In this document: positions 1-64,000 of the stretch, in pieces
How the letters are laid out: every line of letters starts with the position of its first letter
Position numbering within the stretch: the first letter of the stretch is position 1
Virus record (IMG/VR): IMGVR_UViG_3300040801_001810
Span: 1 to 64,000 of that record
Length of the DNA stretch: 64,000 bases
Strand: one strand, 5' to 3'
Origin: a virus
Program-made: the position numbers and the translations under genes
The notes under the pieces: model-generated
Seen by the model: the letters and a program-made list of their open reading frames with translations, nothing else
Database searches by the model: none
What the model was told of the DNA's origin: nothing

Positions 1-167
1 ACGAACCAACAGCCAATTCATTTTAGTAGCACTGCTCCAACCATGGAAAGGGTGCCAGAGTTAGCATCTACGGATAGCTACCGAGATAGATAAAGATTCT
101 GCCTAGTTCTTGAAATCCATCAGTATATATGTCAGAGTAGCTGTACGCATATATTAACTGCAAAGCG
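1..167. other. Non-coding leader at the left edge
   Basis: No ORF with a plausible start lies here and it does not fold into a recognisable tRNA. It looks somewhat richer in G and C than the coding sequence around it, which could mean a structured RNA or the tail of a feature cut by the window edge. Nothing further can be supported. Confidence 0.4.
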
Positions 168-194
168 ATGCACCTAGGAGTGCTACTATCTATT

Positions 195-548
195 ATGAAT
201 AAAGTAAATTTAAGATCAGAAAAAGTAAAAACTACAGAATACACATCACGTCCACTAGGGCCAGTAGTTTTATTAGTAGGAATAGTTGATGACTATGGCC
301 TTGATCAATTAAAGCATTATGATAATTTAGCTAATGAAGAAATATCATTACATTGGGGACCTATGGGTATGAGATGTAGAATGAATACTCATAGAAATGC
401 CAGACGATTTACAGCTATGATTAAGAAAAAGTTCTGTCCTAAATTCCCATTAGATTTAAGATCAAATGAATCAGCAATGAAATGGTATAAGACTTTAAAA
501 AGCACATCAGTTAAGTGGGTAGAAGATGGCGATGATGACGACAATTAA
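195..548 (+). CDS. Hypothetical protein with acidic C-terminus
   Basis: 117 residues beginning MNKVNLRSEK. I do not recognise the family. The middle is a mixed alpha/beta composition with a basic stretch (RNARRFTAMIKKKF) and the last residues are a run of aspartates. The start at 195 is chosen because AGGAG lies at 176-180, a long but usable spacing; an in-frame ATG at 168 has no such site. The 3' end overlaps the next small ORF by 14 bases in another frame, the usual arrangement of translationally linked phage genes. Confidence 0.6.
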   Translation: MNKVNLRSEKVKTTEYTSRPLGPVVLLVGIVDDYGLDQLKHYDNLANEEISLHWGPMGMRCRMNTHRNARRFTAMIKKKFCPKFPLDLRSNESAMKWYKTLKSTSVKWVEDGDDDDN

Positions 549-702
549 TAGCGTAGCATTTGATTGCTTTAGATCAAGTACTATTTATCATACAGAATTC
601 GTAGAAGATATTCCAGTTGATTTTTTTAGTAAATCTCGATATTTTACTAATAAATTCGACTATTTTCATAAAACAATATACGAAGATAATTTTCATTGTT
701 AG
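535..702 (+). CDS. Small hypothetical protein (55 aa)
   Basis: ATG at 535 lies inside the end of the previous gene; the ORF reads MTTINSVAFDCF and ends in NFHC at a TAG that sits just upstream of the GroES-like start. It is rich in aromatic residues (ten Phe/Tyr). Family unknown. The overlap with its upstream neighbour, the exact fill of the gap and the AT-rich codon use like neighbouring genes are the evidence; there is no strong ribosome binding site. Confidence 0.5.
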   Translation: MTTINSVAFDCFRSSTIYHTEFVEDIPVDFFSKSRYFTNKFDYFHKTIYEDNFHC

Positions 703-710
703 GAGATAAA

Positions 711-986
711 ATGAGAGTATTAAATAAAAAAGTGCTTCTATTGCCAATTGAAGTAAAAAATATGACTGCTGGTGGTCTTCACATACCAGAAGCAGCCAAA
801 GAGCGCCCAGTTAAAGGAATTATTAAAGCAGTAGCTGCTGATTGTGAATGTTTATCAGAAGTAACTGATCTAGAAAAAATAGCAATGTATGGTAAATTTT
901 CTGGTACTGAAATAGAACTTGAAGAAGGCGAAGACAAAGTAAAATATATTCTAATTGCTGAAAAAGATTTACTAGGTCTTTTGTAA
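711..986 (+). CDS. GroES-like co-chaperonin (Cpn10 family)
   Basis: 91 residues, close to the ~95 of bacterial GroES. It starts with the beta-strand pattern KKVLLLPIE, followed by GGLHIPE in the place of the mobile loop that docks on GroEL, a VKGIIKAVA strand, then the GDKV-like MYGKFSGTEIEL segment and a terminal ILIAEKDLLGLL strand typical of the family. Known role: caps the host GroEL ring; phages such as T4 (gp31) and RB49 (CocO) bring their own version to fold the capsid protein. Start at 711 follows AGGAGATAAA at 701-710. Inference: it likely assists folding of this phage's capsid protein, which lies outside the window. Confidence 0.85.
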   Translation: MRVLNKKVLLLPIEVKNMTAGGLHIPEAAKERPVKGIIKAVAADCECLSEVTDLEKIAMYGKFSGTEIELEEGEDKVKYILIAEKDLLGLL

Positions 987-1009
987 TATTTACTTATACT
1001 AACATTCAT

Positions 1010-1096
1010 GCGGGTGTAGCCGAATTGGTATAGGCGGTGGTCTTAGAAACCACTGGCCGTAAGGCCGTAGAGGTTCGAGTCCTCTCACCCGCACCA
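1010..1096 (+). tRNA. tRNA-Leu (anticodon TAG)
   Basis: Acceptor GCGGGTG (1010-1016) pairs perfectly with CACCCGC (1086-1092), discriminator A and an encoded CCA at 1094-1096. Anticodon stem GTGGT/ACCAC closes the loop CTTAGAA, giving TAG. A long variable arm, as expected for Leu, contains GGCCGTAAGGCC. Reads CUA codons, frequent in this AT-rich genome. Confidence 0.95.
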
Positions 1097-1102
1097 TTTA
1101 TG

Positions 1103-1125
1103 GCCAGGTGGTGGAATTGGTAGAC
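1103..1125 (+). pseudogene. 5' fragment of a tRNA-Leu gene
   Basis: Starting at 1103 the sequence reads like the acceptor strand and D arm of a Leu tRNA and shares the 18-base block GTGGTGGAATTGGTAGAC with the intact tRNA-Leu(TAA) downstream. Similarity stops at 1125; no anticodon arm, T arm or matching 3' acceptor strand follows. A 6-bp inverted repeat (GTAGAC/GTCTAC) straddles the end of the match. Probably a remnant left by insertion of the HNH endonuclease gene into the tRNA cluster. Confidence 0.6.
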
Positions 1126-1152
1126 CTTTTACTTGTGTCTACGTAGTATACT

Positions 1153-1176
1153 ATAGATAACCAAGGGGTTATCTAT
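1153..1176 (+). promoter_or_regulatory. Hairpin holding the RBS of the HNH gene
   Basis: A perfect 10-bp stem, ATAGATAACC (1153-1162) with GGTTATCTAT (1167-1176), closes the tetraloop AAGG. The purine-rich ribosome binding site AAGGGG (1163-1168) lies in the loop and the top of the stem, and the ATG starts at 1178. Such a fold would hinder translation of read-through transcripts, as is known for homing endonucleases of T4 (for example I-TevI). Confidence 0.7.
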
Positions 1177-1177
1177 T

Positions 1178-1609
1178 ATGCGAAAGACATCAAGTAAGAA
1201 GGAAAGGATATGTATATCCTGTAATAAACCATTCAATCAAAACTCTAGAAATAAAGAGTGTTCAACCTGTAGATCAAAGAAAAGAAGAAATAAAAGAAAG
1301 CAACTTTTAGTCAATTATAAAGGTGGTAAATGCGAGATATGTAAGTTTGATAAATATCTTGCATCTTTGTGCTTTCATCATATAAACGAAAAAGAAAAAG
1401 AATTTGAAATAGGCGACAGTTGTAGATTTAATTTAGAAAAACTTAAAAAAGAAGTAGATAAGTGTGCACTATTATGTGCAAACTGTCATCAAGCAATACA
1501 CTCAAACGAATTAGAATATGCGGACGTGGTGGAATTGGTAGACACAACAGGTTTAAGCCCTGTTGGGAGTATTCCCGTGGGAGTTCAAGTCTCCCCGTCC
1601 GTACTTTAA
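1178..1609 (+). CDS. HNH endonuclease that runs into tRNA-Leu
   Basis: 143 residues. Two N-terminal CxxC pairs (CISC at about 12, CSTC at about 28) precede a basic segment, then an HNH core: CEIC, FHHIN, CANCHQAIH. Known role: homing-type endonucleases cut related DNA and spread their own gene. There is no stop codon before the downstream tRNA, so the last about 30 residues (from YADVVELV on) are simply the translation of tRNA-Leu(TAA); the functional protein presumably ends near IHSNELE in evolutionary terms. It is a free-standing mobile gene inserted between a tRNA-Leu fragment and an intact tRNA-Leu. Translation is probably damped by the hairpin over its RBS. Confidence 0.8.
   Translation: MRKTSSKKERICISCNKPFNQNSRNKECSTCRSKKRRNKRKQLLVNYKGGKCEICKFDKYLASLCFHHINEKEKEFEIGDSCRFNLEKLKKEVDKCALLCANCHQAIHSNELEYADVVELVDTTGLSPVGSIPVGVQVSPSVL
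1520..1603 (+). tRNA. tRNA-Leu (anticodon TAA)
   Basis: Acceptor GCGGACG pairs with CGTCCGT (1596-1602) with one terminal G-T pair; discriminator A, CCA not encoded. Anticodon stem ACAGG/CCTGT closes TTTAAGC, anticodon TAA. T arm GGGAG/CTCCC with loop TTCAAGT and a long variable arm fit Leu. The gene lies wholly inside the 3' end of the HNH reading frame. Confidence 0.95.
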
Positions 1610-1613
1610 TATT

Positions 1614-1787
1614 ATGACTAGAAAATCAAAATTAATAGACTTTAATGAATTTGAAAAACGATTTCCCAAAGTAAAAAAGTCAAAAAAAGAACGTAAAAAA
1701 GAAGCTAAAGAAGCAAAAAGAAGAAAAAGAAACGATATTTGGACAAAAGGCACACGACTGTCTGGAGCAGGATTTTCAAAACAATAA
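1614..1787 (+). CDS. Small, highly basic hypothetical protein
   Basis: 57 residues from the ATG at 1614, beginning MTRKSKLIDF. The middle is dominated by Lys, Arg and Glu (KKSKKERKKEAKEAKRRKR), likely a charged helix that could bind nucleic acid, followed by a Gly-containing tail. Family unknown. It starts 10 bases after tRNA-Leu(TAA) without a clear Shine-Dalgarno sequence, so confidence is limited. Confidence 0.45.
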   Translation: MTRKSKLIDFNEFEKRFPKVKKSKKERKKEAKEAKRRKRNDIWTKGTRLSGAGFSKQ

Positions 1788-1819
1788 TTTAATTATTACT
1801 CTTTTCTCTGTGAAAAAAT

Positions 1820-2365
1820 ATGATAACAACTAGATCAGAATTATTATGCACCCCAGATTTAGACTACGAAACTAGAGTTCAAATAAATAACATTTTAGAT
1901 AGACATAACGTAAAAGAACTTGACAACGTAGTTACAGATTTATTATATTATTTCATGAATGAGTATCATATGGCTCCTAGATTAGACGCTATAGAAGATG
2001 AATTAGAATCGTTATCTAGAAGAATAGATACTAATTATATGAATCTAGTTGATGATGTATCAGATGAAACTACTTCAAGACTAAGAGAACGACTTGAAAT
2101 AACAGAAAAACATATTAAAAATATAGGTGATACTGGTCGTCTTTTAGATGATATGGAAACAATTTATAATAATATAAATAACACTAGAAATTCTATTAAA
2201 TCTTATGTTACTAAACTTCAAGGAATAACAGAAAATTTATTAGAATATATGTCATCAAAGAAAAATTTAAATATTAGAAGAGATAACGATAAAGAGGAAA
2301 TTATTCCTCAAAAAATTATATTAAAACTTAGACAAGCAAATGAAGACTTAGATTGGACAAAATAG
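1820..2365 (+). CDS. Coiled-coil hypothetical protein
   Basis: 181 residues. After a helical N-terminus (ELLCTPDLDYETRVQINNILD) the protein carries heptad-like stretches from about 60 to 150 (LDAIEDELESLSRRID, RLRERLEITEKHIKNI), indicating a coiled coil. No catalytic motif is visible. It ends two bases before the VWA gene, so the two are probably co-translated and might act together. Function unknown. Confidence 0.65.
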   Translation: MITTRSELLCTPDLDYETRVQINNILDRHNVKELDNVVTDLLYYFMNEYHMAPRLDAIEDELESLSRRIDTNYMNLVDDVSDETTSRLRERLEITEKHIKNIGDTGRLLDDMETIYNNINNTRNSIKSYVTKLQGITENLLEYMSSKKNLNIRRDNDKEEIIPQKIILKLRQANEDLDWTK

Positions 2366-2366
2366 T

Positions 2367-3080
2367 ATGAACTTAAGAAAAGATAAAAGAAGTCTACATG
2401 TCGCAGTGGCATTAGACAAAAGTGGAAGTATGGGTGATATTCAAAAAGCTATGTTAACAGAGCTTAATGAGAATATCCAAGATCTAAGATCAAAGGCAGA
2501 TAAACTAGATATTACATTTAGTATGGTTCAATTTAGTGGACATGATAGTATTACTGTAACACATAAGGCTGTTCCTATTACTGAAGTTAAAGATCTTACT
2601 ATGGATGATTATGTTGTTGAAGGTCTCACAGCTATGTATGACGGCGTTGCAACAGCATTGAATACAGTAAAGAACAATACAGTAGATGAAGAAAATACTA
2701 CTTATATGGCTATTATCATTAGTGATGGTGCCGAGAATAACTCAAAAGAATATGATAGTGAAAAAGTATCTGCAATGATTAAAGAAAGACAAGATAGCAA
2801 AAAATGGACTGTAATTTATCTGGGCGCAGATCATGATCTAACGCAAGTACAGCAAAACCTTGGTCTTAATGCTGGTAATATGGCTTACTTTAATAAGAGC
2901 GATCAGGGAATGCTTCGAATGAGCAGTGCGACTAGATCATCAAGAACTACTTATTTAGATAATTTATCTACTGGAGGAATGGTAGGACAATCAGTTAATT
3001 ATTTCTCTGATGGAAGTGATGCTGGTATTGTAAATCTTTCAGAAGATGATGTAACATCTGATAACAGCCCTATAATATAA
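2367..3080 (+). CDS. VWA-domain protein
   Basis: 237 residues. The metal-ion-dependent adhesion site is visible: DKSGS at 17-21, Thr88 in the segment GLTAMYDGV and DGAENNS starting at Asp120. Hydrophobic strands (HVAVAL, TYMAIIIS, WTVIYLG) give the Rossmann-like von Willebrand A fold, which binds protein partners through Mg2+ or Mn2+. No signal peptide, so it acts in the cytoplasm. The C-terminal 70 residues are Ser/Gly/Asn rich. Phage VWA proteins are often paired with AAA ATPases, but here the neighbour is a coiled-coil protein. Partner unknown. Confidence 0.8.
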   Translation: MNLRKDKRSLHVAVALDKSGSMGDIQKAMLTELNENIQDLRSKADKLDITFSMVQFSGHDSITVTHKAVPITEVKDLTMDDYVVEGLTAMYDGVATALNTVKNNTVDEENTTYMAIIISDGAENNSKEYDSEKVSAMIKERQDSKKWTVIYLGADHDLTQVQQNLGLNAGNMAYFNKSDQGMLRMSSATRSSRTTYLDNLSTGGMVGQSVNYFSDGSDAGIVNLSEDDVTSDNSPII

Positions 3081-3089
3081 GTGAATTAC

Positions 3090-3164
3090 TGCGGGGTGGA
3101 GCAGTCTGGTCAGCTCGCCAGCCTCATAAGCTGGAGGTCGCACGTTCGAATCGTGCCCCCGCAA
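3090..3164 (+). tRNA. tRNA-Met (CAT), initiator-like body
   Basis: Acceptor TGCGGGG pairs fully with CCCCGCA (3157-3163), discriminator A, no encoded CCA. Anticodon stem CCAGC/GCTGG closes CTCATAA. The D-arm and flanks (GGTGGAGCAG, TGGTCAGCTCG) strongly resemble bacterial initiator tRNA, but position 1 pairs with 72 and the three G-C pairs of true initiators are missing from the anticodon stem. So initiator-derived, role uncertain. Confidence 0.85.
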
Positions 3165-3190
3165 TTTAACTTCTTTAAAATCAATAACTT

Positions 3191-3568
3191 ATGCCTATAA
3201 AAGATCCAGAAAAAAGAAAAGAATATGCACGACTTTGGGTAAAGAAAAGAAGAGATGAATTTTTCTCTGATAAACAATGTCTAAAATGTGAATCAAAAGA
3301 GAATTTAGTTTTACATCATAGAGACCCTTCTGAAAAAGAACATCATTGTATTTGGAGTTGGTCAAAGATAAGACGAGATATTGAAATAGCTAAGTGTGAT
3401 GTATTATGTAATGATTGCCATATAGATTATCATGCTGATCTTTTACGAAAAGAAATCATTCATGGAAATTATAATGATTATAAAACCAGAGGATGTCGTT
3501 GTAATAAATGTAGAGAAGCAGTAAGAATATATCAAAAAGAATACAGAACACGAAATATGGCGATGTAG
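3191..3568 (+). CDS. HNH endonuclease ending inside a tRNA
   Basis: 125 residues. HNH/zinc core: CLKCESKENLVLHH near residues 35-48 and CDVLCNDCHIDYH near 79-91. A second cysteine motif, GCRCNKC, near residue 107 lies in a C-terminal segment (TRGCRCNKCREA) seen in many phage HNH proteins. The TAG stop at 3566-3568 lies inside the acceptor region of the next tRNA, so 10 bases are shared. It sits between two CAT-anticodon tRNAs, a typical site for a free-standing homing endonuclease. Confidence 0.8.
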   Translation: MPIKDPEKRKEYARLWVKKRRDEFFSDKQCLKCESKENLVLHHRDPSEKEHHCIWSWSKIRRDIEIAKCDVLCNDCHIDYHADLLRKEIIHGNYNDYKTRGCRCNKCREAVRIYQKEYRTRNMAM

Positions 3569-3635
3569 CCCAGTTGATTAGAGCGTCGGACTCATATTCC
3601 GAAGGTCGTGAGTTTAAGTCTCACCATCGCCACCA
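3559..3635 (+). tRNA. tRNA with CAT anticodon (Met or Ile2)
   Basis: Acceptor GGCGATG pairs perfectly with CATCGCC (3625-3631), discriminator A, CCA encoded at 3633-3635. Anticodon stem TCGGA/TCCGA closes CTCATAT. Either elongator Met, or Ile2 if the host TilS enzyme converts C34 to lysidine; sequence alone does not decide. The 5' end overlaps the stop codon of the HNH gene. Confidence 0.9.
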
Positions 3636-3657
3636 GAATTATACAAGGAGTATATAA

Positions 3658-3819
3658 ATGCCTAGAAGAGACGGAACAGGACCTGACGGTCAAGGACCAA
3701 GAACAGGTGGAGGAAAAGGAAATTGTCCTCCAAATAAAACAACTAATCAACAAGCACCAGGTCAAGGACCAAGAGACGGAAGAGGTCGTGGACAAGGTAG
3801 AAGATGTAGAGCGTGGTAA
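3658..3819 (+). CDS. Gly/Pro-rich DUF5320-like small protein
   Basis: 53 residues from the ATG at 3658, preceded by AAGGAG at 3645-3650. It starts MPRRDGTGPDGQGP, the signature opening of DUF5320-type proteins, and repeats GQGPR plus RGRGQGRR toward the end; Gly, Arg and Pro dominate. Predicted unstructured and basic. Role unknown; these proteins are widespread in anaerobic bacteria and archaea with no assigned function. A longer ORF in another frame over the same region has no ribosome binding site and is rejected. Confidence 0.7.
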   Translation: MPRRDGTGPDGQGPRTGGGKGNCPPNKTTNQQAPGQGPRDGRGRGQGRRCRAW

Positions 3820-3829
3820 TTATCAATAA

Positions 3830-3906
3830 GGGACTGTAGTTCAGATGGTCAGAGCGCCTGTCTGATAAGCAGGAGATCGCTGGTTCAAGTCCAGCCAGTC
3901 CCACCA
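3830..3906 (+). tRNA. tRNA-Ile (anticodon GAT)
   Basis: Acceptor GGGACTG pairs with CAGTCCC (3896-3902), discriminator A, CCA at 3904-3906. Anticodon stem CCTGT/GCAGG closes CTGATAA. T loop TTCAAGT is standard. Confidence 0.95.
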
Positions 3907-3964
3907 TTTAACGGACCGCACGCTACCCTTCCATGCGGAATATAAATAAAAAGAGTGGGACTTT

Positions 3965-3989
3965 GGACATCTTCGGGTGTCCTTTTTTT
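3965..3989 (+). terminator. Rho-independent terminator
   Basis: Stem GGACATC/GGTGTCC around a stable TTCG tetraloop, followed by seven T. It closes the tRNA and HNH transcription unit just before the membrane-protein gene. A 5-bp CCGCA/TGCGG hairpin lies upstream at about 3916-3938. Confidence 0.9.
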
Positions 3990-4001
3990 ATGGAGAAAAT
4001 A

Positions 4002-4265
4002 ATGTTAACATTTCTAATTATTATACTTATATTAACAGCTATTAATTATATTACTCAAATATGGGTAGCTATTTATTATATTAGTCTTGTTAAAGACTAT
4101 AAAAACGGAGTAGGATACATGTATTCTTCTGTAAGAGAAAAAATGAGTAAGAATGCTCATTGGGCGCAGAATAAACAAAATATTAAGAATCTTATGATTC
4201 CTTGGGGTATTTTAATTATAGGATATAATTTATTAAAACAAGGTGTTAATGGAATATATGAATAA
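4002..4265 (+). CDS. Small membrane protein
   Basis: 87 residues. The first 28 residues (MLTFLIIILILTAINYITQIW...) form one long hydrophobic helix; a second, weaker one is at 68-80 (MIPWGILIIGYNLL). The middle is basic and soluble. The start at 4002 has GGAG at 3992-3995; an in-frame ATG at 3990 lies in the terminator's T tract and is less likely. Probably inserted in the host inner membrane. Function unknown. Confidence 0.65.
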   Translation: MLTFLIIILILTAINYITQIWVAIYYISLVKDYKNGVGYMYSSVREKMSKNAHWAQNKQNIKNLMIPWGILIIGYNLLKQGVNGIYE

Positions 4266-4512
4266 ACCAAATTGTTGTAAATGTGTTCATCATAAAACTA
4301 TACCAGGAGATGCTCATTTTAGTTGTGTTAATATTAAAGCTACTGTAGTTGGAAATAAAAGTGGAATTAAAAATGGTTGGTTTAAATGGCCATTTAATTT
4401 TGATCCTATTTGGCTAATATCCTGTGATGGATTTAGTGATAACCCAAAAAAGAAAATTAAATTTAATAAAGAACAATCATCATTAATGACAATAATGTCC
4501 TTATTATCATGA
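4258..4512 (+). CDS. Cys-rich hypothetical protein
   Basis: 84 residues. CCKC near residue 5 with H12/H13, then FSCVN and ISCDGF, arranged to bind a zinc ion or iron-sulfur cluster. Overlaps the preceding stop codon, so translation is coupled. A short basic segment (NPKKKIKF) follows. Family not recognised. Confidence 0.6.
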   Translation: MNKPNCCKCVHHKTIPGDAHFSCVNIKATVVGNKSGIKNGWFKWPFNFDPIWLISCDGFSDNPKKKIKFNKEQSSLMTIMSLLS

Positions 4513-4727
4513 TCAATTTAAGAAATAATAAAATTGCTCCTGAAGATATATGCACTAATGTATATATGCATATTATTATAGATGATGGATGCTATGGAAA
4601 ATGTATGTATTGTGGCAAACTTAAAGAACATATAGATAGAGATATAGAATCTTTAATAATTAAAGATAGAATTATAGCAAAACGCAAAGGAAGAATTCCG
4701 AAAAAACTACTACAATTACGGAAATAA
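4509..4727 (+). CDS. Small CxxC protein
   Basis: 72 residues. One CYGKCMYC motif at about 29-36 suggests half of a metal-binding knuckle; the C-terminus is basic (KRKGRIPKKLLQLRK). The ATG overlaps the upstream stop by four bases. Part of a run of three adjacent small Cys-motif genes. Function unknown. Confidence 0.55.
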   Translation: MINLRNNKIAPEDICTNVYMHIIIDDGCYGKCMYCGKLKEHIDRDIESLIIKDRIIAKRKGRIPKKLLQLRK

Positions 4728-4728
4728 A

Positions 4729-5004
4729 ATGAGTTATATAATTAGAAAAACTACCGTTAAAGAATATGAAATTAAACAACTTTGTATTAATTTTGTTAAA
4801 GACATTGATAATTATATAAAAATAAGAGAAAAATTCAAAAGAAAGATGACCTCTTGCTTTAACTGTAGAAGACATTTTTCTTCAGAAGAAGATGACGGTA
4901 TATCATTAGCTATTACATCTAAAGGTAACATAGTGTTGTGTAATAAATGTGCTGAAGAGATATATGAACAAAACGACGGATCTGTCGAAATAATAAGGAA
5001 ATAA
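4729..5004 (+). CDS. Small zinc-ribbon-like protein
   Basis: 91 residues. Two CxxC knuckles, CFNC (about 43-46) and CNKC (about 72-75), separated by an acidic loop, form a probable zinc ribbon, with a basic N-terminal half. Starts one base after the previous stop and ends one base before the DNA ligase gene. May be a nucleic-acid-binding accessory factor; this is inference. Confidence 0.6.
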   Translation: MSYIIRKTTVKEYEIKQLCINFVKDIDNYIKIREKFKRKMTSCFNCRRHFSSEEDDGISLAITSKGNIVLCNKCAEEIYEQNDGSVEIIRK

Positions 5005-5005
5005 A

Positions 5006-6160
5006 ATGAAAAAAGAAACATTCGGACCACTATATGCACAAGCATCAACAGGTAAAATTAAAAAGTGGGAAATATTAATTGTAGAAGACGATATTGTTAC
5101 AATGAGCACTATAGCTGGTTACGTTGATGGAAAAGCAACCACTTCAAATCCTAAAGAAATTAAAGGAAAGAATATTGGTAAAGCTAATGAAACTACACCA
5201 TGGGAACAAGCTGTAAGTGAAGCCCAATCAAAAATGACTAAAAAGCAAGATGAGGGTTATGTTGAAAATATAGACGATGTTGGTAAGGAAGAATTAGTAT
5301 TACCAATGTTAGCACATACTTATGCTAAGCGCAAGCATGATATTGAATGGCCAGCATACGTACAACCTAAGTTAAATGGAGTTAGATGTATTGCTCGTAT
5401 GACTGAGGATGATCCTGAATATATATCCAGAAAAGGTAAACAATATACTACACTTGATCATCTAAACAAAGAAGTAGAACAATTAATATGTGAAATTGGA
5501 CACCCATTAGATGGTGAAATTTTTAATCCAGACTGGACATTTCAAGAAATAATAAGAGCTGTTAAAAAAGACAGAGGAGAAAAGACAGATAAACTACAAT
5601 ATTGGATATATGATGTAGTAGATATTAATCATACATTTGAAGAAAGAATTTCTATACTATCAGATGAATTTATATTGAAAAAAGGATATTTTAAACCAGG
5701 AGAATTAATACAAATAGAAAATATAGTATTGGTACAAACAGTATTAGTAAATTCTGAAGAAGAAATGATGCAACTTCATAAAAAATGGATTAATGAAGGA
5801 TTTGAAGGAACTATAGTTAGAAACAAAAAAGGAAAGTATATTCTTAAGAATAGATCTAAGGATCTTCAAAAATATAAAGATTTCCTTGATGATGAATTCC
5901 TAATAGTTGGTGGAGAAGAAGCTACTGGTAACGATGCGGGAACCATAGTATTTACTTGCAGATCAAAAGCACCAATTGGATTATTTGAGGATCCTAAGAC
6001 ATTTAAAGTTAGACCTAAGGGTTCTCGAGAAACAAGAACTAGATGGTTGCAAGATAAAGAAAATATTATTGGTAAGTATTTAACAGTAAGATATCAAGAA
6101 TTAAGCGAAGAAGGAACCCCTATATTTCCTGTAGGCTTAGCAATAAGAGACTATGAATAA
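5006..6160 (+). CDS. ATP-dependent DNA ligase
   Basis: 384 residues, short for the family. An N-terminal segment (about 8-80: LYAQASTGKIKKW, GYVDGK, IKGKNIGKANETT) resembles a WGR-type DNA-binding domain. The nucleotidyltransferase domain has Lys122 in VQPKLNGVRC (motif I), LDGEIF (motif III), EGTIVR (motif IV) and the motif V lysines in LQKYKDF; an OB-fold follows to the end. Known role: seals nicks through an AMP-lysine intermediate. Inference: joins Okazaki fragments and repaired ends of phage DNA. Motif I carries Asn where most ligases have Asp (KxDG), a variation also seen in other phage ligases. Confidence 0.85.
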   Translation: MKKETFGPLYAQASTGKIKKWEILIVEDDIVTMSTIAGYVDGKATTSNPKEIKGKNIGKANETTPWEQAVSEAQSKMTKKQDEGYVENIDDVGKEELVLPMLAHTYAKRKHDIEWPAYVQPKLNGVRCIARMTEDDPEYISRKGKQYTTLDHLNKEVEQLICEIGHPLDGEIFNPDWTFQEIIRAVKKDRGEKTDKLQYWIYDVVDINHTFEERISILSDEFILKKGYFKPGELIQIENIVLVQTVLVNSEEEMMQLHKKWINEGFEGTIVRNKKGKYILKNRSKDLQKYKDFLDDEFLIVGGEEATGNDAGTIVFTCRSKAPIGLFEDPKTFKVRPKGSRETRTRWLQDKENIIGKYLTVRYQELSEEGTPIFPVGLAIRDYE

Positions 6161-6497
6161 GCCAACCTTATATGTAAAAGTAGGAAGACGTTATGTTCCT
6201 TGGGGTATATATGATAATGGTATTCCAATACATCAAGGGTTATATATAGTAAAACATAGAAAAAATCATTCATCTATGGAACGGATAGAATTACGAGATG
6301 AAGAAGATCTAATTCCAGAAGATATAATTGATCGTTATGCATTAGAAGAGAAAATATTAGAAATAGTATTAGCACTAGATAAAGAGAAATCGTTTACTTG
6401 GAAAGAAGTAGCAAGAAACATAGCATATAAACTAATACCTGCTGGTAAAAAGAAAAAGAAACAAATAAAATTAAAAATAAGGAACCTCAATGGATAA
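6153..6497 (+). CDS. Hypothetical protein
   Basis: 114 residues, ATG inside the end of the ligase gene. The first half is beta-rich (LYVKVGRRYVPWGI, GLYIVKHRKN), the second half helical, ending in a poly-lysine run (KKKKKQIKLKIR). Not recognised. Possibly DNA-associated because of the basic tail and its place directly after the ligase. Confidence 0.55.
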   Translation: MNKPTLYVKVGRRYVPWGIYDNGIPIHQGLYIVKHRKNHSSMERIELRDEEDLIPEDIIDRYALEEKILEIVLALDKEKSFTWKEVARNIAYKLIPAGKKKKKQIKLKIRNLNG

Positions 6498-6717
6498 GAT
6501 TAAATTAGCTACAATTACAAGAGTAACTGAAGATAAAGAATATAAAGAAGTTAGAATGGAAGATCTTAAAAAAAATGATCTATTCATTATGGAAAATGAT
6601 AGTGGAGAATTAACTTCTGTTGATAAAGATGGTCAATTTATTTTAAAAGCCGTTGCTGATGCAGAGATTCCTATATATAAAAATGTAAACTCAATAAAGT
6701 GTGGATATTATGCCTAA
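6490..6717 (+). CDS. Small hypothetical protein
   Basis: 75 residues overlapping the preceding gene. A compact pattern with a central acidic turn (MENDSGELTSVDKDGQF) resembles small beta-barrel phage proteins of unknown role (VRMEDLKKNDLFIM). RBS is AAGGAAC at 6478-6484. No catalytic motif visible. Confidence 0.55.
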   Translation: MDKIKLATITRVTEDKEYKEVRMEDLKKNDLFIMENDSGELTSVDKDGQFILKAVADAEIPIYKNVNSIKCGYYA

Positions 6718-7144
6718 AAAATATGAATATGTAGAGCTAGATTTTACAAATGAAGAATTAGTAGAATTAGCTACTTTAGCCCATGAGGAAGATATTACTT
6801 TAAATCAGTTATGTAATAAACTACTAATGAGAGGACTTGGTTCACTTATGAAAAAGAAATATAAAGTTGCTCTTTTATATGAAGCACAACGACTTCAACA
6901 AGTTAATAAATTAGAAGATTTAGGATTAAATCTTTTTGATGATAACTGTTGGGGAGACTATGTTATATTTTATATTGTTCTTGATAAGTTAGGAATCCCA
7001 AAAGACAAAAATTACCCACGAGATGATTATAATAATGTATATTATAATATATGGTCAGAACCAAATAAGATAACTATGGATACCATAGATGAACTAATCA
7101 ATGATTGTATTGAAATTCATATGAATGGAATTGAAGAGGAATAA
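6710..7144 (+). CDS. Hypothetical phage protein with RHH-like start
   Basis: 144 residues from ATG 6710. The N-terminus (YEYVELDFTNEELVELATLAHEE) has the strand-helix-helix pattern of ribbon-helix-helix DNA-binding proteins (beta strand, then two helices to about 45). The remainder is acidic with many aromatic residues. It may be a small regulator, but the RHH assignment rests on pattern only. Confidence 0.5.
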   Translation: MPKKYEYVELDFTNEELVELATLAHEEDITLNQLCNKLLMRGLGSLMKKKYKVALLYEAQRLQQVNKLEDLGLNLFDDNCWGDYVIFYIVLDKLGIPKDKNYPRDDYNNVYYNIWSEPNKITMDTIDELINDCIEIHMNGIEEE

Positions 7145-7552
7145 ATGTCACATTATAACAAAATTAAGACACAAATTAAAAATAGAAACAATCTAGTAAA
7201 AGCTCTGTGTAAGATGGGATTTACAGAAGACCAGATTCGTGTATGCGATACAGCAGAACATCTAGAAGGATACGAAGGAAGAAAACGTCCTGAAACAGCT
7301 AATGTTATTATTCCTCGTAAATATGTTGGTGGAGCAGCTAATGATATTGGTTGGAAGCTAGGTGAAGATGGGACCTATGAAGCTATCATATCAGATTATG
7401 ATAAACGTAAGTATAATACTGCTTGGTGTGGTAAGATGGAAACCCATTATGGAATTGAACAGTCAAAAGAGGCTTTTACCATGAATGGTTGGAGTTATTC
7501 AGAACAAGTAACCGAAGAAGGCGAAGTTCAGCTGATTGGAGTAATGTACTAA
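7145..7552 (+). CDS. DUF1257 (Ycf35-like) protein, copy 1
   Basis: 135 residues. Opens MSHYNKIKTQIKNRNNLVKAL, the hallmark of the DUF1257/Ycf35 family known from cyanobacteria, red algal plastids and phages; the second half matches the family pattern (VGGAANDIGWKLGEDGTYEAIISDYD). Length is typical. Its stop overlaps the start of a DUF2997-like gene, the partner expected for this family. A second pair lies at 27580-28235. Biochemical role unknown in any organism that I know. Confidence 0.75.
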   Translation: MSHYNKIKTQIKNRNNLVKALCKMGFTEDQIRVCDTAEHLEGYEGRKRPETANVIIPRKYVGGAANDIGWKLGEDGTYEAIISDYDKRKYNTAWCGKMETHYGIEQSKEAFTMNGWSYSEQVTEEGEVQLIGVMY

Positions 7553-7752
7553 TGAAAAAGATAACACTTACCTTTAAATGGGACGGAAAGACAGTTGAAA
7601 AAGATGTAGAAGGTTTTGAAGGCGGGGGATGTATTACAGCTACTGACTTTATTAACAAAGCACTTGGTTCAACTGAAGAAGAACAAATGAAGCCATCATA
7701 TTATCTTCCAAATCCAGAAGGATTAGACGTTCAAGCAAAAGTGTATAACTAA
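7552..7752 (+). CDS. DUF2997-like small protein, copy 1
   Basis: 66 residues starting at the ATG that overlaps the DUF1257 stop (TAATG). Pattern: beta strand KKITLTFKWDGKTVEKD, a Gly-rich turn with a Cys (GFEGGGCITATDFINKAL) and an amphipathic helix, as in the short DUF2997 proteins that accompany DUF1257. Inference: the two products form a complex. Confidence 0.65.
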   Translation: MKKITLTFKWDGKTVEKDVEGFEGGGCITATDFINKALGSTEEEQMKPSYYLPNPEGLDVQAKVYN

Positions 7753-7753
7753 G

Positions 7754-8365
7754 ATGAAACGTAATGACAAGTTTTATAGAGAAAAAAAATTAAGGAAAGA
7801 TATTAAAGAGTACGACGAACTTTCTAATAAGAAAAGAAAACCTGAAAAAAGATTTTTAGGGTGGAAGAGAAGAAAGAAAGTTAATAGTGCTGGTAAAAAA
7901 CTTGCAGTTGGCCAAGATCTAGAATTACTTGTTAATACAATTGGAGTTTGGCAAATAAGCGATATTAAAGGAAATTGGCGCTGTCAAGATGAATGGTTTA
8001 AACCAATTTCTCATGAACAGTATAAACAGCTTCCAGCTAATATCCAGTATTTATTAGAATGTGACAGAGAAAAAGAGTATTCTCTTTTACTTTCTAATGA
8101 TAAATCGACCGCAAAATGGTTCATAGCCAGAAGGTATGAAAAGTATCTCTATATAAAAGTTAAAAGAAATATTAGAAAAACTAGATATAGAGGGTGGACA
8201 CTTCAATATGAACCAGATGAAATAAAACTTAGAGATAAACTTTTGGCACAAGCAGCTTGGGTTAAAATTTTCGGTGATTATAATAGTTATTGGGACGAAG
8301 AATATCATAAACGCAAGAAAAAGATATTAGAAAAAGAAATAAATAGAGAATTAGACTTGGAATAA
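7754..8365 (+). CDS. Basic hypothetical protein
   Basis: 203 residues, strongly basic (many KK and RK pairs). Starts two bases after the DUF2997-like gene. N-terminal 50 residues are a charged helix (REKKLRKDIKEYDELS); the centre is aromatic rich (WQISDIKGNWRCQDEWF). No known motif. Likely binds nucleic acid, by composition only. Confidence 0.55.
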   Translation: MKRNDKFYREKKLRKDIKEYDELSNKKRKPEKRFLGWKRRKKVNSAGKKLAVGQDLELLVNTIGVWQISDIKGNWRCQDEWFKPISHEQYKQLPANIQYLLECDREKEYSLLLSNDKSTAKWFIARRYEKYLYIKVKRNIRKTRYRGWTLQYEPDEIKLRDKLLAQAAWVKIFGDYNSYWDEEYHKRKKKILEKEINRELDLE

Positions 8366-8367
8366 TC

Positions 8368-8781
8368 ATGACTACATTTAAGATATTAAAAGAACCAGTT
8401 AAACCTGTTAAACGATCAGCTATTAAACGCACTACGTTATATGATGATTTTTATATTAAGGATGTCATTAAGACAATTACTGACAATGACGGAGATATTA
8501 ATACTGCATTTGTATCATGTAGTAAAGATTACGACGATGACATTGAAATAGAATTGACATATCGTCATGGATCAGAAGAAGAATATAATCAACAAATGGC
8601 TGAATATAAATTAAAGCTTGCTGATTATAGAAAATGGAAAAAAGAAAATAAATATCAGATCCAAGAAGAATTAAGAAGAAGAAAATATCTACGAGAGAAG
8701 AGAAAAATAGAAAAATTAGAACGAGAAAAACAGAAATTAATAGAAAAATTAAAGAAGTTAGATAATAAACTTGACTTTTAA
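8368..8781 (+). CDS. Hypothetical protein with C-terminal coiled coil
   Basis: 137 residues. A mixed N-terminal half (TTFKILKEPVKPVKRS, FVSCSKDYDDDIEIEL) is followed by an uninterrupted charged helix from about 85 onward (LREKRKIEKLEREKQKLIEK). Two bases separate it from the gene before. The opening residues resemble the small leader ORF at 8939. Its last codons contain the -35 element of the next promoter. Function unknown. Confidence 0.6.
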   Translation: MTTFKILKEPVKPVKRSAIKRTTLYDDFYIKDVIKTITDNDGDINTAFVSCSKDYDDDIEIELTYRHGSEEEYNQQMAEYKLKLADYRKWKKENKYQIQEELRRRKYLREKRKIEKLEREKQKLIEKLKKLDNKLDF

Positions 8782-8799
8782 CTGACATTGACGTATATT
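8771..8799 (+). promoter_or_regulatory. Sigma70-like promoter for tRNA segment
   Basis: TTGACT (8771-8776), 17-base spacer, TATATT (8794-8799). The same hexamers and spacing recur at 16686, 46577 and 49605, so this is a phage promoter class. It would start RNA near 8806, just upstream of tRNA-Asn. Confidence 0.75.
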
Positions 8800-8826
8800 A
8801 TAATTAGTCCTGCCTATTTAATTTAC

Positions 8827-8915
8827 TGGCAGATCGCTCAATCGGCAGAGCACCAGGCTGTTAACCTGACGTGGCGTAAGCCCACCTGGGGGTTCAAGTC
8901 CCTCTCTGCCAGCCA
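8827..8915 (+). tRNA. tRNA-Asn (GTT) with long variable arm
   Basis: Acceptor TGGCAGA pairs with TCTGCCA (8905-8911), discriminator G, CCA at 8913-8915. D stem GCTC/GAGC; anticodon loop CTGTTAA in a stem CCAGG/CCTGA with one mismatch at the base. T stem GGGGG/CCCTC. Between anticodon and T arms is an 18-base variable region able to form GTGG/CCAC. Asn tRNAs normally have a short variable loop, so the body is unusual. Confidence 0.85.
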
Positions 8916-8938
8916 ATTATTTTAGAAAGTAAACAACT

Positions 8939-9055
8939 ATGACAGCATTCAAATTATTAATGAGTAAGTGTACAATTCAACACAACTCGAGTATATTTGA
9001 TGGTAATTCTTTTAACGCCGCATCAGGCCATGGAGAAGATAATATCCAAATTTAA
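8939..9055 (+). CDS. Possible 38-aa leader peptide
   Basis: ATG at 8939 to TAA at 9053-9055, reading MTAFKLLMSK and ending NIQI. It contains four Asn and two His. The stop codon directly abuts an RNA segment that can act as antiterminator, followed by a terminator, which is the layout of a translated leader in attenuation. Its first residues resemble those of the gene at 8368, so it may instead be a decayed copy of that gene's start. There is no strong RBS. Confidence 0.35.
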   Translation: MTAFKLLMSKCTIQHNSSIFDGNSFNAASGHGEDNIQI

Positions 9056-9114
9056 CTGTCGAGTTTTACTATATACAAGAAAAGCCCCTCGACAGCAAAT
9101 CGAGAGGCTTTTTT
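9056..9114 (+). terminator. Terminator with competing antiterminator
   Basis: Terminator: GCCCCTCGA (9084-9092) pairs with TCGAGAGGC (9100-9108), one mismatch, followed by six T (9109-9114). Upstream, CTGTCGAG (9056-9063) is perfectly complementary to CTCGACAG (9088-9095), which overlaps the terminator's 5' arm. The two pairings exclude each other, so the element may switch between termination and read-through into the following tRNAs. Confidence 0.75.
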
Positions 9115-9162
9115 AGTATTAGGACTAAGTTCTTTGAAATTCTAGATAACAAGTACATATTT

Positions 9163-9239
9163 GGGCTGTTAACTCAGTTGGTCAGAGTAGCACACTCATA
9201 ATGTGATCGTCGGGGGTTCAAGTCCCTCACAGCCCACCA
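9163..9239 (+). tRNA. tRNA with CAT anticodon (Met or Ile2)
   Basis: Acceptor GGGCTGT pairs with ACAGCCC (9229-9235), discriminator A, CCA 9237-9239. Anticodon stem GCACA/TGTGA (one mismatch) closes CTCATAA. Third CAT tRNA of the window; probably one is elongator Met and one Ile2. Confidence 0.9.
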
Positions 9240-9248
9240 AACTTTAAT

Positions 9249-9321
9249 GGGGTCGTAGCTCAGTTGGGAGAGCGCTTGGCTTGCACCCAGGAGGTCAGGA
9301 GTTCAAACCTCCTCGGCTCCA
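9249..9321 (+). tRNA. tRNA-Ala (anticodon TGC)
   Basis: Acceptor GGGGTCG pairs with CGGCTCC (9314-9320) and includes the G3-U70 pair that specifies alanine. Anticodon loop CTTGCAC. Discriminator A, no encoded CCA. Confidence 0.95.
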
Positions 9322-9338
9322 CTATATATAGAGGAATT

Positions 9339-9806
9339 ATGGAAGAAGAAACAAAACCTTTTAGTGAAAAATTAAAAAATAAATATGATCTTCCAGCTAA
9401 ATTAGTTGCTGAAGATTTTATGAATGAAATTGGTTTTGACACTAAAGGTATATTAAATGAACAAAAAGAACAATTTGAAAAATATGATACAGAATATGAT
9501 TTTCTTGGAACTACAGTAACTGCTGAAGCAGAATATAAAGAAGGTTGGACTGATCGTGGACATTGGCAATATAATTTTCCAACTATAGATGTATCATATA
9601 GAAAAAGATATAGTGAAGCACATGTATTTGTAATGTGTAATTTCCATAAAGACACAATAGCAGTAGCTTGGATGAAAGATGTAATTACGTCTGATACTTA
9701 TTGTAAAAAAACAAAACATACAACTTGGGAACGATTTTTTAAATGTAATCCAAAGATATTTACTATATATCTCAAGAAAAATGGAAGATGGAAGAAAATA
9801 AATTAA
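9339..9806 (+). CDS. Hypothetical protein
   Basis: 155 residues from ATG 9339 with GAGGAATT just upstream. N-terminal helix (PFSEKLKNKYDLPAKLVAEDFM), then a beta-rich domain with many aromatic residues (GWTDRGHWQYNFPTIDVSYRKR, AHVFVMCNFHKDTIAVAWM) and a basic C-terminus. The strand pattern with D and K residues is loosely like endonuclease folds, but no motif is secure. Its stop codon lies one base before tRNA-Phe. Confidence 0.55.
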   Translation: MEEETKPFSEKLKNKYDLPAKLVAEDFMNEIGFDTKGILNEQKEQFEKYDTEYDFLGTTVTAEAEYKEGWTDRGHWQYNFPTIDVSYRKRYSEAHVFVMCNFHKDTIAVAWMKDVITSDTYCKKTKHTTWERFFKCNPKIFTIYLKKNGRWKKIN

Positions 9807-9807
9807 T

Positions 9808-9881
9808 GCCGTCGTAGCTGAGGGGTTTAGCGCAGGATTGAAGCTCCTGAGACGTCGGATCGACCCCGACCGTCGGCACCA
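9808..9881 (+). tRNA. tRNA-Phe (anticodon GAA)
   Basis: Anticodon stem CAGGA/TCCTG closes TTGAAGC. Acceptor GCCGTCG pairs with CGTCGGC (9871-9877) with one T-T mismatch; discriminator A, CCA 9879-9881. The T loop reads ATCGACC rather than TTCRANN, so the gene is somewhat degenerate. Confidence 0.85.
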
Positions 9882-9885
9882 ATAT

Positions 9886-9957
9886 GGGGCGTTCGTCTAG
9901 TGGTTAGGACAGCTGGTTTTCAGCCAACTAACAGGAGTTCGATTCTCCTACGCCCTA
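9886..9957 (+). tRNA. tRNA-Glu (anticodon TTC)
   Basis: D-arm TTCGTCTAGTGG is typical of Glu. Anticodon stem GCTGG/CCAAC (one mismatch) closes TTTTCAG. Acceptor GGGGCGT pairs with ACGCCCT (9950-9956) with a terminal G-T pair; discriminator A, no encoded CCA. Confidence 0.9.
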
Positions 9958-9979
9958 TTTAACATTATATGGGGATAGT

Positions 9980-10618
9980 ATGTGGGGTAAAAGAAATGTT
10001 GTTGTACTAAATAAATATGGTGAATATTGGTCTGAAGTTACAGTACGAAGAGCTATTAATAAGATATTAAATCTTAGAGCAACTATAGTAGCAGAAGATA
10101 AATCACATTTTTTAGGTACAATAGTACGAGAAGATGGTCCATCTATTAAATACATTCCTCTATATCGACCGTTTGTAATTCAATTAAAATACTTTGATTA
10201 TTATAAGTATACAAGCGATATTGTTCCATATAGTGATAGACAAGTATTTATTCGAGACAAAAACATTTGTCAATATTGGCATGACTATACATTAAAATTA
10301 GTTGATGGTAAATTAGTCAAAGAAGAAGCAGAACGACACAAGTATAATGTATCTCTATCAGAAAGAACGATAGATCACGTAATACCTGTATCAAAAGGCG
10401 GAAGAAAAGCAGACTATGAAAATGTAGTTTGTTGTTGCAGATATTGCAATGAAGTTATTAAACGAGACATGACTCCCAAAGAAGCAGGGTTAGTTTTAAT
10501 CAAAAAACCCTGTGCTCCTCATAGAGTAAAAGGAGACATAGCAAGAAATATGTTTATGTATGATCCTGACAAAGATTCACATAAAGCATATATAATATGG
10601 AAAAAAGAATCATTTTAA
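9980..10618 (+). CDS. HNH endonuclease of the McrA-like type
   Basis: 212 residues. Opens with VVVLNKYGEYWSEVTVRRA, the N-terminal block of a widespread bacterial HNH family, then RDKNICQYW, and the catalytic RTIDHVIPVSKGG (about 130-142) with NVVCCCRYCN and TPKEAGL after it. The first zinc knuckle, usually CxxC, is reduced to CQYW, so zinc binding by that side is in doubt. Known role: metal-dependent DNA cleavage; within a tRNA island it may act in homing or degrade competing DNA. Start follows GGGGATAG. Confidence 0.8.
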   Translation: MWGKRNVVVLNKYGEYWSEVTVRRAINKILNLRATIVAEDKSHFLGTIVREDGPSIKYIPLYRPFVIQLKYFDYYKYTSDIVPYSDRQVFIRDKNICQYWHDYTLKLVDGKLVKEEAERHKYNVSLSERTIDHVIPVSKGGRKADYENVVCCCRYCNEVIKRDMTPKEAGLVLIKKPCAPHRVKGDIARNMFMYDPDKDSHKAYIIWKKESF

Positions 10619-10696
10619 GCATCGTTAGTGAAGTTGGTCAATCACGTCGGACTGTCAATCCGAAGAACACGGGTTCAAATCCCGTACGATGCGCCA
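10619..10696 (+). tRNA. tRNA-Asp (anticodon GTC)
   Basis: Acceptor GCATCGT pairs with ACGATGC (10686-10692), discriminator G, CCA 10694-10696. Anticodon stem TCGGA/TCCGA closes CTGTCAA. It begins directly after the stop of the HNH gene. Confidence 0.95.
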
Positions 10697-10711
10697 TTTT
10701 AAGGAGATAGA

Positions 10712-10945
10712 ATGTCATTTTCAGAAGAACAACTTGAACAATTAGATGATATGTTAGAGCAAACAGTTGTTGCAGCAGAAAAAGCAATTGAGAAAGTAGT
10801 TAATGGTAATTTTCCAAAACATATTGCGCAATTCGATAAAAATCTATACGACGAGTATGTTAAACAAGGATTTGATGAAAATTTTGCATGTATGCTTGTT
10901 CAACGATTTGATACAGCTGGTTTTTTAGGACAGAAAAGAACTTAA
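10712..10945 (+). CDS. Small hypothetical protein
   Basis: 77 residues, preceded by AAGGAG. Acidic helix at the start (SEEQLEQLDDMLEQTVVAAEKAIEKVV), then DKNLYDEYVKQGFDENFACMLVQ, which has the helix-turn pattern of small phage proteins of unknown role. Lies between tRNA-Asp and tRNA-Ser. Confidence 0.6.
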   Translation: MSFSEEQLEQLDDMLEQTVVAAEKAIEKVVNGNFPKHIAQFDKNLYDEYVKQGFDENFACMLVQRFDTAGFLGQKRT

Positions 10946-10951
10946 TTTTAC

Positions 10952-11037
10952 GGAGAGTTAGGATAATTGGTAATCCAGCACATTGCTAATGTGCCGCCCT
11001 TCGGGGCTTACAGGTTCAAGTCCTGTACTCTCCGCCA
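10952..11037 (+). tRNA. tRNA-Ser (anticodon GCT)
   Basis: Acceptor GGAGAGT pairs with ACTCTCC (11027-11033), discriminator G, CCA 11035-11037. Anticodon stem GCACA/TGTGC closes TTGCTAA. Long variable arm with GCCCTTCGGGGC as expected for Ser. Confidence 0.95.
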
Positions 11038-11048
11038 TAAGGATTACA

Positions 11049-11381
11049 ATGAAAGACAAATTCAAATTAATAGTTTCATTGGTAGCTATAATCACTATAA
11101 TTGTAATAGGAGTAGGTTTTAGTCAACAAACTCCTCCAAGATTACCAACAGTAATGGCTGAATGTTCTGGAGAAGACGTAGAAGTAACTTTTAACATACC
11201 ATTAGCTGGAGCATTAAAAGTATTAGGATTTAGTGTAGAAAATTCAATTATTAAAGATACAGGAACAGCTGTAATTTATATACCAACAATAGATGTATAT
11301 TATGTTACTAAGCGAGACCAAGAATCAAGAAGATATGATGGAGAAATTTTTTCTTATATTAAATCGGAGTGTTTAAAATGA
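11049..11381 (+). CDS. Small secreted or membrane-anchored protein
   Basis: 110 residues. A short basic N-terminus (MKDKFK) is followed by a hydrophobic helix LIVSLVAIITIIVIGVGF (7-24), either a signal peptide or a membrane anchor, then a periplasmic-type domain with two cysteines (C36 in MAECSGE and C108 near the end). ATG 11049 after AAGGATTAC. Function unknown; could act at the host envelope. Confidence 0.6.
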   Translation: MKDKFKLIVSLVAIITIIVIGVGFSQQTPPRLPTVMAECSGEDVEVTFNIPLAGALKVLGFSVENSIIKDTGTAVIYIPTIDVYYVTKRDQESRRYDGEIFSYIKSECLK

Positions 11382-11632
11382 GTACAGTAGCAATGTTTAC
11401 TTTAACATATGACCAGCTAGAGAACGATTGCAAAATAGCAATGGATGCTACTTTAGAAGCATTAGTAGTTGAAAAAATTCTAGATGAAAAAGTAGCAACA
11501 AATTGGATGAAAGAGCATTCTATTATAATTAGAAAACGTAGTTTCTTTGATAGACTATTTAAACCAGAAAAAGGCAAAAAAGAAGATAGACATTTTACGA
11601 TTGTTAAAAAAGTAGTACCAGAAGAATATTAA
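11378..11632 (+). CDS. Small hypothetical protein
   Basis: 84 residues from the ATG in an ATGA overlap with the previous stop. The pattern TLTYDQLENDCKIAMDATLEALVVEKILDEKVATNWMKEHSIII is predicted helical; the tail is basic and hydrophobic (SFFDRLFKPEKGKKEDRHFTIVKKVV). Not recognised. Confidence 0.55.
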   Translation: MSTVAMFTLTYDQLENDCKIAMDATLEALVVEKILDEKVATNWMKEHSIIIRKRSFFDRLFKPEKGKKEDRHFTIVKKVVPEEY

Positions 11633-11638
11633 AATTAT

Positions 11639-11765
11639 ACGAGGGTAGCTCAGTCGGCGGAGCGACGGTCGAAGACCGTGTCAATGGCCGTTACAGCGTA
11701 CGGGTAACATCTCAGAGACGTTTGAGGTTTGGTCTGCGGAAGTTCAATTCTTCCCCCTCGTGCCA
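11639..11765 (+). tRNA. Aberrant 127-nt tRNA-like gene
   Basis: Acceptor ACGAGGG pairs perfectly with CCCTCGT (11755-11761), discriminator G and CCA at 11763-11765. D arm GCTC/GAGC and T arm GGAAG/CTTCC with loop TTCAATT are intact. The anticodon arm is odd: ACGG/CCGT closes TCGAAGA, implying GAA with C instead of the near-universal U33, or a 5-base loop if a fifth pair forms. About 55 extra bases (roughly 11680-11735), themselves able to form small hairpins (GTTAC/GTAAC), separate it from the T arm. Identity undetermined; may be an intron-bearing or non-decoding RNA. Confidence 0.6.
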
Positions 11766-11771
11766 ATTTAA

Positions 11772-11847
11772 GCGATAGTACATCAATTGGTAGATGGCCA
11801 CGTTGCCAACGTGGAGGTTGCGAGTTCGAGTCTCGCCTATCGCACCA
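11772..11847 (+). tRNA. tRNA-Gly (anticodon GCC)
   Basis: Acceptor GCGATAG pairs with CTATCGC (11837-11843), discriminator A, CCA 11845-11847. Anticodon stem CCACG/CGTGG closes TTGCCAA. Confidence 0.95.
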
Positions 11848-11856
11848 GGGGCATAT

Positions 11857-12111
11857 ATGAAGTATTGTACAATATGTAAGAAATTAAGTAATACTCGGAT
11901 TAAAATCAGTAAATGGTTTTATAATAAATGTATTACTTATGAAAGAGAAGTATGCGCTGGCTGCCAAAGTGAATTATTAATCGATCATATTCCAAAAGAC
12001 ACATCTAAGATTAAAATCCCATGGCAAGAAAAAAGAAGAGCAAAACGATATGAACAAAGAATGTATACAATAAATGAAAGAATGAGTAACGGATGGCCAA
12101 GCTTAGGATAG
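11857..12111 (+). CDS. Small Cys-motif protein
   Basis: 84 residues from ATG 11857, AGGGG upstream. CTICKKL near residue 4 and CAGCQSEL near 33 form a four-cysteine zinc-binding pair. Basic overall (IPWQEKRRAKRYEQR). Overlaps the following gene by 19 bases. Family unknown, probably nucleic-acid binding by composition. Confidence 0.6.
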   Translation: MKYCTICKKLSNTRIKISKWFYNKCITYEREVCAGCQSELLIDHIPKDTSKIKIPWQEKRRAKRYEQRMYTINERMSNGWPSLG

Positions 12112-12278
12112 CAATAATAACTTTATTTATTTTATTTTATAATTGTGTTGGAACAGTTACAGTTTCAGAACTTAGCTTTCTAGAACCATTATATAAAGTA
12201 AAAGAAAATAAGATTATTTCAATAGATACAGTTTATACAAATTATGAAAAACTTTACAAAGTTAAATATAGGAGATAA
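12093..12278 (+). CDS. Short protein with N-terminal signal
   Basis: 61 residues. A short basic start (MAKLR) and hydrophobic core IAIITLFILFY followed by N-C-V-G look like a signal peptide, but the residues before Cys18 do not fit a standard lipobox. The rest is a small polar tail with several Tyr and Lys. RBS GGATGG lies within the upstream gene. Envelope role possible; function unknown. Confidence 0.5.
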   Translation: MAKLRIAIITLFILFYNCVGTVTVSELSFLEPLYKVKENKIISIDTVYTNYEKLYKVKYRR

Positions 12279-12280
12279 GT

Positions 12281-12436
12281 ATGCATGAGAAAAAAGGCGA
12301 GCTGGTAATCTGCGGATTCGTTAAGCAATGCAAAATTAAGAAATGTGTACATAAAGAACCACATCAATATTCAGATGCATGTAAGGGTATGTGTAAACAT
12401 ATGGGATATGCAGAATGTAGAGAAATTAGAAAATGA
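12281..12436 (+). CDS. Cys-rich mini-protein (51 aa)
   Basis: ATG at 12281 after AGGAGAT. Starts MHEKKGELVICGF and contains six cysteines (positions 11, 17, 22, 34, 38, 46) plus several His, spaced as for one or two metal sites. The ATGA overlap with the next gene supports translation. Not recognised. Confidence 0.6.
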   Translation: MHEKKGELVICGFVKQCKIKKCVHKEPHQYSDACKGMCKHMGYAECREIRK

Positions 12437-12651
12437 ACAAAGTATATCTATCAAGAAAAAATCTAAAGGCACTTCTATCAAAATTAGATAGGAGAGCAAA
12501 AGGCGAAACTACAATGTGTACTATTATCAAAAATGATACAGTACATCCAGTATATCCTCAGACAATGCCTAAAATTGCAGTAATAGCTGTAGAAGATAAG
12601 GAATACTATATAGATAGACCTGCTGGAGAAGTTTATCCATCAGATTGTTAA
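12433..12651 (+). CDS. Conserved small phage protein
   Basis: 72 residues. MNKVYLSRKNLKALLSKLDR followed by TMCTIIKNDTVHP and IAVIAVEDKEYY is a pattern I recognise from uncharacterised proteins shared by many large phages. Overlaps the upstream stop by four bases. Likely a single small beta domain. Function unknown. Confidence 0.65.
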   Translation: MNKVYLSRKNLKALLSKLDRRAKGETTMCTIIKNDTVHPVYPQTMPKIAVIAVEDKEYYIDRPAGEVYPSDC

Positions 12652-12658
12652 TAATTAA

Positions 12659-12734
12659 GCGGGTGTGACGCAATTGATAGCGTGTCTGATTTCCAATCAG
12701 AATGTTGCAGGTTTGAGTCCTGTCACCCGCACCA
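12659..12734 (+). tRNA. tRNA-Gly (anticodon TCC)
   Basis: Acceptor GCGGGTG pairs with CACCCGC (12724-12730), discriminator A, CCA 12732-12734. Anticodon stem TCTGA/TCAGA closes TTTCCAA. Confidence 0.95.
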
Positions 12735-12747
12735 TTTAAGGAGAAGT

Positions 12748-13071
12748 ATGCAAGATTCATATACAATATTTAATACAATTAAGAGAACGGGTTATGCATA
12801 CTCTCATTTAGGAAAAGATGATAGAGAATTCAGACCAAAACAAGCATTAAGTAGAAATACATTAGAAGAAGAAGTAATAGATAAAATTAATGCTGTTCAA
12901 AAAATAACAAGAATATTAGCTAATACAACAGAAACACAAAAAATAATTATTTATTATTTAGCTGATGATTTAACTAATGATGAAATAGCAAAAAAAATGA
13001 AAATAAGTCGTAGAATACTTGATAATAATATAAGAACAATAAGAAAAAAAGCTAAAAGATTAAAGAATTAG
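12748..13071 (+). CDS. Sigma-region-4-like HTH protein
   Basis: 107 residues from ATG 12748 after AAGGAGAAGT. Residues about 60-105 (TETQKIIIYYLADDLTNDEIAKKMKISRRILDNNIRTIRKKAKRL) follow the helix-turn-helix layout of sigma70 region 4 and LuxR-type domains, where the second helix reads -35 DNA. The N-terminal half is short and has no region 2. Inference: a small transcription regulator or a partner of the sigma factor at 47180. Confidence 0.65.
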   Translation: MQDSYTIFNTIKRTGYAYSHLGKDDREFRPKQALSRNTLEEEVIDKINAVQKITRILANTTETQKIIIYYLADDLTNDEIAKKMKISRRILDNNIRTIRKKAKRLKN

Positions 13072-13079
13072 AGGATACC

Positions 13080-13505
13080 ATGACTCAGTTAGAAAAAGCT
13101 ATTACAATCGCTACAATGGCTCATGCAGGGCAACAAGATAAAGAGGGGCAACCTTACATCTTACATCCTTTGCGTGTCATGATGAGTCTCCAAGGAGACG
13201 TATTAAGAACTATAGCTGTTCTTCATGATGTAGTTGAAGATACTATTTTAACTCTTGATGATCTAAAAGATGATTTTGAAGACGTAGTTGTAGAAGCGGT
13301 AGAAGCTATGACTCACCCTAAAAGCGAATCATATGATGATTACCTACAACGAGTATTAGATAATGTACTAGCTAGAACTGTTAAACTGGCTGATTTACGA
13401 GATAATATCAGTCCAGTAAGATTATACAAATTGGATCCAGATACAATAGTAAGATTAACTAAGAAATATACTAAAGCTATTAAATTACTAGAAGGTTGGA
13501 AATGA
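13080..13505 (+). CDS. HD hydrolase, SpoT/MESH1-like
   Basis: 141 residues, the size of a stand-alone small alarmone hydrolase. Conserved motifs: AHAGQQDKEGQPYILHPLRV (14-33, metal ligand His29), LHDVVEDT (HD at 49-50, ED at 53-54) and VKLADLRDN near residue 100. These match the RelA/SpoT hydrolase domain, which removes pyrophosphate from (p)ppGpp using Mn2+. No synthetase domain is present. Inference: lowers host alarmone to keep macromolecular synthesis going, though other nucleotides are possible substrates. Starts eight bases after the HTH gene. Confidence 0.8.
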   Translation: MTQLEKAITIATMAHAGQQDKEGQPYILHPLRVMMSLQGDVLRTIAVLHDVVEDTILTLDDLKDDFEDVVVEAVEAMTHPKSESYDDYLQRVLDNVLARTVKLADLRDNISPVRLYKLDPDTIVRLTKKYTKAIKLLEGWK

Positions 13506-13723
13506 AGGAAGAATACGGATTTTTTGTAGAATATGGAGATGGCTTCTATTCTCAAAGTTATGAAAAGTTGAGTGATGCACGAAATGATGCAAAATCGCAT
13601 TCTACGAAAAAATTGAGAATTTTCCATGGTAAGCTAAAACGTCAAAATGACAATATAATTGATGATAGACAATTATCGCTTGTTCCAAGGTTAGGCGGAT
13701 ATGAGAAAACTAACTCTAAATGA
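13502..13723 (+). CDS. Small hypothetical protein
   Basis: 73 residues from ATG 13502 (ATGA overlap). EEYGFFVEYGDGFYSQSYEKL suggests a small beta-hairpin unit, with a basic C-terminal half. Its last 20 codons overlap the next ORF. Not recognised. Confidence 0.5.
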   Translation: MKEEYGFFVEYGDGFYSQSYEKLSDARNDAKSHSTKKLRIFHGKLKRQNDNIIDDRQLSLVPRLGGYEKTNSK

Positions 13724-13871
13724 GAAAATCACTTTTAAAGGTATATTAGCCAGATGGCATGTTCCTGATTATATTCTAATAAAACTAGATATGGAACATT
13801 TGATGTTTTGTTGGTATAGACTTACTGGAACAAGTTTAATAAAGTATGGAAAATTTATTGGGAGGGTTTGA
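13701..13871 (+). CDS. Small ORF ending inside tRNA-Ser
   Basis: 56 residues, MRKLTLNEKITFKG... to ...KFIGRV, with a GGCGG site at 13694-13698. The composition (helix then hydrophobic aromatic segment MFCWYRLTG) looks coding. Its TGA falls in the 5' part of tRNA-Ser(TGA), like two HNH genes in this island. Function unknown. Confidence 0.45.
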   Translation: MRKLTLNEKITFKGILARWHVPDYILIKLDMEHLMFCWYRLTGTSLIKYGKFIGRV

Positions 13872-13953
13872 CCCCAGTAGGGCGGGGCCTGGTCTTGAAA
13901 ACCAGTAGGCGGTGAAAGCTGCCATGGGAGTTCGAGTCTCTCACCCTCCACCA
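13861..13953 (+). tRNA. tRNA-Ser (anticodon TGA)
   Basis: Acceptor GGAGGGT pairs with ACCCTCC (13943-13949), CCA 13951-13953; discriminator is A rather than the usual G. Anticodon stem CTGGT/ACCAG closes CTTGAAA. Long variable arm (GGCGGTGAAAGCTGCC) fits Ser. Confidence 0.92.
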
Positions 13954-13968
13954 TTTAAGGAGTAAGAA

Positions 13969-14112
13969 ATGAGCACAGAAACAAAGAAATATTTAATTAA
14001 CGCAATGTTACTAATGCTTCTAGGAGCAGTATCTTTCATAGGCGGAATAGTATATCATAATTCTACTATTATTGAAGAGAAAGAAATTCCAATATTAGGT
14101 ATTGGTGCTTAA
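13969..14112 (+). CDS. Single-pass membrane mini-protein (47 aa)
   Basis: ATG 13969 after AAGGAG. Starts MSTETKKYLINAM; a hydrophobic helix covers about 12-28 (AMLLMLLGAVSFIGGIV), followed by an acidic tail (IIEEKEIPILGIGA). A small inner-membrane protein by appearance; function unknown. Confidence 0.6.
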   Translation: MSTETKKYLINAMLLMLLGAVSFIGGIVYHNSTIIEEKEIPILGIGA

Positions 14113-14114
14113 AT

Positions 14115-14351
14115 ATGGCTACAGTAAAAGAACACATAATTAATAACCAAAAGGTATATTTTGATTTTTACCGAAATGGTATTTTATATTATAAAACAGA
14201 AAAAGGCTTATTATTCGAAGTTCCAACTTCAGAAGCTGGGGATGCTTGTTTTAATAAAGAGGATAAAGCTATATTTTTTATGAGATATATTCGCAAGCAA
14301 TTAGCAGCTAATAAACAAGGTATGGAAGAATCACATATTCCCGCTTTGTAA
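14115..14351 (+). CDS. Conserved small hypothetical protein
   Basis: 78 residues. Strand-rich start (EHIINNQKVYFDFYRNGILYYKT), then a polar loop and the helical FMRYIRKQLAANKQG. Similar sequences occur in other large phages as I recall, without assigned function. Followed by the repeated non-coding element. Confidence 0.6.
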   Translation: MATVKEHIINNQKVYFDFYRNGILYYKTEKGLLFEVPTSEAGDACFNKEDKAIFFMRYIRKQLAANKQGMEESHIPAL

Positions 14352-14400
14352 AGCCTACGCACGGGGAAATCGTAAAAATTTTGGTGAAGATTTGAGAATT
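14352..14400 (+). repeat. Intergenic element, copy A
   Basis: About 84% identical over 45 bases to 28631-28675. Shared blocks are TACGCACGG, GAAAT, AAAAATTTTGGTG and GATTT. AAATC...GATTT can pair across the element. In both places it begins just after the stop of a conserved small gene and ends 18-30 bases before the next start codon. Candidate promoter, operator or RNA element. After this copy a run of seven T follows at about 14405-14411. Confidence 0.75.
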
Positions 14401-14429
14401 TGAACTTTTTTTAGAAAATTGGGATTAAA

Positions 14430-14792
14430 ATGCGAGTTTTTATTTTAGAAGATACAGAAGAAAGAATTAAAAAATTTAAACAAAATCTAATTGGTCATGA
14501 AATTATTGTAACTAAAGATACAAAAGAAGCAATAACTATCTTAGATGCAAATGAACCATTTGATTATATATGTTTAGATCATGATATGGGAGTTACCTTT
14601 GAACAACCAGGAGAAGGTACAGGATTTGAAGTTGCGGAATGGATAGCTAAACATCCAGAAAAGAAACCTAGAAAACTACTTATACATAGCATGAATAATG
14701 TTGGAGCTGCTGCTATGATGAGAGTATTAGGAGACGTAGGTATGAGAGCAACTTATATTCCTTTTCTATGGGACAAAATTCGAGCAAATTAA
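14430..14792 (+). CDS. Receiver-like domain, cyclic-phosphate type
   Basis: 120 residues forming one domain. MRVFILEDTEERIKKF with the acidic cluster at 7-11, then FDYICLDHDMG with D50-H51-D52, and KLLIHSMN later. The L-D-H-D motif distinguishes the 'cyclic-phosphate processing receiver' group from ordinary response regulators. No output domain. That group has been predicted, in the comparative genomics literature, to act on RNA or nucleotide ends with cyclic phosphates; the RNA ligase gene 500 bases downstream agrees with such a role. Activity not proven. Confidence 0.7.
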   Translation: MRVFILEDTEERIKKFKQNLIGHEIIVTKDTKEAITILDANEPFDYICLDHDMGVTFEQPGEGTGFEVAEWIAKHPEKKPRKLLIHSMNNVGAAAMMRVLGDVGMRATYIPFLWDKIRAN

Positions 14793-14796
14793 CATG

Positions 14797-14872
14797 GTGG
14801 CAGTAGCTCAGTTGGTAGAGCAGTAGATTGTGGTTCTACGGGTCAGGAGTTCAAACCTCCTCTGTCACACCA
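14797..14872 (+). tRNA. tRNA-His (anticodon GTG)
   Basis: Acceptor GTGGCAG pairs with CTGTCAC (14862-14868) with one G-T pair; CCA 14870-14872. Anticodon stem GTAGA/TCTAC closes TTGTGGT. Position 73 is A, where His tRNAs normally have C opposite G-1. Last tRNA of the island. Confidence 0.92.
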
Positions 14873-14888
14873 CCTAATTTGGATTACT

Positions 14889-15086
14889 ATGAAACCAGTA
14901 TTAGTTAGAACTAGTAGTGTATACTTTGCTGAGAAACATAAAGATATACTCAAAGAAGAACTAGCTATAAATGAGCTGGTTAGTAAACTTAAATATATTC
15001 AGCAATCTAAAGTTCAGCAGCTCGCTAACGTAATCGGTCAGCTTAGAGACAAGAGGCACAGGTTGAGAAAAGTGAGACTTAGATAA
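14889..15086 (+). CDS. Small basic helical protein
   Basis: 65 residues, largely helical (KDILKEELAINELVSKLKYIQQSKVQQLANVIGQL) with an Arg-rich end (RDKRHRLRKVRLR). May bind RNA or DNA by composition. Shares its last base with the next start codon. Not recognised. Confidence 0.5.
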   Translation: MKPVLVRTSSVYFAEKHKDILKEELAINELVSKLKYIQQSKVQQLANVIGQLRDKRHRLRKVRLR

Positions 15087-15286
15087 TGGAAGAATTCGAT
15101 AAACTATATAAAGATTGGTTCTTAGATGGAAATCTAACCATTAATGATAAACATTATGGTCAAGTTATGTGGAATTACAAAGAAATGTTAAAGCATTTAA
15201 CTGGAACTGAAAATATATGCGAAGTAGATATAGAAGAAGAACCAATACCTCAAAAGGTATCTAAATTAAATATACGGAGAGACTAA
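15086..15286 (+). CDS. Small acidic hypothetical protein
   Basis: 66 residues, MEEFDKLYKDWFLDGN..., acidic near the end (EVDIEEEPIPQ). Its stop overlaps the RNA ligase start (TAATG), so it is translated with it. Not recognised. Confidence 0.5.
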   Translation: MEEFDKLYKDWFLDGNLTINDKHYGQVMWNYKEMLKHLTGTENICEVDIEEEPIPQKVSKLNIRRD

Positions 15287-16428
15287 TGAGAAAACTAGCA
15301 TCAATTAGAACAGTAGGAGATATAAGACCTATTCCAGATGCTGATGCTATAGAAGTAGCAATAGTAGATGGTTGGGAATGTGTTGTTAAGAAAAATGAAT
15401 TTAGTATTGGTGATAAATGCGTATACATTGAAATTGATAGTATTGTACCACCAAAACCCGAATTTGAATTCTTAGAAAAACGCAGATATAGAGTAAGAAC
15501 TATTAAATTACGTAAACAAGTATCTCAAGGACTAGCATTACCTTTAAGTGCTGTTGGTATTAAAGATAATTATCCTGTAGGAAAAGATGTTACTGAGGAA
15601 CTAGGTGTAGTTAAATATGATCCTCAAGCTCAAAAAGAAAAGAACATGCGTGAAGCTGAGCTTCAAAAGAAAAGCAAGATGTTTAAGTGGCTAATGAGAT
15701 TCGGTTGGTTTAGAAAGCTACAAAAAGGTAAGCGTAAGAATTGGCCTTATTGGATAGCTAAAACTGATGAAGAACGAATTCAAAACATGCCTTCTGTCTT
15801 ACGATATCATGCAGATACTATTTGTTATGCTACAGAGAAAGTAGATGGTAGTAGCGCTAGCTATTCTCTTAAACTTATTGGTAAGTTTCTTTGGTTTAAG
15901 GATATTATTTTTACTGTATGTAGTCGTAATATGTGGCTACAACGTAAGAGACAGAAGTTTACTACGCAAAGCTATAGCTTTGATAGTAATAACTATTGGA
16001 ATATAGCTAAGAAATATGATCTTGAACGTAAGCTACGAGCTATGGGTAAAGAATTAGTTATTCAAGGCGAACTATTGGCAGATGGAGTTCAAAAGAATAA
16101 GTACTTAGTTAAGCCAGGAGATGTTAAGTTTAGAGTATATAATATCTATGATGTTAAAGAAGACACTTGGCTTGGTCTGAATGGTATCAGAACATATTGT
16201 AAAGCACTTGATCTTACTATGGTTCCTATTGTATGGACTGGTAGACTTAAAGAACTTGGAACTACTGTAGCAGAAGTAGTTGAAAAAGCTAAGGGTAAAT
16301 CTGAACTAAATCCTAAGGTTCACAGAGAAGGTATTGTAATTAGACAACTCTTATCTGAAAAAGGTAAGAGAGGTATGAGTTTTAAAGCTATTAACCCTGA
16401 CTTCCTACTTAAATATGAATCAGAATGA
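15286..16428 (+). CDS. RNA ligase, Rnl5/DraRnl-like
   Basis: 380 residues. N-terminal OB-like domain (1-110: IRTVGDIRPIPDADAIEVAIVDGWECVV, KCVYIEIDSIVP), then the nucleotidyltransferase domain with Lys185 in ATEKVDGSSAS (motif I), CSRN (motif Ia/III region), IQGELL (motif IIIa/IV region), REGIVIR (motif IV) and SFKAINPDFLLKYE (motif V). An N-terminal OB-fold before the ligase core is the arrangement of the Deinococcus DraRnl (Rnl5) family, which joins 3'-OH to 5'-phosphate, preferring nicked RNA. Inference: repairs cleaved tRNA or mRNA. Context: near tRNA-His and the receiver-like domain. Confidence 0.82.
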   Translation: MRKLASIRTVGDIRPIPDADAIEVAIVDGWECVVKKNEFSIGDKCVYIEIDSIVPPKPEFEFLEKRRYRVRTIKLRKQVSQGLALPLSAVGIKDNYPVGKDVTEELGVVKYDPQAQKEKNMREAELQKKSKMFKWLMRFGWFRKLQKGKRKNWPYWIAKTDEERIQNMPSVLRYHADTICYATEKVDGSSASYSLKLIGKFLWFKDIIFTVCSRNMWLQRKRQKFTTQSYSFDSNNYWNIAKKYDLERKLRAMGKELVIQGELLADGVQKNKYLVKPGDVKFRVYNIYDVKEDTWLGLNGIRTYCKALDLTMVPIVWTGRLKELGTTVAEVVEKAKGKSELNPKVHREGIVIRQLLSEKGKRGMSFKAINPDFLLKYESE

Positions 16429-16693
16429 TATACCTAATCCATACAAAGTAATACAAGCTAGAGATACAACTCACGGATACTGTAAAAAGTGCTGTGGGTT
16501 TTATGCTATGTTTGATAATCTATGTGCCGATTGTTATCTAGAAGAGAATGTTCAAAAATATTTAGACAGTCTTAAAGAAAGAAGTCTAATGATTAGAGCA
16601 AATGGACTATCAAAAAAGAAAAAAGAAAATATTAATAAGAGATTAACCAAAGGGTGGGTTAAGTTTAATCTAAGAACATTCACCATTGACTAA
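16415..16693 (+). CDS. Small zinc-binding hypothetical protein
   Basis: 92 residues overlapping the ligase end. CKKCCGF (about 23) and CADCYL (about 37) form a probable zinc site; the C-terminal half is basic (GLSKKKKENINKRLTKG). The last codons hold the -35 element of the small-RNA promoter. Function unknown. Confidence 0.6.
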   Translation: MNQNDIPNPYKVIQARDTTHGYCKKCCGFYAMFDNLCADCYLEENVQKYLDSLKERSLMIRANGLSKKKKENINKRLTKGWVKFNLRTFTID

Positions 16694-16714
16694 TCTTAAA
16701 CAAAATATTATATT
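16686..16714 (+). promoter_or_regulatory. Promoter of the candidate small RNA
   Basis: TTGACT (16686-16691), 17-base spacer, TATATT (16709-16714), identical to the hexamers at 8771, 46577 and 49605. Predicted RNA start near 16721. Confidence 0.75.
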
Positions 16715-16720
16715 TATAGT

Positions 16721-16823
16721 GAACTTTACAACAGTTCGCTTGCCCGTGTAGGGACGCTAAAATAGTTGTGTTATCCTCCCACATAGCAGAGAAGTAGTAG
16801 AAATATTACTTCTCTGCTTTTTT
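16721..16823 (+). ncRNA. Candidate small regulatory RNA (~103 nt)
   Basis: No ORF lies between its own promoter (16686-16714) and a strong terminator (16786-16823). Predicted folds: GAAC/GTTC at the 5' end, then GCTA/TAGC enclosing TGTG/CACA whose loop displays TCCTCC (about 16774-16779), complementary to ribosome binding sites. The layout suggests a trans-acting RNA that masks Shine-Dalgarno sequences. No family recognised. Confidence 0.65.
16786..16823 (+). terminator. Rho-independent terminator
   Basis: Perfect 11-bp stem GCAGAGAAGTA (16786-16796) with TACTTCTCTGC (16807-16817), 10-base loop, six T. Ends the small RNA unit. Confidence 0.92.
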
Positions 16824-16829
16824 AATTTA

Positions 16830-16856
16830 GGTACCATATTTGGTACTGTTAGTACC
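16830..16856. promoter_or_regulatory. Possible operator (GGTAC repeats)
   Basis: Three half-sites: GGTACC (16830), GGTACT (16842) and AGTACC (16851). The last two form a perfect 6-bp inverted repeat around GTT. They lie just upstream of the promoter at 16868, a usual place for an activator or repressor site. Confidence 0.45.
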
Positions 16857-16867
16857 GCATCTTGCGA

Positions 16868-16896
16868 TTGATTTTACACCTTAAATACACTATATT
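16868..16896 (+). promoter_or_regulatory. Promoter for the OsmC-like operon
   Basis: TTGATT (16868-16873), 17-base spacer, TATATT (16891-16896). The predicted start falls at about 16903, the A of the ATG itself, and no ribosome binding site precedes the gene, so the message may be leaderless. Confidence 0.6.
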
Positions 16897-16902
16897 ATTA
16901 TT

Positions 16903-17319
16903 ATGATTGAAGTACACATTAGAGATAAAAATAAGTTAATTGGAATGATTTATCCTGGAAAAACTTTTTTAAGAGGAAGAACAGGACATAGTGCATTCTT
17001 TTATAATCCAATTGAATATCTACAGGCTGCGCTTGGCTTATGTATTGGAGGAAAGATAGTAGACTACTGTAGATTCAATGACTTAGACCCCAAGATATTC
17101 CAGAGTATAATAGTTAATACTAAAGATGACGTTCATACTATTACTATTCAACACCCAGAATCTCTAGAAGAAGAACATTTTGATAGACTTAAAAGGGAGT
17201 TAGTTAATTGTACTATAGCGAAACAATTAACTACTCCAATAGAAATAGCATGGACTCTTAATGATATTCCATTAGAAGAACTTATTAAAGAAGAAAAAGG
17301 TGGATGTTGTGGCTCTTAA
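16903..17319 (+). CDS. OsmC-like protein
   Basis: 138 residues. Family features: PIEYLQAALGLCIGG with Cys47 on the central helix, and LVNCTIAKQL with Cys103. In OsmC/Ohr enzymes the two cysteines reduce organic hydroperoxides. A further C-terminal GGCCGS is unusual. Known partners are lipoyl proteins or thiols; in phages a protective or regulatory role is only inferred. Start ATG 16903 lacks a ribosome binding site and may be read from a leaderless transcript. Confidence 0.72.
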   Translation: MIEVHIRDKNKLIGMIYPGKTFLRGRTGHSAFFYNPIEYLQAALGLCIGGKIVDYCRFNDLDPKIFQSIIVNTKDDVHTITIQHPESLEEEHFDRLKRELVNCTIAKQLTTPIEIAWTLNDIPLEELIKEEKGGCCGS

Positions 17320-17623
17320 TTTAAGACGAGGCGTTATTCAAGAACGCATAAAAGAACATAAGTTAGAAGTTGCTGCTAAAGTTGAGGACTTAACTGATTT
17401 TAATAATCTTAAAGTATGTATTACAGGAACAATTCCTGGTCGTACTAGAACTCAAGCCCAGAATCAATTAAAGAAACAATATCCATTTGTTACTTTTTCT
17501 AATTCAATTACTAAATCAGTTAATATTTTAGTTACAGGGTTTGGTACAGGTCAAACAAAATTTACTATGGCTAATAGATATGGTATTAAAATCGTTGACT
17601 GGAGTAAGGTATGGACAAAGTAA
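17300..17623 (+). CDS. BRCT-domain protein
   Basis: 107 residues. After a basic N-terminal helix, residues 36-105 form a BRCT fold: NLKVCITGTIPGRTRTQAQNQL, VTFSNSITKSVNILVTG and the terminal YGIKIVDWSKVW with the conserved Trp. Such domains occur at the end of bacterial NAD-dependent ligases and RFC and bind DNA ends or 5' phosphates. Here it is free-standing, probably a DNA-end-binding factor. Starts inside the OsmC-like gene after AAAGGTGG. Confidence 0.75.
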   Translation: MDVVALNLRRGVIQERIKEHKLEVAAKVEDLTDFNNLKVCITGTIPGRTRTQAQNQLKKQYPFVTFSNSITKSVNILVTGFGTGQTKFTMANRYGIKIVDWSKVWTK

Positions 17624-17877
17624 TTAAGGGACCTTGGCCTGAAGAAAATCATTTACAACAACATCAAAAAATGTTTGACAACCTAGTTACTTTATTATCA
17701 GACTGTGAAGATGTGGTTAAAGATAATCTTCCTAAAGATCCAAATAATAATACTGATTGGTCTGGCATATCAGTAGCATATATTTTACAATATGCTATGA
17801 TTAATACTCAGAAACTTACTCATACACACGAGGTACAAGATGTCACAAGTATGGACACCAAAGAAGTTCCTATTTGA
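17611..17877 (+). CDS. Small hypothetical protein
   Basis: 88 residues, helical in the middle (HQKMFDNLVTLLSDCEDVV, SVAYILQYAMINTQKL). Overlaps the gene before by 13 bases and the next by 38, so it is embedded in a tight operon. Not recognised. Confidence 0.5.
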   Translation: MDKVIKGPWPEENHLQQHQKMFDNLVTLLSDCEDVVKDNLPKDPNNNTDWSGISVAYILQYAMINTQKLTHTHEVQDVTSMDTKEVPI

Positions 17878-18481
17878 CTTAGACGAAACACTATATGTTG
17901 GCGATTTAATATTTATTGCATCCTGTATGTTGACGAGAGAAAAATTAATTGATAGAATATATACAGGAAAAGATGTTACAAAATTTCCTGACATGGATGG
18001 TGTTCCTGATATAGTTAGAGAAAAAACTATTGAATTATTTTCTGATCCAATATACGGAGCAGTAGAAAAGACACCAATAGCTGGTGCGTTTAATATGCTT
18101 GAAGTATTATCTATGCGTAATAATCACATAGGTGTATTAACTGCTCGCCCACAATGTATTAGAAAAGCTACTGAGTTTGCATTATGGAGAGATTTTCCTC
18201 ATATTAATATAGAAATCTTGTTTGCAAATACAAGTAATACAGGATGCAAAAGTGTATCTAAAACAAAATTGCTTAAACAATTTAATCCTGATTATTATTT
18301 TGATGATCACTTTGAATATTGTAAAGAGGCAAAGAAGACATGTCCTAATTGTAATGTATTTATGATTTCAAATTCACATACAAGATGGAACCAGGAGATT
18401 TCTTCACTTTCATTAGATACTATTAAAAAAATAAAAAGTATAAATGACTTTGATATGAGAGGGTTTTTATATGGGGTATAA
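17840..18481 (+). CDS. HAD-superfamily phosphatase
   Basis: 213 residues. Motif I FDLDETLY near residue 12 with the catalytic aspartates, motif II Thr in GVLTARPQ, a Lys in the SVSKTKLL region and motif IV YYFDDHFEYC. A C1-type helical cap lies between motifs I and II. The family hydrolyses phosphate esters through an aspartyl-phosphate. Cys pair CPNC late in the chain. Substrate unknown; a nucleotide or sugar phosphate, or RNA end, is possible. Confidence 0.75.
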   Translation: MSQVWTPKKFLFDLDETLYVGDLIFIASCMLTREKLIDRIYTGKDVTKFPDMDGVPDIVREKTIELFSDPIYGAVEKTPIAGAFNMLEVLSMRNNHIGVLTARPQCIRKATEFALWRDFPHINIEILFANTSNTGCKSVSKTKLLKQFNPDYYFDDHFEYCKEAKKTCPNCNVFMISNSHTRWNQEISSLSLDTIKKIKSINDFDMRGFLYGV

Positions 18482-18680
18482 AAGTAGAAATCATTATGCT
18501 CAAGGCGAGAGCGTAACACAGGAACAATGGGATAGTATCTTTAAAAAGGAGCCTGACGGTGGGAGTTCAGTTAAGACAAGAGACAGCATCGAAGGAATTA
18601 GTAATAGTAAAACAAATGACGGAGAGAATAAAGAGAGTCAATCAGAGGAAGAATCTGGAAGCAGAAATAACACACGATAA
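18471..18680 (+). CDS. Ser/Glu-rich small ORF overlapping next gene
   Basis: 69 residues, MGYKSRNHYAQGESVTQEQW..., disordered after about 25 and rich in Ser, Glu, Gly and Asn. Starts inside the HAD gene and shares 122 bases with the next gene in another frame. Either a real overprinted gene or only its first part is functional. Low confidence. Confidence 0.4.
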   Translation: MGYKSRNHYAQGESVTQEQWDSIFKKEPDGGSSVKTRDSIEGISNSKTNDGENKESQSEEESGSRNNTR

Positions 18681-19020
18681 TACTATAATGTGTGAAGCAT
18701 TGTCCGAATCATTACAACAAATAGCTACTAAACTAAATACCGAATTGTGTTGTATAGTATCAGATGGAAGCGTTAAGATTCAGACCAGATATTCAATTAA
18801 AGATAAACGCTCCAAAGTATTAACACATATATGTCAGGAAACATCTTATCCATATATTCATAAATGGTTTAGTACAGAAGATACGTACAAACAAAAGATA
18901 AGAGAAGTAGAAAAGGATATAAGAAGATTAAATTTAGTACTCAACAACTCTCATGTAAATTTAATATCTTCTTCAGGAAAAGTACAAGTCAAAATTGAAA
19001 CAAGGAATAGGTATTTCTAA
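18559..19020 (+). CDS. Hypothetical protein, GTG start
   Basis: 153 residues. The GTG at 18559 has AAGGAG seven bases upstream, better than any later ATG. Helical basic start, then a small domain (IATKLNTELCCIVSDGSVKIQTRYSIKD) and a coiled-coil (DTYKQKIREVEKDIRRLNLVL). The stop overlaps the DUF3310 start. Not recognised. Confidence 0.6.
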   Translation: MGVQLRQETASKELVIVKQMTERIKRVNQRKNLEAEITHDNTIMCEALSESLQQIATKLNTELCCIVSDGSVKIQTRYSIKDKRSKVLTHICQETSYPYIHKWFSTEDTYKQKIREVEKDIRRLNLVLNNSHVNLISSSGKVQVKIETRNRYF

Positions 19021-19400
19021 TGGTAGACAATCCAAGAGCACATACAGATAAAGATAATCAAACACAAGGCGCACCATATAAACCAAGTGATCAACATATT
19101 AGAGCAAATTTTGGTACAGTTAAAGATGAAAAACAAACAGCACTTGATGTTCAAATTGGCGGAGGACATTATAAAGACTTTGCAATACAGCCTATTGAAT
19201 TTACTATGAAGAACAGTCTTAATTTCTGTCAAGGAAATATAATTAAGTATGTGTGTAGATATAATCATAAGAATGGTATTGAGGATTTGAAAAAAGCTAA
19301 ACATTATATAGACCTTCTAATTCAATTGGAGTACCAAGATGAGAATAAAAGGGAGAGTTCCGTCCAAGAAAACAGCCACTTATATCAAAAGGATGATTAG
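19020..19400 (+). CDS. DUF3310 protein
   Basis: 126 residues. The central block GGGHYKDFAIQPIEFTMKN, CQGNIIKYVCRYNHKNGIEDLKKAKHYIDLLI is the DUF3310 (SaV-like) domain, very common in phages and often found beside nucleotide metabolism genes. Its biochemical role is unresolved. N-terminal 35 residues are polar and disordered. The last 62 bases overlap the GntR-like gene. Confidence 0.8.
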   Translation: MVDNPRAHTDKDNQTQGAPYKPSDQHIRANFGTVKDEKQTALDVQIGGGHYKDFAIQPIEFTMKNSLNFCQGNIIKYVCRYNHKNGIEDLKKAKHYIDLLIQLEYQDENKRESSVQENSHLYQKDD

Positions 19401-19920
19401 TAGCGGAAAGTGGAACTGTAATAGTAAACTGCCTTCAATACTAAGCATAGCAGAAACATTAGGTGTGTCATACCAAACAGTAAGAAATGTAGTTAGAGTA
19501 TTTGAAAAAGAAGGAATGATTGAGAACTTTGGATCAATTGGATTCTTTGTAACACCAAAAGAAGTATTAGAAATAAAAGCAGTTAGTAAGAATAGATATT
19601 ACTCGCAGTTATTGAAAGCAAATTTGAATGCATATGATATGATAGTTGGAGAAGCAAAACAAATAAGAAATTGGATTATTAGCTATGATAAACATAGCGA
19701 AAGTATTAACTGTTTAAATATCGTATCAAATTCTGCAATACAGTGTACTATGAATGAACTAAATTCTATTCGAACAGATCTAATTAGATTAGAAAATATC
19801 ATTGGAACAAAGGGAGCAGAGTTTGCTTCTTTAAATAAAAGATATAAAAGACAACAAGAACTAATACCCATAGCTAAGATAGTCTTTAACTTTGAAAGGG
19901 AACTAGGAATAAATGTCTGA
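19339..19920 (+). CDS. GntR-like winged-helix regulator
   Basis: 193 residues. Residues 10-75 follow the GntR winged-helix pattern: ATYIKRMISSGKW, KLPSILSIAETLGVSYQTVRNVVRVFEKEGMIENFGSIGFFV (recognition helix SYQTVRNVV, then the wing). The rest is helical and likely an oligomerisation part, without a known ligand-binding fold. Inference: a phage transcription regulator. It starts inside the DUF3310 gene. Confidence 0.72.
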   Translation: MRIKGRVPSKKTATYIKRMISSGKWNCNSKLPSILSIAETLGVSYQTVRNVVRVFEKEGMIENFGSIGFFVTPKEVLEIKAVSKNRYYSQLLKANLNAYDMIVGEAKQIRNWIISYDKHSESINCLNIVSNSAIQCTMNELNSIRTDLIRLENIIGTKGAEFASLNKRYKRQQELIPIAKIVFNFERELGINV

Positions 19921-20287
19921 CAATCTAATTTACTCTGATGTGCGCTGTGAAAAATCTATACTTAGAATTAAAGAAGAACTTGGTATGGATATTCTACCGA
20001 GAATATCAAAAGAATCATGGACAGTAAATGATGCAATGAGTGTAATAACTATTCCTAATTTGAAATTAGCAGTAATTAATACCATTGATGAAATATCTGT
20101 CATGGAAATGGCTCTACTTCATTTCATGTGTAAACCTATTTTAGTAACAGCCAAGTCTATAGTTAACTATCCTGTGCTTGAGAAGAAGGTAGTAGACTTT
20201 GTTGATGTTAATTGTAATTTAAATGATGTTGATAATAATTTTGTTTCGTGGTATAAAAAAAGATATTTGGAGGCAATTAATGGATAG
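19913..20287 (+). CDS. Conserved hypothetical phage protein
   Basis: 124 residues. Alpha/beta pattern with LKLAVINTIDEISVMEMALLHFMCKPILVTAKSIVNYP, reminiscent of nucleoside deoxyribosyltransferase-like folds where an acidic residue precedes a substrate loop, but the key motifs are not secure. Overlaps both neighbours by eight bases. Unknown function. Confidence 0.5.
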   Translation: MSDNLIYSDVRCEKSILRIKEELGMDILPRISKESWTVNDAMSVITIPNLKLAVINTIDEISVMEMALLHFMCKPILVTAKSIVNYPVLEKKVVDFVDVNCNLNDVDNNFVSWYKKRYLEAING

Positions 20288-22310
20288 TAAATTTTCACCA
20301 TCTGTAAGCGATGCTTTACTCCATGCTGCAAATAATGGACTAGAGAATCTCTATACAGAAGATTCGTTAAAAATTCTATCTGATATAATTGATACCAAGA
20401 AAAAGATATCAGTACCAAAACGAATTAAAAAAGAAGTACAACTTAGATATGATGATCTTAAGCATCAGCTGCCTAATGGGCACATTTATACTAATGTACA
20501 AGAAATATTAAAGCACATCAGAGCAACCATTAAGGTTATTAATACTGACTCAGTAACATACTCTCCTCTATTATTTGCCTTCAAAGAATTTGATGCATGT
20601 AAACCAATGAAGTTTCGAAACGGGAACATCATTACTGGTAGAGAACAAGAAGTAGATACTACAATGCTAACGCTTTGTAAGAAAAATAAAAGAGGAGTTA
20701 TTCTTGTTGGTGAGCCAGGTGTAGGTAAGACAGCTATCGTACAAGCAATTAACTCTCGACTAATAGAGCGAACAGTACCGAGACAATTGATAGGTGCAGA
20801 AATATTAAATGTTGATCTACCATACATTTTCTCTAAGTATAAAGATGATCCCCTAGGAGTTATCATTGGAATTCTTGAACGAGCTAGTATATATGATAAG
20901 GCAATACTTTTTATTGATGAGGTACATCAGCTATTAGGTCAACGTATGAATGATGTAATGAAACCTTATCTAACAGAGAAAATTAGATTCATTGGTAGTA
21001 CTACACTTAATGAGTATCATACAATCATTACTGATGATACTGCGCTTGAGAGAAGATTTACTTTAGTTAATGTTGATGAGCCTAACATAACTAAGACAAC
21101 AAATATGATTCTAGGAACTAAAAGTGTCTTTGAAGAACATCATAAGTGTGTTGTTCCAGTTGATGTATGTAAATACTTAGTTGAAACTGGAAGTAGATTT
21201 CGTGGGAACAGAAAGAATCCTGATAAATCATTAGACTTATTAGACATTGCTTGCTCTATAATGTACGAGAATGAAATCGTTTCTGTTCACAATACTCCAG
21301 AGAAAAAAGAAGACTTCCTATTAAATATTGATTCAGAAAGACAAAAGATTGAATCACTAAAGACTGTAACAAATGATAGAGTTCTTACAAAGGACTACAT
21401 TGATATGGCTATCTCTAATGTAACTGGTATTAGCTACGGAGAAATAACTAATAGTCTTGAGTATAATGAAGTTAAGAAGGCTATGAATGATGAAGTATTT
21501 AATCAAGAGAAAGCTGTCTCTTCGCTTGCAAATGTTATTAATATATTTAAACACATTAAGAGCGACAGAGAACACCCAGTATCAATTCTTTTGTTAGTTG
21601 GACCAGCAGGAGTAGGAAAGAAAACTGCTTCTCAGTTGCTAGCTAAGAATTTATTTGGAAAGAAAGATTACTTTATAGACTTCGATATGAGTTCGTATAA
21701 AGAAAGCTTTACACTAAGTGAGTTGAAAGGTTCGCCCCCAGGCTATGTGGGTTACGGTAAGTCTGGTGTGCTAATTAAATCTATAAGGAATAATCCACAA
21801 TCAGTAGTTTATTTTAGAGGAATAGATAAAGCACACGAATCAATTAAACAATATCTAATAGATGGCTGTAGAAGTGGAAAGCTTACAGACACAGCAGAAA
21901 GGACAGCTAAACTTAATAACTCAATTATAATATTCTCAGTTACTTTATCAGATAAAGACTACGAAGAATTTTTGAGTGGAAAAGCAAATAGAACTATGGG
22001 TTTTTCTAAGCAAGGAACAGAAGATAGTACAAGTGTTCTTCAGAAAAATTCATTAGAAGAATTACTAGGCAAAGATCTAGTAAACTCATGTGATGAGATT
22101 ATAATTTTTGATAGCTTATCACAAGATACTCTAAAGAAAATATATGATTTAAGAGTAGAAGAATTTATTAACATGTATAGTAATGTGGATATTGATCGAA
22201 AGAAGCTGAAGAAAACCATCTTAGATGATTCTAAGAATGGTCATGATGTTATATCAAAAATAACATCAGAAGTTCCTAAACAAGTATTTAAACAACTTTC
22301 AAAGAAATGA
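20280..22310 (+). CDS. Clp-type double AAA+ ATPase, second site broken
   Basis: 676 residues, layout of a short ClpA/ClpC/ClpB protein. First ATPase: GEPGVGKT (144-151), FIDE (211-214) and ALERRF arginine-finger segment. Second ATPase: GPAGVGKK (441-448) with Lys in place of the usual Thr or Ser next to the P-loop lysine, then GSPPGYVGY (pore-loop region) and YFRGIDKAH where hhhDE should be, so the Walker B acidic pair is missing (511-514). The first domain can probably hydrolyse ATP, the second not. Known family role: unfolds proteins for disaggregation or for a protease. Starts at 20280 after TTGGAGGC. Confidence 0.82.
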   Translation: MDSKFSPSVSDALLHAANNGLENLYTEDSLKILSDIIDTKKKISVPKRIKKEVQLRYDDLKHQLPNGHIYTNVQEILKHIRATIKVINTDSVTYSPLLFAFKEFDACKPMKFRNGNIITGREQEVDTTMLTLCKKNKRGVILVGEPGVGKTAIVQAINSRLIERTVPRQLIGAEILNVDLPYIFSKYKDDPLGVIIGILERASIYDKAILFIDEVHQLLGQRMNDVMKPYLTEKIRFIGSTTLNEYHTIITDDTALERRFTLVNVDEPNITKTTNMILGTKSVFEEHHKCVVPVDVCKYLVETGSRFRGNRKNPDKSLDLLDIACSIMYENEIVSVHNTPEKKEDFLLNIDSERQKIESLKTVTNDRVLTKDYIDMAISNVTGISYGEITNSLEYNEVKKAMNDEVFNQEKAVSSLANVINIFKHIKSDREHPVSILLLVGPAGVGKKTASQLLAKNLFGKKDYFIDFDMSSYKESFTLSELKGSPPGYVGYGKSGVLIKSIRNNPQSVVYFRGIDKAHESIKQYLIDGCRSGKLTDTAERTAKLNNSIIIFSVTLSDKDYEEFLSGKANRTMGFSKQGTEDSTSVLQKNSLEELLGKDLVNSCDEIIIFDSLSQDTLKKIYDLRVEEFINMYSNVDIDRKKLKKTILDDSKNGHDVISKITSEVPKQVFKQLSKK

Positions 22311-22318
22311 GATTAACT

Positions 22319-22507
22319 ATGAGAACAACTTCAATTTTCCCAAATAGAATTGCTTCTATGATCAAGTCAGGATACAATCGTGGATGGAATTCAGAAATGA
22401 TTGCAGACCATATTAATAGTAGTAGAACAGCAAAGAATCTTAAAGTTAAAGTTACTACAAGATCAATTGCTGCAAAGATTGCTAATTACTCTAGAGATAG
22501 AGGTTAA
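22319..22507 (+). CDS. Small basic HTH-like protein
   Basis: 62 residues, MRTTSIFPNRIASMIKSGYNRG... An in-frame ATG at 22307 overlapping the previous stop is the alternative start. The helix pattern NRGWNSEMIADHINSS ... VKVTTRSIAAKIANYSRDRG fits a small helix-turn-helix with a recognition helix at the end. Function unknown. Confidence 0.55.
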   Translation: MRTTSIFPNRIASMIKSGYNRGWNSEMIADHINSSRTAKNLKVKVTTRSIAAKIANYSRDRG

Positions 22508-22550
22508 TTAGCTTAATCGATATCCACAACTATATTTAAAGGAGATACAA

Positions 22551-22949
22551 ATGAAATTGATTGAACTGCTACACGCAGAGGTAACAACTTTTTATGGTAC
22601 TAATGATGTACTTAAGGAGTTTGAGACAGAAAAAGGAACAGTAATGACATTTACTGTTAAGACAAAGGTTAATGATAGAACAGAAAAAAGTCCGCTAGTA
22701 TGGGATACTTGTAAGTACTTTGCTGATAGCTCAGAAAAAGTAGATCAAATTAGGGGAGCTATTAAGCTTGGTAACATTCTCGACATCAAGGGTAATCATG
22801 ATGTGAGAAGTTATGAAGATAAAGAGGGTAATAAAAAGTACAGTAACTCAGTTAATGTGAAATATATTAACCCAATTACCGATAACGATCAGCAACCAAG
22901 TCAGCCAGAAGCAACCCCAGCAGTAGCGGATGATGACCTTCCCTTCTAA
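22551..22949 (+). CDS. ssb: Single-stranded DNA-binding protein
   Basis: 132 residues after AAAGGAGAT. OB-fold strands (VMTFTVKTKVN, LVWDTCKYF, LGNILDIKGNHDVRSYEDKEGN, VNVKYI) and a Gln/Pro-rich linker end in the acidic tip DDDLPF, the tail by which bacterial SSBs recruit replication and repair partners. Length is shorter than bacterial SSB. Known role: coats ssDNA in replication and recombination. Expected to work with the polymerase, primase-helicase and RecA-like protein here. Confidence 0.85.
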   Translation: MKLIELLHAEVTTFYGTNDVLKEFETEKGTVMTFTVKTKVNDRTEKSPLVWDTCKYFADSSEKVDQIRGAIKLGNILDIKGNHDVRSYEDKEGNKKYSNSVNVKYINPITDNDQQPSQPEATPAVADDDLPF

Positions 22950-22958
22950 GGAGTAATA

Positions 22959-23387
22959 ATGTTTGTAACGGATGATGATAAAAAAATAAAATGGTATTGG
23001 CTTGACAGAAAAATGCATGAAGTAGCAGTTAACTTTGAAGGCGAAGATTTAGACCTTAGAGGAATACATGAGTCATGCATTAAGTTAGTTCAAGACAAAT
23101 CAGAATTATGTAAAAAGATATATTATCTAGGCATAAGTCTTTCTGGTACTGATGAAGGTGGGTGGGGATTCCTACTTGGCTGGTTAATGAGAAGCATTAA
23201 AAAAGATCAGAACTGGGAAATTCAACATGATGAGATAGCTGTATCCGAAGATGAAGTTACAGAACACCTAGCCGATATCATGGAGAAGACTGCTAAAATG
23301 CTAAGAGAAAAAACAGGAGACAATAGATCGCTTGGTGGCGTAACTCCTACGATGGGTGGGCACAATGGTACAGACCTGTTCAAATAA
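22959..23387 (+). CDS. Hypothetical protein
   Basis: 142 residues. Begins with VTDDDKKIKWYWLDRKMHEVAVNF and includes a Gly/Trp-rich segment (GTDEGGWGFLLGWLMRSI). A helical C-terminal half. Nine bases after SSB. Not recognised; possibly an SSB or replication partner by position only. Confidence 0.5.
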   Translation: MFVTDDDKKIKWYWLDRKMHEVAVNFEGEDLDLRGIHESCIKLVQDKSELCKKIYYLGISLSGTDEGGWGFLLGWLMRSIKKDQNWEIQHDEIAVSEDEVTEHLADIMEKTAKMLREKTGDNRSLGGVTPTMGGHNGTDLFK

Positions 23388-24189
23388 AGTCATCTCGTTA
23401 CATTTACAGAGGTGTGATGGGGATTGCCCTCATGCCTCTGTTTGTTATCTAATGAATAGAGAAATAGCTACTGATGATGACTTAAGTGATTGGGCAATGG
23501 TATGGCAAAGCATCGTTGGTTCAGGACATACTGTTCATGAATCTATTTGTTCAGCTGGAGTTCATACATATCATTTGTTTGAATTAGTAAAGAACAAAAA
23601 TTATAATATCACTTTATCTGGGAATTATATAACTGATGATTGGTTATTTAATGAACTAAAAAAAGTAAAAGATCAAGTACAGATTAGTATATATAGTTCA
23701 CCACAGATGCTTAGATTTAAAGAATGGCAAAAACTATTTTTAATTAAAGATGAACATACATACAATTGGTTTAAAGGTTGGTTAGGTGAAGATACAGGAC
23801 AACTTCACTTTCTATTAGATCAAAACTGGTTAACTACAGATACATTAAAAGAAATCATCCCGCTTTTTAACTCTAAAGCAAGCGTCGGACAGTCCATTGA
23901 TAGTTGTCTAACAAGTTGGTTAGTCAATGGTAGATGTCCATATTCGGATGGAAAATATATTGACATTAACTTTGACGGTACCGTTAGAACGTGTCCTTAT
24001 GCAGATAAAGGGGTCTTACCAAAGAGAGGTGGGAGTTTGAATACTCTGTTTGGCTTAAAGATGTTACCAAGGACTTGTATTTACACGGAACTATTTGGAG
24101 AAACAAACAATGGAAGAATTAACAATACCTGTTTACAAAATTACATTACCAATAACAGGAGCCGAAGCAGTTGTGAATGTTTCGGGTGA
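23365..24189 (+). CDS. Radical-SAM/SPASM-like Cys-cluster protein
   Basis: 274 residues from ATG 23365. Near the start, ISLHLQRCDGDCPHASVC recalls the radical SAM loop, but the spacing is C-x3-C-x5-C, not CxxxCxxC. Near residue 200, GRCPY...IDINFDGTVRTCPYADKG matches the SPASM-type pattern that binds auxiliary iron-sulfur clusters. More Cys follow (TCIYTE, TCLQNY, SSCECFG). Inference: an iron-sulfur enzyme related to, but diverged from, radical SAM proteins. Overlaps both neighbours. Confidence 0.5.
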   Translation: MVQTCSNKVISLHLQRCDGDCPHASVCYLMNREIATDDDLSDWAMVWQSIVGSGHTVHESICSAGVHTYHLFELVKNKNYNITLSGNYITDDWLFNELKKVKDQVQISIYSSPQMLRFKEWQKLFLIKDEHTYNWFKGWLGEDTGQLHFLLDQNWLTTDTLKEIIPLFNSKASVGQSIDSCLTSWLVNGRCPYSDGKYIDINFDGTVRTCPYADKGVLPKRGGSLNTLFGLKMLPRTCIYTELFGETNNGRINNTCLQNYITNNRSRSSCECFG

Positions 24190-24955
24190 TTGGCATTATG
24201 GAGCACGAGGAGTTAGTAAAGAAAAGATTATTTCTGCTCTTAATGGTGTAGCTACTACACATAAAGGAAATGTATTTAGAATACTAACAGGGGATTTGAC
24301 AGAAAATGCACTACAATCATCAGTAGGACATAACTATGACATAGCAATACCAGATCCATGTGATCAAAAAAAAGATGTCATGGATATATTAGAGCAAACT
24401 AATAAAGTATTGTATGGTGAATCAGTTTGGAATAAATTAAAGTTATCTAAGAAAGTAATAAATTCTAGATGTATTGCTGTTGAAGGTAACCATGAGATGA
24501 GAACAAGAAAGTTAACGGGACAATGGCTAGGTGAAGAGATGTGCAAGCCAGGAAAAGTTAACTGGATAGGACTAAGTGGACTTATTCATCTTACAATAGT
24601 TAATAAGAGACTTAAAATGAGTAAGACCTATAAGTTATTTGTATCACATAGACCAAGTAAAACAAATGCTACTTCATTAGAATCTATATCAAGAGCATTT
24701 AAAACTAAACAAAGTTCATTACCTGGTGTAGATGCATTAATATTTGGTCATTTTCATAAGAGATTTATCTCAGCTAATGGATACTTTGATACGACAGAAA
24801 ATAGATTTAAGAAGGTACTATATATAATTAACCCATCCCCTCTTGCAGGAATGGAATATGCAGAAGAGGCAGGATATCCTCCTCTAGAAGTAGGTTATTC
24901 AGTTAACATCTATTTACCATTAGATAAAAATCAACAACCATATGGAATAGTTTAG
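24110..24955 (+). CDS. Metallophosphoesterase
   Basis: 281 residues from ATG 24110 (GGAG upstream). All family motifs are present: GDWHYG (26-31), LTGDLTEN, EGNHEMR, SHRPSK and GHFHKRF, giving a binuclear metal site. The length fits SbcD/Mre11-like or lambda-phosphatase-type enzymes, but there is no SbcC partner. Substrate unknown; nucleic acid ends or cyclic phosphates are possible. Directly upstream of the Ycf46-like ATPase. Confidence 0.8.
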   Translation: MEELTIPVYKITLPITGAEAVVNVSGDWHYGARGVSKEKIISALNGVATTHKGNVFRILTGDLTENALQSSVGHNYDIAIPDPCDQKKDVMDILEQTNKVLYGESVWNKLKLSKKVINSRCIAVEGNHEMRTRKLTGQWLGEEMCKPGKVNWIGLSGLIHLTIVNKRLKMSKTYKLFVSHRPSKTNATSLESISRAFKTKQSSLPGVDALIFGHFHKRFISANGYFDTTENRFKKVLYIINPSPLAGMEYAEEAGYPPLEVGYSVNIYLPLDKNQQPYGIV

Positions 24956-24963
24956 GAGGATGA

Positions 24964-26727
24964 ATGGCTAAGTCATCAGAAAAAGAGTCTACCAATACTA
25001 CAACTTTTAAAGAGTTGTATGATAGAATCGATTGTGATACTGGAATTATCTTTGTTGATACTCCAGAAGAAACAAGATTGATTAGAGAAGTATTCCGTAG
25101 ATACAAAGATGGATCAGTACAATTCTGGTCTATAGGACAAGGGCTACATGAAATTGAAAAAAGAAAAGTAGTAATTGATAGATTCTATCCTTACAAGTTC
25201 CAAAGCGATAAGGCCAGAACTGGTAAGTCTGGAAACATGGACACAAGACATACACCAATCAATCTGTTCTCAGTTATAGAAGAAGATTGTAGATCAAAGA
25301 TTAAACCAAATGAGGATCCAGATAAGAAACACATTTATGTGCTAAGAGATCTAGATAAGTTCTTGAAGGATCCAATGATTATCAGACGATTAAAAGATCT
25401 GATTTATCTTTGTGGTACTACTTGTTCAACTATCATTGTTACTGGTAATGGTATTAATGTACCAGATGATATTGAAAAGGACGCAGTGTTCCTTAAGCTA
25501 AAGTATCCAACAAGACAAGAAGCGCTAGTTATCATTAAAGATCTAAGAGAAAAAATTGAAGAACATAATAAGATTTGTGTTCCAGATAATAAGATAGATG
25601 CTTCCTTTGATGATGATAGTATTGCTGGTGCTTGTATGGGTCTTACCGAGGATCAAATTATTAATGTATTACAGTATACAATGAGTGTTGACAATTGTAT
25701 TGACGTTAATAAGATCATCGATGAAAAGAAAGCTATTATTAACAAGTCAGATATCCTAGAGTACTGGCCCTGTAATGATACACTAGATAGTATTGGTGGA
25801 TTTGGTGCAATTAAGAAATGGTTCGACGTTAAAAAGTCAGTAATCAAGAATCTAGAAAACGCAGAGCATTTCAAAGCTGATCCTCCAAAGGGAATTATGC
25901 TACTAGGTGTACAGGGTAGTGGTAAGACTGCTATTGCTAAAGCATTAGCCCAGTCCTGGGAAGTTGGATTGATTAAGCTTGATATCGGTAAGGTATTTGC
26001 TGGTCTAGTTGGTGAATCAGAAAAAAGAATGAGACAAGCACTAGCTCAAATCGATGCAGCTGGTGGTGTTATTATTATTGATGAGCTAGATAAGGGTCTA
26101 TCAGGAGCAGGAAGCTCAGATAAGACTGATGGTGGTACTACTAACCGTGTTATTGGTACCTTGCTTACATGGCTATCAGAGAAGCACCCTGGTGTATTCC
26201 TTGTAGCTACTGCTAATGATATTACTGCTCTTAGAAGAAATCATCCTGAACTTCTACGTAAGGGAAGATTTGATGAAATTTGGTTCTCAGATGTTCCTAC
26301 TCAAGAAGAACGAGAAGAAATCTTTAAGATTCATCTTAAGAAAAGAGGTAGGAATCCTGACAGAATTGATTGTAAGAAACTAGCAGAGTATAAATATAAT
26401 GATAGTGGTACTGAGTATGATATTACTGGTGCTGAAATCGAGTGTTCAATTAATGATGCCATACAAGAAAAATTCTCTCAAGGCGGAGGAAAGAAACTTG
26501 TTATAGATAGTAAAGATGATATTGTTACACAAGATATCCTTGATCAGCTTAAGGTGACTAAGCCAATCACTAAGATTGCTAAGGAAACTATATCAGCAAT
26601 GAGAAAATGGTCTAATGATAATGCACGTAACGTATCAACTATCTTAGAAGATAATAAGAAAACTAAAGCCACTAAAGGCGGAAGTAAATTAAAAATTAGG
26701 GCTTCAGCAGATGAGGTGACTTTATAA
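24964..26727 (+). CDS. Ycf46-like AAA+ ATPase
   Basis: 587 residues after TTAGGAGGATGA. The N-terminal domain (1-260) has the Ycf46 pattern: GIIFVDTPEETRLIREVFRR, FWSIGQGLHEIEKR and YVLRDLDKFLKDP. The AAA module has GVQGSGKT (315-322), GGVIIIDELDKGL (367-379), a sensor in LVATANDI and arginine fingers in LRKGRFDE. Ycf46 is encoded by plastids and cyanobacteria, where it has been linked to regulation of photosynthesis and CO2 use. It stands here beside DUF1257 (Ycf35) and DUF2997 genes. Function in a phage unknown. Confidence 0.8.
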   Translation: MAKSSEKESTNTTTFKELYDRIDCDTGIIFVDTPEETRLIREVFRRYKDGSVQFWSIGQGLHEIEKRKVVIDRFYPYKFQSDKARTGKSGNMDTRHTPINLFSVIEEDCRSKIKPNEDPDKKHIYVLRDLDKFLKDPMIIRRLKDLIYLCGTTCSTIIVTGNGINVPDDIEKDAVFLKLKYPTRQEALVIIKDLREKIEEHNKICVPDNKIDASFDDDSIAGACMGLTEDQIINVLQYTMSVDNCIDVNKIIDEKKAIINKSDILEYWPCNDTLDSIGGFGAIKKWFDVKKSVIKNLENAEHFKADPPKGIMLLGVQGSGKTAIAKALAQSWEVGLIKLDIGKVFAGLVGESEKRMRQALAQIDAAGGVIIIDELDKGLSGAGSSDKTDGGTTNRVIGTLLTWLSEKHPGVFLVATANDITALRRNHPELLRKGRFDEIWFSDVPTQEEREEIFKIHLKKRGRNPDRIDCKKLAEYKYNDSGTEYDITGAEIECSINDAIQEKFSQGGGKKLVIDSKDDIVTQDILDQLKVTKPITKIAKETISAMRKWSNDNARNVSTILEDNKKTKATKGGSKLKIRASADEVTL

Positions 26728-27602
26728 TGATATGTATATACCATAATGATATGGATGGAAAGTGTGCCGCTGCTATAGTGCGGCACGCTAATAAAACTAA
26801 AGATATAACTTTTATTAATACTAATTATAATAGACCTTTTCCTTGGAAAGAAATAGAAGGACAAGATGTAGTTATGGTAGACTTTACTGTACAACCATAT
26901 ACTGATATGATTCTATTAAATACTAAAGCTAAAAGTTTAATTTGGATTGATCATCATAAAACAGCAATCGAAGCAGTTGAAAAACTACCAGTAACAATAG
27001 ATGGTCTTAGAAGAATAAACAATGGTGCTGGTTGTGAACTGACTTGGGAATGGTATTACAAAGATGTAGAACCACCTCTTGCTGTTGAGTACATTGGTGA
27101 TTATGATACATGGAAGTTTGCATTTGGAGATAAAACTAAGAGATTTCAAAGCGGAACATATGTAAGAGATATGGATCCAGATGAAAAAATATGGAATTAT
27201 TTATTAAATGAAGGTAGAAAATGTGATCATGTTATAGATGAGATCATTAAAGACGGCATTACCATTGAAAAATATAATGCAAATACGTGGAAATCTCGAA
27301 TGAAAAATGGTATATTTGAGATAGAATTAGATGGACATATAGGATTAGCTTGTAATTACTGGGGAGCAGGATCTAATTTATTTCAATCAATCGAAAACCT
27401 TTATGATAAGTATGATTTTACTTGTGTATTTAGCTGGAATGGAAAGGTGTGGACTTCTTCCTTATACACAGAAAGAAAAGATATTGATGTATCTAAAATA
27501 GCAACAAAACTTGGTGGAGGTGGTCACGCAGGAGCAGCTGGCTTTGTATGCGAAGTGCTTCCATTTAAAAGGAGAGAAAATGAGTCACAAGACAGAAATT
27601 AA
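26727..27602 (+). CDS. DHH-family phosphoesterase
   Basis: 291 residues. Motif HNDMDGKCAA (6-15), VMVDFT, IDHHKTA near 75 (the DHH signature), IGDYDTW and the terminal GGGGHAGAAGF of the DHHA1 domain near 265-275. The family hydrolyses short RNAs (nanoRNase NrnA), pAp or cyclic dinucleotides with Mn2+. Starts on the last base of the Ycf46-like gene. Inference: clears nanoRNA or signalling nucleotides. The substrate cannot be told from sequence. Confidence 0.82.
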   Translation: MICIYHNDMDGKCAAAIVRHANKTKDITFINTNYNRPFPWKEIEGQDVVMVDFTVQPYTDMILLNTKAKSLIWIDHHKTAIEAVEKLPVTIDGLRRINNGAGCELTWEWYYKDVEPPLAVEYIGDYDTWKFAFGDKTKRFQSGTYVRDMDPDEKIWNYLLNEGRKCDHVIDEIIKDGITIEKYNANTWKSRMKNGIFEIELDGHIGLACNYWGAGSNLFQSIENLYDKYDFTCVFSWNGKVWTSSLYTERKDIDVSKIATKLGGGGHAGAAGFVCEVLPFKRRENESQDRN

Positions 27603-28035
27603 AACAGAACTTAACAACAAAAATTATTTATTAAAGGCATTAGATAAGCTTGGATTTACTTATGAGGTAGCTAAGGATAATTCTAAACTTAAAACAAAGA
27701 GCCAGTATGAAGGGGACATTGAAGTAGATATACTAATAACAGGTAATGTTAGTGGAGTTACCTCTAGATATGGTTATGGTAGCGGATATCAATCTGATGT
27801 TGGCTTTGTTCAACAAGAAGATGGCACATTTACAGCAGTAGGGGACTTCTATAACATGGTAGATAAAGATGGGAAACATGTTTCAATGGAAGGACTTAAA
27901 TGTAATGTAACTACTTACTCTAAAGAAGTAGAAGTCAATGAAAGACTTCAAGCATTCATGTTTCAAATGGAAGAAAATACTAGAAAAGAAGACAGTAAAG
28001 AACTATCATTTACAATGCAAAGGTGGGTATCATAA
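27580..28035 (+). CDS. DUF1257 (Ycf35-like) protein, copy 2
   Basis: 151 residues from ATG 27580 (AGGAGAG upstream). Opens MSHKTEIKTELNNKNYLLKALDKLGF, matching copy 1 at 7145 and the Ycf35 family, with the later block DVGFVQQEDGTFTAVGDFYN. Longer than copy 1. Overlaps both neighbours and follows the Ycf46-like ATPase and DHH genes. Unknown biochemical role. Confidence 0.78.
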   Translation: MSHKTEIKTELNNKNYLLKALDKLGFTYEVAKDNSKLKTKSQYEGDIEVDILITGNVSGVTSRYGYGSGYQSDVGFVQQEDGTFTAVGDFYNMVDKDGKHVSMEGLKCNVTTYSKEVEVNERLQAFMFQMEENTRKEDSKELSFTMQRWVS

Positions 28036-28235
28036 TGCCATATCAAAAAGTACATGTAACAATCAATAAGAAAACTGGAAAGATGACTATTGAAGGTGAT
28101 GGTTTTATTGGTAATCAATGTGATGTCTTAGAACAAGTTGAGCACCAACTTGGAACAGTAACTCACACAGAAGATAAACCAGAAAGACACCAGTATGTTC
28201 AACCAGATTATGTTCCTAATACATTAGGTAGATAA
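28035..28235 (+). CDS. DUF2997-like small protein, copy 2
   Basis: 66 residues, ATG overlapping the DUF1257 stop. Two beta strands (KVHVTINKKTGKMTIEGDGF), a Gly-x-x-Cys turn (IGNQCDVLEQVEHQLG) and a helix, then a polar tail with HQYVQPDYVP. Same size and overlap as copy 1 at 7552. Confidence 0.7.
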   Translation: MPYQKVHVTINKKTGKMTIEGDGFIGNQCDVLEQVEHQLGTVTHTEDKPERHQYVQPDYVPNTLGR

Positions 28236-28628
28236 ATGTCTTTAGCTGCAATTGAAAACTTAATTAGACATAATCATTATAAATTAGAGGGGACTAAAAT
28301 TGTCCCCTGTTCTTTAAATGAATGGTCTAAGTTTCTTAGTAGTAATAATAGATCGTTAGGTAATGATTCTGACCACGGAATTACTGTATCAACAGTATTT
28401 CTAGGATTAGATCATAATTTTTCTAAAGAAGGACCACCAATATTATTTGAATCTATGTCGTTCGGTGCAGACGAAGAAGATTGTGAGCGATATGACACCT
28501 ATCAAAATGCAATGATAGGACATAGAATTTTATGTGCTAAATATAATATTGTTCCTAAGATAGTAGTTGATAAGATTACAACTACAGTTAAAGTTTACCG
28601 TCCAACTAAATTAATACTTAGAAGATAA
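28236..28628 (+). CDS. Conserved hypothetical phage protein
   Basis: 130 residues directly after the DUF2997-like gene. Contains GITVSTVFLGLDHNF and PILFESMSFGADEEDCERYDTYQNAMIGH, a block I recognise from a family spread over many phages and without known function. A catalytic role is possible (conserved H, D, E), not shown. Followed by the second copy of the non-coding repeat. Confidence 0.65.
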   Translation: MSLAAIENLIRHNHYKLEGTKIVPCSLNEWSKFLSSNNRSLGNDSDHGITVSTVFLGLDHNFSKEGPPILFESMSFGADEEDCERYDTYQNAMIGHRILCAKYNIVPKIVVDKITTTVKVYRPTKLILRR

Positions 28629-28630
28629 AA

Positions 28631-28679
28631 AGCTTACGCACGGAGAAATTGAAAAAATTTTGGTGGCGATTTAAGATTC
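28631..28679 (+). repeat. Intergenic element, copy B
   Basis: Second copy of the 14352 element: AGCTTACGCACGG..., AAAAAATTTTGGTGGCGATTT. The ends AAATTG and CGATTT still pair although bases differ from copy A (C-G replaced by T-G, and an added G-C), a hint of conserved RNA structure. Ends 18 bases before the ATG at 28698. Confidence 0.75.
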
Positions 28680-28697
28680 AATAAGGAAACCCAAAAA

Positions 28698-29306
28698 ATG
28701 TTGCATGAAATAGTATCTGATTTTATTGTCAAAGGCAATACAATTATTACAGGACCAACTGGTAATGGTATTACTTCTTTAACATTGCATCTAATGAATT
28801 GCTTACTAAAAGATGACATAAATATTTTATATTATAACTCTACACAAGAGATACAAAAAGATTTTGTTAAGAAATTTTATCCTAGAGTATATTCAGACGT
28901 TTTATTTTATCAAGGAGATTTGTATACTCTAACTAATTATCTAGAATTTATTAATTATGATATTGATTATTTAATAATAGATCCTGGCGATAGTATTATG
29001 GTTAATAAGAAATTAATACCATTGCTTGTATCTATATTTCATGAAAAGAAAAAACTAATAGTTACGTCACAGATTAGACAGGATCCTACTCAAGGAGGAC
29101 AAGTTTATAGTCCAATTGAAAAACTTAATAATACTTATAATGGAACTCTTTTCAAGTATAGTTTATGGATTAGAGATGTAACTCAGGAAACAAATATATT
29201 TAAGGAAAGATACGTAGATATATTTGATAAGATTAGAGTTGGTAATAAATATATCAGAAGATATATTGCAAAGTTTAATGAACGAGAGGGAAACATAGTA
29301 TCATGA
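28698..29306 (+). CDS. RecA-fold protein with degenerate Walker A
   Basis: 202 residues. KGNTIITGPTGNGITSLTLHLMN resembles a P-loop but the catalytic lysine is Ile (G-I-T-S instead of G-K-T-S). The Walker B-like DIDYLIIDPGDSIM and the LIVTSQIRQDPTQGGQVYSP segment recall RecA/DnaB/KaiC folds. Probably an inactive paralogue that binds the RecA-like protein or DNA. Lies 2 kb upstream of that recombinase. Confidence 0.6.
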   Translation: MLHEIVSDFIVKGNTIITGPTGNGITSLTLHLMNCLLKDDINILYYNSTQEIQKDFVKKFYPRVYSDVLFYQGDLYTLTNYLEFINYDIDYLIIDPGDSIMVNKKLIPLLVSIFHEKKKLIVTSQIRQDPTQGGQVYSPIEKLNNTYNGTLFKYSLWIRDVTQETNIFKERYVDIFDKIRVGNKYIRRYIAKFNEREGNIVS

Positions 29307-29689
29307 CAAGAGTATACCAATCAGGAAATATGCCTGCTCACGTTGCTGCTTTTGCTCAACAATTATCTGGAGCTTTTAGTGGATTAAAAGAAACAGAATT
29401 TTGGGAAGCATCAAGTATAGATGAGTTCGAAAAAAAAGCATCAGAGATAGGATATGAAATTTGTCCTTCAGCAGATATGTCAACTGGTAGATCATATCTA
29501 GTTGGATTTGATGTAGCAGATTCAGAACTTGTGCTAGCTGACGGCACTAGTTATGCTCAATTAAAAATGTATTTTATTGAGGTAACCTCGAGTGAGTTAA
29601 ATGCCTGGACCAATAAAATTAAAGAGCATAGAGATTTACAACAAGAAGATTACTTCTTAAGAACAAAAGGTGGAATCAAACATGATTAA
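29303..29689 (+). CDS. Hypothetical protein
   Basis: 128 residues in an ATGA-type overlap. Ala/Ser rich helix at the start (PAHVAAFAQQLSGAFSGL), then a mixed region (GRSYLVGFDVADSELVLADG, QLKMYFIEVTSSELNAW). No motif recognised. Confidence 0.5.
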   Translation: MTRVYQSGNMPAHVAAFAQQLSGAFSGLKETEFWEASSIDEFEKKASEIGYEICPSADMSTGRSYLVGFDVADSELVLADGTSYAQLKMYFIEVTSSELNAWTNKIKEHRDLQQEDYFLRTKGGIKHD

Positions 29690-30287
29690 TGATGGATTCT
29701 CAATAACAGTGGATGAAGAAAAAGAAATGAAGAACTTTAAGAAGACTTCAGCCTATGGATCATATTTAAAATCAATAGCATCTTCTCCTACGTTCTCAGT
29801 TCTAATGAATGAACACATAAATGATATCGATATAACAGACGATATACAGAAGCTGGTTATCAATGGAAAAAATCCAGACACTCAAACAGCTAAAGCTCTC
29901 AATGATGTATTTAAAAGATCCATATCACGGATGGCAATTGGAATAGTAGCTGATACTTTTATATTAAAAGAACTAGAAGAAATTAAAATAGAAGAAGTAA
30001 TTGGTGGATTGAAGGAAGACTCTGCTGTAACTTATTTACTAGGATTAGCAGATAAAAAGTACTATGATCAAGCTGCTAAGCTAGTCAAAGAAGGTAAGCT
30101 AGAAGAAAATAGCATTGCTGTTAGAGGGTTACTTGCTTATATGAAGAACGCAGGAGTAGCTAAAAATGAGGAAAAAGAATTGTTATTAAGAGCAAATAAG
30201 AAAACAACCATGCCGCAAGTTCCTCAGATAAATACTAAAAAAGATACAATGAAAGTAGACTTTGATAGTAACCATATTGAACTATAG
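29682..30287 (+). CDS. Helical hypothetical protein
   Basis: 201 residues from ATG 29682 (AAGGTGG upstream); almost entirely helical with an acidic tail. Segments KTAKALNDVFKRSISRMAIG-like (QTAKALNDVFKRSISRM) and DSAVTYLLGLADKKYYDQAAKLV. The last part (MPQVPQINTKKDTMKVDFDSNHIEL) is a flexible, peptide-like tail that could dock on a partner. Function unknown. Confidence 0.5.
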   Translation: MINDGFSITVDEEKEMKNFKKTSAYGSYLKSIASSPTFSVLMNEHINDIDITDDIQKLVINGKNPDTQTAKALNDVFKRSISRMAIGIVADTFILKELEEIKIEEVIGGLKEDSAVTYLLGLADKKYYDQAAKLVKEGKLEENSIAVRGLLAYMKNAGVAKNEEKELLLRANKKTTMPQVPQINTKKDTMKVDFDSNHIEL

Positions 30288-30295
30288 GGAACAAA

Positions 30296-30544
30296 ATGGA
30301 AATTAAAATCAGTGACAAAAATTTAGGGGAGTGTGTTATAACTCCATTTAAAAAGATTGGAAAAGATGAAGAATATATCATCAAGTCATTGGCTGTCTTA
30401 CAAATATTAACAATGAATTCTGAAGAAGATAAAGAAAAGTTTAAAGAATTTGTAAGTATTTTAAAAGAAACTTCACAACGAATAGAAGATTTGTACTCAG
30501 AGGAAATAGAATCTAATGAATTCACAGCAAACGAACAATTCTAA
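30296..30544 (+). CDS. Small hypothetical protein
   Basis: 82 residues, short basic strand region then an acidic helix (EEDKEKFKEFVSILKETSQRIEDLYSEEIES). Overlaps the next gene by 29 bases. GGGAAC precedes the start. Not recognised. Confidence 0.5.
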   Translation: MEIKISDKNLGECVITPFKKIGKDEEYIIKSLAVLQILTMNSEEDKEKFKEFVSILKETSQRIEDLYSEEIESNEFTANEQF

Positions 30545-30830
30545 CTTAACTATAAATTCTAAACACTTCAGTGATAGAATAGATACTGATATAATTCAGC
30601 TGACCAAGACAATTATGTTAGAATATGGACTAGAATTAGAAGAAGCTAAGTCTATGGCTCGAAAGAAGATACAGAAAAAGCTGAATAGTATTATGACTAG
30701 CATTGAGTCCCAAGGAATTACTGATCTTATTTATAATACAAAAGAAATAATTAAAACTGGACGAGGAGTATTAGAAAAAACATATGCCAAATCAGTTTAC
30801 GAATTACTTAAGACTATGGAGCTACTATGA
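30516..30830 (+). CDS. Helical hypothetical protein
   Basis: 104 residues; Asn-rich start followed by amphipathic helices (IIQLTKTIMLEYGLELEEAKSMARKKIQKKLNSIM). ATGA overlap with the following gene. Function unknown. Confidence 0.5.
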   Translation: MNSQQTNNSNLTINSKHFSDRIDTDIIQLTKTIMLEYGLELEEAKSMARKKIQKKLNSIMTSIESQGITDLIYNTKEIIKTGRGVLEKTYAKSVYELLKTMELL

Positions 30831-31354
30831 GAATAAATGATTGGGAAGAACTAGAAGATTTAACTAAGCAATTATTATCTTCTGACTCACCAAAGAAGCC
30901 AGCAAATAGTGGTGGAACAAAAAAAGAAGAAGATGTAATAAGTAAGAATATAGTAGCTCAATGTAAATATACTGACTCAAAAAATATGTCAATATTAAAC
31001 AAGGATTTACAACGACTATTAGAAGCATGTAAACTCCAAGAAAAACTACCTTTATTTGTAACAAGTAATGGTGGAGATACTATTGTTTCTATTCCTTTAA
31101 ATGATAATACAATTGATATTCTAAATAAATTAATTCTAGTGATGTGTGGATGTAATGGAATACAACAAGCAACAGATACACTAGATAAAATACATGATAT
31201 TCATACATGGGAAGCAGTTAGAAGATTAACTAATTCTTCTTTATGTAAGATTAAATCTGTATATGATGAAGCAAAAACTACACATACAAAGTGTGAAGCA
31301 AAACTTAGTAGATTATATGATGATCTTACTATGTATAATCTATTTGATAACTAG
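30827..31354 (+). CDS. Conserved phage protein, possible nuclease-like
   Basis: 175 residues. The block NIVAQCKYTDSKNMSILNKDLQRLLEACKLQEKLPLFVTSN followed by DTIVSIPL is a pattern I recall from uncharacterised phage proteins; Q-C-K could stand in the place of the E-x-K of PD-(D/E)XK nucleases. This is speculative. It precedes the RecA-like recombinase. Confidence 0.5.
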   Translation: MRINDWEELEDLTKQLLSSDSPKKPANSGGTKKEEDVISKNIVAQCKYTDSKNMSILNKDLQRLLEACKLQEKLPLFVTSNGGDTIVSIPLNDNTIDILNKLILVMCGCNGIQQATDTLDKIHDIHTWEAVRRLTNSSLCKIKSVYDEAKTTHTKCEAKLSRLYDDLTMYNLFDN

Positions 31355-31362
31355 GAGATAAT

Positions 31363-32502
31363 ATGCCACTTAGTGCAGAAAAAAGAAAACAAATTAAGAA
31401 GCTAAAGGATAAGTTTATTAAAGATAATAAGCTTGATCCAGAAACTATTAAGATGGGATTCTTAAATGAGGATCCAACCATTGGAGTTATAGATAGACTC
31501 CCAACAGGAATCATAGCATTTGATGTAGTTACTAATGGGGGATTTGCCAAGGGTAAGATCAACCAGATATTTGGTGGTGAGTCGGCTGGTAAGTCTACCT
31601 TATTCCAAAGAGCAATGGGTAACTGGCAACAGGCTAATCCTGATTACTTTACTGCTTACCTGCCTAGTGAAAAGAGCTTTGATAGAGAGTGGGCAATCGC
31701 TAATGGATGTGATCCTGATATGTTATGGATCTTTGAAGCACTTAATGCTGAGATGAACCTAGACTTTTGTATGAAGTGTGCACTACCTGAAAATGGTGTT
31801 GATTGTTTAATCATTGATACTCTACAAGCACTTGCTTCAGTTAAGGAAGTATATAAAAAATCAGGTGGAAAAATAACTAAGACAGAGAAATCAGTAGAAT
31901 CAGATAGTATGGCCCTCCTTCCAAGATTATATTCTCAGTTCCTTCGTATGTATACTTCTCGAAGTGTTGATAATCTTACACTAATTCTAGCATCTCAGGT
32001 ACGTACTGACTTGGCTCCTATGGCTAATGGTGCTAAGCGTGCCACTGGAGGTAATGCTATTGGTCACTATAATGTACTGAGTGTTAAGATGACTCGTACA
32101 GGTAAGACTGATTGGCCTACTTCTGAGATTCCACCTAATTCATATCCAGGTAAGTTTGTAATAGATAAGTCTAAACTTAAAGATAGATATAAAGGTAATG
32201 AACTACCATTCTATTTCTATAAAGGATCCTTTGATCACAATTTTAATGTAGTAGCTCTAGCCAAGAAGCTCGAGATCTTTGATGGTAAGAAGTATATAAT
32301 GTCTACTGGTGAAGAAATTACTTCTCGAGGATTTAATGATTTCTTTGATAACAAAGCAACACCTGAAGTTATAGCAGATATGGAAGCAAGATTAATGCCT
32401 ACATATACTGAACTAGTAATGGGCTATGCCCCTAAAGTAATAACCGAAGATATAGAGGATGCCGATGGCGAAATTGAATCTGAGGGACAACTCGAAGAAT
32501 AG
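31363..32502 (+). CDS. RecA/UvsX-like recombinase
   Basis: 379 residues after CTAGGAGAT. N-terminal helix, GGESAGKST Walker A (71-79), DCLIIDTLQAL Walker B, LTLILASQVRTDLAP (L1/L2 region) and GGNAIGHYNVLSVKMTRTG as in RecA. Acidic C-terminal tail (EDIEDADGEIESEGQLEE) as in RecA and UvsX. Known role: filament on ssDNA, strand exchange. Works with SSB, the UvrD-like helicase and the nucleases around it in phage recombination and restart. Confidence 0.85.
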   Translation: MPLSAEKRKQIKKLKDKFIKDNKLDPETIKMGFLNEDPTIGVIDRLPTGIIAFDVVTNGGFAKGKINQIFGGESAGKSTLFQRAMGNWQQANPDYFTAYLPSEKSFDREWAIANGCDPDMLWIFEALNAEMNLDFCMKCALPENGVDCLIIDTLQALASVKEVYKKSGGKITKTEKSVESDSMALLPRLYSQFLRMYTSRSVDNLTLILASQVRTDLAPMANGAKRATGGNAIGHYNVLSVKMTRTGKTDWPTSEIPPNSYPGKFVIDKSKLKDRYKGNELPFYFYKGSFDHNFNVVALAKKLEIFDGKKYIMSTGEEITSRGFNDFFDNKATPEVIADMEARLMPTYTELVMGYAPKVITEDIEDADGEIESEGQLEE

Positions 32503-32824
32503 TATTAAAGAACAAGTTGAAAAATTTGTATATAAACAGGTACAGGAAGCTTGGATGCCTCCTGTTCCTTTTATATTAGGTAAGTCATACATAATTAGAA
32601 CTATTAATATGTGTGATATAGGAACAGTGATAAGAGTAGTTGGTAATTTTATTGAGCTAGACGATGATGCTGTATGGGTAGCTAATGCTGGCAGCTGGAA
32701 AGCATTACTAGAAAATAAATTAGACACCAGCACTATATTTAAATTCAGACACATTACTGGTGTGAATACATCATCTATTGTGGATTATACTGAATGGAAA
32801 TGGGCTATACCTGATGGAGTATAA
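32465..32824 (+). CDS. Conserved hypothetical phage protein
   Basis: 119 residues from ATG 32465 (another in-frame ATG at 32459). Contains LGKSYIIRTINMCDIGTVIRVVGNFIELDDDAVWVANAGSWKALL, a compact beta domain that I recall from small proteins of large phages. Overlaps the RecA-like gene end by 38 bases. Function unknown. Confidence 0.6.
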   Translation: MAKLNLRDNSKNSIKEQVEKFVYKQVQEAWMPPVPFILGKSYIIRTINMCDIGTVIRVVGNFIELDDDAVWVANAGSWKALLENKLDTSTIFKFRHITGVNTSSIVDYTEWKWAIPDGV

Positions 32825-33080
32825 AGATTACTTAGGAAGAAATATTATTCCAAAACAAAATTGCTTATATATTAGGAAAACTCCTAGTAGATATTCTGCC
32901 AGTATAGAGTTAAGGAAAGCATATATAGTTGAGCTAACTCCTAAGATGGTTAAGATATGTTATAAATTTAAGAAGAAACATAAGATTACTAATGTAGCTT
33001 CCAATAGTTTAATACTTTTAAATGATAAAGACTTTCCAGATATAATGGAAGAATATATGAGGGAGAGTAATGGCGCATAA
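32814..33080 (+). CDS. Small paralogue 1 of a tandem pair
   Basis: 88 residues from ATG 32814. Pattern: KDYLGRNIIPKQNCLYIRK, IVELTPKMVKICYKF, ITNVASNSLILL. The same pattern is repeated in the next gene, so the two arose by duplication. Small beta-barrel by appearance; function unknown. Confidence 0.6.
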   Translation: MEYKDYLGRNIIPKQNCLYIRKTPSRYSASIELRKAYIVELTPKMVKICYKFKKKHKITNVASNSLILLNDKDFPDIMEEYMRESNGA

Positions 33081-33309
33081 AGATGTATTCGGTAGAGAAT
33101 TAAAAGTTGGACAAAAATGTTTATATGTTAATCATGTAAGACATCATGCAGGTATCTATCCAACAACAATAAAAGGATTTACTCCAAAATCAGTTAAAAT
33201 AATTCATAAACGATGGTCATGGAAAGAAAATAATATAACAATAGTAACTCCTAGCAGTTTAATAGTACTATCAGAGGAAGGTATTAATTGGGATGCAGTT
33301 AACGGATGA
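33070..33309 (+). CDS. Small paralogue 2 of a tandem pair
   Basis: 79 residues. KDVFGRELKVGQKCLYVNH, IKGFTPKSVKIIHKRW, NITIVTPSSLIVL aligns with the preceding gene along its full length. Overlaps both neighbours. Function unknown. Confidence 0.6.
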   Translation: MAHKDVFGRELKVGQKCLYVNHVRHHAGIYPTTIKGFTPKSVKIIHKRWSWKENNITIVTPSSLIVLSEEGINWDAVNG

Positions 33310-34975
33310 ACAACAAATAATACTAGATAATTCTGGTAAGAATATGTACATAAGTGCAGCGCCTGGTAGTGGCAAGTCTACTATGTTAGGAAACATAACA
33401 GAGAAATTACTTAAGGATCCAAATAACTATGTATTATTAGTAACTTTTACTAACAAAGCAGCTAAGTCTATTGTTAGTAAGTGTGCAAGTGTTGATCAAG
33501 AAAGAATTTTAGGGGGTACCTTCCATGGCTTAGCTAACTTATTAGCTAAGAAGAATAAAATCTTTTGGAATATATGTGATGAAGGTAAGAAAAGATTAAT
33601 TATTAAAAAGATATTTGACTGTAAGAAAGATAAAGAAAAGTTTACAGCTATACTAGATGAAATCTCTGTAGCCAAGTCTAAATATCCAATGTTAACTTCT
33701 TCTAATCTTTCTAAATACAATTGTGAATTAAATAAATATAACCTAGTTGACTTTGATGACATGATATTTCAATTTATAAATACATGTTCACAATTTAATT
33801 TTAATCTTCCTCCTATTACACATATCCTTGTTGATGAGCTTCAAGACACCTCCGCTCCGCAACTTGAAATGCTAAAAGCCTTGCACACTAAACTACAGTG
33901 CAATATGATTGGAGTAGCTGATGATGACCAAAGTATCTATGCGTGGAGAGGCGCTCGTCCTGAAAATGTTAAAGATTTTATTAAGCATTTTGCTTGTCCC
34001 ATATATAATATGGGTTACAATTTCCGAAGTTACACTAGGATTGTGGAAACTTCTAAGACGCTTATTGAGAATAATAAGAAGAGAATTCCTAAGGTCATAC
34101 GAGCCTTCCAGAAAGACACAGGATCAGTAAGAGAAGTACAGTTAAAAGATCACTTTGATGAAATAGGCTATATGGTAAGTAAGTGCCGACAATTATATAA
34201 TAAAGATATCACAATCCTTTATCGTAACAGGACTTATAAGAATCACTTAGAGTTTGAACTTAAGAAAGCACGCTTAGACTACTGTGTTAACGATGCCTTA
34301 GACCTAGTTGATAGATCAGCAATCAAAGTTATGTTCAGTGCCATGAAGATAGGTGCTATGATGGGAGATCTATATGATTTGGAATATGCTGCTAAGGGTC
34401 TGAAGGGCTTGGGTGCTACAACTGTTAAGTCAATTGCTTCGCAAGTAACCAAAGAAAATACAGTATCAAAAATATTATTAGATAAATTTAAGGACTTTAA
34501 ATCTGCTAGGCGATTCATATCAATACTAGATATACATAGATGGTACGATAAATATAAAAATAGTTCACTCGATATGTATGCTAGAGAAATAGAGAAGCAT
34601 TTCATACAGTCATTTGATTATCAAGATGACATGAGAAGTTTTATTCTAGATATTACTGCTGAGTATAAGACATGCGGATCTGATATAATAGATCTCTGTA
34701 ATGACCTAGGATTAAGTGGAAAAGAAGAACATGCTGATGAGGGAGCTAGAATAGAACTGTCCACAGTACATGGTTACAAAGGCTTAGAAAGAGATATAGT
34801 GATGATGCCTTGGTGTAGTATGTATCTTGAAGCAAAACCTGGTAAAGTTATAGAACTAGAAGACGAACGAAGATTATTCTATGTAGCTGCTACAAGAGCT
34901 AAAGAACAATTACTAATGACGTATTCTGGCAAAATGCCACGATTCATAAGAGAGATGAAAGTATATGGCAATTAA
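33293..34975 (+). CDS. UvrD/PcrA-family SF1 helicase
   Basis: 560 residues. Motif Q LTDEQQ at 3-8, motif I AAPGSGKS (22-29), motif Ia TFTNKAA, motif II VDELQDTS (DE-Q-D), motif III DDDQSIYAWRGA, motif IV YNFRS, motif V STVHGYKGLE and motif VI VAATRAKEQL. Known role: 3'-5' unwinding in repair and recombination. T4 Dda and UvsW do comparable jobs in replication and branch migration. No C-terminal nuclease domain. Starts in the preceding gene's end. Confidence 0.85.
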   Translation: MQLTDEQQIILDNSGKNMYISAAPGSGKSTMLGNITEKLLKDPNNYVLLVTFTNKAAKSIVSKCASVDQERILGGTFHGLANLLAKKNKIFWNICDEGKKRLIIKKIFDCKKDKEKFTAILDEISVAKSKYPMLTSSNLSKYNCELNKYNLVDFDDMIFQFINTCSQFNFNLPPITHILVDELQDTSAPQLEMLKALHTKLQCNMIGVADDDQSIYAWRGARPENVKDFIKHFACPIYNMGYNFRSYTRIVETSKTLIENNKKRIPKVIRAFQKDTGSVREVQLKDHFDEIGYMVSKCRQLYNKDITILYRNRTYKNHLEFELKKARLDYCVNDALDLVDRSAIKVMFSAMKIGAMMGDLYDLEYAAKGLKGLGATTVKSIASQVTKENTVSKILLDKFKDFKSARRFISILDIHRWYDKYKNSSLDMYAREIEKHFIQSFDYQDDMRSFILDITAEYKTCGSDIIDLCNDLGLSGKEEHADEGARIELSTVHGYKGLERDIVMMPWCSMYLEAKPGKVIELEDERRLFYVAATRAKEQLLMTYSGKMPRFIREMKVYGN

Positions 34976-35465
34976 TCTAAGAAAAACAGACACTAAAACA
35001 GACTTAGAACTTTATAAAGAATTCGCTACTATTCATAAAGAAGAAGTAGAAAAAATAGTTAATTCAGTAGGAATAAAAAATGTAGACTTCGCCCAAGGTA
35101 ATTTATGTGATGAATCATTACGATTTTCTTTATTAATAAAAAAAAGACTTGAGATTATATTAGAACGAGAGATATCTTTTGAAGAGATGGGTCCATTAAT
35201 TAATATAATGGATGGTGTAGTCAAACACCAATGTATGACTAAAAAAATAGACTATGGTACTATAAACTATAGAAGAAGAGTAGAACTCTTTATAGAAATA
35301 TGGAAATTAAATGAATTAGAAGGGTATACAAATGAATTCATCTACTACGCTAGAGAAATCGATAGAGAAGCAGTCGAAAGAAGAGAAAAAGAAAGGAAAG
35401 CAAGAGAGAAACCGACTTCGACGGAATCAATGGAATTTTTGGATGATAAAACTTACCACGTATAA
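34965..35465 (+). CDS. Helical hypothetical protein
   Basis: 166 residues, helical throughout, with a charged end (REIDREAVERREKERKAREKP). ATG overlaps the helicase end. Ends with DDKTYHV. Not recognised; the last 130 bases also contain a second ORF in another frame. Confidence 0.5.
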   Translation: MAINLRKTDTKTDLELYKEFATIHKEEVEKIVNSVGIKNVDFAQGNLCDESLRFSLLIKKRLEIILEREISFEEMGPLINIMDGVVKHQCMTKKIDYGTINYRRRVELFIEIWKLNELEGYTNEFIYYAREIDREAVERREKERKAREKPTSTESMEFLDDKTYHV

Positions 35466-35514
35466 ATGGTATATATTAGATACATTAAGAATATTCTTTT
35501 GGAATTGGAGATAA
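35332..35514 (+). CDS. Possible overlapping basic ORF
   Basis: 60 residues, beginning MNSSTTLEKS, basic (KEEKKKGKQERNRLRRNQ) then aromatic and hydrophobic (MIKLTTYKWYILDTL). It fills the 50-base gap up to the next gene and has AGAAGGG upstream, but most of it lies in another frame of the previous gene. It may be an artefact. Confidence 0.3.
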   Translation: MNSSTTLEKSIEKQSKEEKKKGKQERNRLRRNQWNFWMIKLTTYKWYILDTLRIFFWNWR

Positions 35515-35515
35515 C

Positions 35516-35788
35516 ATGAGTAATTATATGACCGAAAATCAGGAGCTAATAACTCATGATAAGGTAGATGAATGGCTACTTAATGGACTAAGGAGAAGAT
35601 TTGTTAAGGTGTGTGAAGAAGGATTAGTTAATATAAATTTCTGTGATATAACTCCTGGAGATTTAATCATGTGTTTTGACGGAGACGAACTTATAGAACA
35701 TGAAAAGGGTTGTAAAGAATTTGAGGCAACTAGCTACCCGTATACATATAATGGACTATTATTAATCGAGGTACTTCCAAAATGGTAG
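35516..35788 (+). CDS. Small hypothetical protein
   Basis: 90 residues after TTGGAGATAAC. Contains NFCDITPGDLIMCFDGDELIEHEKGC and YTYNGLLLIEVLPKW, an alpha/beta mini-domain. Seven bases overlap with the next gene. Not recognised. Confidence 0.5.
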   Translation: MSNYMTENQELITHDKVDEWLLNGLRRRFVKVCEEGLVNINFCDITPGDLIMCFDGDELIEHEKGCKEFEATSYPYTYNGLLLIEVLPKW

Positions 35789-36396
35789 ATTTATTTTCTG
35801 TTGGCAAGACACCACTAGAGCGATATCTAGATTTAAAAGAAGAGCTAGTTGTAGCAGCTAATAGGGATGGATCTAAAATTAAAAGTAATAAGGTAAAAAT
35901 ATATATAGGGGACCATGATACAGAAGGAAATCCACTAAATATAAACAACAATATTTTAATTGTATCTGAACCTTACTTTACAAAACCATTTGAAACTTCT
36001 GATGATAAAAAACTTTATAAACTTTTGTCTGAATTTGATATAACAAATTTCTTTTATACTTATTACTTTTGGTACAAAAAAAATACAAACGTATCCCTTA
36101 AAGATATAAAACAAAATGGACATTGGATAAAAAGACTAGTAGATATACTAGAGCCTAAGTTAATAATATGTATGGGAGAGAAGGCTCAGTTCTCCTTTCT
36201 TAAGAAGAAAGCTATGCTAAGAGACTACCATGGCAAACAGATAGGGGAGATAGATGAGATACCAATATACACCACATATCCAATTAGTTATTATGTAGAA
36301 CGATCTGAGTTTGAAGACAGATCATTTAAAAATTTTATTAAGACTAAAGATTGGACATCAATCCAAGCTAAATATAAGGAGCTAATCAATGATTAG
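35782..36396 (+). CDS. Uracil-DNA glycosylase-like protein
   Basis: 204 residues. NNILIVSEPYFTKP resembles motif 1 (the water-activating loop region), EPKLIICMGEKAQFSFL matches the central strand of type 4/5 UDGs, and YTTYPISYYVERSE, close to the 'HPS' leucine loop, replaces it with TYPIS. The catalytic His/Ser are not conserved in the standard way, so activity is uncertain. Role could be base-excision or a UDG-fold DNA binder. Confidence 0.55.
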   Translation: MVDLFSVGKTPLERYLDLKEELVVAANRDGSKIKSNKVKIYIGDHDTEGNPLNINNNILIVSEPYFTKPFETSDDKKLYKLLSEFDITNFFYTYYFWYKKNTNVSLKDIKQNGHWIKRLVDILEPKLIICMGEKAQFSFLKKKAMLRDYHGKQIGEIDEIPIYTTYPISYYVERSEFEDRSFKNFIKTKDWTSIQAKYKELIND

Positions 36397-36613
36397 ATTT
36401 GAAGATTATACGTGTCCAGAATGCGGCCACACAAAATCAGATGTAGTGGTAGATAAATCAGTAATAGATGATCAACGACCAACATGTTCAATGTGTAATA
36501 CTAAAATGGAAAAAATGATTGGTGGACTATCAATCAAAACCAATTCAAGAACAGAACGATCATATCCTACACACCTACTTGGAGGTGGTGAACGTGCAAG
36601 ATTCGATAGATAA
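36389..36613 (+). CDS. Zinc-ribbon protein
   Basis: 74 residues. CPECGHT (about 9) and CSMCNTKMEK (about 33) form a classic FmdB-like zinc ribbon, followed by a basic, Gly-rich tail. Overlaps both neighbours. Possibly a regulator or structural factor. Confidence 0.65.
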   Translation: MIRFEDYTCPECGHTKSDVVVDKSVIDDQRPTCSMCNTKMEKMIGGLSIKTNSRTERSYPTHLLGGGERARFDR

Positions 36614-37046
36614 ACTTTCTATTTATGGTACGCCAGAAAAAGATCTTTTATTTGATTTCCTATGTAAAGTAGTAAACAATATGAGTTCTGCTAGTATAGA
36701 AGTAAGAAAAGTAATTAAATTATCTCCAAAGTTTAAGATAAGAAGATTTAATACTATTGAAAATCCTTATGATTGGGTAAGATATCATACAGCTGATAAT
36801 GTATTCAGAGATATGAGAAAAGTATTAGATGAAGACACAGAAATACGGCGCTTTGACTTTGTAATAAGTAAAGGTATAATCACAACAGATGAAAAAAATT
36901 GCAGAGGAAAAGTAGAGTGTAATGTTCTTGGATGGAAAGTATTCGTCCCTCAAACAGCTAGACATAGCGTTAAAGAAAAAGAATACTTTGAGATAACTCA
37001 TGATTCCTTTAACCATTATAATACAGAGAATGTAGTACAGTTATGA
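36594..37046 (+). CDS. Hypothetical protein, GTG start
   Basis: 150 residues from GTG 36594, with GGAGG at 36581-36585; earlier in-frame starts lack a site. The text runs VQDSIDKLSIYGTPEKDLLFDFL, then KTLKRRFN-like basic segments (KLSPKFKIRRFN) and a helical centre (NVFRDMRKVLDED). Not recognised. Confidence 0.55.
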   Translation: MQDSIDKLSIYGTPEKDLLFDFLCKVVNNMSSASIEVRKVIKLSPKFKIRRFNTIENPYDWVRYHTADNVFRDMRKVLDEDTEIRRFDFVISKGIITTDEKNCRGKVECNVLGWKVFVPQTARHSVKEKEYFEITHDSFNHYNTENVVQL

Positions 37047-37777
37047 CATGTATAAATAGAATACATTCAATTGGATGCGTTACACCAATAATATATAATA
37101 AGAAAAATAAAGAAAGCTTCCAAGAGATAATATATACATCACAACATCAGCTTGATTATGACGGTATAATGTTAAGAAAGAATTTCTTAGTACCACATGA
37201 TAATGCTAGATTTGCTGGAACCAATACTTATATAAATCCAGCAAAGTTATTAAATGTATCAGTTGGAAAATCTCTAATAATGGCATACGGGTTAGTTATT
37301 AACCCATATCATACTAAAGTTTTACCATTAGATATGGATGGGGTACAGTATTCAACAGTAAAGAAAACAGCAGAACGATTACTTAGTAATAATATGTGGG
37401 GAGTATATATTGATCAAATAGATATTGTAGATAGTTCGATTGGAAAAAACAACTATCACATATATATTTTGTTTAATGATTGGGTTAATGTCATTAGAAT
37501 GATAAAACTTATCCCTTTATTATGTACAGGATACAAACGATTTATAGCTGTGCGAGAAGAAATTGTAATAAGAACTTCACAGAAATTCTTTTTTGATAAA
37601 AGACGTAAAGAACAACCTGCACCAAAATATCTAGATATATATGAAAAAGAAGGAAATTCGATAAGGCAGTATTCAAACTTTAACTTTCCTGGAGGAGAGT
37701 TAAAAGATACGATAACTTTAAATACTAAAGATGAAGCACCAGAACCTAAAAAAAGGATATGTCTAAGACATGGCTAA
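37043..37777 (+). CDS. Hypothetical, possible AEP-primase-like protein
   Basis: 244 residues. VLPLDMDGVQ could be the hhhDhD metal motif and KNNYHIYILF the sxH motif of the archaeo-eukaryotic primase superfamily; the spacing (about 55 residues) is reasonable. No zinc finger or helicase partner, and the phage already has a DnaG-type primase. So this is only a candidate. ATGA overlap with the gene before. Confidence 0.4.
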   Translation: MTCINRIHSIGCVTPIIYNKKNKESFQEIIYTSQHQLDYDGIMLRKNFLVPHDNARFAGTNTYINPAKLLNVSVGKSLIMAYGLVINPYHTKVLPLDMDGVQYSTVKKTAERLLSNNMWGVYIDQIDIVDSSIGKNNYHIYILFNDWVNVIRMIKLIPLLCTGYKRFIAVREEIVIRTSQKFFFDKRRKEQPAPKYLDIYEKEGNSIRQYSNFNFPGGELKDTITLNTKDEAPEPKKRICLRHG

Positions 37778-38159
37778 AACAACAGCATCAAGAAAAGCTA
37801 AAGGTAGAAGACTACAGAATCATGTAGTTAAAGTATTACTAGAAAAGTTTCCAATGCTAACAGAATCAGATGTTAGAAGCACACCAATGGGATGCACAGG
37901 AGAAGACGTATGGTTAAGTGAAGCAGCCAGAGTAACATTTCCTTATGCAGTTGAAGCAAAGAACACAGAAAGATTAAATATTTGGGCAGCTTTGAAGCAA
38001 GCAGAAACAGAAAGAAAAGGAACTCCACTAGTAGTATTCTCAAAGAATCATGCAAAAATATATTGCGCAATGGAGTTTGATCATTTCATGGACTTAATAG
38101 AAGAACTAGAAGAACTAAGATTAAATAAAGACTTGGAGGAAATAAATGCAGAAAGTTAA
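37770..38159 (+). CDS. PD-(D/E)XK endonuclease-like protein
   Basis: 129 residues. Basic start (KAKGRRLQNHVVKVLLEKF), then SDVRSTPMGCTGEDVWLSEAAR (catalytic Asp candidate) and FPYAVEAKNTERLNIWAALKQAE with the E-x-K motif. This is the fold of Holliday junction resolvases and phage structure-specific nucleases. Inference: processes branched recombination intermediates. Confidence 0.68.
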   Translation: MAKTTASRKAKGRRLQNHVVKVLLEKFPMLTESDVRSTPMGCTGEDVWLSEAARVTFPYAVEAKNTERLNIWAALKQAETERKGTPLVVFSKNHAKIYCAMEFDHFMDLIEELEELRLNKDLEEINAES

Positions 38160-38718
38160 AGTAATAGGTTGTGGTGGAATTGGATCCTATTTTGCACAAC
38201 ATATAGAAAGACTTATTGACCTTAAACAGATTTCAGATATGAAATTCACATTCTATGATGACGACATAGTAGAACTAAAGAACATACTTTATCAGAATTT
38301 TGAGACAAGCGATATTGATTCTAATAAGACAGATGCATTGGCTACCAAGTTTTTTAATATAAATTTTGATACCAAGAGATTAGACCTTGAGGATCTTAAA
38401 GAAAGCGATTTAATAATTCTCTGTGCAGATAATAATAAAATTAGAAAAGAAGCTTGGGAAGCATGGACTAAATATAATATTAAATTTATTGACTCAAGAG
38501 CAAATGGAAGAGCAATTGGTATCTTTTCCAGCGACACTGAAAATTATATTAAAACAATTAGTGATAGCGACAAGCCATCTTCATGCCAGAATCCATTTCA
38601 AATAGCTAAGAAAGAAATTGAATATGGTAATGTAGTTATAGCGTCAGCCTTAGCACAAGTTGTATTAAATTACAGTAGATCAAAAAGGTTACCACCAGAC
38701 TTTATGATTAACCTATAG
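38146..38718 (+). CDS. E1/ThiF-like protein
   Basis: 190 residues. Rossmann motif VIGCGGIGS (6-14), then FYDDDIVELKNILYQNF matching the D-x-D-x-V-E-x-x-N-L-x-R-Q pattern that binds ATP-Mg in ThiF, MoeB and ubiquitin E1 enzymes (Arg is Tyr here), and SNKTDALA. It lacks a clear zinc-knuckle CxxC pair and an active-site cysteine loop, though SSCQNP offers one Cys. Known family role: adenylate the C-terminal Gly-Gly of ubiquitin-like carriers. See the GG-ending protein at 41105. Confidence 0.7.
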   Translation: MQKVKVIGCGGIGSYFAQHIERLIDLKQISDMKFTFYDDDIVELKNILYQNFETSDIDSNKTDALATKFFNINFDTKRLDLEDLKESDLIILCADNNKIRKEAWEAWTKYNIKFIDSRANGRAIGIFSSDTENYIKTISDSDKPSSCQNPFQIAKKEIEYGNVVIASALAQVVLNYSRSKRLPPDFMINL

Positions 38719-38729
38719 GAATAAGAATA

Positions 38730-41108
38730 ATGAAATCAAGACCAACAACGAAGACAACATATGATACAATGGGTTTAATAGATCATCTACTTGATATTAA
38801 ATTAGACTCTGATAGTTTCGCAACAAACGAAAAAATAATTGATAAAGTAAGCGATGTTATAGATCAAATCGCTAACGTAGAAGGATATTCACTACTATCT
38901 ATTACAAAAGACAATAATAGAAAACTAATACTGTTAGCATCATCAGGAAAAACTACCTCATGTTTTACTTGGTCTCTTAAAAATTCAATTGATACCAAAG
39001 TAGATGCAGAAATATATGAGACAAATTTAAAATCGAATTTATATGAAGTCTTACAACAAGATGGCTGGCATTCTTCTGAAGCATATGCCTCTGCATGTAT
39101 AGTAGAAACATTAAATGGTTATGCTGTCAATTTAAATCAGTTAGCTAAATTCAAAGATTTTAAACAGACAGACCCAATGAAGCATAGTTCTTTTATTGTA
39201 AGTCATTCAGAAATAGAACATAAAGATGTAGTATTACTAGGAAAAAGAACACTGAGAAAATTAAAAGAAGAAAAAATTAAAACAAAAGAAATTATAGAGA
39301 ACCATACCAATAAAGTATGTAAAGATATTCCATTTGTACTAAAAATTAATAATATATATCCGAAAGAAAAAGGATTTATCTCAGCTAAGATAACAGATGT
39401 ATGGGAAGTTGCTGGCGTAAGATGGTATAGAATGTCAGTCTTAAGATATGATAGTGAAGGTATAGGAACAGCCAATTACTTCCATGGATTCATAGTCGGT
39501 AAATCATCAGCAGGTGTAACTGGTGACGATATGAATGTCAAACAAATAGGTAATTCATATTGTTGTTTAAATTCAGCCAACAAATGGTCAGGTACTCCTG
39601 AGCATTATAAAATAGATAACCTAGAAAGAATTCCATTTAATTTAATTGATACAGGAAGATGTTTTCTTGGCTTTAGAACTGATACTTATGACTGGCATTT
39701 ATTGATTAGTTCAGATCCAATGGTAGATAAAAATTATCTTGAGACCTTTGAAAAAGACATAGATAAATTTCTATTACAACAAAGTCTTGATACTCTAGAT
39801 ATGGAAGAAACAGTAATTGAAAAATCTGATACAAATACATCCATGGAATTTGATTCGTATAAAGATAATCTTAAACAAGAAGAAAATGCTCCTACTGGAA
39901 GACAGTTAGTTCTTAAGACAATTAAAAAGATGGCTGATGAGTATAATTATATTGTTAAGAAAAATACATCTATTGGAGAAGATGTTACAGTTACAGACGC
40001 AATTAAGTATAATCATAATGAAGGTAAGATTATATATAATGACTTTAGTATTGCAGTTGATGATGAGTGGATGAAATCCAAGCTACACGAGATGTTTCAA
40101 CGATACTTGGTTGATTTCTATAGAGATAGTAAAACAGAACAACAAGTATTAGACGAAATTACTAATAACTTTTTTAGTAAACTCGAATCAAGATTAAAGA
40201 CTTTACATAGAGAACCAACATTAATACCATTAAAATTAAACGAAGCAATCGATGTTAGTCTAGAGATAAAAGTATCAACTACAAAAAAAGAAGGATTAGA
40301 TAATAAGAAACCTGGAGCAAGTTATTACTATTTAAATGGACAACGATTTAATAAAAACGAAATTATTATTGTACTAAAAGAAATGACTTGCTATAGAAAT
40401 CAAGAAGAAGCAAATAGTTTTATTAGAAATATAGGAAGACTAGGACTCTCTGTATACATAGGAATAACAACAGGTTATGAAATCTGTATGAATCCTAATG
40501 TTGAAGAAGAGGAAGATAAAATATATAGAATATTTAGATTCAAGAAACTAAAAGGTAGATCAAATTATCAATTAGTTTTAGATGGATCATACGTTCCTAT
40601 TAAAGGAAAGAAGCTAATTAATATTCTATATAATGACTTCATAGAAGAATATGTTCCTGGATTCGAAGAGAAAATACCAAAACTAATATTAGAAAGTAGC
40701 CAATCAGCTAAAGAATATATAAAATATAAGGTATTAATAGATTCTTCCTATAATTCTTTTAAAGAAAAAGCAAAAGAATTCCTTACCAGAAAAATAGATG
40801 AAGTAGGAGCTAAGGAAACTAAGTACTTTAATAGAAAAGCACGTAAGATATTAGATGCAATTGAGGTTGATGGAGCATCAAATAATAAGTATATTATAGC
40901 ATATGATACAAAGGATTCTTATGTATTCATTTCACCAGAATACGATGAAGAGAATGAATATTTTAAAGATGGAAAATACATATGTATGATAGATCAAAGT
41001 AATATCAAATCCAACATTAGCTACGACACAGTAGTAGCTAAGTTATTGGCACTTAAGAATGATTCAAGTATAGCACATACAATATATAATTTGGAGGAAG
41101 AACTATGA
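38730..41108 (+). CDS. Large hypothetical protein
   Basis: 792 residues, no recognisable domain. N-terminal third (1-330) is a mixed region with VVLLGKRTLRKL and YYFHGF-like strands, the centre (375-520) is helical and charged (DEITNNFFSKLESRLKTLH), the C-terminal third has beta-rich segments (ASYYYLNGQRFNKNEIIIVLKEM, NYQLVLDGSYVPI). No signal peptide or membrane helix. It lies between the E1-like gene and the GG-ending small protein, so it is a candidate partner. Codon use like neighbours. Confidence 0.6.
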   Translation: MKSRPTTKTTYDTMGLIDHLLDIKLDSDSFATNEKIIDKVSDVIDQIANVEGYSLLSITKDNNRKLILLASSGKTTSCFTWSLKNSIDTKVDAEIYETNLKSNLYEVLQQDGWHSSEAYASACIVETLNGYAVNLNQLAKFKDFKQTDPMKHSSFIVSHSEIEHKDVVLLGKRTLRKLKEEKIKTKEIIENHTNKVCKDIPFVLKINNIYPKEKGFISAKITDVWEVAGVRWYRMSVLRYDSEGIGTANYFHGFIVGKSSAGVTGDDMNVKQIGNSYCCLNSANKWSGTPEHYKIDNLERIPFNLIDTGRCFLGFRTDTYDWHLLISSDPMVDKNYLETFEKDIDKFLLQQSLDTLDMEETVIEKSDTNTSMEFDSYKDNLKQEENAPTGRQLVLKTIKKMADEYNYIVKKNTSIGEDVTVTDAIKYNHNEGKIIYNDFSIAVDDEWMKSKLHEMFQRYLVDFYRDSKTEQQVLDEITNNFFSKLESRLKTLHREPTLIPLKLNEAIDVSLEIKVSTTKKEGLDNKKPGASYYYLNGQRFNKNEIIIVLKEMTCYRNQEEANSFIRNIGRLGLSVYIGITTGYEICMNPNVEEEEDKIYRIFRFKKLKGRSNYQLVLDGSYVPIKGKKLINILYNDFIEEYVPGFEEKIPKLILESSQSAKEYIKYKVLIDSSYNSFKEKAKEFLTRKIDEVGAKETKYFNRKARKILDAIEVDGASNNKYIIAYDTKDSYVFISPEYDEENEYFKDGKYICMIDQSNIKSNISYDTVVAKLLALKNDSSIAHTIYNLEEEL

Positions 41109-41314
41109 TAAACATAGAAAGAACTACTGAAACAGGGTACTTACAGAAAGAATATGAAAAAGATGAAGCTCTTCAAGTTCTTAATACAGAACTGGAAAAT
41201 GACAGAACAATCTGGATCGATGGAAAATTATTCTCTGGAGAAATAATTACTAGTGATGACCTTGATACATGTAAAAAGGGAATCTGTGTAACTAATAAAC
41301 TAATTGGTGGATAA
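41105..41314 (+). CDS. Small protein ending in Gly-Gly
   Basis: 69 residues. Helical N-terminus (EKDEALQVLNTELENDR), strand TIWIDGKLFSG, then SDDLDTCKKGICVTNKLIGG. The Gly-Gly terminus and small alpha/beta size resemble ubiquitin-like carriers (ThiS, MoaD), and an E1-like gene is 2.4 kb upstream in the same operon. The fold order differs from ThiS, so this is inference only. Confidence 0.5.
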   Translation: MINIERTTETGYLQKEYEKDEALQVLNTELENDRTIWIDGKLFSGEIITSDDLDTCKKGICVTNKLIGG

Positions 41315-41315
41315 T

Positions 41316-41936
41316 ATGATTTTTAATCTAACAAGCGAAGGAAGTTTTAAAGTGCCATATAATGAGAAAGCTAATGCATGGAATGTAGATTTCGATGATA
41401 TCGTCTTATCAAATTCTATGAGAAGTTATTTTAAGGAAGAACTTAAATACAAAAAAGATACTATAAGTCAGACGGAAAGTATTATAAGTCCTAAGACTCC
41501 AGAATATATAGCTTTAAACAATGCTTGTAAGATGTCTATTGGTAATTCATTACGAGTATTAGTGGTTGATGAGAAAGACAAACTCAGAATACCGCTAATA
41601 CTCAAGTATAATATAAAAAATAAGTTAACTTTATTTAAAGATTATACAAGTAGACATATGATATCATCTATATTAAAGAATTGTATCATGGATTCAAAAG
41701 GATCTTTATCAGAAGGAATGCTAAGAGGCATGTACCTTATGTATTACTATTGGTTCTTCCGTAAAGATTCCATTAAAGAAATAACAAGTAATGTTTGTGT
41801 AGATATGGAGAATATGATATCATTAGTAATGGATAAAGCACAGACTTTATATCGATCATATGACACAGTGTCTGTTGTATATAAATTAAGAGAAAAGCTA
41901 TCATCAGAGAAGGTGATACTAGCAGGATCAATATGA
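41316..41936 (+). CDS. Hypothetical protein
   Basis: 206 residues from ATG 41316. Mixed N-terminal region (SLRVLVVDEKDKLRIPLILKYNIKN), helical C-terminus (MLRGMYLMYYYWFFRKD, DKAQTLYRSYDTVSVVYKLREKL). No motif recognised. Lies within the pre-polymerase part of the operon. Confidence 0.5.
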   Translation: MIFNLTSEGSFKVPYNEKANAWNVDFDDIVLSNSMRSYFKEELKYKKDTISQTESIISPKTPEYIALNNACKMSIGNSLRVLVVDEKDKLRIPLILKYNIKNKLTLFKDYTSRHMISSILKNCIMDSKGSLSEGMLRGMYLMYYYWFFRKDSIKEITSNVCVDMENMISLVMDKAQTLYRSYDTVSVVYKLREKLSSEKVILAGSI

Positions 41937-42307
41937 AATGGGTAGCAGTAGTTAGAGAAGAAAAATTAGTAATTAATAATTCAGAAATAGACTTTGATAC
42001 TTTTAGATTCCTAACTAGTAAGAATATAGACTTTAGTAAAAGAATAAATAAGAGAATAATAATTACTAAAGAAAATGGGCACATATATGTTAGTGATTTT
42101 AGCTTCATAAAAGGCGAGACATATACAATGAAGATGCCAAACTTTATGATTGGTGCAAAATCGGATAAAATAATTCATGTTTATAAATGTATTGAGATAG
42201 ACAAAGATGATAATGTTTTATTATCGCCAGTAACAGATTCATTTGGAACATTAAGTGTAGTAAATGATGCTCATAGTTGGTATATATATACAAAAGGAAA
42301 AAAATGA
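41933..42307 (+). CDS. Hypothetical protein
   Basis: 124 residues, beta rich (KWVAVVREEKLVINNSEIDF, HIYVSDFSFIKGETYTM). ATGA overlaps at both ends, so it is translated with its neighbours. May be a small partner of DNA polymerase by position. Confidence 0.5.
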   Translation: MKWVAVVREEKLVINNSEIDFDTFRFLTSKNIDFSKRINKRIIITKENGHIYVSDFSFIKGETYTMKMPNFMIGAKSDKIIHVYKCIEIDKDDNVLLSPVTDSFGTLSVVNDAHSWYIYTKGKK

Positions 42308-44739
42308 AGGTACCATTATCAGTATACTCGGCAGACGAGTATCTACTAATATATAGAAACGGCGGTATAGATAAAGCAGACTTTCCATTCAAACCATTCT
42401 TACTAATAGAATCAGAACACTTTCCATCTTCTCATTCATCTGAAATTTGGACAAAAGTTCCAGAGAATGAAGAAAGAAAATATAAAAGGATAGAGTTTAA
42501 TTCGCAGAAAGAGTTATTTGATTTTAAGAAAAGAAACTCTTCGCTATCTAAATATATAATGTCTAATCAGTATTTAGAACAGCTATATATATCACAAGAA
42601 GATTTCATGTTAAATTATCCTCATACAAATGATTTAACAATAATGTTCTTTGATATTGAGACTGCTACTTTTGGGGATGGTCTATTTTCTAAGCCGCTTA
42701 CCTGTCCAATTTTATGTATTGGTTACAGTATATGGAAGTATACAAACGATGGAAAGAAACATAAAGTACATCAAGAAATATGCAAAGGCTTTGATTTAGA
42801 AAATATGACAGATAAAGTCATTCTAGATAAATTCTTCGATGGAATACAAGAACATGATCCAGACATCATAGCTGGTTACTATAGCGAAGAATTCGATATG
42901 CCTTACATAGTAGAGAGAGCACAGATAGTTGGCTCTGATCTAAAGAAGATGTGTAGAGGAGGAAGAGAACCATCAATATCAGATAACAAAGGAAATAGAA
43001 AGATAAGACTTCCTGGAAGAATACACTTTGATATACTTACATCAAATTCAGGAGTAGTTAAAGATCAGACACTATTTGGTATTAAATCTAGGTCATTAAA
43101 AGAAATGGCTAGGTGGTATAAGATTAAAAGAACTATTAAAGAAGGCGACCAGTGGATAGAGAAACAATTAGACGACATAGAAATCAAAGAAGATATTGAG
43201 AATACTATAAATTTATTCAAAACGAATGTTGAAAGACTATATGCATACCAAGACGATGATGTATATAGAACAGAAGGAGTTGGTCACGTATATTTAAGAA
43301 ACTGTATTACACTAGCTGAGATGATGCATGTTCCTCTTGAAAATATTATTAATATGTATTCTAGTTTTGTACCAAAGCTGTTCGTAGCTAGACACATGGA
43401 AAAACTAAGATTAATTAATACTGAGACAAATTTTAATAAGTATAATATACAAAACGGATCTATCTCAGAAGTAGGAACAAAGTACGAAGGAGCTACAGTA
43501 GGATTATATAAGGACGGATATTTTGATGCAACATGGAAGCTTGACTTTGCCTCTCAGTATCCATCGTCTATTCAGACATGGAATCTTGGTCCAGATACTA
43601 CGTCGCTAGTTAGAGTCGAAGAATATACAGGAACTTATAATTGTATAGTTAAAGGAAACTATAACTGGTACAGAATTCCTACCAAGTTTGAGAAGGGTAA
43701 ATATGCCTATGACTTTATAGTCAAGGTACGAAATGATAAAGAAGGATTCCTTGCTAGAGAAATTAAACGACTTAAGGCAGAACGTAAAATAATTAAAGCT
43801 GAAATGAAAAAAGCAGATGATGAAACTAGGGCTACTCTTAACTCACAACAGAATGCTATTAAGGTAATCATGAACTCGATTTATGGATTCCTTGGTCTGA
43901 AGTCATCAGTATACGGAGAAATGACTAGTGCAGTAATGGTTACAGCTATGTGTCGATGGAGTATTCTAAAATGTATGCAACGTAATGTAGACTGTCTAGT
44001 AGAAACAGACACAGATGGAATAGTAGTCGATAAGTTCTTAGATGCAAAAGAAGAAAATGATTGGCTTGACGAACAAATTAGAAACAAGTTCCATGTCAAA
44101 GAAAATGCTATGGAATTAGAATTAGAAGGTAACGGAGAACGAGCATATTTTTACTTAATGAAAAACTATGTAATAGAAAATGAACCTGGTGATTTTAATA
44201 TACATGGTTCATCTCTTAAGGCATCTCGAGCAGCAAAGGTAATTGATAGAGCAGTTAACTTAGGTATTGAATATATATTTAATAACAAGTCTCCAGAAGA
44301 TGTAATCCTTGAAGCATTTAACTTTTCTAATCTAGAAATGGATGACTTTGTAGAAAGAGTAAAACTATCAAAAGATCCTTCTGCTTACGACGATCCATAT
44401 GATTATAGATTATTCTTAGCTAAGCAAGTAGAAGTTAAGACAGGACAGATTATTACTAAGGGTATACAGATGAGTTATGTGGTAACTAAAGATGAGTTAC
44501 CATATGAACAATTCAAACCTTATTATAAAGAAGGCAAAAATTATACGTTTGTTCAATTTGTAAATTCAAAAGAAGAATTAAATATGAGTTATTATAAAGA
44601 TCTTGTTGATAAGACTCTTATGAAGTTCGGATTATCAGAAAAGAAATGGATGCAAACGGATTTATTTTCAGCAGAAACAATAGATAAGAAACCAATAAAG
44701 TCTAAAGCTTTAGATATAGTACCTATGGAGGAACTATGA
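42304..44739 (+). CDS. Family B DNA polymerase
   Basis: 811 residues from ATG 42304. 3'-5' exonuclease: MFFDIETA (DIE at 117-119, Exo I), IIAGYYSEEFDMPY (Exo II, Asn replaced by Ser) and LYAYQDDDVY (Exo III). Polymerase: motif A DFASQYPSS beginning at Asp414, motif B KVIMNSIYGFLG, motif C VETDTDGIVV near 566-575 with Ser replaced by Gly. Known role: replicative copying. No TPR2 protein-primed insert; expected to work with the primase-helicase and SSB. No clamp or clamp-loader gene is in the window. Confidence 0.88.
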   Translation: MKVPLSVYSADEYLLIYRNGGIDKADFPFKPFLLIESEHFPSSHSSEIWTKVPENEERKYKRIEFNSQKELFDFKKRNSSLSKYIMSNQYLEQLYISQEDFMLNYPHTNDLTIMFFDIETATFGDGLFSKPLTCPILCIGYSIWKYTNDGKKHKVHQEICKGFDLENMTDKVILDKFFDGIQEHDPDIIAGYYSEEFDMPYIVERAQIVGSDLKKMCRGGREPSISDNKGNRKIRLPGRIHFDILTSNSGVVKDQTLFGIKSRSLKEMARWYKIKRTIKEGDQWIEKQLDDIEIKEDIENTINLFKTNVERLYAYQDDDVYRTEGVGHVYLRNCITLAEMMHVPLENIINMYSSFVPKLFVARHMEKLRLINTETNFNKYNIQNGSISEVGTKYEGATVGLYKDGYFDATWKLDFASQYPSSIQTWNLGPDTTSLVRVEEYTGTYNCIVKGNYNWYRIPTKFEKGKYAYDFIVKVRNDKEGFLAREIKRLKAERKIIKAEMKKADDETRATLNSQQNAIKVIMNSIYGFLGLKSSVYGEMTSAVMVTAMCRWSILKCMQRNVDCLVETDTDGIVVDKFLDAKEENDWLDEQIRNKFHVKENAMELELEGNGERAYFYLMKNYVIENEPGDFNIHGSSLKASRAAKVIDRAVNLGIEYIFNNKSPEDVILEAFNFSNLEMDDFVERVKLSKDPSAYDDPYDYRLFLAKQVEVKTGQIITKGIQMSYVVTKDELPYEQFKPYYKEGKNYTFVQFVNSKEELNMSYYKDLVDKTLMKFGLSEKKWMQTDLFSAETIDKKPIKSKALDIVPMEEL

Positions 44740-44954
44740 TAACTACTAAGTACTTATATGTATCTCAATCTAAACAATATGGTAAGCTAACCACTAGAAT
44801 GACTTCAACTAAAGGTAATGTAAAGAAGAATGAAATATGTCTTAAGTTAAATATAGATGTACCAAAAGAAGCATTCATTGATAGTACTCCACAAGTTGAT
44901 ATAGAGATACCAAAAGATTATAAAAAAAGAACTATTAACTTGAGGATGTCATGA
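44736..44954 (+). CDS. Small hypothetical protein
   Basis: 72 residues overlapping the polymerase stop (ATGA). Beta-rich (ITTKYLYVSQSKQYGKLTTRM, EICLKLNIDVPKEAF), ends RTINLRMS. Not recognised. Confidence 0.55.
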   Translation: MITTKYLYVSQSKQYGKLTTRMTSTKGNVKKNEICLKLNIDVPKEAFIDSTPQVDIEIPKDYKKRTINLRMS

Positions 44955-45529
44955 TAAAATTTGGAAACCATAAACTAGGAGACGATACTGCTATATTTAA
45001 TATGGGAACAGCAATGGAATGTCCTTCGAGAAAGTTAGGATTATGTTATGCAGTCAACAACAATATCAAATGCTACGCAGAAAAGCCAGAACAACAGTAT
45101 CCAAACACCGTACCAGCTGCAAGAAAGCGCCAAGAGCTTCTCTGGAAATCTAAGAGCGGTCGTGAACTCCTTGAACAATTTAAACAAAAAATTGATAGAA
45201 GACGAAAAGACACCAGATTTTTGCGATATAATGAATCTGGCGATTTCTACAACCAGCAGGACATTGCAAAATTGTCTTATATTGCTGAAGGTCTTAAGAC
45301 AATTGGAATCGTTACCTATGGATACACAGCTAGATCAGACTTGGATTTCACAGGAGTCAGCTTTCTGGTCAAAGGAAGTGGACACAATAAAGGAAATAAT
45401 GGAACATCTATTATCTTGCGAAACGGAGACGAGTTGCCTAAAGGATTTATTCTATGCCCAGGCAGTTGCAAGCGGTGTAACCTTTGCAAAATAGATGTAC
45501 CTCACAACATAGCGTTTAGGAAACACTAA
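44951..45529 (+). CDS. GP88-like Cys-rich protein
   Basis: 192 residues. FNMGTAMECPSRKLGLCYAVNNNIKCYAEKPE at the start and CPGSCKRCNLCK near the end are the cysteine groups of the phage 'gene product 88' domain, as I recall from other large phages. Probably binds metal or an iron-sulfur cluster. A central block (FLRYNESGDFYNQQDIAKLS, IVTYGYTARSDLDF) looks like an alpha/beta core. Function unproven. Confidence 0.7.
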   Translation: MIKFGNHKLGDDTAIFNMGTAMECPSRKLGLCYAVNNNIKCYAEKPEQQYPNTVPAARKRQELLWKSKSGRELLEQFKQKIDRRRKDTRFLRYNESGDFYNQQDIAKLSYIAEGLKTIGIVTYGYTARSDLDFTGVSFLVKGSGHNKGNNGTSIILRNGDELPKGFILCPGSCKRCNLCKIDVPHNIAFRKH

Positions 45530-45696
45530 TGAATAAAACTAAAGAATTTTGTAAGTGTGTAAATAAAAAAGTAGAAACAACCATTGAAAGAAAAGTAGCT
45601 CGAGATGGTACATTTAAAGGCTTAGCAACTTATGCTGAGAGATGTTCCAAGTGTGGACATGCGTTCTACACTTGGGGTAAATTTTATAACCAATAG
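45529..45696 (+). CDS. Small zinc-knuckle protein (55 aa)
   Basis: ATG in a TAATG overlap with the previous gene. Cysteines in EFCKCVN (positions 8 and 10) and RCSKCGHAF (39 and 42) form a four-cysteine site. Ends KFYNQ. Not recognised. Confidence 0.6.
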   Translation: MNKTKEFCKCVNKKVETTIERKVARDGTFKGLATYAERCSKCGHAFYTWGKFYNQ

Positions 45697-45704
45697 GAGA
45701 GAGA

Positions 45705-45902
45705 ATGCATTTAGCTATAACAGATATGAGGGCAGTACTACAAGCAAGAACAGCAGGAATGGTAAGTAAGAAAGCATCTGAAGATCCAACAGATATCTTG
45801 GCTGGAGTCGCAGATATTAGAACTGTACTTAATGAAATGGAAAATTACGCTAACAACTTAATAGTGGAGCGAGAAAAACTTGAACAAGAAACAAGTGTTT
45901 AA
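45705..45902 (+). CDS. Small helical protein
   Basis: 65 residues after TAGGAGAGAG. One long amphipathic helix pair (TDMRAVLQARTAGMV, ADIRTVLNEMENYANNLI). Not recognised. Overlaps the metallopeptidase start. Confidence 0.55.
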   Translation: MHLAITDMRAVLQARTAGMVSKKASEDPTDILAGVADIRTVLNEMENYANNLIVEREKLEQETSV

Positions 45903-46317
45903 CTTTGTCAAACAATTCATACCAAGCGATCAGTTTAATATAATATATGCATCTGATATTGTGTGTGAACATGGAGTAGCAGCTGTAGATGATGATAATA
46001 ATATCTACATCAATAAAGAATACTTTAATAAGTATGAAGATATTGAACAACGCTGCGTATTACTACATGAAATCGGACATCTAATATGCGAAGAAGTAAA
46101 ATCTCCAGCAGAAAATGAGTATCGAGCACATATGGTTGCAATAGATCTAGCTAAATCTATGAAATTAACTAAAGAAGTATTAGTATTAGATGATGCAATA
46201 AGAAACTGGCCAAACTATACTTGGAATGAGGACAAAGGCATTTGGAGAAGTCACATTAAAGCAGGAAGGAAATATATAAAACGATATGGAAACAGAAAAA
46301 AAAGATTATGCAAATAA
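45880..46317 (+). CDS. ImmA/IrrE-like zinc metallopeptidase
   Basis: 145 residues if read from TTG 45880 (GGAG 10 bases upstream; a GTG at 45895 is an alternative). The HEIGH motif in CVLLHEIGHLICEE plus a downstream Glu in NEYRAHMVAIDLA gives the gluzincin site. ImmA/IrrE proteins cleave repressors or regulators. Inference: may process a phage or host regulator; no matching repressor is seen next door. Confidence 0.65.
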   Translation: MNKKQVFNFVKQFIPSDQFNIIYASDIVCEHGVAAVDDDNNIYINKEYFNKYEDIEQRCVLLHEIGHLICEEVKSPAENEYRAHMVAIDLAKSMKLTKEVLVLDDAIRNWPNYTWNEDKGIWRSHIKAGRKYIKRYGNRKKRLCK

Positions 46318-46570
46318 TTCTTATAGTATATTAATTATAACAAAAGAAACACTAACAGATAAGTTAGCTAGCTGTGATAATAAAACAGAAGAACTTATTA
46401 AAACTATCGATTGGAAAGAAGACACAATTGATGGGAGAGAATGGTGTGTCTTTAGTATAATTACTACTGATGGATTAGAAACAATAAATAATGAAGATAG
46501 AGAAATATGGGATCAGTTCGTAGCTAGTATACATGAAAATGAAAAGATGCTAGTTACAGAAATTTGGTAA
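46286..46570 (+). CDS. Small hypothetical protein
   Basis: 94 residues. SYSILIITKETLTDKL, WKEDTIDGREWCVFSIITTDG: strand-rich, acidic. Ends the operon just upstream of a promoter. Not recognised. Confidence 0.5.
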   Translation: METEKKDYANNSYSILIITKETLTDKLASCDNKTEELIKTIDWKEDTIDGREWCVFSIITTDGLETINNEDREIWDQFVASIHENEKMLVTEIW

Positions 46571-46634
46571 GACCTATTGACTTTAAGACCTCTTTAATGT
46601 ATATTATATAGTATATATAATTAGGGAGGTCTTA
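46568..46634 (+). promoter_or_regulatory. TAAGACCT repeats flanking the -35 box
   Basis: TAAGACCT occurs at 46568-46575 and 46584-46591, on either side of the -35. The complement GAGGTCTTA (46626-46634) covers the ribosome binding site and the A of the ATG. As DNA this looks like an operator; as RNA the segment 46584-46592 pairs perfectly over 9 bp with 46626-46634 and would block translation of transcripts that started upstream. Confidence 0.6.
46577..46605 (+). promoter_or_regulatory. Promoter of the sigma-factor operon
   Basis: TTGACT (46577-46582), 17-base spacer, TATATT (46600-46605). Predicted start near 46612. Confidence 0.8.
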
Positions 46635-46798
46635 TGCAAATCTTTGAGGGTTTTGTAGTTAAACTACTCATCAGTGGATTTTTAGAAGGAATACGATTCG
46701 GAAAGAAATTAAAATATGAACATAGTAGGTCAGAATATATTCATCGACTTCGACATAATAAAAGAGAGCAACTCAGAGAAATTAAGAGAAGAGCTTGA
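46634..46798 (+). CDS. Promoter-proximal small ORF (54 aa)
   Basis: ATG 46634 has GGGAGG (46624-46629) in front. The peptide starts MQIFEGFVVKLLISGFLEGIR, then is Arg/Lys rich (RSEYIHRLRHNKREQLREIKRR). It overlaps the next gene by 83 bases in another frame. The perfect RBS right after a promoter argues for expression. Possibly a membrane-associated basic peptide; function unknown. Confidence 0.5.
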   Translation: MQIFEGFVVKLLISGFLEGIRFGKKLKYEHSRSEYIHRLRHNKREQLREIKRRA

Positions 46799-47180
46799 TA
46801 CTTTAATTATGTTAAAGAATAGAGTGTATGTATGGAGTAAAACTATTCCACCAGCACAGATGAGACAGTATTGTAAATCAATAAAATTTAATTTTGAGGA
46901 AGAAAAAGAACTTCATACAAAAGTAAAGAAACTTAGACGTGAAAAGAAAACATATAAAGAGATAGAAGAAACTACTAAAGTTCCAGTCAATAAGATCGGA
47001 TTCTATCTAGCTACAGATCCAAATAAAACGTGGACATTAGACGATTGGATCCTTGAGTACCATCAAAAAGACTCCATGATTTATTCAAAGGTAGATTTTG
47101 TTATAGATTCTAATGCAAGATTCGTGGATAGATTTCAAATGCGTGGTGCCGATGGTAATGTAATTGAAAGAATAGATTAA
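46716..47180 (+). CDS. HAD-like fold with internal HTH segment
   Basis: 154 residues. NIFIDFDI (motif-I-like D-x-D without the Thr), RVYVWSKTIPPAQMRQYC and a late VDFVIDSNARFVDRF follow the frame of HAD-type phage proteins. Between them, ELHTKVKKLRREKKTYKEIEETTKVPVNKIGFYL is a helix-turn-helix of the resolvase/Hin type. Such combinations exist in phages; function unknown. Confidence 0.55.
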   Translation: MNIVGQNIFIDFDIIKESNSEKLREELDTLIMLKNRVYVWSKTIPPAQMRQYCKSIKFNFEEEKELHTKVKKLRREKKTYKEIEETTKVPVNKIGFYLATDPNKTWTLDDWILEYHQKDSMIYSKVDFVIDSNARFVDRFQMRGADGNVIERID

Positions 47181-48001
47181 TGAAAAAAGTAATATCTTCA
47201 GACTATTTATCTTTAAAAAGAAGTATTAGTTCATACGCAGATAAATTTCCATCACCAGATAGAGAAACAAATAGAGAATGGTTTAGACAGCTAGCTGAGC
47301 TTAAGCCACACAAACATCAAAAAGTAAAAGGCAAAAAATACTACGCAATAAGAGATAAGATAATCTTATCTAATGGAGGATTCGCTATGAAGTACGTCAT
47401 GCGATACAGTAATGTATTAAATGATGACGCATCAATTAGTGAACTATTTCAGGAAGCTACACTAGGAATAATAGAAGCTGTAGATACTTTTGATATATCA
47501 TTAAAAACATCTTTTACAACTTATGCTTACTTTCATATAAGAAAAAGAATAATAGATTTTATAAAACATAACAAACTAGTAAGAGCACCAAGAGATATAG
47601 CTAGAAATATAAAGCATGTTAATGAAGCACAAGATGCTATTATGTCAGTAAAAGGATATGAGCCTACAATATTAGAATTACAAGACGAACTAAAAAATAA
47701 AAAAGGAATCCATTTAAAAGAATCTATCATTAATAGCATCATAGTCCTATTAGAATTAAACTCATCTGGATATGAAGAGTCATTCATAAGCGAATACAAA
47801 GATCAGTTAAGTACTGATGAAGAAAGTGATCTATTTAGAAATATGGAATTAAATATAATGACTGCAATATCAAACTTTCCAGAAAGAATACAAGATCTAA
47901 TAAGAATACGATATGGAATAGGAAGAGAATTTCCTCATAGTCCAGAAGAGGTTCGATTCATGATGAACCCTACAAAAGAAGAAGAACAATATCTGGAATG
48001 A
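47180..48001 (+). CDS. Sigma70-family sigma factor
   Basis: 273 residues. Region 2: LSNGGFAMKYVMRY, ISELFQEATLGIIEAVDTFDISLKTSFTTYAYFHIRKRIIDFIKHN, which covers core binding and -10 recognition. Region 3-like EPTILELQDELKNKKG follows. Region 4 is short (ISNFPERIQDLIRIRYGIGR...). Overlaps the start of the preceding stop (TAATG). Known role: redirects host RNA polymerase. Inference: turns on late or middle genes. Confidence 0.8.
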   Translation: MKKVISSDYLSLKRSISSYADKFPSPDRETNREWFRQLAELKPHKHQKVKGKKYYAIRDKIILSNGGFAMKYVMRYSNVLNDDASISELFQEATLGIIEAVDTFDISLKTSFTTYAYFHIRKRIIDFIKHNKLVRAPRDIARNIKHVNEAQDAIMSVKGYEPTILELQDELKNKKGIHLKESIINSIIVLLELNSSGYEESFISEYKDQLSTDEESDLFRNMELNIMTAISNFPERIQDLIRIRYGIGREFPHSPEEVRFMMNPTKEEEQYLE

Positions 48002-48504
48002 AATATAAACAATCCTGGGAAGAAGGAACAGCAGCAGAACAAGCATATATAACTTCATTAGAAAATGAAGGATATATATACATACGACACGCAACACCTA
48101 CTGAAGATAGACAAGATCATTGGGATCTAATGTTTAAAGATCCAGATGTTGGAGTAACCTTTACAACAGATGTTAAGGCTCAACGACATAAATATAGGGG
48201 AGGTCCTTTACTAGAAGATTTCCTAGTAATAGAATGGAAGAATGTAGCAGGAAAAGAAGGATGGATACTCGGCAAAGCATATGAAATAGCTTATGAATAT
48301 TTAGATAATTTTTATGTATTTAATAGAAAAGAATTAATGAACTATGCTTTTATGGTAACAGACTTTTGTAAAATAGTTACTAAATTCTCAGATTGTGTAC
48401 ATGGTATATATCAACGTAAAGATAGAAAAGATCAGATGACTCTATTAAAGTTGTCTGATCTTTTATTATCAATAGACTATGGAATTTATCCTAAGTTAAC
48501 ATAA
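47998..48504 (+). CDS. Restriction-endonuclease-fold-like protein
   Basis: 168 residues. GTAAEQAYITSLENEGYIYIRHATPTEDRQDHWDLMFKD and GVTFTTDVKAQRH give a D...(x)K arrangement of the PD-(D/E)XK type (Asp in HWDLM, V-K). ATGA overlap with the sigma gene; tail-to-tail overlap with the minus-strand Cas4-like gene. Function unproven, likely nuclease or DNA binding. Confidence 0.6.
   Translation: MKYKQSWEEGTAAEQAYITSLENEGYIYIRHATPTEDRQDHWDLMFKDPDVGVTFTTDVKAQRHKYRGGPLLEDFLVIEWKNVAGKEGWILGKAYEIAYEYLDNFYVFNRKELMNYAFMVTDFCKIVTKFSDCVHGIYQRKDRKDQMTLLKLSDLLLSIDYGIYPKLT
48426..48464. terminator. Bidirectional terminator inside a gene
   Basis: AAAAGATCAGA (48426-48436) and TCTGATCTTTT (48454-48464) form a perfect 11-bp stem extended by TGAC/GTTG; both strands have T-runs. 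On the minus strand it closes the Cas4-like transcript. On the plus strand it lies 40 bases before the stop of the 47998 gene. Confidence 0.75.
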
Positions 48505-49516
48505 TTCCAGAGTCAGCCATACACTTAGTTCTAAATGAACAATAGTCACATTTAAAGTCTCCGCATGGCTCCCCTTTCTTAGCTTTATTATATGCTATCT
48601 TAGACATTCTACCAATTTTAAATTCTCTATCTATATCTTCCATGTTATAGACCATCTTGTAATCACATGGTGGTAACAAGGAGTTTAAAGAGAAATCATA
48701 TACAGAATCAAACTTAGAAAAGATATCATGTATATTTATTCTAATGTCTGCCATTCTCGCTTGATCAGAAGTAGCTTGTTCAGACTTAGCAAGAAGTTCG
48801 TCATAGGATTCTACATTCTTAAGTTCTAAAGTATATAACTCATTGCCATTAGAATCAATAGCAGTAATTATTGGCCAACCATCTTCATCTAAATCAACTT
48901 TATACCAGAAAGTAGAATTGTCGCTTCTATTAACATAAAGAAGATATACATCGTCAATCTCAGATTTTTTACCTTCATCAATGTTGGTAAAGTAGTACTT
49001 ATAAAGCATTGCTTGCATTAAATTATTAGCAGCAGGAAGAGGAAGAGTCCTCTTATCGCCCATAGTCTTTGGTGCTTTCCATGCACTAACAGACTTAATT
49101 TCAATGCCTTGCTTTCGTCCATTGGATTTGATTACACAATCCATACGACCAGAGACAGCAACTTTATTCTTAGTACTTGGCATGACAAAATTAATAGGAA
49201 CTTGTTCTGATTCAAATATACCAAAGTCTTTAAACTTTTTGATATAATAGTTTTCATACATGTTTCCTGCATCACAAATACTTTTACCTTTAGGACTCAT
49301 TGGTTCTGTTGGTGCAATACCAATGATCTTATAGAACATTGATCGTTTACACTCACCAACTGGGAAAGATCCTAGTTGAACCATAGCTTCTGATGGCCAA
49401 GCAATATTTTGAATTCTTGTTCTAGGCTCACCATTAGATTCTTTGGTAACTTTAGAATCAAATTTTGAAATAGTACTAATAAAATTAGACTGTTTCCTGA
49501 TGTTTAATGTACTCAT
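48491..49516 (-). CDS. Cas4/RecB-like PD-(D/E)XK nuclease
   Basis: 341 residues, the only minus-strand gene. AVSGRMDCVIK (catalytic Asp), QGIEIKSVSAWK (E-x-K) and QAMLYKYYF form the nuclease motif set. Cys in VGECKRSMFYK and three in CGDFKCDYCSFRTKC make the four-cysteine iron-sulfur cluster of Cas4/AddB-type enzymes. Known role: 5' or 3' resection of DNA ends. No CRISPR array or cas gene is near, so this is a phage recombination nuclease; its Rad52-like neighbour would anneal the resected ssDNA. Start follows AAAAAGGAGT. Confidence 0.78.
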   Translation of the reverse strand: MSTLNIRKQSNFISTISKFDSKVTKESNGEPRTRIQNIAWPSEAMVQLGSFPVGECKRSMFYKIIGIAPTEPMSPKGKSICDAGNMYENYYIKKFKDFGIFESEQVPINFVMPSTKNKVAVSGRMDCVIKSNGRKQGIEIKSVSAWKAPKTMGDKRTLPLPAANNLMQAMLYKYYFTNIDEGKKSEIDDVYLLYVNRSDNSTFWYKVDLDEDGWPIITAIDSNGNELYTLELKNVESYDELLAKSEQATSDQARMADIRINIHDIFSKFDSVYDFSLNSLLPPCDYKMVYNMEDIDREFKIGRMSKIAYNKAKKGEPCGDFKCDYCSFRTKCMADSGIMLT

Positions 49517-49539
49517 AATTACTCCTTTTTATTTACTAT

Positions 49540-49568
49540 AATATAGTTTATTTTTAGAGGATTGTCAA
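49540..49568 (-). promoter_or_regulatory. Promoter of the Cas4-like gene
   Basis: On the minus strand, TTGACA (49568-49563), 17-base spacer, TATATT (49545-49540). Confidence 0.78.
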
Positions 49569-49604
49569 GTCTATATAAGGTAGTATAGTGCTCATATCTT
49601 GTGC

Positions 49605-49633
49605 TTGACTTTGACTGTAGATTGTAGTATATT
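49605..49633 (+). promoter_or_regulatory. Promoter of the Rad52-like operon
   Basis: TTGACT (49605-49610), 17-base spacer, TATATT (49628-49633), 30 bases upstream of the Rad52-like start. TTGACT is repeated directly after the -35. Confidence 0.8.
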
Positions 49634-49663
49634 ATATACAGATAATTAACAAAGGAGGCCATA

Positions 49664-50458
49664 ATGGCTATAGATTTATCAGAATTAAAGAAAGAAATAA
49701 ACTACAAATATAAGCCCCAATCAATTAAGTTTGGGAAGGCTATAATGGTAGCTTATATCGATGCAAGAGATGCTCAAGACCTACTAGACGAAGTTGTAGG
49801 ACCAGAAAATTGGCAAACAGATTATAGTGTAATCAATGGTAATCTATTTTGTAGAGTAGGAATAAATGAGATTGGTGTAGTAGCTAGAAGACAAGGCGAA
49901 ATAGCTTCAAATGAAAGATGGATCTGGAAAACGGATTGTGGTACAGAATCCAATCAAGAAAAAGAAAAAGGCGAAAGCTCAGATGCATTTAAGAGAGCTT
50001 GCGTTCAATGGGGTATTGGTCGATTCCTATATAGATTAGGAGTAGTCGAATTACCTACGAAGAAACATACTAATGGTAAAGAATATCCAGCTACAAAAGA
50101 TGGAAAAATACTATGGTCAAATGATGCTATATCTGATTATATTAGATCAATAAAAGGTAAGAGTGTTAATGCTCCAAAAGCACCAGTATCTGCACCAGTA
50201 AAACCAACACCTAAAAAATATGCCAAAGCGGAAACATCACCAAAGTATAATAAAGTTCAATATAGTGATGAAGTTATAAAGAAGGTTACGAGTCTAGAAC
50301 ACGAGGGTCTTAAAGGTAAGGAGTGTTTAAATGCTCATTTAGCAGCATATAATACTGCATCCAAGACAGAATATAAAATGATATCAGAACTTAATACTGA
50401 TGAAAAACTTCTAGGATTAATAACCTTTATAGAAAATTTAGTACCAAAAGGTATCTAA
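49664..50458 (+). CDS. Rad52-family single-strand annealing protein
   Basis: 264 residues after AAAGGAGGCC. FGKAIMVAYIDARDAQDLLDEVVGPENWQTDYS, FCRVGINEIGVVAR, WIWKTDCGTESNQEKEKGESSDAFKRACVQWGIGRFLYRLG is the Rad52/22-like signature shared with phage SSAPs and DdrA. A Pro/Ala linker (residues 165-195) leads to a small C-terminal helical domain that may bind SSB. Known role: forms rings and anneals complementary ssDNA. Works with the divergent Cas4-like nuclease. Confidence 0.85.
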   Translation: MAIDLSELKKEINYKYKPQSIKFGKAIMVAYIDARDAQDLLDEVVGPENWQTDYSVINGNLFCRVGINEIGVVARRQGEIASNERWIWKTDCGTESNQEKEKGESSDAFKRACVQWGIGRFLYRLGVVELPTKKHTNGKEYPATKDGKILWSNDAISDYIRSIKGKSVNAPKAPVSAPVKPTPKKYAKAETSPKYNKVQYSDEVIKKVTSLEHEGLKGKECLNAHLAAYNTASKTEYKMISELNTDEKLLGLITFIENLVPKGI

Positions 50459-50483
50459 AAGATCTCTGAACTATGCCAAGAAG

Positions 50484-50517
50484 GGGTCAGTTGCGTCAAC
50501 AGCTGACCCTTAATTTT
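50484..50517 (+). terminator. Hairpin, weak terminator or attenuator
   Basis: GGGTCAG/CTGACCC stem (50484-50490 with 50503-50509), 12-base loop, followed by TTAATTTT. Sits between the Rad52-like and primase genes, so it may set their ratio. Confidence 0.55.
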
Positions 50518-50528
50518 AGGAGAATTAG

Positions 50529-52952
50529 ATGGAAAATGATTTTGACCAGATTACCCAAGTATCAAATGAGTTAAGACCAAAACTACGTGAGTATCTAGAA
50601 CAACAAGGTGTTCAAGTTAGTAACGATGGCTTCATTAGCTGCTTACGTCCAGACCATGCTGATAGAAATCCAAGCTGTTCAATAGGTGGAAAGTTTGGAG
50701 AAGAAGTATTTCATTGTTTTTCATGTGGAGCAGCAGGAAATATATTTAATGCAGTTCATTATCTTGAGGGAAAGCCATTAACAGGAGTAGGGTTCTATGA
50801 AGAAACCTTACCATATTTATGTGCTAAGTTTAATATACCATATGAACCAATTCAAATTAGTAATGAAGCTAGAGATAAATACCAAAAAAGATGCGCAGTA
50901 AAAGATTCAATGAATGTATGTCATTCAATGTCATTTAAAGGAATAGAATTAAATACAGACCATAAAGCTATTAAACATCTTTTAGATAGAGGAATAACCG
51001 AAGCAAGTATTAAGAAGTTTAAGATAGGATGTATTAGTAGTCACAGCGATTATGTAAAGAAGATGACATCAACAGGATATGAAGATGTTGATTGGCTAAG
51101 TAGGGCAGACTTAGCTAATAAAGGTATATTCAATCCACACGCTATCATATTACCAATCCTAGATGATAAGAAAAGACCAGTTGGATTTGTAAGCAGAACA
51201 ACTAAAATGCAACCTAATGATAAGGGGCATTCAAAGTATGTAAACTCAATCAACTCAGATATATATCATAAGAGCGAGATTCTATTTAACTTTCATACAT
51301 ATGATCCCAAGAATGGACCATTATGGATAGTAGAAGGTTATCTAGATGCTATATACTTAGATCAATGTGGACTTAAGAATGTTTGTGCTATAGGAGCAAC
51401 CGCATTAACAGAATCACACGTAGATCTATTAATGAGATCAGGTGTTAAGCATATTAACTTCTGTTATGATGGTGATGACGGCGGTAGAGCAGGAACCAAA
51501 CTTGCCATAGAAAGAACTTCTGTTTATCAAGTATTCAAATCTATTAAGATAATTGAATTGCCTGAAGATAGTGATCCAGATAGTTATGTAAGAGAAAATG
51601 GATTACAGGCTCTATTAGATCTAGGATCACCAGAAGTAGCTCTATCTCCATTCGCTTGGACATTGAAGCATTCTACTTTCCAAGATGATCCAATTGTAAT
51701 TGTAGAACAAGCTATTCCTACAATTGCAAGTGAAGAAAGTAATATTAAAAGACTTAAGATGATCAAAGAACTGTCTAAGATAACAGGAATTGGTCAAGAA
51801 GATATACGAAAAGACGTAGATGCAATAGTAAATAAAGATTCAAGTATATTCTTAGATGAGCTAACTGATATTAACAAGTATGTCCAGGTAGCTCTATCAA
51901 GAAAGAAAATTAAAGATACAAAGAATATTATTGGAGAAGCATTAATAAAGATACAGAATCTCGAAAGAAAATTCAATAATAGAATTGATAATAGAATTAC
52001 ATACGATGAAAAGATAGACAATCTTTGGGAGAAATTAGAGAACGGATTATATAAATATGGTTTAGTTACACCAAAATTTAAGAAGTTCGAAGAAATATTT
52101 GATGGTTTACCTTACAACACATGTATGACTCTAATAGGAGGAAGACCTGGAGCAGGTAAAACAACATGGGCAACAGCATTAGCTATAGATGTTGTAGAAG
52201 AAAATCCAGACACAGCTGTGTTTTATATGTCTATTGATGATACAACAGAATTAATGACTATGAAAATGCTAGCCGCACGAACAGGATTTTCAACATCAAA
52301 GATTAAAAGAATGCAATCGTTAAGCGTAGATGAACGACAAGTAATTAGAGATGCTCGATCATGGTTAAATAATTTAAAGAAAAGATTTGTCATGGTAGAT
52401 GCGGGAGAAGGAACAACACCAGAAGTAATGGAAGCGCACATCGAATGGTTCTTAAGAGAGTATCACGATAAGAAAAAGATATTCCTATTAGATAATTTTC
52501 ATAAATTAAAGGTACCAACAGCTAATCAAAAGAGCGATGCTATATCTCAGCTATCTGAAAAGATAAAAGAATTAACTAGACTGTATGATATACACATAAT
52601 GATGACTGTAGAATTAAGAAAGATGGGGGAAAATAGCTCTAGACCAACACCATCTGATCTAAAAGATTCAGTTCAATTAGAGTATGATGCAGACGTAATT
52701 ATCATGGCTCACAATGATAAGCAAGTAAATCAAGACACAACAATAGTTTGGGAAGGAATGTATGGAGATGAAGGTATAAAGACTATGCCTTTCATAGAAG
52801 TCACAGTTCATAAAAATAAGATGACTGGTAAAACAGGCGGACTAGCATACAAACTTAACTCATACAATCTTCAAATAGAGGAAGACAGTTACTCAACTAT
52901 TAAAACCTTAAAAAGCAAAAATGCAAAATCAACATTCACAATAGGGAAATAA
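50529..52952 (+). CDS. Primase-helicase fusion (DnaG/DnaB type)
   Basis: 807 residues. CHC2 zinc finger at the start: C38, H43, C63 and C66. TOPRIM domain: WIVEGYLDAIYLDQ near 270 and CYDGDDGGRAG. C-terminal RecA-like helicase: LIGGRPGAGKTTW (about 535-546), KIFLLDNFHKLK (Walker B), EYDADVIIMAHND and TVHKNKMTG. The layout equals T7 gp4. Makes RNA primers and unwinds the fork 5'-3'. Pairs with DNA polymerase B and SSB. Confidence 0.88.
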   Translation: MENDFDQITQVSNELRPKLREYLEQQGVQVSNDGFISCLRPDHADRNPSCSIGGKFGEEVFHCFSCGAAGNIFNAVHYLEGKPLTGVGFYEETLPYLCAKFNIPYEPIQISNEARDKYQKRCAVKDSMNVCHSMSFKGIELNTDHKAIKHLLDRGITEASIKKFKIGCISSHSDYVKKMTSTGYEDVDWLSRADLANKGIFNPHAIILPILDDKKRPVGFVSRTTKMQPNDKGHSKYVNSINSDIYHKSEILFNFHTYDPKNGPLWIVEGYLDAIYLDQCGLKNVCAIGATALTESHVDLLMRSGVKHINFCYDGDDGGRAGTKLAIERTSVYQVFKSIKIIELPEDSDPDSYVRENGLQALLDLGSPEVALSPFAWTLKHSTFQDDPIVIVEQAIPTIASEESNIKRLKMIKELSKITGIGQEDIRKDVDAIVNKDSSIFLDELTDINKYVQVALSRKKIKDTKNIIGEALIKIQNLERKFNNRIDNRITYDEKIDNLWEKLENGLYKYGLVTPKFKKFEEIFDGLPYNTCMTLIGGRPGAGKTTWATALAIDVVEENPDTAVFYMSIDDTTELMTMKMLAARTGFSTSKIKRMQSLSVDERQVIRDARSWLNNLKKRFVMVDAGEGTTPEVMEAHIEWFLREYHDKKKIFLLDNFHKLKVPTANQKSDAISQLSEKIKELTRLYDIHIMMTVELRKMGENSSRPTPSDLKDSVQLEYDADVIIMAHNDKQVNQDTTIVWEGMYGDEGIKTMPFIEVTVHKNKMTGKTGGLAYKLNSYNLQIEEDSYSTIKTLKSKNAKSTFTIGK

Positions 52953-52953
52953 A

Positions 52954-54192
52954 ATGTTTGTAATATATGACAAAGAAAAACAACGAATTCCAATTAAAGT
53001 GTGGCTAGATGATATTAGTCACCTAGAACCAGGATGTTTAGAACAGGCAACTAACCTCTCTAACCTACCCTTTGCTACTAATCATATCTCACTTATGCCT
53101 GATACACATCAAGGTTATGGTATGCCTATCGGGGGTATACTTGCTACGGAAGGAGTTGTAGTTCCTAATGCAGTTGGTGTTGATATCGGATGCGGCATGG
53201 GATTTTTATTAACTAATATTAAATATGAAGATATCAAAGATGTTAAAACTAAAGATAACCAAGACTTAATATGGGCTATCTTAGGAAACATTAAACGAAA
53301 TGTTCCAGTAGGATTTAATCACCATAAAGAACCGCAAGTTTGGTCTGGGTTTGATAGTCCACCAGCTTATTATAATGGGAAAACATTAGAAATAATTGAT
53401 CAACAGTTAACAAAAGCTACATATCAACTAGGTACTCTAGGTGGAGGAAACCACTTTGTAGATTTACAAGTAGATAAGGATGGTTATCTAGCCATTATGA
53501 TTCATAGTGGAAGTAGAAATTTTGGTAAACAAATATGTGATTATTATAACCGTAAAGCTCAAGTATTGAATGAAAGATGGAAAACACTCGTACCTAAATC
53601 AAGTGACCTAGCTTTCTTACCAATTGAAGATGATCTTGGTAAAGAATATATGGACGCAATGAACTATGCTCTTGAATTTGCTAAGCAAAATCGACATTTA
53701 ATTATGGAACGATCTAAAAATGTAGTTCTAAATATGATTCAAAAGTATGCAGGTATTTCCAAAGTAAAAATAACCCAAGAAGTGAATATACATCATAACT
53801 ATGCAGCATGGGAGAATCATTATGGAAAGAACGTCATTATTCACAGGAAGGGCGCAACGCTTGCCCGCTCTAATGGCCTTGGTATTATACCTGGTTCTAT
53901 GGGTACCGCTTCTCATATTGTTAGGGGTCGTGGAAATGATGAAAGCTTTAACTCGTGTAGTCATGGTGCTGGTAGATGCATGGGGAGAAGAGCGGCAACA
54001 AGAAAGTACACAGTCCAAGAAGTTATAGAAGATATAGCTAAGCGTGGGGTTCAAGTTATGAAAGATAACAAGAATGATATAGCAGAAGAATGCCCCTGGT
54101 CTTATAAAGATATAGGAACTGTCATGGATAACCAAAAGGATTTGGTTGATATAGTTAATACACTTACACCTATAGGAGTACTAATAGCATGA
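52954..54192 (+). CDS. rtcB: RtcB RNA ligase
   Basis: 412 residues, near standard length. Metal ligands in GVDIGCGMGF (Cys), GGGNHFVDL (Asn-His), MIHSGSRNFG (His) and IIHRKGAT (His); GMP attachment His in SCSHGAGRCMGRR. Known role: joins 2',3'-cyclic phosphate or 3'-phosphate RNA to 5'-OH, using GTP and Mn2+. Such ends are made by many toxin RNases and anticodon nucleases, so it likely repairs tRNAs. Starts one base after the primase-helicase stop. Confidence 0.9.
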   Translation: MFVIYDKEKQRIPIKVWLDDISHLEPGCLEQATNLSNLPFATNHISLMPDTHQGYGMPIGGILATEGVVVPNAVGVDIGCGMGFLLTNIKYEDIKDVKTKDNQDLIWAILGNIKRNVPVGFNHHKEPQVWSGFDSPPAYYNGKTLEIIDQQLTKATYQLGTLGGGNHFVDLQVDKDGYLAIMIHSGSRNFGKQICDYYNRKAQVLNERWKTLVPKSSDLAFLPIEDDLGKEYMDAMNYALEFAKQNRHLIMERSKNVVLNMIQKYAGISKVKITQEVNIHHNYAAWENHYGKNVIIHRKGATLARSNGLGIIPGSMGTASHIVRGRGNDESFNSCSHGAGRCMGRRAATRKYTVQEVIEDIAKRGVQVMKDNKNDIAEECPWSYKDIGTVMDNQKDLVDIVNTLTPIGVLIA

Positions 54193-54764
54193 TTTGGTTT
54201 ACATCAGATACACACTTTGGTCACAAAAACATTATTAAATATTGTAATCGACCATTTGAAAATGTAGAAGAAATGGACCAGACTATAATTAAAAACTGGA
54301 ATAGTGTTGTAAAAGATAATGATTTAGTATATCATCTAGGTGATTTTATGAGTTGGGCTGGAAATTCTTCTACTATTGAAAGAAGATACAGACAATATAG
54401 ACATGCTCTTAAAGGCAAAATTTTTCTTATAGAAGGTAATCATGATTATAAAATTGGTTCTCCTTTTTCATATGCTCTAGAAGGAAAATGTCCTTTAATG
54501 ACTCTTAGATATCAAGGTAGAAAAATAATACTATGTCACTATGCTATGAAAGTATGGGATGCTTCACACTTTGATAGCTGGCATTTATTTGGTCATAGTC
54601 ATGGGACATTAGACGCAGTAGGAAAGAGTTGGGATGTTGGAGTTGACTCTAATGAGTTTACTCCAATAAGTTTTAATGATCTAGGAGCTATTATGAATAA
54701 CCAATGTCATAATGAAAATTGGGTAGAAAGGCTACCTGGATATAAAAATGTCAAGTCCAATTAA
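54189..54764 (+). CDS. Calcineurin-like phosphoesterase
   Basis: 191 residues. FTSDTHFGHKN (metal D-x-H), YHLGDFMSW, IEGNHDYK, CHYAMKVW and LFGHSHG give the binuclear metal site. Closest to the short phage-type metallophosphoesterases. ATGA overlap with RtcB, which suggests it removes or opens phosphates on RNA ends before ligation; this is inference. Confidence 0.8.
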   Translation: MIWFTSDTHFGHKNIIKYCNRPFENVEEMDQTIIKNWNSVVKDNDLVYHLGDFMSWAGNSSTIERRYRQYRHALKGKIFLIEGNHDYKIGSPFSYALEGKCPLMTLRYQGRKIILCHYAMKVWDASHFDSWHLFGHSHGTLDAVGKSWDVGVDSNEFTPISFNDLGAIMNNQCHNENWVERLPGYKNVKSN

Positions 54765-55413
54765 CTGCGAGACATTTTGCAATAGACTTACTAAGTGTTC
54801 TTACTATAAAGAAAAGAATTCCTATGTAAGAAATATCAGATTATTATTTACTAGGATTCTTAAACGATATTCAAAGGATCCTAGTGAATCCTTCCTAAAA
54901 ATATTCTCGGAAGAGTTTAGTAAGAGAAGTTACACTGGGCATAACCAAATATATACAGACGATAAGATGACATTTAAGGACTACTGCTTAAAGTGTGCCT
55001 GTCATATGGCAGAATTTCTCCAGAGAGAACCAGTATCTAGATATCAGATTTTTTATTTCTATCAACAGATTAAGGGAAGTATAGATGCAGAGATTACAAA
55101 AAAGAATCTAAGTATATGTTTTTCTTTTAAAAATGCATTTGATACTGAAAAAGAGCTTGACTTTTATAGTCTTAATAATTATATTTATAATAAGGTTCAC
55201 AAGACCACTAACGACTGTCTTGTAATGAGTGTTCCGACGGACTCTTACTTCTTAGTTAAATATGGGGAAACAGACTATACTATGAGGAGGGGATTTATTA
55301 CCTCTAATATAAAAAACAAGTCAAGACGACAGGGACCTTATTGTATTACCTGTCAGAATGATTGTAAACCTTTATTTATTAATGGGTTAGACCGACTGGA
55401 AGGCTTATTATGA
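54748..55413 (+). CDS. Cys-rich hypothetical protein
   Basis: 221 residues. Cysteines: CETFCNRLTKC (7-17), CLKCACH (about 78) and CITCQNDCKP near the end (about 200), enough for an iron-sulfur cluster. The middle is helical with aromatic residues (YQIFYFYQQIKGS). Ends DRLEGLL. No known family; the arrangement loosely resembles AddB/Cas4-type cluster proteins without the nuclease motif. Confidence 0.5.
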   Translation: MSSPINCETFCNRLTKCSYYKEKNSYVRNIRLLFTRILKRYSKDPSESFLKIFSEEFSKRSYTGHNQIYTDDKMTFKDYCLKCACHMAEFLQREPVSRYQIFYFYQQIKGSIDAEITKKNLSICFSFKNAFDTEKELDFYSLNNYIYNKVHKTTNDCLVMSVPTDSYFLVKYGETDYTMRRGFITSNIKNKSRRQGPYCITCQNDCKPLFINGLDRLEGLL

Positions 55414-55607
55414 TAGACATTGTAACAAAAAGCGGAAAAAGAATTGGAAGAATATCAGACAGCTTGGACCAAGACGATACTTTAGTTATCGATGGTAAAG
55501 AAGTAAAATTATCTGATGTGTACGCCGATGATAAAATAAGAATGGCTTTTAACGATCAAGTAAAAGAGCTAAGAGATGACACACAATCAGAAGACTCTGA
55601 TTCCTGA
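55410..55607 (+). CDS. Small acidic hypothetical protein
   Basis: 65 residues, ATG in a TGA overlap. IDGKEVKLSDVYADDKIRMAF, then an acidic tail (DDTQSEDSDS). Not recognised. Confidence 0.5.
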   Translation: MIDIVTKSGKRIGRISDSLDQDDTLVIDGKEVKLSDVYADDKIRMAFNDQVKELRDDTQSEDSDS

Positions 55608-55809
55608 TGAAGTTCAAGACATTGCTTACAAGAAATTTTGCAAATTACCATTAAAACATAAGCTTATTGTTTATGCCAGATTAGTACATGGCAATTCATT
55701 TAAAGCACAGAATAATGATTTATTCGATCTTAACAGAAGAATAGTTAGTCGTATATTCAGAATATATATCGAATCATTGCGTGATGCTGTTAAAAAGGCA
55801 CCAAAATAA
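55576..55809 (+). CDS. Small helical protein
   Basis: 77 residues, helical and basic (AYKKFCKLPLKHKLIVYARLVHGNSFKAQ, NRRIVSRIFRIYIESLRDAVKK), a helix-turn-helix-like arrangement. Overlaps the previous gene by 32 bases. Ends in the loop of the terminator. May bind DNA. Confidence 0.5.
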   Translation: MTHNQKTLIPDEVQDIAYKKFCKLPLKHKLIVYARLVHGNSFKAQNNDLFDLNRRIVSRIFRIYIESLRDAVKKAPK

Positions 55810-55822
55810 TATTGGTGCCTTT
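55794..55822 (+). terminator. Rho-independent terminator
   Basis: AAAGGCACCAA (55794-55804) with TTGGTGCCTTT (55812-55822), a perfect 11-bp stem around a short loop that holds the stop codon. Separates the replication operon from the glycosylation cassette. Confidence 0.85.
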
Positions 55823-55839
55823 AATTATTGGAGACTAAA

Positions 55840-57318
55840 ATGCGGAAGAAAAGAATTTTATTTATATCAGATAGTGTTAAAAGAAAAACTGGATACGCTA
55901 CTGTAGCAAAGAACTTAATAGAACAGCTTTGCAAAGAAGATAAGTATGACATAGCACAACTGGGTCTTGCGGATGTTCCAGCACCTGTTAGATTAAATAT
56001 TGATTATTACTCACAGATAAAAGATCACTCCAAATGTTGTAAGAGAGATCCTATTTTAGAGTATAGAGCAAAAGGAAATCCTGAGATAAAAATTCTCGAT
56101 ATGCCTAAAGAAGGAGAAAAAGACTTAAAGTTATCTGCTAACCAGAAGTTTTGTGTTAAAGGACATAATCTACAACAGGATCATTATGCATATGATTCAG
56201 TATATTTTGTAACTAGACACTTCAAACCAGATATTATTGTACCTATTAATGACCTTTGGGGATTGTATAATATTAACCATCTTAGAAATAGAAAGTGTTA
56301 TAAGTTCATTCCATACTTAGCAATCGACAGCGAGTGTCTATTCCCAATGCTAAATCCTCCAGAGGGACGTCCTGGGCTACCACCAATTGATACTATACAA
56401 AGTGTTGGAGCAACTAATAAGACTATTGTATTTACGGAGTGGGCTAAAGAGGTTATCCAGAAGACATGTCGAGTTGCTACTGGTGGAAAAGAATTAAGTA
56501 ACATAGACGTCATTCCTCATGGAGTGGATATTTCTAAGTGGAAACCACTAAGTCCAGAAGAGAGAAAAGCAGCAAGAAAGAAATACTTTGGTATAGAAGA
56601 CGATACGTTCCTAGTTGGTAGTGTAGCTAGAAACCAGCCTAGAAAAAGACTGGACGCTATCTTCATGACACTAAGAGCATTCATAGATAAGTATGAAAAA
56701 CCAAATAGAAAGATTAAATGTTACTTTCATTGTTCCCTAGAAGATAATCTAGGTTGGGATCTTGGTTGGATGGGTGCTTACTATAATGTACATGATAGAT
56801 GTATATATGATAAGAATCTAAAACCTGGAGTAGGCCCAGATGATGAACAACTAAATGAAGTTATCAATTGCTTTGATGCTCATCTTAGTTTAACAAACTC
56901 TGAAGGATGGCACCTGCCTGCACTAGAGACAGCAGCTGCTGGAATACCTAATGTTATCACTAAGTACTCTGCTCATGCTGATTGGGGCAAAGATGCTCAT
57001 CTTTTCTGCAAAGTAGCTGGCTGGTATCATGAGCCAAGAACTGGATTCATCAAAGCAGTTGCTGATACCGATCATGCAGCAAAACAATTAAGTTTACTAT
57101 ATAATAGTAAGAAGATGTGTGAAGAGTATTCTAAGCGTGGTATTAAACTAGGTAAGAAACTTCAATGGAAAAATATTGCCAAAGAATGGATCACCTTATT
57201 TGATGAAACTGATATATCCGATCTAGAAGAAGGTAGATATGAGAAGGATGACCCAACAGTTAGTCTAGCTCAGAATGCTAATAGTATGGCACTCAAACAT
57301 TTCCCAGGAGATGAATAA
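55840..57318 (+). CDS. GT4-like glycosyltransferase
   Basis: 492 residues from ATG 55840 (GGAGAC upstream). RILFISDSVKRKTGYATVAKNLIEQL (N-terminal Rossmann), KTIVFTEWAKEVI, IDVIPHGVDISKWKPLSPEERK (typical NVIPNGVD), SVARNQPRKRLD and LSLTNSEGWHLPALETAAAGIPNVIT (E-x7-E motif). This is a GT-B glycosyltransferase of the GT4 type using nucleotide sugars. First gene of the cassette. Target is unknown. Confidence 0.8.
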   Translation: MRKKRILFISDSVKRKTGYATVAKNLIEQLCKEDKYDIAQLGLADVPAPVRLNIDYYSQIKDHSKCCKRDPILEYRAKGNPEIKILDMPKEGEKDLKLSANQKFCVKGHNLQQDHYAYDSVYFVTRHFKPDIIVPINDLWGLYNINHLRNRKCYKFIPYLAIDSECLFPMLNPPEGRPGLPPIDTIQSVGATNKTIVFTEWAKEVIQKTCRVATGGKELSNIDVIPHGVDISKWKPLSPEERKAARKKYFGIEDDTFLVGSVARNQPRKRLDAIFMTLRAFIDKYEKPNRKIKCYFHCSLEDNLGWDLGWMGAYYNVHDRCIYDKNLKPGVGPDDEQLNEVINCFDAHLSLTNSEGWHLPALETAAAGIPNVITKYSAHADWGKDAHLFCKVAGWYHEPRTGFIKAVADTDHAAKQLSLLYNSKKMCEEYSKRGIKLGKKLQWKNIAKEWITLFDETDISDLEEGRYEKDDPTVSLAQNANSMALKHFPGDE

Positions 57319-58217
57319 TGAACATAATACTAGTAGCAGACTTTTTACTAGAAGATATGGTCAGAGGAGCACAGTTAACTGATGAAGCTATGCTCCTTCA
57401 TCTTGGCCTAGAAGCAACACAAAGAATAAGATCAAAAGATCTAACTGCAATAGATAATAATACTTTTTATATTCTAAGTAGTTTCTTCCAACTATCTGAT
57501 GCATCTAAGTTTGCTCTTCAACAGTATGGTAACTATATAATCTTTGAACATGACCATGGTTATGTGCCATCTAGAAATCCGTTCATGATTTATACTGCTA
57601 AGGGAGAGGTTATAATCAATACTGATGGAAAGGTTTCAAAAGAATATCAGATCCATAGAGAACTATATAAGAAAGCCAAAGCAGTTATATGCCTAACTAA
57701 GTGGCATGAAGATCAGCTCAGTCAAAATCTAGAAGGTACTTTTGACAACATAGGCGGAGCAAGCTGGACAATACAATCATTAGATGATATAGATAGCATA
57801 AGAGAATCAGCTAATAAGAAATATGAATATTGTTTCTTTAATGATAATACAATGCTTACCTTACCTAATGGTCAACAATACAATCAAGGCGAAAATATTA
57901 AAAATAAGAAGGGTGCTTTAGACTACTGTATAGCTAATAAATTAAAATATAAATTGCTTCCTAGAATCAATAATAATAAAAAATTTCTTTCTATTATGTG
58001 TAGTTTTAAAGGGTTCATATTCTTCCCTATTATACCTGAAACCTGTTCTCGTATACTTACCGAAGCTAAAATGCTTGGCCTTGAAGTCATAACTAATTCT
58101 AATAGCGGAGCCTATCATGAATCTTGGTTTGATCTTAACGGACAAGAACTAACTGATCACTTTAGAAACACAGTTATACCACAATCAATAGAAATATTCA
58201 GAAAGTATTTACCATGA
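57318..58217 (+). CDS. Glycosyltransferase-like protein
   Basis: 299 residues overlapping the gene before by one base. IILVADFLLEDMVRGAQLTDEAM, YIIFEHDHGYV, KKAKAVICLTKWHEDQL, FPIIPETCSRILTEAKMLGLEVITNSNSGAYHESW recall a GT-B fold with the late E-containing motif. Sequence motifs are weaker than in the previous gene. Function probably sugar transfer. Confidence 0.62.
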   Translation: MNIILVADFLLEDMVRGAQLTDEAMLLHLGLEATQRIRSKDLTAIDNNTFYILSSFFQLSDASKFALQQYGNYIIFEHDHGYVPSRNPFMIYTAKGEVIINTDGKVSKEYQIHRELYKKAKAVICLTKWHEDQLSQNLEGTFDNIGGASWTIQSLDDIDSIRESANKKYEYCFFNDNTMLTLPNGQQYNQGENIKNKKGALDYCIANKLKYKLLPRINNNKKFLSIMCSFKGFIFFPIIPETCSRILTEAKMLGLEVITNSNSGAYHESWFDLNGQELTDHFRNTVIPQSIEIFRKYLP

Positions 58218-58504
58218 AACACCTAAAACAACATAATGTTAACCTATACCTAGCTTGTGAAGAAATGAGCTTATCAAAACCAGAACAACATATATACTTA
58301 TGTTTACTTGCATCATCTAATGAAAATAATGAAGATAATGTAGCAGAAATAGACTATCGTACATTAGCTCGTTACTCTCGAGTATCAGAGAGTACAACTA
58401 AAAAAGCAATTAAAAGTCTTAAAGAAAAGAAGATAATAACAGTATCTAAAGGCTGTAGAAAACCTAACAGCTATAGAATTGAACATATACCAAAAGGCAT
58501 ATAA
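58214..58504 (+). CDS. Winged-helix DNA-binding protein
   Basis: 96 residues, ATGA overlap. VAEIDYRTLARYSRVSESTTKKAIKSLKEKKIITVSKG is a winged HTH (recognition helix SESTTKKAI), with an EQHIYLCLLASSNEN helix before it. Resembles replication-initiation or GntR-type wHTH domains. Probably a regulator placed in the cassette. Confidence 0.65.
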   Translation: MKHLKQHNVNLYLACEEMSLSKPEQHIYLCLLASSNENNEDNVAEIDYRTLARYSRVSESTTKKAIKSLKEKKIITVSKGCRKPNSYRIEHIPKGI

Positions 58505-58505
58505 A

Positions 58506-59447
58506 GTGAACGTAATAGCTATCGTAACTCACGGAAGACCAGAACTATTAAAGATACACTGCGAACAGTTACTAAAGAATCCTGAGCTAGGAGATTATCT
58601 AGTTCACTTCTTTCCAGACTATGGATTTCATCCAGATGTAATGAAAGTTATTAAATGGTTTAGGTCAGAGCATAAGAATATCAAGATTACTATGAGATCA
58701 GAAGCTGATAGTAAGAAGTCTCCACTACCTGCCTTTTACAATATCTTCGATGCTTATCGTATCTGTGCTGAAGAAGCTGATGAATATGTTCTTCCTGCTG
58801 AAGAAGATATTGTTCCTACTAATGACTACTTACGATATCACAGAAAAGTATATGATAACTTTTTATCTAAATATGATAAAATATTTTGCGCTACTACTAA
58901 ACGTAGACAGCTAAATGAACAAATTGGTAATCCTGAATTACTAATAGGAGATATGCAAATATGTCAACCTACTATTGTGACATGCAAGGTGATAAAGACA
59001 ATCCTTATTCCTTTAATGGCTTCCAAGAACTTTTGGACTCCGTGGATATTCAATCAGGAGATGTATTCTACATATCGACATCCCCCTCAACATCACACGC
59101 ATCACGACGGCCAGTTAGAAAGAATAGCAGAAACGAACGGAATGTTCAGTCTGAAGCCAGACCAAGCAAGAAGCGCTCATATAGGCGTAGGTGGCCAGCA
59201 CTTCGATGGTAAGGTAGAAGGAAGAACATTAGAAGAAAAGGTAGAATATATGAAGTCTATAATGCATAATGGAGACGCACTAAGAGAAGCCTCTGATAAT
59301 CCTAAGGACATGTGTTCAGTTAAATTTGACAGTGACCCATGGAAAGAATTATATTTAGATATAGATAGAAATAAAGTCATAACCCAGTCAGCTGACTTTG
59401 ATCCTGAAAATAAATTTAAGGAGTACATACAATCATGCCAACATTAA
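58506..59447 (+). CDS. GT-A-like glycosyltransferase, GTG start
   Basis: 313 residues if started at GTG 58506, with AAAGG upstream and one base after the previous stop. VIAIVTHGRPELLKIHCEQLL is the N-terminal nucleotide-binding strand-helix, EEADEYVLPAEEDIVPTNDYL holds the acidic residue group (variant DXD), GDMQICQPTIVTC and WTPWIFNQEMY follow. His-rich stretch (HPPQHHTHHDGQ). Consistent with GT-A fold; donor unknown. Confidence 0.65.
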   Translation: MNVIAIVTHGRPELLKIHCEQLLKNPELGDYLVHFFPDYGFHPDVMKVIKWFRSEHKNIKITMRSEADSKKSPLPAFYNIFDAYRICAEEADEYVLPAEEDIVPTNDYLRYHRKVYDNFLSKYDKIFCATTKRRQLNEQIGNPELLIGDMQICQPTIVTCKVIKTILIPLMASKNFWTPWIFNQEMYSTYRHPPQHHTHHDGQLERIAETNGMFSLKPDQARSAHIGVGGQHFDGKVEGRTLEEKVEYMKSIMHNGDALREASDNPKDMCSVKFDSDPWKELYLDIDRNKVITQSADFDPENKFKEYIQSCQH

Positions 59448-59665
59448 AAGATGTAGCAGTAATACCAGAACAAAACAGAGACCAATTTAGAAAGTATCTA
59501 CAGATGTTATCTGCGTCAGAACCAGGCGTATCAATAACATTTTCTGTAGAATTATTTAGAAATGGACACAGAAGATTTGATTATACAGCGATATGTGATA
59601 CGCAAGAGATAGCGGTTAAAATTCAACAAAAAATTCGAGATGGAGAACTCGCTCATGGAGGTTGA
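59435..59665 (+). CDS. Small hypothetical protein
   Basis: 76 residues overlapping the previous gene. LKDVAVIPEQNRDQFRKYLQML and ITFSVELFRNGHRRFDYTAICDTQEIAVKIQQKI: helix, strands, helix. Ends AHGG. Not recognised. Confidence 0.5.
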   Translation: MPTLKDVAVIPEQNRDQFRKYLQMLSASEPGVSITFSVELFRNGHRRFDYTAICDTQEIAVKIQQKIRDGELAHGG

Positions 59666-59666
59666 T

Positions 59667-60140
59667 ATGAAATATAAGTTAGTAAAACTTACACCAAAGC
59701 ACGATCAGTTAGTAATTAACTTAGTTAAATCCACAATGGGAAAAGAAGTAGGAGAACATTGTGTACAAGCATTTGAAGACGTAAGTGCTTGTGATAAAAG
59801 ATCCCTTTGGGGAGCATTTAATGAAGGATACGAACTAGTAGGATGTTGTGGTATATACGACGGCTTCTATGATAAGAAGAAATGTTACATTAGTTGGTTC
59901 TCAGTAGATGAAAAGCTTCAAAGATCTGGTCTTGGCACTCAGATGATGGATCATATAACTAAGCTGGCTTTGGACGAAGGATTTAATTGGATGTATGTTG
60001 AAACATACGACAATGAACAATTTAGAAAAGCTAATAACTTCTATCGTAAATGCGGCTTCAGTAACGCAGGTTCAATACTAGGATATCTAGAAGATGGAAG
60101 TGACGCAATGTACTATCGTAAGAGGATTAGAGATGTCTAA
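59667..60140 (+). CDS. GNAT-family acetyltransferase
   Basis: 157 residues from ATG 59667 (GGAGG upstream). YISWFSVDEKLQRSGLGTQMMDHITKLALDEG contains the Q-R-x-G-x-G acetyl-CoA motif; WMYVETYDNEQFRKANNFYRKCGF is motif B. Known role: acetylates an amino group. In this cassette an amino sugar is a sensible target (see the aminotransferase), though this is inference. Confidence 0.8.
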   Translation: MKYKLVKLTPKHDQLVINLVKSTMGKEVGEHCVQAFEDVSACDKRSLWGAFNEGYELVGCCGIYDGFYDKKKCYISWFSVDEKLQRSGLGTQMMDHITKLALDEGFNWMYVETYDNEQFRKANNFYRKCGFSNAGSILGYLEDGSDAMYYRKRIRDV

Positions 60141-60951
60141 GAACATTATAGCTGGTCCATGGCTCGGAGAGTTTGGTTGGGAACTTATGAGATGGCAAGG
60201 CGTGTTCCGTAAACTAGCTTACGATGGCTGGAATGTTTATATGATAGCCAGAGATGGACATCAAGAACTCTATAAAGACTACGTTAAAGAGTTCATCCCA
60301 GCAGAGAGTTTGGGATTTAATACTAAAGGCGAGACCGATGGTTGGAGAATTAATAATGAAGTTCCCTCCCTTACGATGGATCAGAAAAACGCTATTTGCT
60401 CTAGTGCTAAGTATGTATCTGCGGCTGTCTGTATGCAGATGTCGAAACAAGAATTTATAAAGTATGGTGAAGATTCTTTTTGTCTAAGATACCCAATTAT
60501 AATACATGCTAGAGCAACACAAAAAGGCGGAACAGATATTAGGAATTGGCCTAGAGAAAAATGGGAAGAACTAGTAGCTAGATTAGTAAAAATAGGAACC
60601 TTTCCAATAGCATGTATTGGATCTAAAGAAGGAGCTATGTGTTTTGATAATTGTATAGACAAACGTGGCGAAAATCTAATAAACACAGTTGATATATTAC
60701 AATGTTGTAACCTAGTTATTGGACCTTCATCGGGACCAATGCATTTAGCTAGTTTATGTGGTACTCCTCACCTGGTGTGGACAGATGACAAGTTCTGGGG
60801 CAGTTGTAACGGCACTAATAGACAAAGATATGAAACAAATTGGAACCCTTTAGGTACAAAAACTATAATATTAGATGAAGATAACTGGCAACCATCAGTA
60901 GATACAGTAGAAAAAGCAATCAAGGATTTTTTTAATGGACAAGATAAATAA
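60133..60951 (+). CDS. GT9-like glycosyltransferase
   Basis: 272 residues from ATG 60133 (AGAGGATTAGAG). GPWLGEFGWELMRWQGVFR at the N-terminus, IIHARATQKGGTD, LVARLVKIGTFPIACIGSKEG, CNLVIGPSSGPMHLASLCGTPHLVW, the last typical for heptosyltransferase-like GT-B enzymes (D/S-S-G-P-M-H motif). Transfers a sugar from a nucleotide donor. Confidence 0.72.
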   Translation: MSKNIIAGPWLGEFGWELMRWQGVFRKLAYDGWNVYMIARDGHQELYKDYVKEFIPAESLGFNTKGETDGWRINNEVPSLTMDQKNAICSSAKYVSAAVCMQMSKQEFIKYGEDSFCLRYPIIIHARATQKGGTDIRNWPREKWEELVARLVKIGTFPIACIGSKEGAMCFDNCIDKRGENLINTVDILQCCNLVIGPSSGPMHLASLCGTPHLVWTDDKFWGSCNGTNRQRYETNWNPLGTKTIILDEDNWQPSVDTVEKAIKDFFNGQDK

Positions 60952-61636
60952 CATACTAGACAACCTACGAGAAGGTGTACCGCAAGCACTTGCCAGATTT
61001 AATGATGGCGAGGCTCAAGCTATAGTTCAACCTGATTGCACAGTAGCTAGAGGAGACCAGTACGTATCACCAGGACTATCAAATGCATTACACGAAGCTA
61101 TACAGTATGAACAAGAAAACTATTGGATAGGTCTACCATGTGATGTATGTGCAACTGAAAAATGGTATCACAAAATTAAGCATCTTGTAAGACCAGATTA
61201 TGAGTATCTAACTAAAGCTGTAGTAACTACCAATCGTAATTGGAAATTATTTACTGAAGAACTCCCAAAAATACTCAAAAATAAACCAGTACATTGGGTC
61301 GGATCAAAAGAACAACAATTAAATAAACTACCATTCAAAGTATATAACCATATTCATACTAACAGTCAAAATGCTTGGGAACAATACAAAGATATAATAT
61401 CTTGGGCAACAGATATATATCCAACAAGAGATGACAACGACGTTCACTATCTAGGTGAAGGAGAAATAGTAATTTTAGCTTGTGGTCCTCTATCTAGAGT
61501 ATTAGTAAGACATTGGTTTGAGAAAAGACCGAATTGTACTTTCCTAGATGTAGGAAGCGCTTTTGATCCATGGACCAGAAATGTATGGCATAATTGTCAC
61601 AAAGGAACCTTAGGCCCTTGTAAAGGATGTAACTAA
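60935..61636 (+). CDS. GT-D-like (DUF1792-type) glycosyltransferase
   Basis: 233 residues. GVPQALARFNDGEAQAIV near the start matches the R-F-x-D-G-E motif of GT-D glycosyltransferases and VILACGPLSRVLVRHWF with LDVGSAFDPWTR near the end fits that fold. CHKGTLGPCKGCN closes the chain. Overlaps both neighbours. Probably transfers a sugar with a metal ion. Confidence 0.7.
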   Translation: MDKINNILDNLREGVPQALARFNDGEAQAIVQPDCTVARGDQYVSPGLSNALHEAIQYEQENYWIGLPCDVCATEKWYHKIKHLVRPDYEYLTKAVVTTNRNWKLFTEELPKILKNKPVHWVGSKEQQLNKLPFKVYNHIHTNSQNAWEQYKDIISWATDIYPTRDDNDVHYLGEGEIVILACGPLSRVLVRHWFEKRPNCTFLDVGSAFDPWTRNVWHNCHKGTLGPCKGCN

Positions 61637-62616
61637 TGATACAATATTCACACCCAAACTTCACAGTAGATGAATCCTTAAAGAATTGGTTAGGAGATAT
61701 TCTAGATGGTGGTTGGGTTAGCATTGGAACATATACAAATCAGTTAGAAGAAACAGTAGCAGATAGATTCAAAGTAAAGCATGTAATAGCTTGTGCTAAT
61801 GCAACGACAGGATTAATTATTGCACTTAAGGCAGCAGGTATAACTAATCTTAAAATAGAAGTACCAGCATTTACCTGGCCAAGTACAATTTATGCATTAG
61901 TTTGTAATGGAAATACACCAATATATACAGATATAAAAAAAGATACTTGGACTATAGATACAACTACACAAAGATATGTACTACCTGTAGATACATTTGG
62001 AGCATCAGCTGGGAAATATGCTAATGCTGTCTATGATGCTGCCCATGCATGGGATGTGCCTGATCTAGGACATAGGGGAATTGCAGAAGTACTATCATTA
62101 TCTTTTACTAAGGTGGTTACAGCTACAGAAGGCGGGCTTATCTTAACAAATGATGATGAAGTAGCAGAAACATGTAGAGAACTAAGAAGACTGTCAGGAA
62201 GACTAGAAGAAGTAAATGCATTTATTGCGCTGAGATCGATTGATTACTGGGATACTGAAGCCAAGGAGCATAGACAATATCTTGTTAATAGCTATAAAAA
62301 GGCATTTGATTTTAACTTTAGTGTGCAAGAAGGAAATATAAATAACAGCGTATTTAGTATTGTATTACCTACTCCAGCCATGAGAGACAAAATACTAAAA
62401 GAACTAAGTTTAAAACAAATAGAAACAAAAATATATTATGAGCCTCTTATTGATGGTTTAGAAACAACTGACTATATCTATTCACAAAGCATAGCTCTTC
62501 CATTAAATAGATTCATTACAGACGAACAAATCAAAGAGATAGCAGACATAGCAAATATGGCAGTTAAAGGCTGTCCAGGAAAAGATTATCTAAATAGATA
62601 CATTGGGAGAATATAA
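61636..62616 (+). CDS. DegT/DnrJ/EryC1/StrS aminotransferase
   Basis: 326 residues. KHVIACANATTGLIIALKAAG, IEVPAFTWPSTIYAL, YDAAHAWD (PLP-binding Asp region), LSLSFTKVVTATEGGLILTND with the PLP lysine. Converts a keto sugar nucleotide to an amino sugar using glutamate or glutamine. Shorter than the usual 370-400 residues. Fits with GNAT in a sugar-modifying pathway. Confidence 0.78.
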   Translation: MIQYSHPNFTVDESLKNWLGDILDGGWVSIGTYTNQLEETVADRFKVKHVIACANATTGLIIALKAAGITNLKIEVPAFTWPSTIYALVCNGNTPIYTDIKKDTWTIDTTTQRYVLPVDTFGASAGKYANAVYDAAHAWDVPDLGHRGIAEVLSLSFTKVVTATEGGLILTNDDEVAETCRELRRLSGRLEEVNAFIALRSIDYWDTEAKEHRQYLVNSYKKAFDFNFSVQEGNINNSVFSIVLPTPAMRDKILKELSLKQIETKIYYEPLIDGLETTDYIYSQSIALPLNRFITDEQIKEIADIANMAVKGCPGKDYLNRYIGRI

Positions 62617-63842
62617 TGAATGTAGTATATGTACAACCTTACTACCATAATATATGGGAAGCTTTAGGTATAGGATACATAGAATCTTATTGTAGAAAAC
62701 ATTATAAAGGATATTTAGAAACCTCATTCTATCAAGGATACTTTGATAACGATGATCGTATAGTAAATGCCTGTACGCACGCAAATATAGTTGCTTTCTC
62801 GTGCACATCAACTGCAATAGCTCCAGCTAAGAAGCTAACTGAGAGAATAAAAAAGATTAATCCTAATGTTAAAATAGTTGTAGGCGGATGGCATGTAACA
62901 GCAACTAAGCAAAAACCTGAATGGGCTGACCAAATAGTTATTGGTGAAGGAGAGAAAGCTTTTCTAAGAATACTAGAAGGGGAAGAAGCCCCTATAGTAT
63001 TAGGAGAAAAGTTACCTTTCTCAGAACTTCCTCATCCAGATAGATGCACTATAAAAAACTCTAGAACAGTAGATCTATGTGAAAAGATGATTGGTAAGAG
63101 AGTATTAAGTCTTCAATCAAATAGAGGATGCCCAATGAATTGTGCTTACTGCTCTGAAGTATGTATGACTGGTAAATTAAATAAAGCAACTAATCCTATT
63201 AGAAGCAGAGACCCTAAAGATGTTTGTGACGAATTAGAATCTCTAATCAAGATAGAGGATATAGATCAATTTAAATTTGTAGATGCTACATTTGATATAT
63301 CAGAAGAATATGTAGAAGCCTTTTGCAATGAGAAAATTAGTAGAGGAATTACTATAGAATGGGAATGCCTAGTTCATGCTGCATTTGCTACAGAAAAGAT
63401 GATGGCAAAATTAGCTGAAGCTAATTGTGTTCAGATTAATGTTGGTTGTGAAAGTGGAAGTCCTAAGGTTTTAAAACAAATACGAAAAGGCGTAACAATA
63501 GATAAAGTTAAACAAGTATTTGAGTGGGCAAAAAAGTATAATATAGGTAGACGAGCATTCTTTATCTTAGGTATGCCAGATGAAACCGAAGAAGATATTA
63601 GGATGACAGAAACTTTAGCAGATCAGCTAGATGCAGACGTAGTTGGTTTCACTATATTATGTCCTTATCCAGGCAGCGATTTCTATGATCCAATCAGACA
63701 CAAATACATTAGCTGGGATAAGACAGATGAATATGGTAATGACTTCTGGAAATCAAATCATCTAGAGAACTGGGAGCTACATAAATGGCAAGAATATCTT
63801 ACTAAGAAATACGAAAATAAACTATGCGAGAGGCAGAAATGA
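62616..63842 (+). CDS. B12-binding radical SAM protein
   Basis: 408 residues. N-terminal B12-like domain (GIGYIESYCRKHYKG, IVAFSCTSTAIAPAKKLTERIKK, KIVVGGWHVTATKQ), then RGCPMNCAYCSEVC, which is C-x3-C-x2-C and binds the [4Fe-4S] cluster, GCESGSPKVLKQIRKG and ILGMPDETEEDI, the typical BchE/HpnR-like radical SAM motifs. May methylate or rearrange a sugar or lipid. ATG overlaps the aminotransferase stop. Confidence 0.82.
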   Translation: MNVVYVQPYYHNIWEALGIGYIESYCRKHYKGYLETSFYQGYFDNDDRIVNACTHANIVAFSCTSTAIAPAKKLTERIKKINPNVKIVVGGWHVTATKQKPEWADQIVIGEGEKAFLRILEGEEAPIVLGEKLPFSELPHPDRCTIKNSRTVDLCEKMIGKRVLSLQSNRGCPMNCAYCSEVCMTGKLNKATNPIRSRDPKDVCDELESLIKIEDIDQFKFVDATFDISEEYVEAFCNEKISRGITIEWECLVHAAFATEKMMAKLAEANCVQINVGCESGSPKVLKQIRKGVTIDKVKQVFEWAKKYNIGRRAFFILGMPDETEEDIRMTETLADQLDADVVGFTILCPYPGSDFYDPIRHKYISWDKTDEYGNDFWKSNHLENWELHKWQEYLTKKYENKLCERQK

Positions 63843-64000
63843 AAATAGCAATAGAAATTTCAGGACAACTAAGATCCTATAAAAAAACATATAAAATATT
63901 TAAAGAAAAATTTATGAATAAAGATACTGATATATTTATTCATACATGGAATAATAAAGGAATATCAACAAAAGATAGAAAGTATGTAGAAAATACTTGT
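63839..64000 (+). CDS. Partial glycosyltransferase-like gene
   Basis: ATGA overlap with the radical SAM gene; cut by the right window edge after about 54 codons. ISGQLRSYKKTYKIFKEKF and TDIFIHTWNNKG resemble the start of phage and cyanobacterial glycosyltransferase-like (GT-A) proteins. Complete length unknown. Confidence 0.55.
   Translation, partial: MKIAIEISGQLRSYKKTYKIFKEKFMNKDTDIFIHTWNNKGISTKDRKYVENTC

Follow-up and report, generated by a model that had tools for sequence, protein, structure and literature searches.

A Ycf46-Type AAA ATPase Linked to DUF1257 and DUF2997 Genes in a Phage Genome: a Conserved Three-Gene Module and Candidate ATP-Driven Remodeling System

Genes for a Ycf46-family AAA ATPase, a DUF1257 protein, and a DUF2997 protein are linked beyond chance, forming a well-supported genetic module that recurs in viruses, on plasmids, in bacteria, and on one archaeal contig; a phage genome examined here carries one copy together with a second DUF1257-DUF2997 pair. 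The module may encode an ATP-driven remodeler whose adaptor consists of two proteins and whose targets are probably replication or recombination complexes, a reading to which we assign a probability of roughly 0.55.

The Module in the Phage Genome

The window is the 64,000-nt stretch at positions 1 to 64,000 of IMG/VR record IMGVR_UViG_3300040801_001810. A search of the whole 230-kb phage record found exactly two DUF1257 and two DUF2997 genes, in the two pairs (7145–7752 and 27580–28235) that a model given only the letters and their reading frames (the sequence-only reading) had placed correctly to the base. Pair 1 consists of DUF1257 copy 1 (7145..7552, + strand, 135 aa) and DUF2997 copy 1 (7552..7752, +, 66 aa), whose ATG at 7552 has one base in common with the stop of the preceding gene; it stands alone, 17 kb upstream of the AAA gene. 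Pair 2 consists of DUF1257 copy 2, Ycf35-type (27580..28035, +, 151 aa), and DUF2997 copy 2 (28035..28235, +, 66 aa, with the conserved GFxGxxC motif). DUF1257 copy 2 is the one that belongs with the AAA gene, which it directly follows in the relatives L009, L010, and L065; at 28% identity, the two DUF1257 copies are distant paralogues. The Ycf46-like ATPase proposed to lie beside pair 2 is there as a full-length family member (24964..26727, +, 587 aa; phrog_8638, 2.7e-100; Pfam AAA, 7.6e-22).

Two phosphoesterases in the same operon had also been put forward as members of the system, but neither belongs to its core. The DHH phosphoesterase gene between the AAA gene and DUF1257 copy 2 (26727..27602, +; phrog_4771, 2.8e-46) is a local insertion: it is missing at this junction in L009, L010, and L065, all close relatives, and L066 alone shares it. 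The SbcD-like metallophosphoesterase gene upstream of the AAA gene (24095..24955, +; Pfam Metallophos, 1.7e-4; phrog_7339 “DNA repair exonuclease,” 5.5e-17) occupies the same place in all four of these relatives, and is a constant neighbor in this phage clade only. The start/stop overlaps, which had been taken as a sign of a protein complex, carry no weight because such overlaps are ordinary in this genome (25 of the 37 gene junctions checked between 5 and 31 kb).

Family Assignment of the Paired Genes

Pfam DUF1257 (PF06868) matched neither window copy, nor anything else in the 230-kb record, and was rejected as a sole detector of this family. The assignment nevertheless holds by way of a profile step, because PHROG 20456 matches copy 1 (8.2e-12), copy 2 (2.0e-6), and a cyanobacterial protein (1.1e-12) that is itself a Pfam DUF1257 member (2e-22), and because an iterated profile matches the two copies at 1e-36 and 4e-28, respectively. 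The label “Ycf35-like” is therefore right, by profile homology to a PF06868 protein. In alignments the window copies have the conserved MSH start and the column pattern common to the family. Relatives of copy 1 include L012 (52%) and L095 (64%); tblastn searches of GenBank phages with single window copies gave no match. An AlphaFold model of copy 1 (pLDDT 92.9, pTM 0.86) has one viral relative in BFVD and, by Foldseek, no match in the PDB at E ≤ 0.001, nor does its fold match that of any known adaptor. Sequence searches of both DUF families against solved chains, including Ufd1 and Npl4, likewise found no match.

DUF2997 (PF11211) was confirmed by Pfam for copy 1, which is above the gathering score (6.6e-10, 39.2 bits). 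Copy 2, at 9.4e-5 and 22.6 bits, falls 1.5 bits below the cut-off of 24.1, and is supported by phrog_23133 (7.1e-8) and by a profile match (5e-18). Of 76 dereplicated DUF2997 proteins, 74 carry a [G/S]xxC motif.

The conserved cysteine raises the possibility that the pair itself does the work, with the AAA protein as its assembly or activation factor: DUF2997 would bind or sense a redox center, which the ATPase would load or reset, as in CbbQ/MoxR-like systems. MoxR/CbbQ-type ATPases with VWA partners do, like the window trio, combine an ATPase with dedicated small partner genes, but they belong to a different AAA clade and their partner families are different. Consistent with a redox role, cyanobacterial gene cluster g (duf2997-ycf35-fed7) includes a ferredoxin (PMC4284462), a Treponema plasmid has a gene for a 4Fe-4S protein ahead of Ycf46, and in Synechocystis the ycf46 operon is responsive to iron, light, and oxidative stress (PMC7496141). 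However, DUF2997 has a single conserved cysteine and no second ligand, one copy (L030) lacks even that, and neither the viruses nor the two phyla sampled below have a ferredoxin gene as a constant neighbor. We consider this alternative unlikely, if worth keeping in mind.

Linkage in Viruses

Among 51 dereplicated viral Ycf46-type loci with full flanks, 38 have both DUF1257 and DUF2997 within 5 kb of the ATPase gene, none of them on the opposite strand. DUF1257 and DUF2997 are fused in L076 and L086, and probably in L044; of all the evidence for the module, only these fusions would bear on physical contact. Protein distances within the trio correlate across viral loci (Spearman 0.50–0.57). The order of the genes, which had been described as fixed, is not: the pair is upstream of the AAA gene in L030, L058, and L139, and in cyanobacteria DUF2997 precedes DUF1257.

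As ycf35 and ycf46 are known from plastids and cyanobacteria, the set could be imagined as host-derived photosynthesis genes on a cyanophage, serving host metabolism; inactivation of ycf46 lowers activity of the carbonic anhydrase EcaB (Jiang 2015, as cited in PMC7496141). Against this, carriers of the trio include phages of Rhizobium, Agrobacterium, Pseudomonas, and Rhodobacter, as well as an Acidianus virus, an IncC plasmid (L191), and non-photosynthetic bacteria. The viral Ycf46-type ATPases occupy deep and diverse branches of the tree, and that of the window lies far from the cyanobacterial ones. These carriers and the ATPase tree refute the cyanophage reading as a general explanation, and for this phage it is very improbable.

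Linkage in Cells and Plasmids

Co-occurrence was also surveyed in two phylum samples not picked for the trio. In Planctomycetota (118 genomes), DUF2997 is present in all 10 genomes with DUF1257, and Ycf46 in all 18 with DUF2997; each of the 23 DUF2997 genes is within 1.1 kb of Ycf46. The corresponding counts in Myxococcota (141 genomes) are 32 of 32 and 33 of 33, with 32 of 33 DUF1257 loci lying 27–210 bp from DUF2997 and 73–761 bp from Ycf46. On the archaeal side, the trio was found in a virus (L007) and on a Hodarchaeota (Asgard archaea) contig (L139; Pfam 1.6e-22 and 4.7e-18). A 714-aa frame that looked like an AAA-DUF1257 fusion in planctomycete G041 (L176) was rejected: the frame is accidental, and the AAA gene it covers is a separate one.

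The cyanobacterial arrangement is different. In 22 loci a DUF1257 gene comes after Ycf46, with DUF2997 elsewhere in the genome, as opposed to the same operon in the window; in one locus (L184) DUF1257 and DUF2997 are side by side. Cluster g resembles the window in placing the two families together, but in reversed order, with a ferredoxin partner and with the ATPase at another locus; it is the stand-alone pair at 7145 that resembles this DUF2997-ycf35 arrangement. Many Ycf46 proteins come from genomes without either DUF, so the motor can act alone or with other partners. The suggestion that ATPase, DUF1257, and DUF2997 make up a multi-gene system is borne out by the fusions, by co-occurrence in both phyla sampled, and by gene linkage, which holds in viruses and plasmids as well as in bacteria and on one archaeal contig.

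The module is enriched on phages and conjugative plasmids: it occurs on annotated plasmids, and 590 of 705 ATPase-bearing plasmid records are conjugative. This distribution would suit a conflict module, for defense, counter-defense, or plasmid or phage exclusion, and the AAA domain weakly matches IetA in PADLOC (2e-14). The IetA matches span only the generic AAA domain, however, and neither DUF1257 nor DUF2997 has a PADLOC match; the trio is also chromosomal in free-living bacteria beside ordinary cellular genes, with no toxin-like partner. A conflict function seems improbable.

The Ycf46-Type ATPase

Residues 10–571 of the window ATPase align with positions 17–552 of 568 in phrog_8638, covering the N-terminal domain as well as the AAA domain, and the label “Ycf46-like” is right, the match running over nearly the full length. 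The same PHROG spans cyanobacterial (2e-156) and Hodarchaeota (2e-152) Ycf46-type proteins end to end; the cellular set was retrieved with a family consensus probe. A nine-sequence AAA alignment was discarded as a scan query, being too diverse. The name Ycf46 would follow from the published Synechocystis gene order, slr0373-slr0374(ycf46)-slr0376 (PMC7283877), matched by the order small gene-AAA-DUF1257 in the 22 cyanobacterial loci. Synechocystis slr0374 and plastid ycf46 share full-length homology with the window protein, N-terminal domain included, but only ~33% identity; in cyanobacteria Ycf46 is tied to CO2 use.

The protein consists of a degenerate AAA domain 1 (~25–260) and an intact domain 2 (~275–560). 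Domain 1 has no Walker A, with a conserved [T/S]xE..R motif instead; in domain 2, Walker A (G315-K321), Walker B (D373-E374), sensor-1 (N418), and R432/R435 are kept in 63–64 of 64 relatives. An AlphaFold model (pLDDT 90.6) aligns by Foldseek over ~600 columns with p97/Cdc48, Rix7/NVL, and Drg1 (E 2.7e-21). The ATPase is thus predicted to be a tandem AAA protein of p97/Rix7 architecture, its first domain dead and its second intact. The likeness to p97/Cdc48 (with Ufd1-Npl4) and Rix7/NVL extends across both domains, but unlike p97 the window protein has a degenerate domain 1 and no p97 N domain.

A fold and sequence class common to p97, PAN, and FtsH could also indicate an unfoldase that passes the DUF pair's chosen substrates on to a peptidase of host or phage, and 3 kb upstream there is a ClpA-like tandem AAA gene (20223–22310; phrog_4871, 1.1e-102). 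But there is no peptidase domain in the ATPase and no peptidase among its recurrent neighbors, and matches to proteasome and FtsH models are far under the cut-offs; a role in proteolysis is improbable.

Genomic Context

In 22–25 loci an O-like initiator and a DnaB-like helicase are encoded near the ATPase, and the window also holds SSB, a UvsX-like recombinase, DNA polymerase, a primase-helicase, and an Erf-like protein. This replication context is weak evidence, because in packed phage genomes most genes lie close to those for replication. The neighbors in Planctomycetota and Verrucomicrobia are instead PilT-type ATPase and radical-SAM genes (named by sequence reading only), and in one plasmid operon GrpE and Hsp70 adjoin the module.

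Two further genes recur locally. Gene X (201–243 aa), absent from the window and without Pfam or PHROG match, lies between AAA and DUF1257 in 17 loci of alphaproteobacterial and Pseudomonas phages; a DUF3150-type gene is near the ATPase in 13 viral loci and one plasmid, and is not general.

Proposed Function

If the module is an ATP-driven remodeler, the phage would carry a copy of a conserved three-protein machine. Its motor would be the tandem AAA ATPase, with domain 1 not binding nucleotide and domain 2 hydrolyzing ATP. DUF1257 and DUF2997 would act paired, probably as a heterodimer, in physical complex with the motor and in the adaptor and small-subunit roles suggested by the sequence-only reading: a dedicated adaptor bringing or positioning substrate on the motor, as Ufd1-Npl4 does for p97. 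The motor would then pull apart or reshape a protein or nucleoprotein complex, in this and many other phages likely a replication or recombination assembly. The pair at 7145 would most likely be an alternative adaptor for the same motor.

Linkage, co-occurrence, fusions, distance correlation, the predicted tandem-AAA fold, the kept catalytic residues, the replication context, and the GrpE/Hsp70 operon all point toward such a remodeler. Set against it are the Ycf46 proteins found without the DUFs, the weakness of the replication context, a DUF1257 model without an adaptor fold match, and a pore loop (GLVG) that is not strongly aromatic.

More broadly, and more tentatively, at somewhat less than an even chance, the module may represent a previously undescribed p97-like remodeling system with its own two-protein adaptor, distributed over bacteria, archaea, the viruses of both, conjugative plasmids, and plastids. 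Phages and some cyanobacteria would hold extra stand-alone adaptor pairs that redirect one motor, and plastid ycf46 and ycf35 would be the system's surviving pieces. In an open literature of 5.39 million papers, DUF2997 is named in only two, and little is known of what the plastid genes ycf46 and ycf35 do. The three-gene module offers a concrete hypothesis for both orphans and for a gene set that many phages, and also conjugative plasmids, carry; ycf46 and ycf35, both orphan families of the chloroplast, would become parts of one testable machine.

Distribution of the Trio

A multi-gene system had been proposed from the sequence alone, and neighborhood comparison did find a Ycf46-family AAA ATPase, DUF1257 (Ycf35-type), and DUF2997 (here the trio) linked across viruses, cells, and plasmids. 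Searching IMG/VR with an ATPase alignment yielded at least 79 viral loci. Both DUF genes lie within 5 kb of the ATPase in 38 of 51 loci (sampled from the best 80, dereplicated at 72% identity, with at least 3 kb of flank on each side), and in none of these are they on the opposite strand to it. Most pair-less viral loci lack the pair on the remaining contig too, many such contigs being fragments; two have a clear DUF1257 gene elsewhere on the contig. The trio is also found in GenBank phages of Rhizobium (RHph_I4, where depositors had already named both DUFs), Rhodobacter, Agrobacterium, and Pseudomonas, and in Acidianus tailed spindle virus. DUF1257 and DUF2997 form a single protein in loci L076 and L086, and probably in L044. 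Elsewhere, L030 encodes a second DUF2997 protein with threonine for the conserved cysteine (7733-8050), and a DUF3150 gene is near the Ycf46-type ATPase at 13 viral loci (L050, L052, L055, L058, and others) and on one plasmid (L193 6139-6711).

Ycf46-type genes are on 705 PLSDB plasmids, 590 of them conjugative. The backbone of the one IncC conjugative plasmid read, E. coli pC06114_2, carries the trio (L191 4977-7137): the Ycf46-type gene, then a DUF1257-like gene starting MSH and a DUF2997-like gene bearing GFQGKTC. The latter two match profiles built for this analysis at 1.8e-10 and 1.4e-9; Pfam DUF2997 gives 2.9e-4 for the second, below cut-off. Plasmids of Manganitrophus, Pseudanabaena, Planktothrix, Geminocystis, and Trichormus also carry trios whose record annotation names both DUFs; on Pseudanabaena pPg_01, GrpE and Hsp70 genes share the operon (L187 571-6515).

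Eighty cellular loci were retrieved with a Ycf46 consensus probe that served as bait only. Ycf46 is followed by DUF1257 and DUF2997 in Verrucomicrobia, Planctomycetes, Omnitrophota, Elusimicrobia, Chloroflexi, and Myxococcota; both are upstream of it on a Hodarchaeota contig (L139), where Mre11-like and Rad50-like genes directly follow the trio (3100-5105). DUF1257 is next after Ycf46 in 22 cyanobacterial loci. Several planctomycete DUF1257 proteins (L118 5034-6005; L104, L107, L186) begin not with MSH but with a hydrophobic stretch, possibly a membrane segment; L118 has two in tandem.

Co-occurrence was counted in two evenly drawn phylum samples, blind to the trio except for the centre genome. 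Among 118 Planctomycetota genomes, the 10 with DUF1257 are all within the 18 with DUF2997, and these within the 33 with Ycf46; all 23 DUF2997 genes are 62-1086 bp from a Ycf46 gene. Among 141 Myxococcota genomes, the sets are again nested (32, 33, and 102, respectively), with 32 of 33 DUF1257 genes 73-761 bp from Ycf46 and all 33 within 27-210 bp of DUF2997. Hypergeometric values (1e-12, 4e-10, 7e-31) take no account of shared ancestry and are too small; the adjacency is independent of them. Dependence is one-way: the DUF genes need Ycf46, whereas Ycf46 often occurs without them.

The sequence distances of the three proteins are correlated (Spearman 0.50-0.57 for viral loci, 0.30-0.57 for cellular). 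In a quick maximum-likelihood ATPase tree, viral sequences form many deep branches, whereas the cellular sequences sampled fall mostly into a single group, with DUF-neighbored loci throughout; the tree is unrooted and its cellular sample biased by the probe, so that it does not give the direction of transfer.

The Trio in the Window

The phage record (230,193 bases, including the window) has nearly all its genes on the + strand. The coordinates first proposed for the two gene pairs were exact: DUF1257 and DUF2997 are at 7145-7552 and 7552-7752 (pair 1) and at 27580-28035 and 28035-28235 (pair 2). The ATPase is at 24964-26727, and a DHH phosphoesterase at 26727-27602. No further DUF1257 or DUF2997 copies were found in the whole record. 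The family assignments fared less evenly: Pfam confirms the first DUF2997, is borderline for the second, and misses DUF1257 in the window. Both DUF1257 copies are matched by PHROG 20456, which also matches cyanobacterial DUF1257, itself recognized by Pfam at 2e-22.

Two other genes first noted in the same operon, DHH and a metallophosphoesterase, are not counted as members. DHH is absent between the ATPase and DUF1257 in three close phage relatives (L009, L010, L065) and present in a fourth (L066), which is read from the sequences as a change in one branch, taken as an insertion; the metallophosphoesterase lies upstream of the ATPase in close relatives but not elsewhere. Nor do start/stop overlaps mark a complex, being common (25 of 37 junctions).

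Other features of the window include 16 tRNA genes, all within its first 15 kb, 11 of them interspersed with small ORFs, some overlapping tRNAs (8827-14872); a VWA-like protein of unknown function (phrog_7371, 2367-3080) close to the first tRNA genes; and, just upstream of the ATPase, a 695-aa ClpA-like tandem AAA protein without peptidase (20223-22310; phrog_4871, 1e-102), also found in close relatives.

The ATPase matches phrog_8638 at 2.7e-100, as do one cyanobacterial (2e-156) and one Hodarchaeota (2e-152) ATPase; by sequence comparison it is Ycf46-type over its entire length. An AlphaFold model (64 sequences, pLDDT 90.6, pTM 0.87) aligns over ~600 columns with p97/Cdc48, Rix7/NVL, and Drg1 (E 2.7e-21, TM ~0.57), and so shows, at the level of the model, a tandem AAA protein with a predicted p97-like two-domain layout. 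In domain 1, [T/S]xE..R occupies the Walker A position. Domain 2 has an intact catalytic site, with the residues of Walker A, Walker B, and sensor-1 and the arginines conserved in 63-64 of 64 relatives. In the AAA gene of L010 (7992-10811), an intein-like insertion falls exactly in domain 2 Walker A (GVQGSGK / TFCAQ).

Possible Function

The cyanobacterial duf2997-ycf35-fed7 cluster (PMC4284462) and slr0373-slr0374-slr0376 operon (PMC7496141, PMC7283877) were already known; gene order alone makes slr0376 a putative DUF1257 member. In the open-access literature, to which the search was confined, DUF2997 is named in two papers and DUF1257 never paired with phage, and no claim was found that Ycf46 belongs with the two, nor any report of the trio on phages and IncC plasmids.

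The ATPase is genetically tied to a pair of small proteins, which occur fused in some loci. DUF1257 and DUF2997 may form one unit working with the ATPase motor, as its adaptor. The main rival is a redox model, in which the DUF2997 cysteine would be central and the ATPase its activator. What favors the adaptor model is that the pair depends on the motor and not the reverse, that p97 works by exchanging adaptors on a single motor, and that second, free-standing pairs exist, in the window phage and in cyanobacteria. In the latter, DUF2997-Ycf35 is apart from Ycf46-DUF1257 (PMC4284462 and the present locus comparison). GrpE and Hsp70 in one plasmid operon agree with protein remodeling.

As adaptor and motor, the trio would act in viruses on a replication or recombination complex. 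This is the likeliest substrate, if a doubtful one, because genes encoding a replication initiator and a helicase of the DnaB type recur near the ATPase in viruses, and because the window also encodes an SSB, a UvsX-like recombinase, a DNA polymerase, a primase-helicase, and an Erf-like protein.

Follow-up and report, generated by a model that had tools for sequence, protein, structure and literature searches.

An E1-like enzyme, a predicted ubiquitin-like protein and a candidate E2-like partner encoded in the replication module of a large uncultured phage

The PRTRC system combines a ThiF-type E1 with a JAB protein (A), an E2-like protein (B) and a ubiquitin-like protein (C) (TIGR03736; Pfam Prok-JAB, Prok-E2_D and Prok_Ub). 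Bacterial ubiquitin-like conjugation has recently been linked to anti-phage defence through Cap2 and CBASS (PMC10097602), and a survey of jumbo phages makes no mention of ThiF, Ubl or JAB systems (PMC7824862). Among the phages themselves, crAss-like phages were seen in the present analysis to carry cassettes with the composition Ubl-E2-JAB-E1. The literature searched yielded nothing relevant that links ubiquitin to crAss-like phages.

The window analyzed here, a stretch of 64,000 nucleotides, belongs to a 230-kb record of a large uncultured bacterial virus. It contains three genes, all on the + strand, that code for an E1-like protein of 190 aa and for proteins of 792 aa and 69 aa (Table 1). 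The three form one tight operon, as the preliminary description had claimed; this is borne out by the open reading frames, by an ATGA overlap of the 792-aa and 69-aa genes and by conserved synteny. A GGAGG ribosome site precedes both the E1 gene and the 69-aa gene.

Table 1. Positions in the window of the three genes, the candidate domain and the neighboring genes.
Feature	Position	Strand	Evidence
Nuclease / Holliday-junction-resolvase-like gene, directly upstream	37770..38159	+	PHROG 244, 6e-18; syntenic in 3/3 phages
E1-like (ThiF fold) activating enzyme, 190 aa	38146..38718	+	Pfam ThiF, motif alignment
792-aa protein, middle gene of the trio	38730..41108	+	Conserved, 44/40% in two relatives
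Candidate divergent E2/RWD-like domain, C-terminal ~124 aa (residues 669-792 of the 792-aa protein)	40734..41105	+	Conservation, topology
69-aa predicted ubiquitin-like protein whose C-terminus, ...VTNKLIGG, is mature as translated	41105..41314	+	AlphaFold2, Foldseek, invariant tail
Conserved downstream gene, about 206 aa, without assigned function	41316..41936	+	Syntenic in 3/3 phages
Conserved downstream gene, 124 aa, without assigned function	41933..42307	+	Syntenic in 3/3 phages
DNA polymerase family B, marking the replication module that adjoins the trio	42304..44739	+	Pfam DNA_pol_B, 2.7e-25

The trio recurs with unchanged gene order in two further uncultured phage records, where it lies just 5' of DNA polymerase B. 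The order is kept despite one or two unrelated small genes that are inserted between the members in these relatives. One of the two was located by paired alignments and the other by a degenerate DNA pattern over CQNPFQIA. Conservation of the trio is a statement about three genomes only. Identity to the two relatives is 72 and 69% for the E1, 44 and 40% for the 792-aa protein and 62 and 57% for the 69-aa protein. In each gene and in each pairwise comparison of the three phages, the third codon position is the one that changes most often, showing that the trio is under purifying selection. Searches for related loci with the 69-aa or the 792-aa protein alone gave no match; among named phages the 792-aa protein is without a match and the 69-aa protein has only chance-level ones. 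A scan of a genome collection returned a single actinobacterial gene, which reads as an ordinary enzyme of the ThiF/MoeB type and was set aside.

Judged by its motifs, the 190-aa protein is a member of the E1-like (ThiF/MoeB/UBA) superfamily, having the Rossmann GxGGxG and the D, N, Q, K and D residues. It is matched by Pfam ThiF at 4.7e-13. The best NCBIfam match is PRTRC_ThiF (1.4e-10), followed by ThiF, although the score of 40.9 bits lies far under the PRTRC_ThiF cut-off of 144.75 bits. The PADLOC E1-E2 models match the first ~70 residues, at up to 2.7e-7. Alignment with E. coli ThiF and MoeB shows a minimal enzyme that starts at the nucleotide-binding GxGGxG and lacks the N-terminal arginine segment. 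Residues D38, D40, N46, Q50, K61, D95 and R100 are retained, the only checked adenylation residue to be lost being the arginine of the N-L-x-R-Q motif, which is Tyr49 here. The zinc cysteines of ThiF and MoeB are absent. Cys147, invariant in all three phages, is the candidate catalytic cysteine. One MAFFT mode aligns it with C184 of E. coli ThiF and with the cysteines of phage E1s, whereas a gap displaces it in the second mode. The earlier impression that the enzyme has no obvious catalytic cysteine loop is thus not upheld.

The 69-aa protein is predicted to be a ubiquitin-like beta-grasp protein. The AlphaFold2 model (pLDDT 82.5, pTM 0.70) has a beta-beta-alpha-beta-beta-h-beta topology, and the best 50 PDB matches found by Foldseek are all ubiquitin, SUMO, NEDD8 and other UBL domains, or fusions and complexes of which such a domain is part. 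Each match is weak when taken singly, the best having an E-value of 0.012, with TM scores of about 0.5 and Z scores below 5. The last residue of the model aligns with the end of ubiquitin. Ubiquitin ends in RLRGG, and the tail of the 69-aa protein likewise reads basic-Leu-X-Gly-Gly. The C-terminus, CVTN[K/R]LIGG, is found in all three phages. A GG end is rare in the 230-kb record, being present in only 2 of its 918 mechanically called open reading frames of at least 40 aa. The preliminary description had named a predicted fold unlike beta-grasp and a GG not conserved in homologues as refuting its reading; neither was found, the nearest folds being ubiquitin-like throughout and the GG being kept in all three homologues. 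Pup-like and microcin-like identities were dropped because the small protein is predicted to be folded and is 69 aa long.

The 792-aa protein matches no database family. Its AlphaFold2 model is poor (pLDDT 45.5) and unreadable as a whole, and fold matches of the N-terminal part (residues 52-114; Pur-alpha-like and others) were not trusted. Residues 669-792 are 67 and 63% identical to those of the relatives, far above the remainder of the protein. In the model this C-terminal segment consists of a helix (672-692), four strands (695-734), Cys752 and a further helix (764-776), with a pLDDT of about 70-80 across most of residues 681-750. Cys752 lies in GKYICM and is invariant in all three phages. 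The step of 12 residues from it to the next helix matches the spacing in UBE2D2, which is about 13. The structural neighbors of the segment include some of RWD type (CCAN chain P and Mediator subunit chains) at Z scores of about 4-5, a range in which a common arrangement is possible, and most entries of the neighbor list concern a different part of the model.

When aligned to E2s with hhalign, Cys752 is placed on the E2 catalytic cysteine, at an E2 probability of 1.4% that is not significant alone. The score is 17.7, compared with 11.7±2.4 for shuffled columns (2 of 300 reaching 17.7) and 8.7-13.0 for stretches of the protein without the whole C-terminal domain, making the C-terminus the best and only E2-like segment. 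Sequence-profile searches with the candidate domain against PDB and Pfam gave no useful match. It also gave no hhalign signal against the E2-like proteins of phages, a result that is uninformative because those proteins fail against eukaryotic E2s as well. Neither the HPN motif nor the bacterial HxH is found before Cys752, where the alignment has only an invariant Pro736; the C-terminus is therefore not classed as an E2 and is only proposed to work like one. Taken together, the observations are suggestive of a divergent E2 that may be hidden in the C-terminus. The previous statement that no E2 is visible agrees with the family searches, which match no E2 anywhere in the three records, the PRTRC E2-like B family PF14460 included, but may not hold for the C-terminal domain with its E2/RWD-like features.

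The E1 and the ubiquitin-like protein might instead act without an E2, by direct transfer as for archaeal SAMP or Urm1, with the 792-aa protein serving as a dedicated substrate or scaffold. Such an arrangement, which is rather doubtful, would agree with the lack of E2 families, the poor model and the constant position of the 792-aa protein beside the E1/69-aa pair. However, it leaves aside the E2-like signals at the C-terminus, and the phage analogues that have an E1 and a GG tag also have an E2-like middle protein.

A sulfur carrier, in which the E1 would form a thiocarboxylate on the 69-aa protein for transfer of sulfur to tRNA, a nucleotide or a cofactor, is unlikely. ThiS and MoaD are also beta-grasp proteins with a GG end, the E1 motifs are common to ThiF and MoeB, and the small size would fit. 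Nevertheless, the zinc cysteines are missing, ThiF is only second to PRTRC_ThiF in NCBIfam, and no thiolation enzyme is seen in the operon. Rhodanese (PF00581) and cysteine desulfurase (PF00266) are absent from the three phage records, while both match nearly all control genomes; host enzymes could still supply the sulfur. Of the original pair of ubiquitin-like conjugation or sulfur transfer, the second is thus the less likely. It is very improbable that a stray ThiF-like adenylyltransferase lies by chance beside an unrelated short protein ending in GG, as the weak E-values of the fold matches might allow, given the synteny conserved despite insertions, the invariant tail and rarity of GG ends, the purifying selection and the uniformly ubiquitin-like fold matches.

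The trio would thus be a minimal ubiquitin-like conjugation module encoded by the phage, with the 792-aa protein as its E2-like member, a reading for and against which the case is about evenly balanced. The E1 would adenylate the C-terminal glycine of the 69-aa tag and then bind the tag through a thioester at its Cys147. From there the tag would pass to an acceptor cysteine of the 792-aa protein, the likeliest being Cys752 in the divergent E2-like domain, while the large N-terminal part would pick the target. The target would probably be a phage or host DNA-replication protein, because the operon sits between the resolvase-like nuclease and DNA polymerase B. No Prok-JAB is detected in the three phage records, in agreement with the preliminary description, while the same search finds JAB in crAss-like, Arash and KLEB27 phages. 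None is needed for maturation because the 69-aa protein already ends in GG, and with a tag translated in its ready form the modification may be one-way. During infection the phage probably attaches the tag to proteins, which may be those of replication. It can be put forward only tentatively that the three proteins are an apparently irreversible phage cascade of E1, an E2 domain of a new kind and a ready GG tag, marking DNA-replication proteins, with a Ubl family and an E2-bearing family that would both be without a match in the libraries searched.

A system of tag and E1 that belongs to the phage and lies within its replication operon would mean that phages also use ubiquitin-like chemistry for themselves. 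The set has three proteins and is small enough to be reconstituted, making the tagging target directly testable.

The trio resembles PRTRC in its nearest NCBIfam family and in having a stand-alone small ubiquitin-like gene, phage versions of PRTRC also being found in replication modules. It differs in the E1 score far under the cut-off and in having no JAB, no recognizable E2_D and no match to Prok_Ub (PF14454, searched in the record of the window). Cap2/Cap3 of type II CBASS and the related E1-E2-JAB defence operons (PADLOC E1-E2) share the E1 domain match noted above, but the trio has a separate E1, a dedicated ubiquitin-like protein and no JAB, and is encoded by the phage rather than by the host. 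With ThiF-ThiS and MoeB-MoaD of E. coli it has in common the adenylation motifs and a GG-ending partner, here with a predicted beta-grasp fold; Cys147 is a candidate equivalent of Cys184/187, in one of two alignment modes. Its E1 has neither the zinc cysteines nor the N-terminal arginine segment, and the phage records contain no sulfurtransferase family.

The E1 locus of Xanthomonas and Erwinia jumbo phages (PhiXhv-12, PhiXhv-15 and Ep032) has, like the trio, a small GG-ending protein, a large middle protein and an E1, without a Prok-JAB match. However, the gene order is reversed, and an E2-like motif, HPHM...CLG, is clearly recognizable in the middle protein. In the Xanthomonas phages this protein is 892 aa long; its sequence is not similar to that of the 792-aa protein, and no direct link between the two was found. 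The crAss-like cassettes lie in a replication module as well, with a UDG / resolvase-like nuclease neighborhood and an E1 that agrees in fold and motifs with that of the trio. In their Ubl domain, as read from sequence, KKI[KR]SG is internal and an extension comes after it, and a JAB is part of the cassette, whereas the trio makes its tag in mature form and no JAB is detected with it. The trio is best read as a reduced, JAB-less relative of the fuller sets of crAss-like phages.

The E1-like gene, the large-protein gene and the small gene of the preliminary description are real, and lie exactly at the coordinates that it assigned to them (see table). The ATG of the small gene overlaps the TGA of the large one, and GGAGG ribosome sites are present for the E1 and the small gene. 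The surroundings of this trio are a replication module, in the order UvrD-like helicase, uracil-DNA glycosylase-like gene, resolvase-like PDDEXK nuclease (PHROG 244 match, 6e-18), trio, two small conserved genes and family B DNA polymerase. The window makes up the first 64 kb of a 230,193-base virus record. Its polymerase is less than 60% identical to every named phage record matched, the best rows being at about 21-25%, which puts the phage outside every well-sampled lineage.

Positions of the trio, of nearby features and of the loci compared
Feature	Position	Remarks
E1-like gene	38146-38718	190 aa
Large-protein gene	38730-41108	792 aa
Small-protein gene	41105-41314	69 aa, C-terminus ICVTNKLIGG
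SprT-like metallopeptidase, near the polymerase	45880-46317	Pfam 3.2e-5
Second GG-ending ORF of the record	59435-59665	76 aa, ends AHGG
Small proteins with R-x-[I/L]-[N/C/S]-L-R-x(0-3) tails	window 37777, 44954 (3' ends); L002 5328, 6815; L029 3351, 5838; L024 911, 2840, 3069	
DNA polymerase B ORF, L002 contig (G001)	61545-66164	1539 aa
Four neighbouring short proteins, L029	12405-13596 and 10983-11327	
crAss-like phage cassettes	L003 1602-5654; L006 1394-5642; L035 1532-5663; L036 1281-5648	putative Ubl, E2-like, JAB, E1
Xanthomonas/Erwinia jumbo phage loci	L004 1733-5612; L039 1736-5612; L040 near 1703	small protein, middle protein, E1

The same trio, its order unchanged, is found in two further uncultured phage records, IMGVR_UViG_3300037461_000428 (locus L002) and IMGVR_UViG_3300037851_000284 (loci L024, L029 and L031). 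The copies in the two relatives are 72 and 69% (E1), 44 and 40% (large protein) and 62 and 57% (small protein) identical to those of the window. The trio stays together despite an 81-aa gene inserted between the E1 and large genes in one relative, and genes of 86 and 73 aa flanking the large gene on either side in the other. Codon third positions are the most variable in every trio gene and every phage pair, showing that these genes are under purifying selection.

In these phages, several unrelated small proteins directly 5' of the next gene end in similar tails of about the form R-x-[I/L]-[N/C/S]-L-R-x(0-3); several of these are an in-frame Shine-Dalgarno-like sequence, such as TTAAGGAG, and the ICLR versions are not. 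The DNA polymerase B of the L002 contig exceeds the approximately 810-820 aa of the other two by an insertion, possibly an intein. Four short proteins in L029 have a common N-terminal F[VI]SNSS after a basic start.

The C-terminal tail is the most conserved part of the small protein, whose invariant residues are C56, K57, K58, C61, V62, T63, N64, L66, I67, G68 and G69. Of the 918 mechanically called ORFs of at least 40 aa in the 230-kb record, only two have a C-terminal GG. The AlphaFold2 model, calculated from a two-sequence alignment (mean pLDDT 82.5, pTM 0.70), has strands 2-8 and 11-17, helix 19-31, strands 34-38 and 41-43, a short helix 50-53 and strand 62-66 followed by the tail, which is the order expected of a beta-grasp fold. 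Foldseek gives nothing in the PDB passing 0.001 (best 0.012, TM about 0.5); the best 50 matches listed are all ubiquitin, SUMO, NEDD8, FAT10, Get5 or other UBL domains, or fusions or complexes with such domains. VIA-align gives Z up to 4.9, one entry superimposing residues 1-69 onto ubiquitin 2-76 with the final glycine at Gly76, and the top BFVD matches are again mostly viral ubiquitin-like proteins. The tail has the pattern basic-Leu-X-Gly-Gly, as does the RLRGG of ubiquitin. Of the two outcomes that would have spoken against the preliminary description, neither a fold unlike beta-grasp, as far as the model goes, nor a loss of the GG, invariant in the three phages, was seen. Because translation stops at GG, the tag would need no maturation.

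The E1-like protein matches ThiF in Pfam (4.7e-13); its best NCBIfam match, ahead of ThiF, is PRTRC_ThiF (1.4e-10), far under the cut-off of that family. Upon alignment with E. coli ThiF and MoeB and other phage E1s (MAFFT, two modes), it retains GxGGxG, D38, D40, N46, Q50, K61, D95 and R100. It lacks the arginine-bearing N-terminal segment and all four zinc cysteines of ThiF and MoeB, and has Tyr49 in place of their R70/R73. An invariant SSC147QNPF precedes the last helix. In one mode C147 falls on ThiF C184 and MoeB C187, as well as on the cysteine of every phage E1 aligned; the other mode offsets it by a gap. The earlier statement that no catalytic cysteine is visible should be dropped, since C147 is invariant and alignable with these residues; it is the candidate catalytic cysteine.

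The large protein has no family in Pfam, NCBIfam or named phages. Its last approximately 124 residues are 67 and 63% identical between phages, against 44 and 40% overall, and contain C752 (in GKYICM), one of only two invariant cysteines in the protein. AlphaFold2 models the whole chain poorly (pLDDT 45.5), although most of residues 681-750 are at about 70-80. Helix 672-692, four strands within 695-734, C752 and helix 764-776 follow each other in the model in the order, and nearly with the spacing, of an E2 core: helix 1 to cysteine is 80 residues and cysteine to the next helix 12, compared with about 83 (to Cys85) and 13 in UBE2D2. Among the structural neighbours of this segment are CCAN chain P (Ctf19/CENP-P) and Mediator chains (Z 4-5), and Foldseek with the whole model ranks Csm1 first; Ctf19/CENP-P and Csm1 are RWD-type folds of the E2-like superfamily. 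Against five E2s whose sequences we supplied, hhalign places C752 unprompted on the catalytic cysteine (probability only 1.4%). Its score of 17.7 is reached by 2 of 300 column shuffles, whose scores are 11.7+/-2.4, and windows that fail to cover the C-terminal domain in full score 8.7-13.0. Nevertheless, hhalign cannot settle the question, because recognised phage E2-like proteins score no better against the same five. In addition, the C-terminus has no HPN or HxH motif and a family profile search of the three records gave no E2 match. We therefore stop short of classing the large protein as an E2, and propose that it acts like one.

Most likely, the E1 adenylates the last glycine of the tag, which would be loaded onto C147 and handed over, probably at C752, to the large protein; the latter would direct attachment to a target, plausibly within the replication machinery judging by genomic context. 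The genes, their conservation and the motifs are established here and the beta-grasp fold is a computational prediction; from the thioester onward we infer each step. A rival is transfer by the E1 only, with the large protein as the substrate. Another is that the small protein is a sulfur carrier working with host enzymes; searches for rhodanese and cysteine desulfurase families, which do give matches in almost every control genome, find neither in the three records. The preliminary description correctly reported no JAB: the Prok-JAB search finds none in the three records, and does find those of crAss-like phages, Salmonella phage Arash and Bacillus phage KLEB27-3.

The proposed conjugation of the tag by the E1 and the large protein can be compared with other phage loci. 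By sequence, crAss-like cassettes look like complete Ubl/E2-like/JAB/E1 sets, situated between DNA primase and uracil-DNA glycosylase. Their E2-like protein has the motif HSH...CxG and their JAB HSHxxxxxFFSGTD; the annotations of these genes go no further than hypothetical, 'metalloprotease', 'ThiF' or 'E1 enzyme family', and no relevant paper tying crAss-like phages to ubiquitin was found in the library searched. Their putative ubiquitin-like domain carries an extension after an internal KKI[KR]SG, and a JAB accompanies it, whereas the tag of the trio ends at GG and no JAB was found. The Xanthomonas/Erwinia jumbo phages resemble the trio in having a small protein (141 aa, C-terminus SGG), a large middle protein (892 aa, E2-like HPHM...HGSLCLG motif, cysteine-rich ends) and an E1, with no Prok-JAB match in Xanthomonas phage PhiXhv-15. 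Both groups agree with a ready-made tag that dispenses with JAB.

Chemistry of this kind was already known. A 2006 study (PMC1779556) predicted operons in bacteria that combine E1-like, E2-like, JAB and ubiquitin-like proteins, and Cap2-type conjugation has been shown to be important in defence (PMC10097602); a survey of jumbo phages (PMC7824862) nowhere mentions ThiF, Ubl or JAB. New here are a reduced phage version lacking JAB, two families (the ubiquitin-like one and that of its large partner) with no match in the libraries searched, and the fixed position of these families beside the DNA polymerase.
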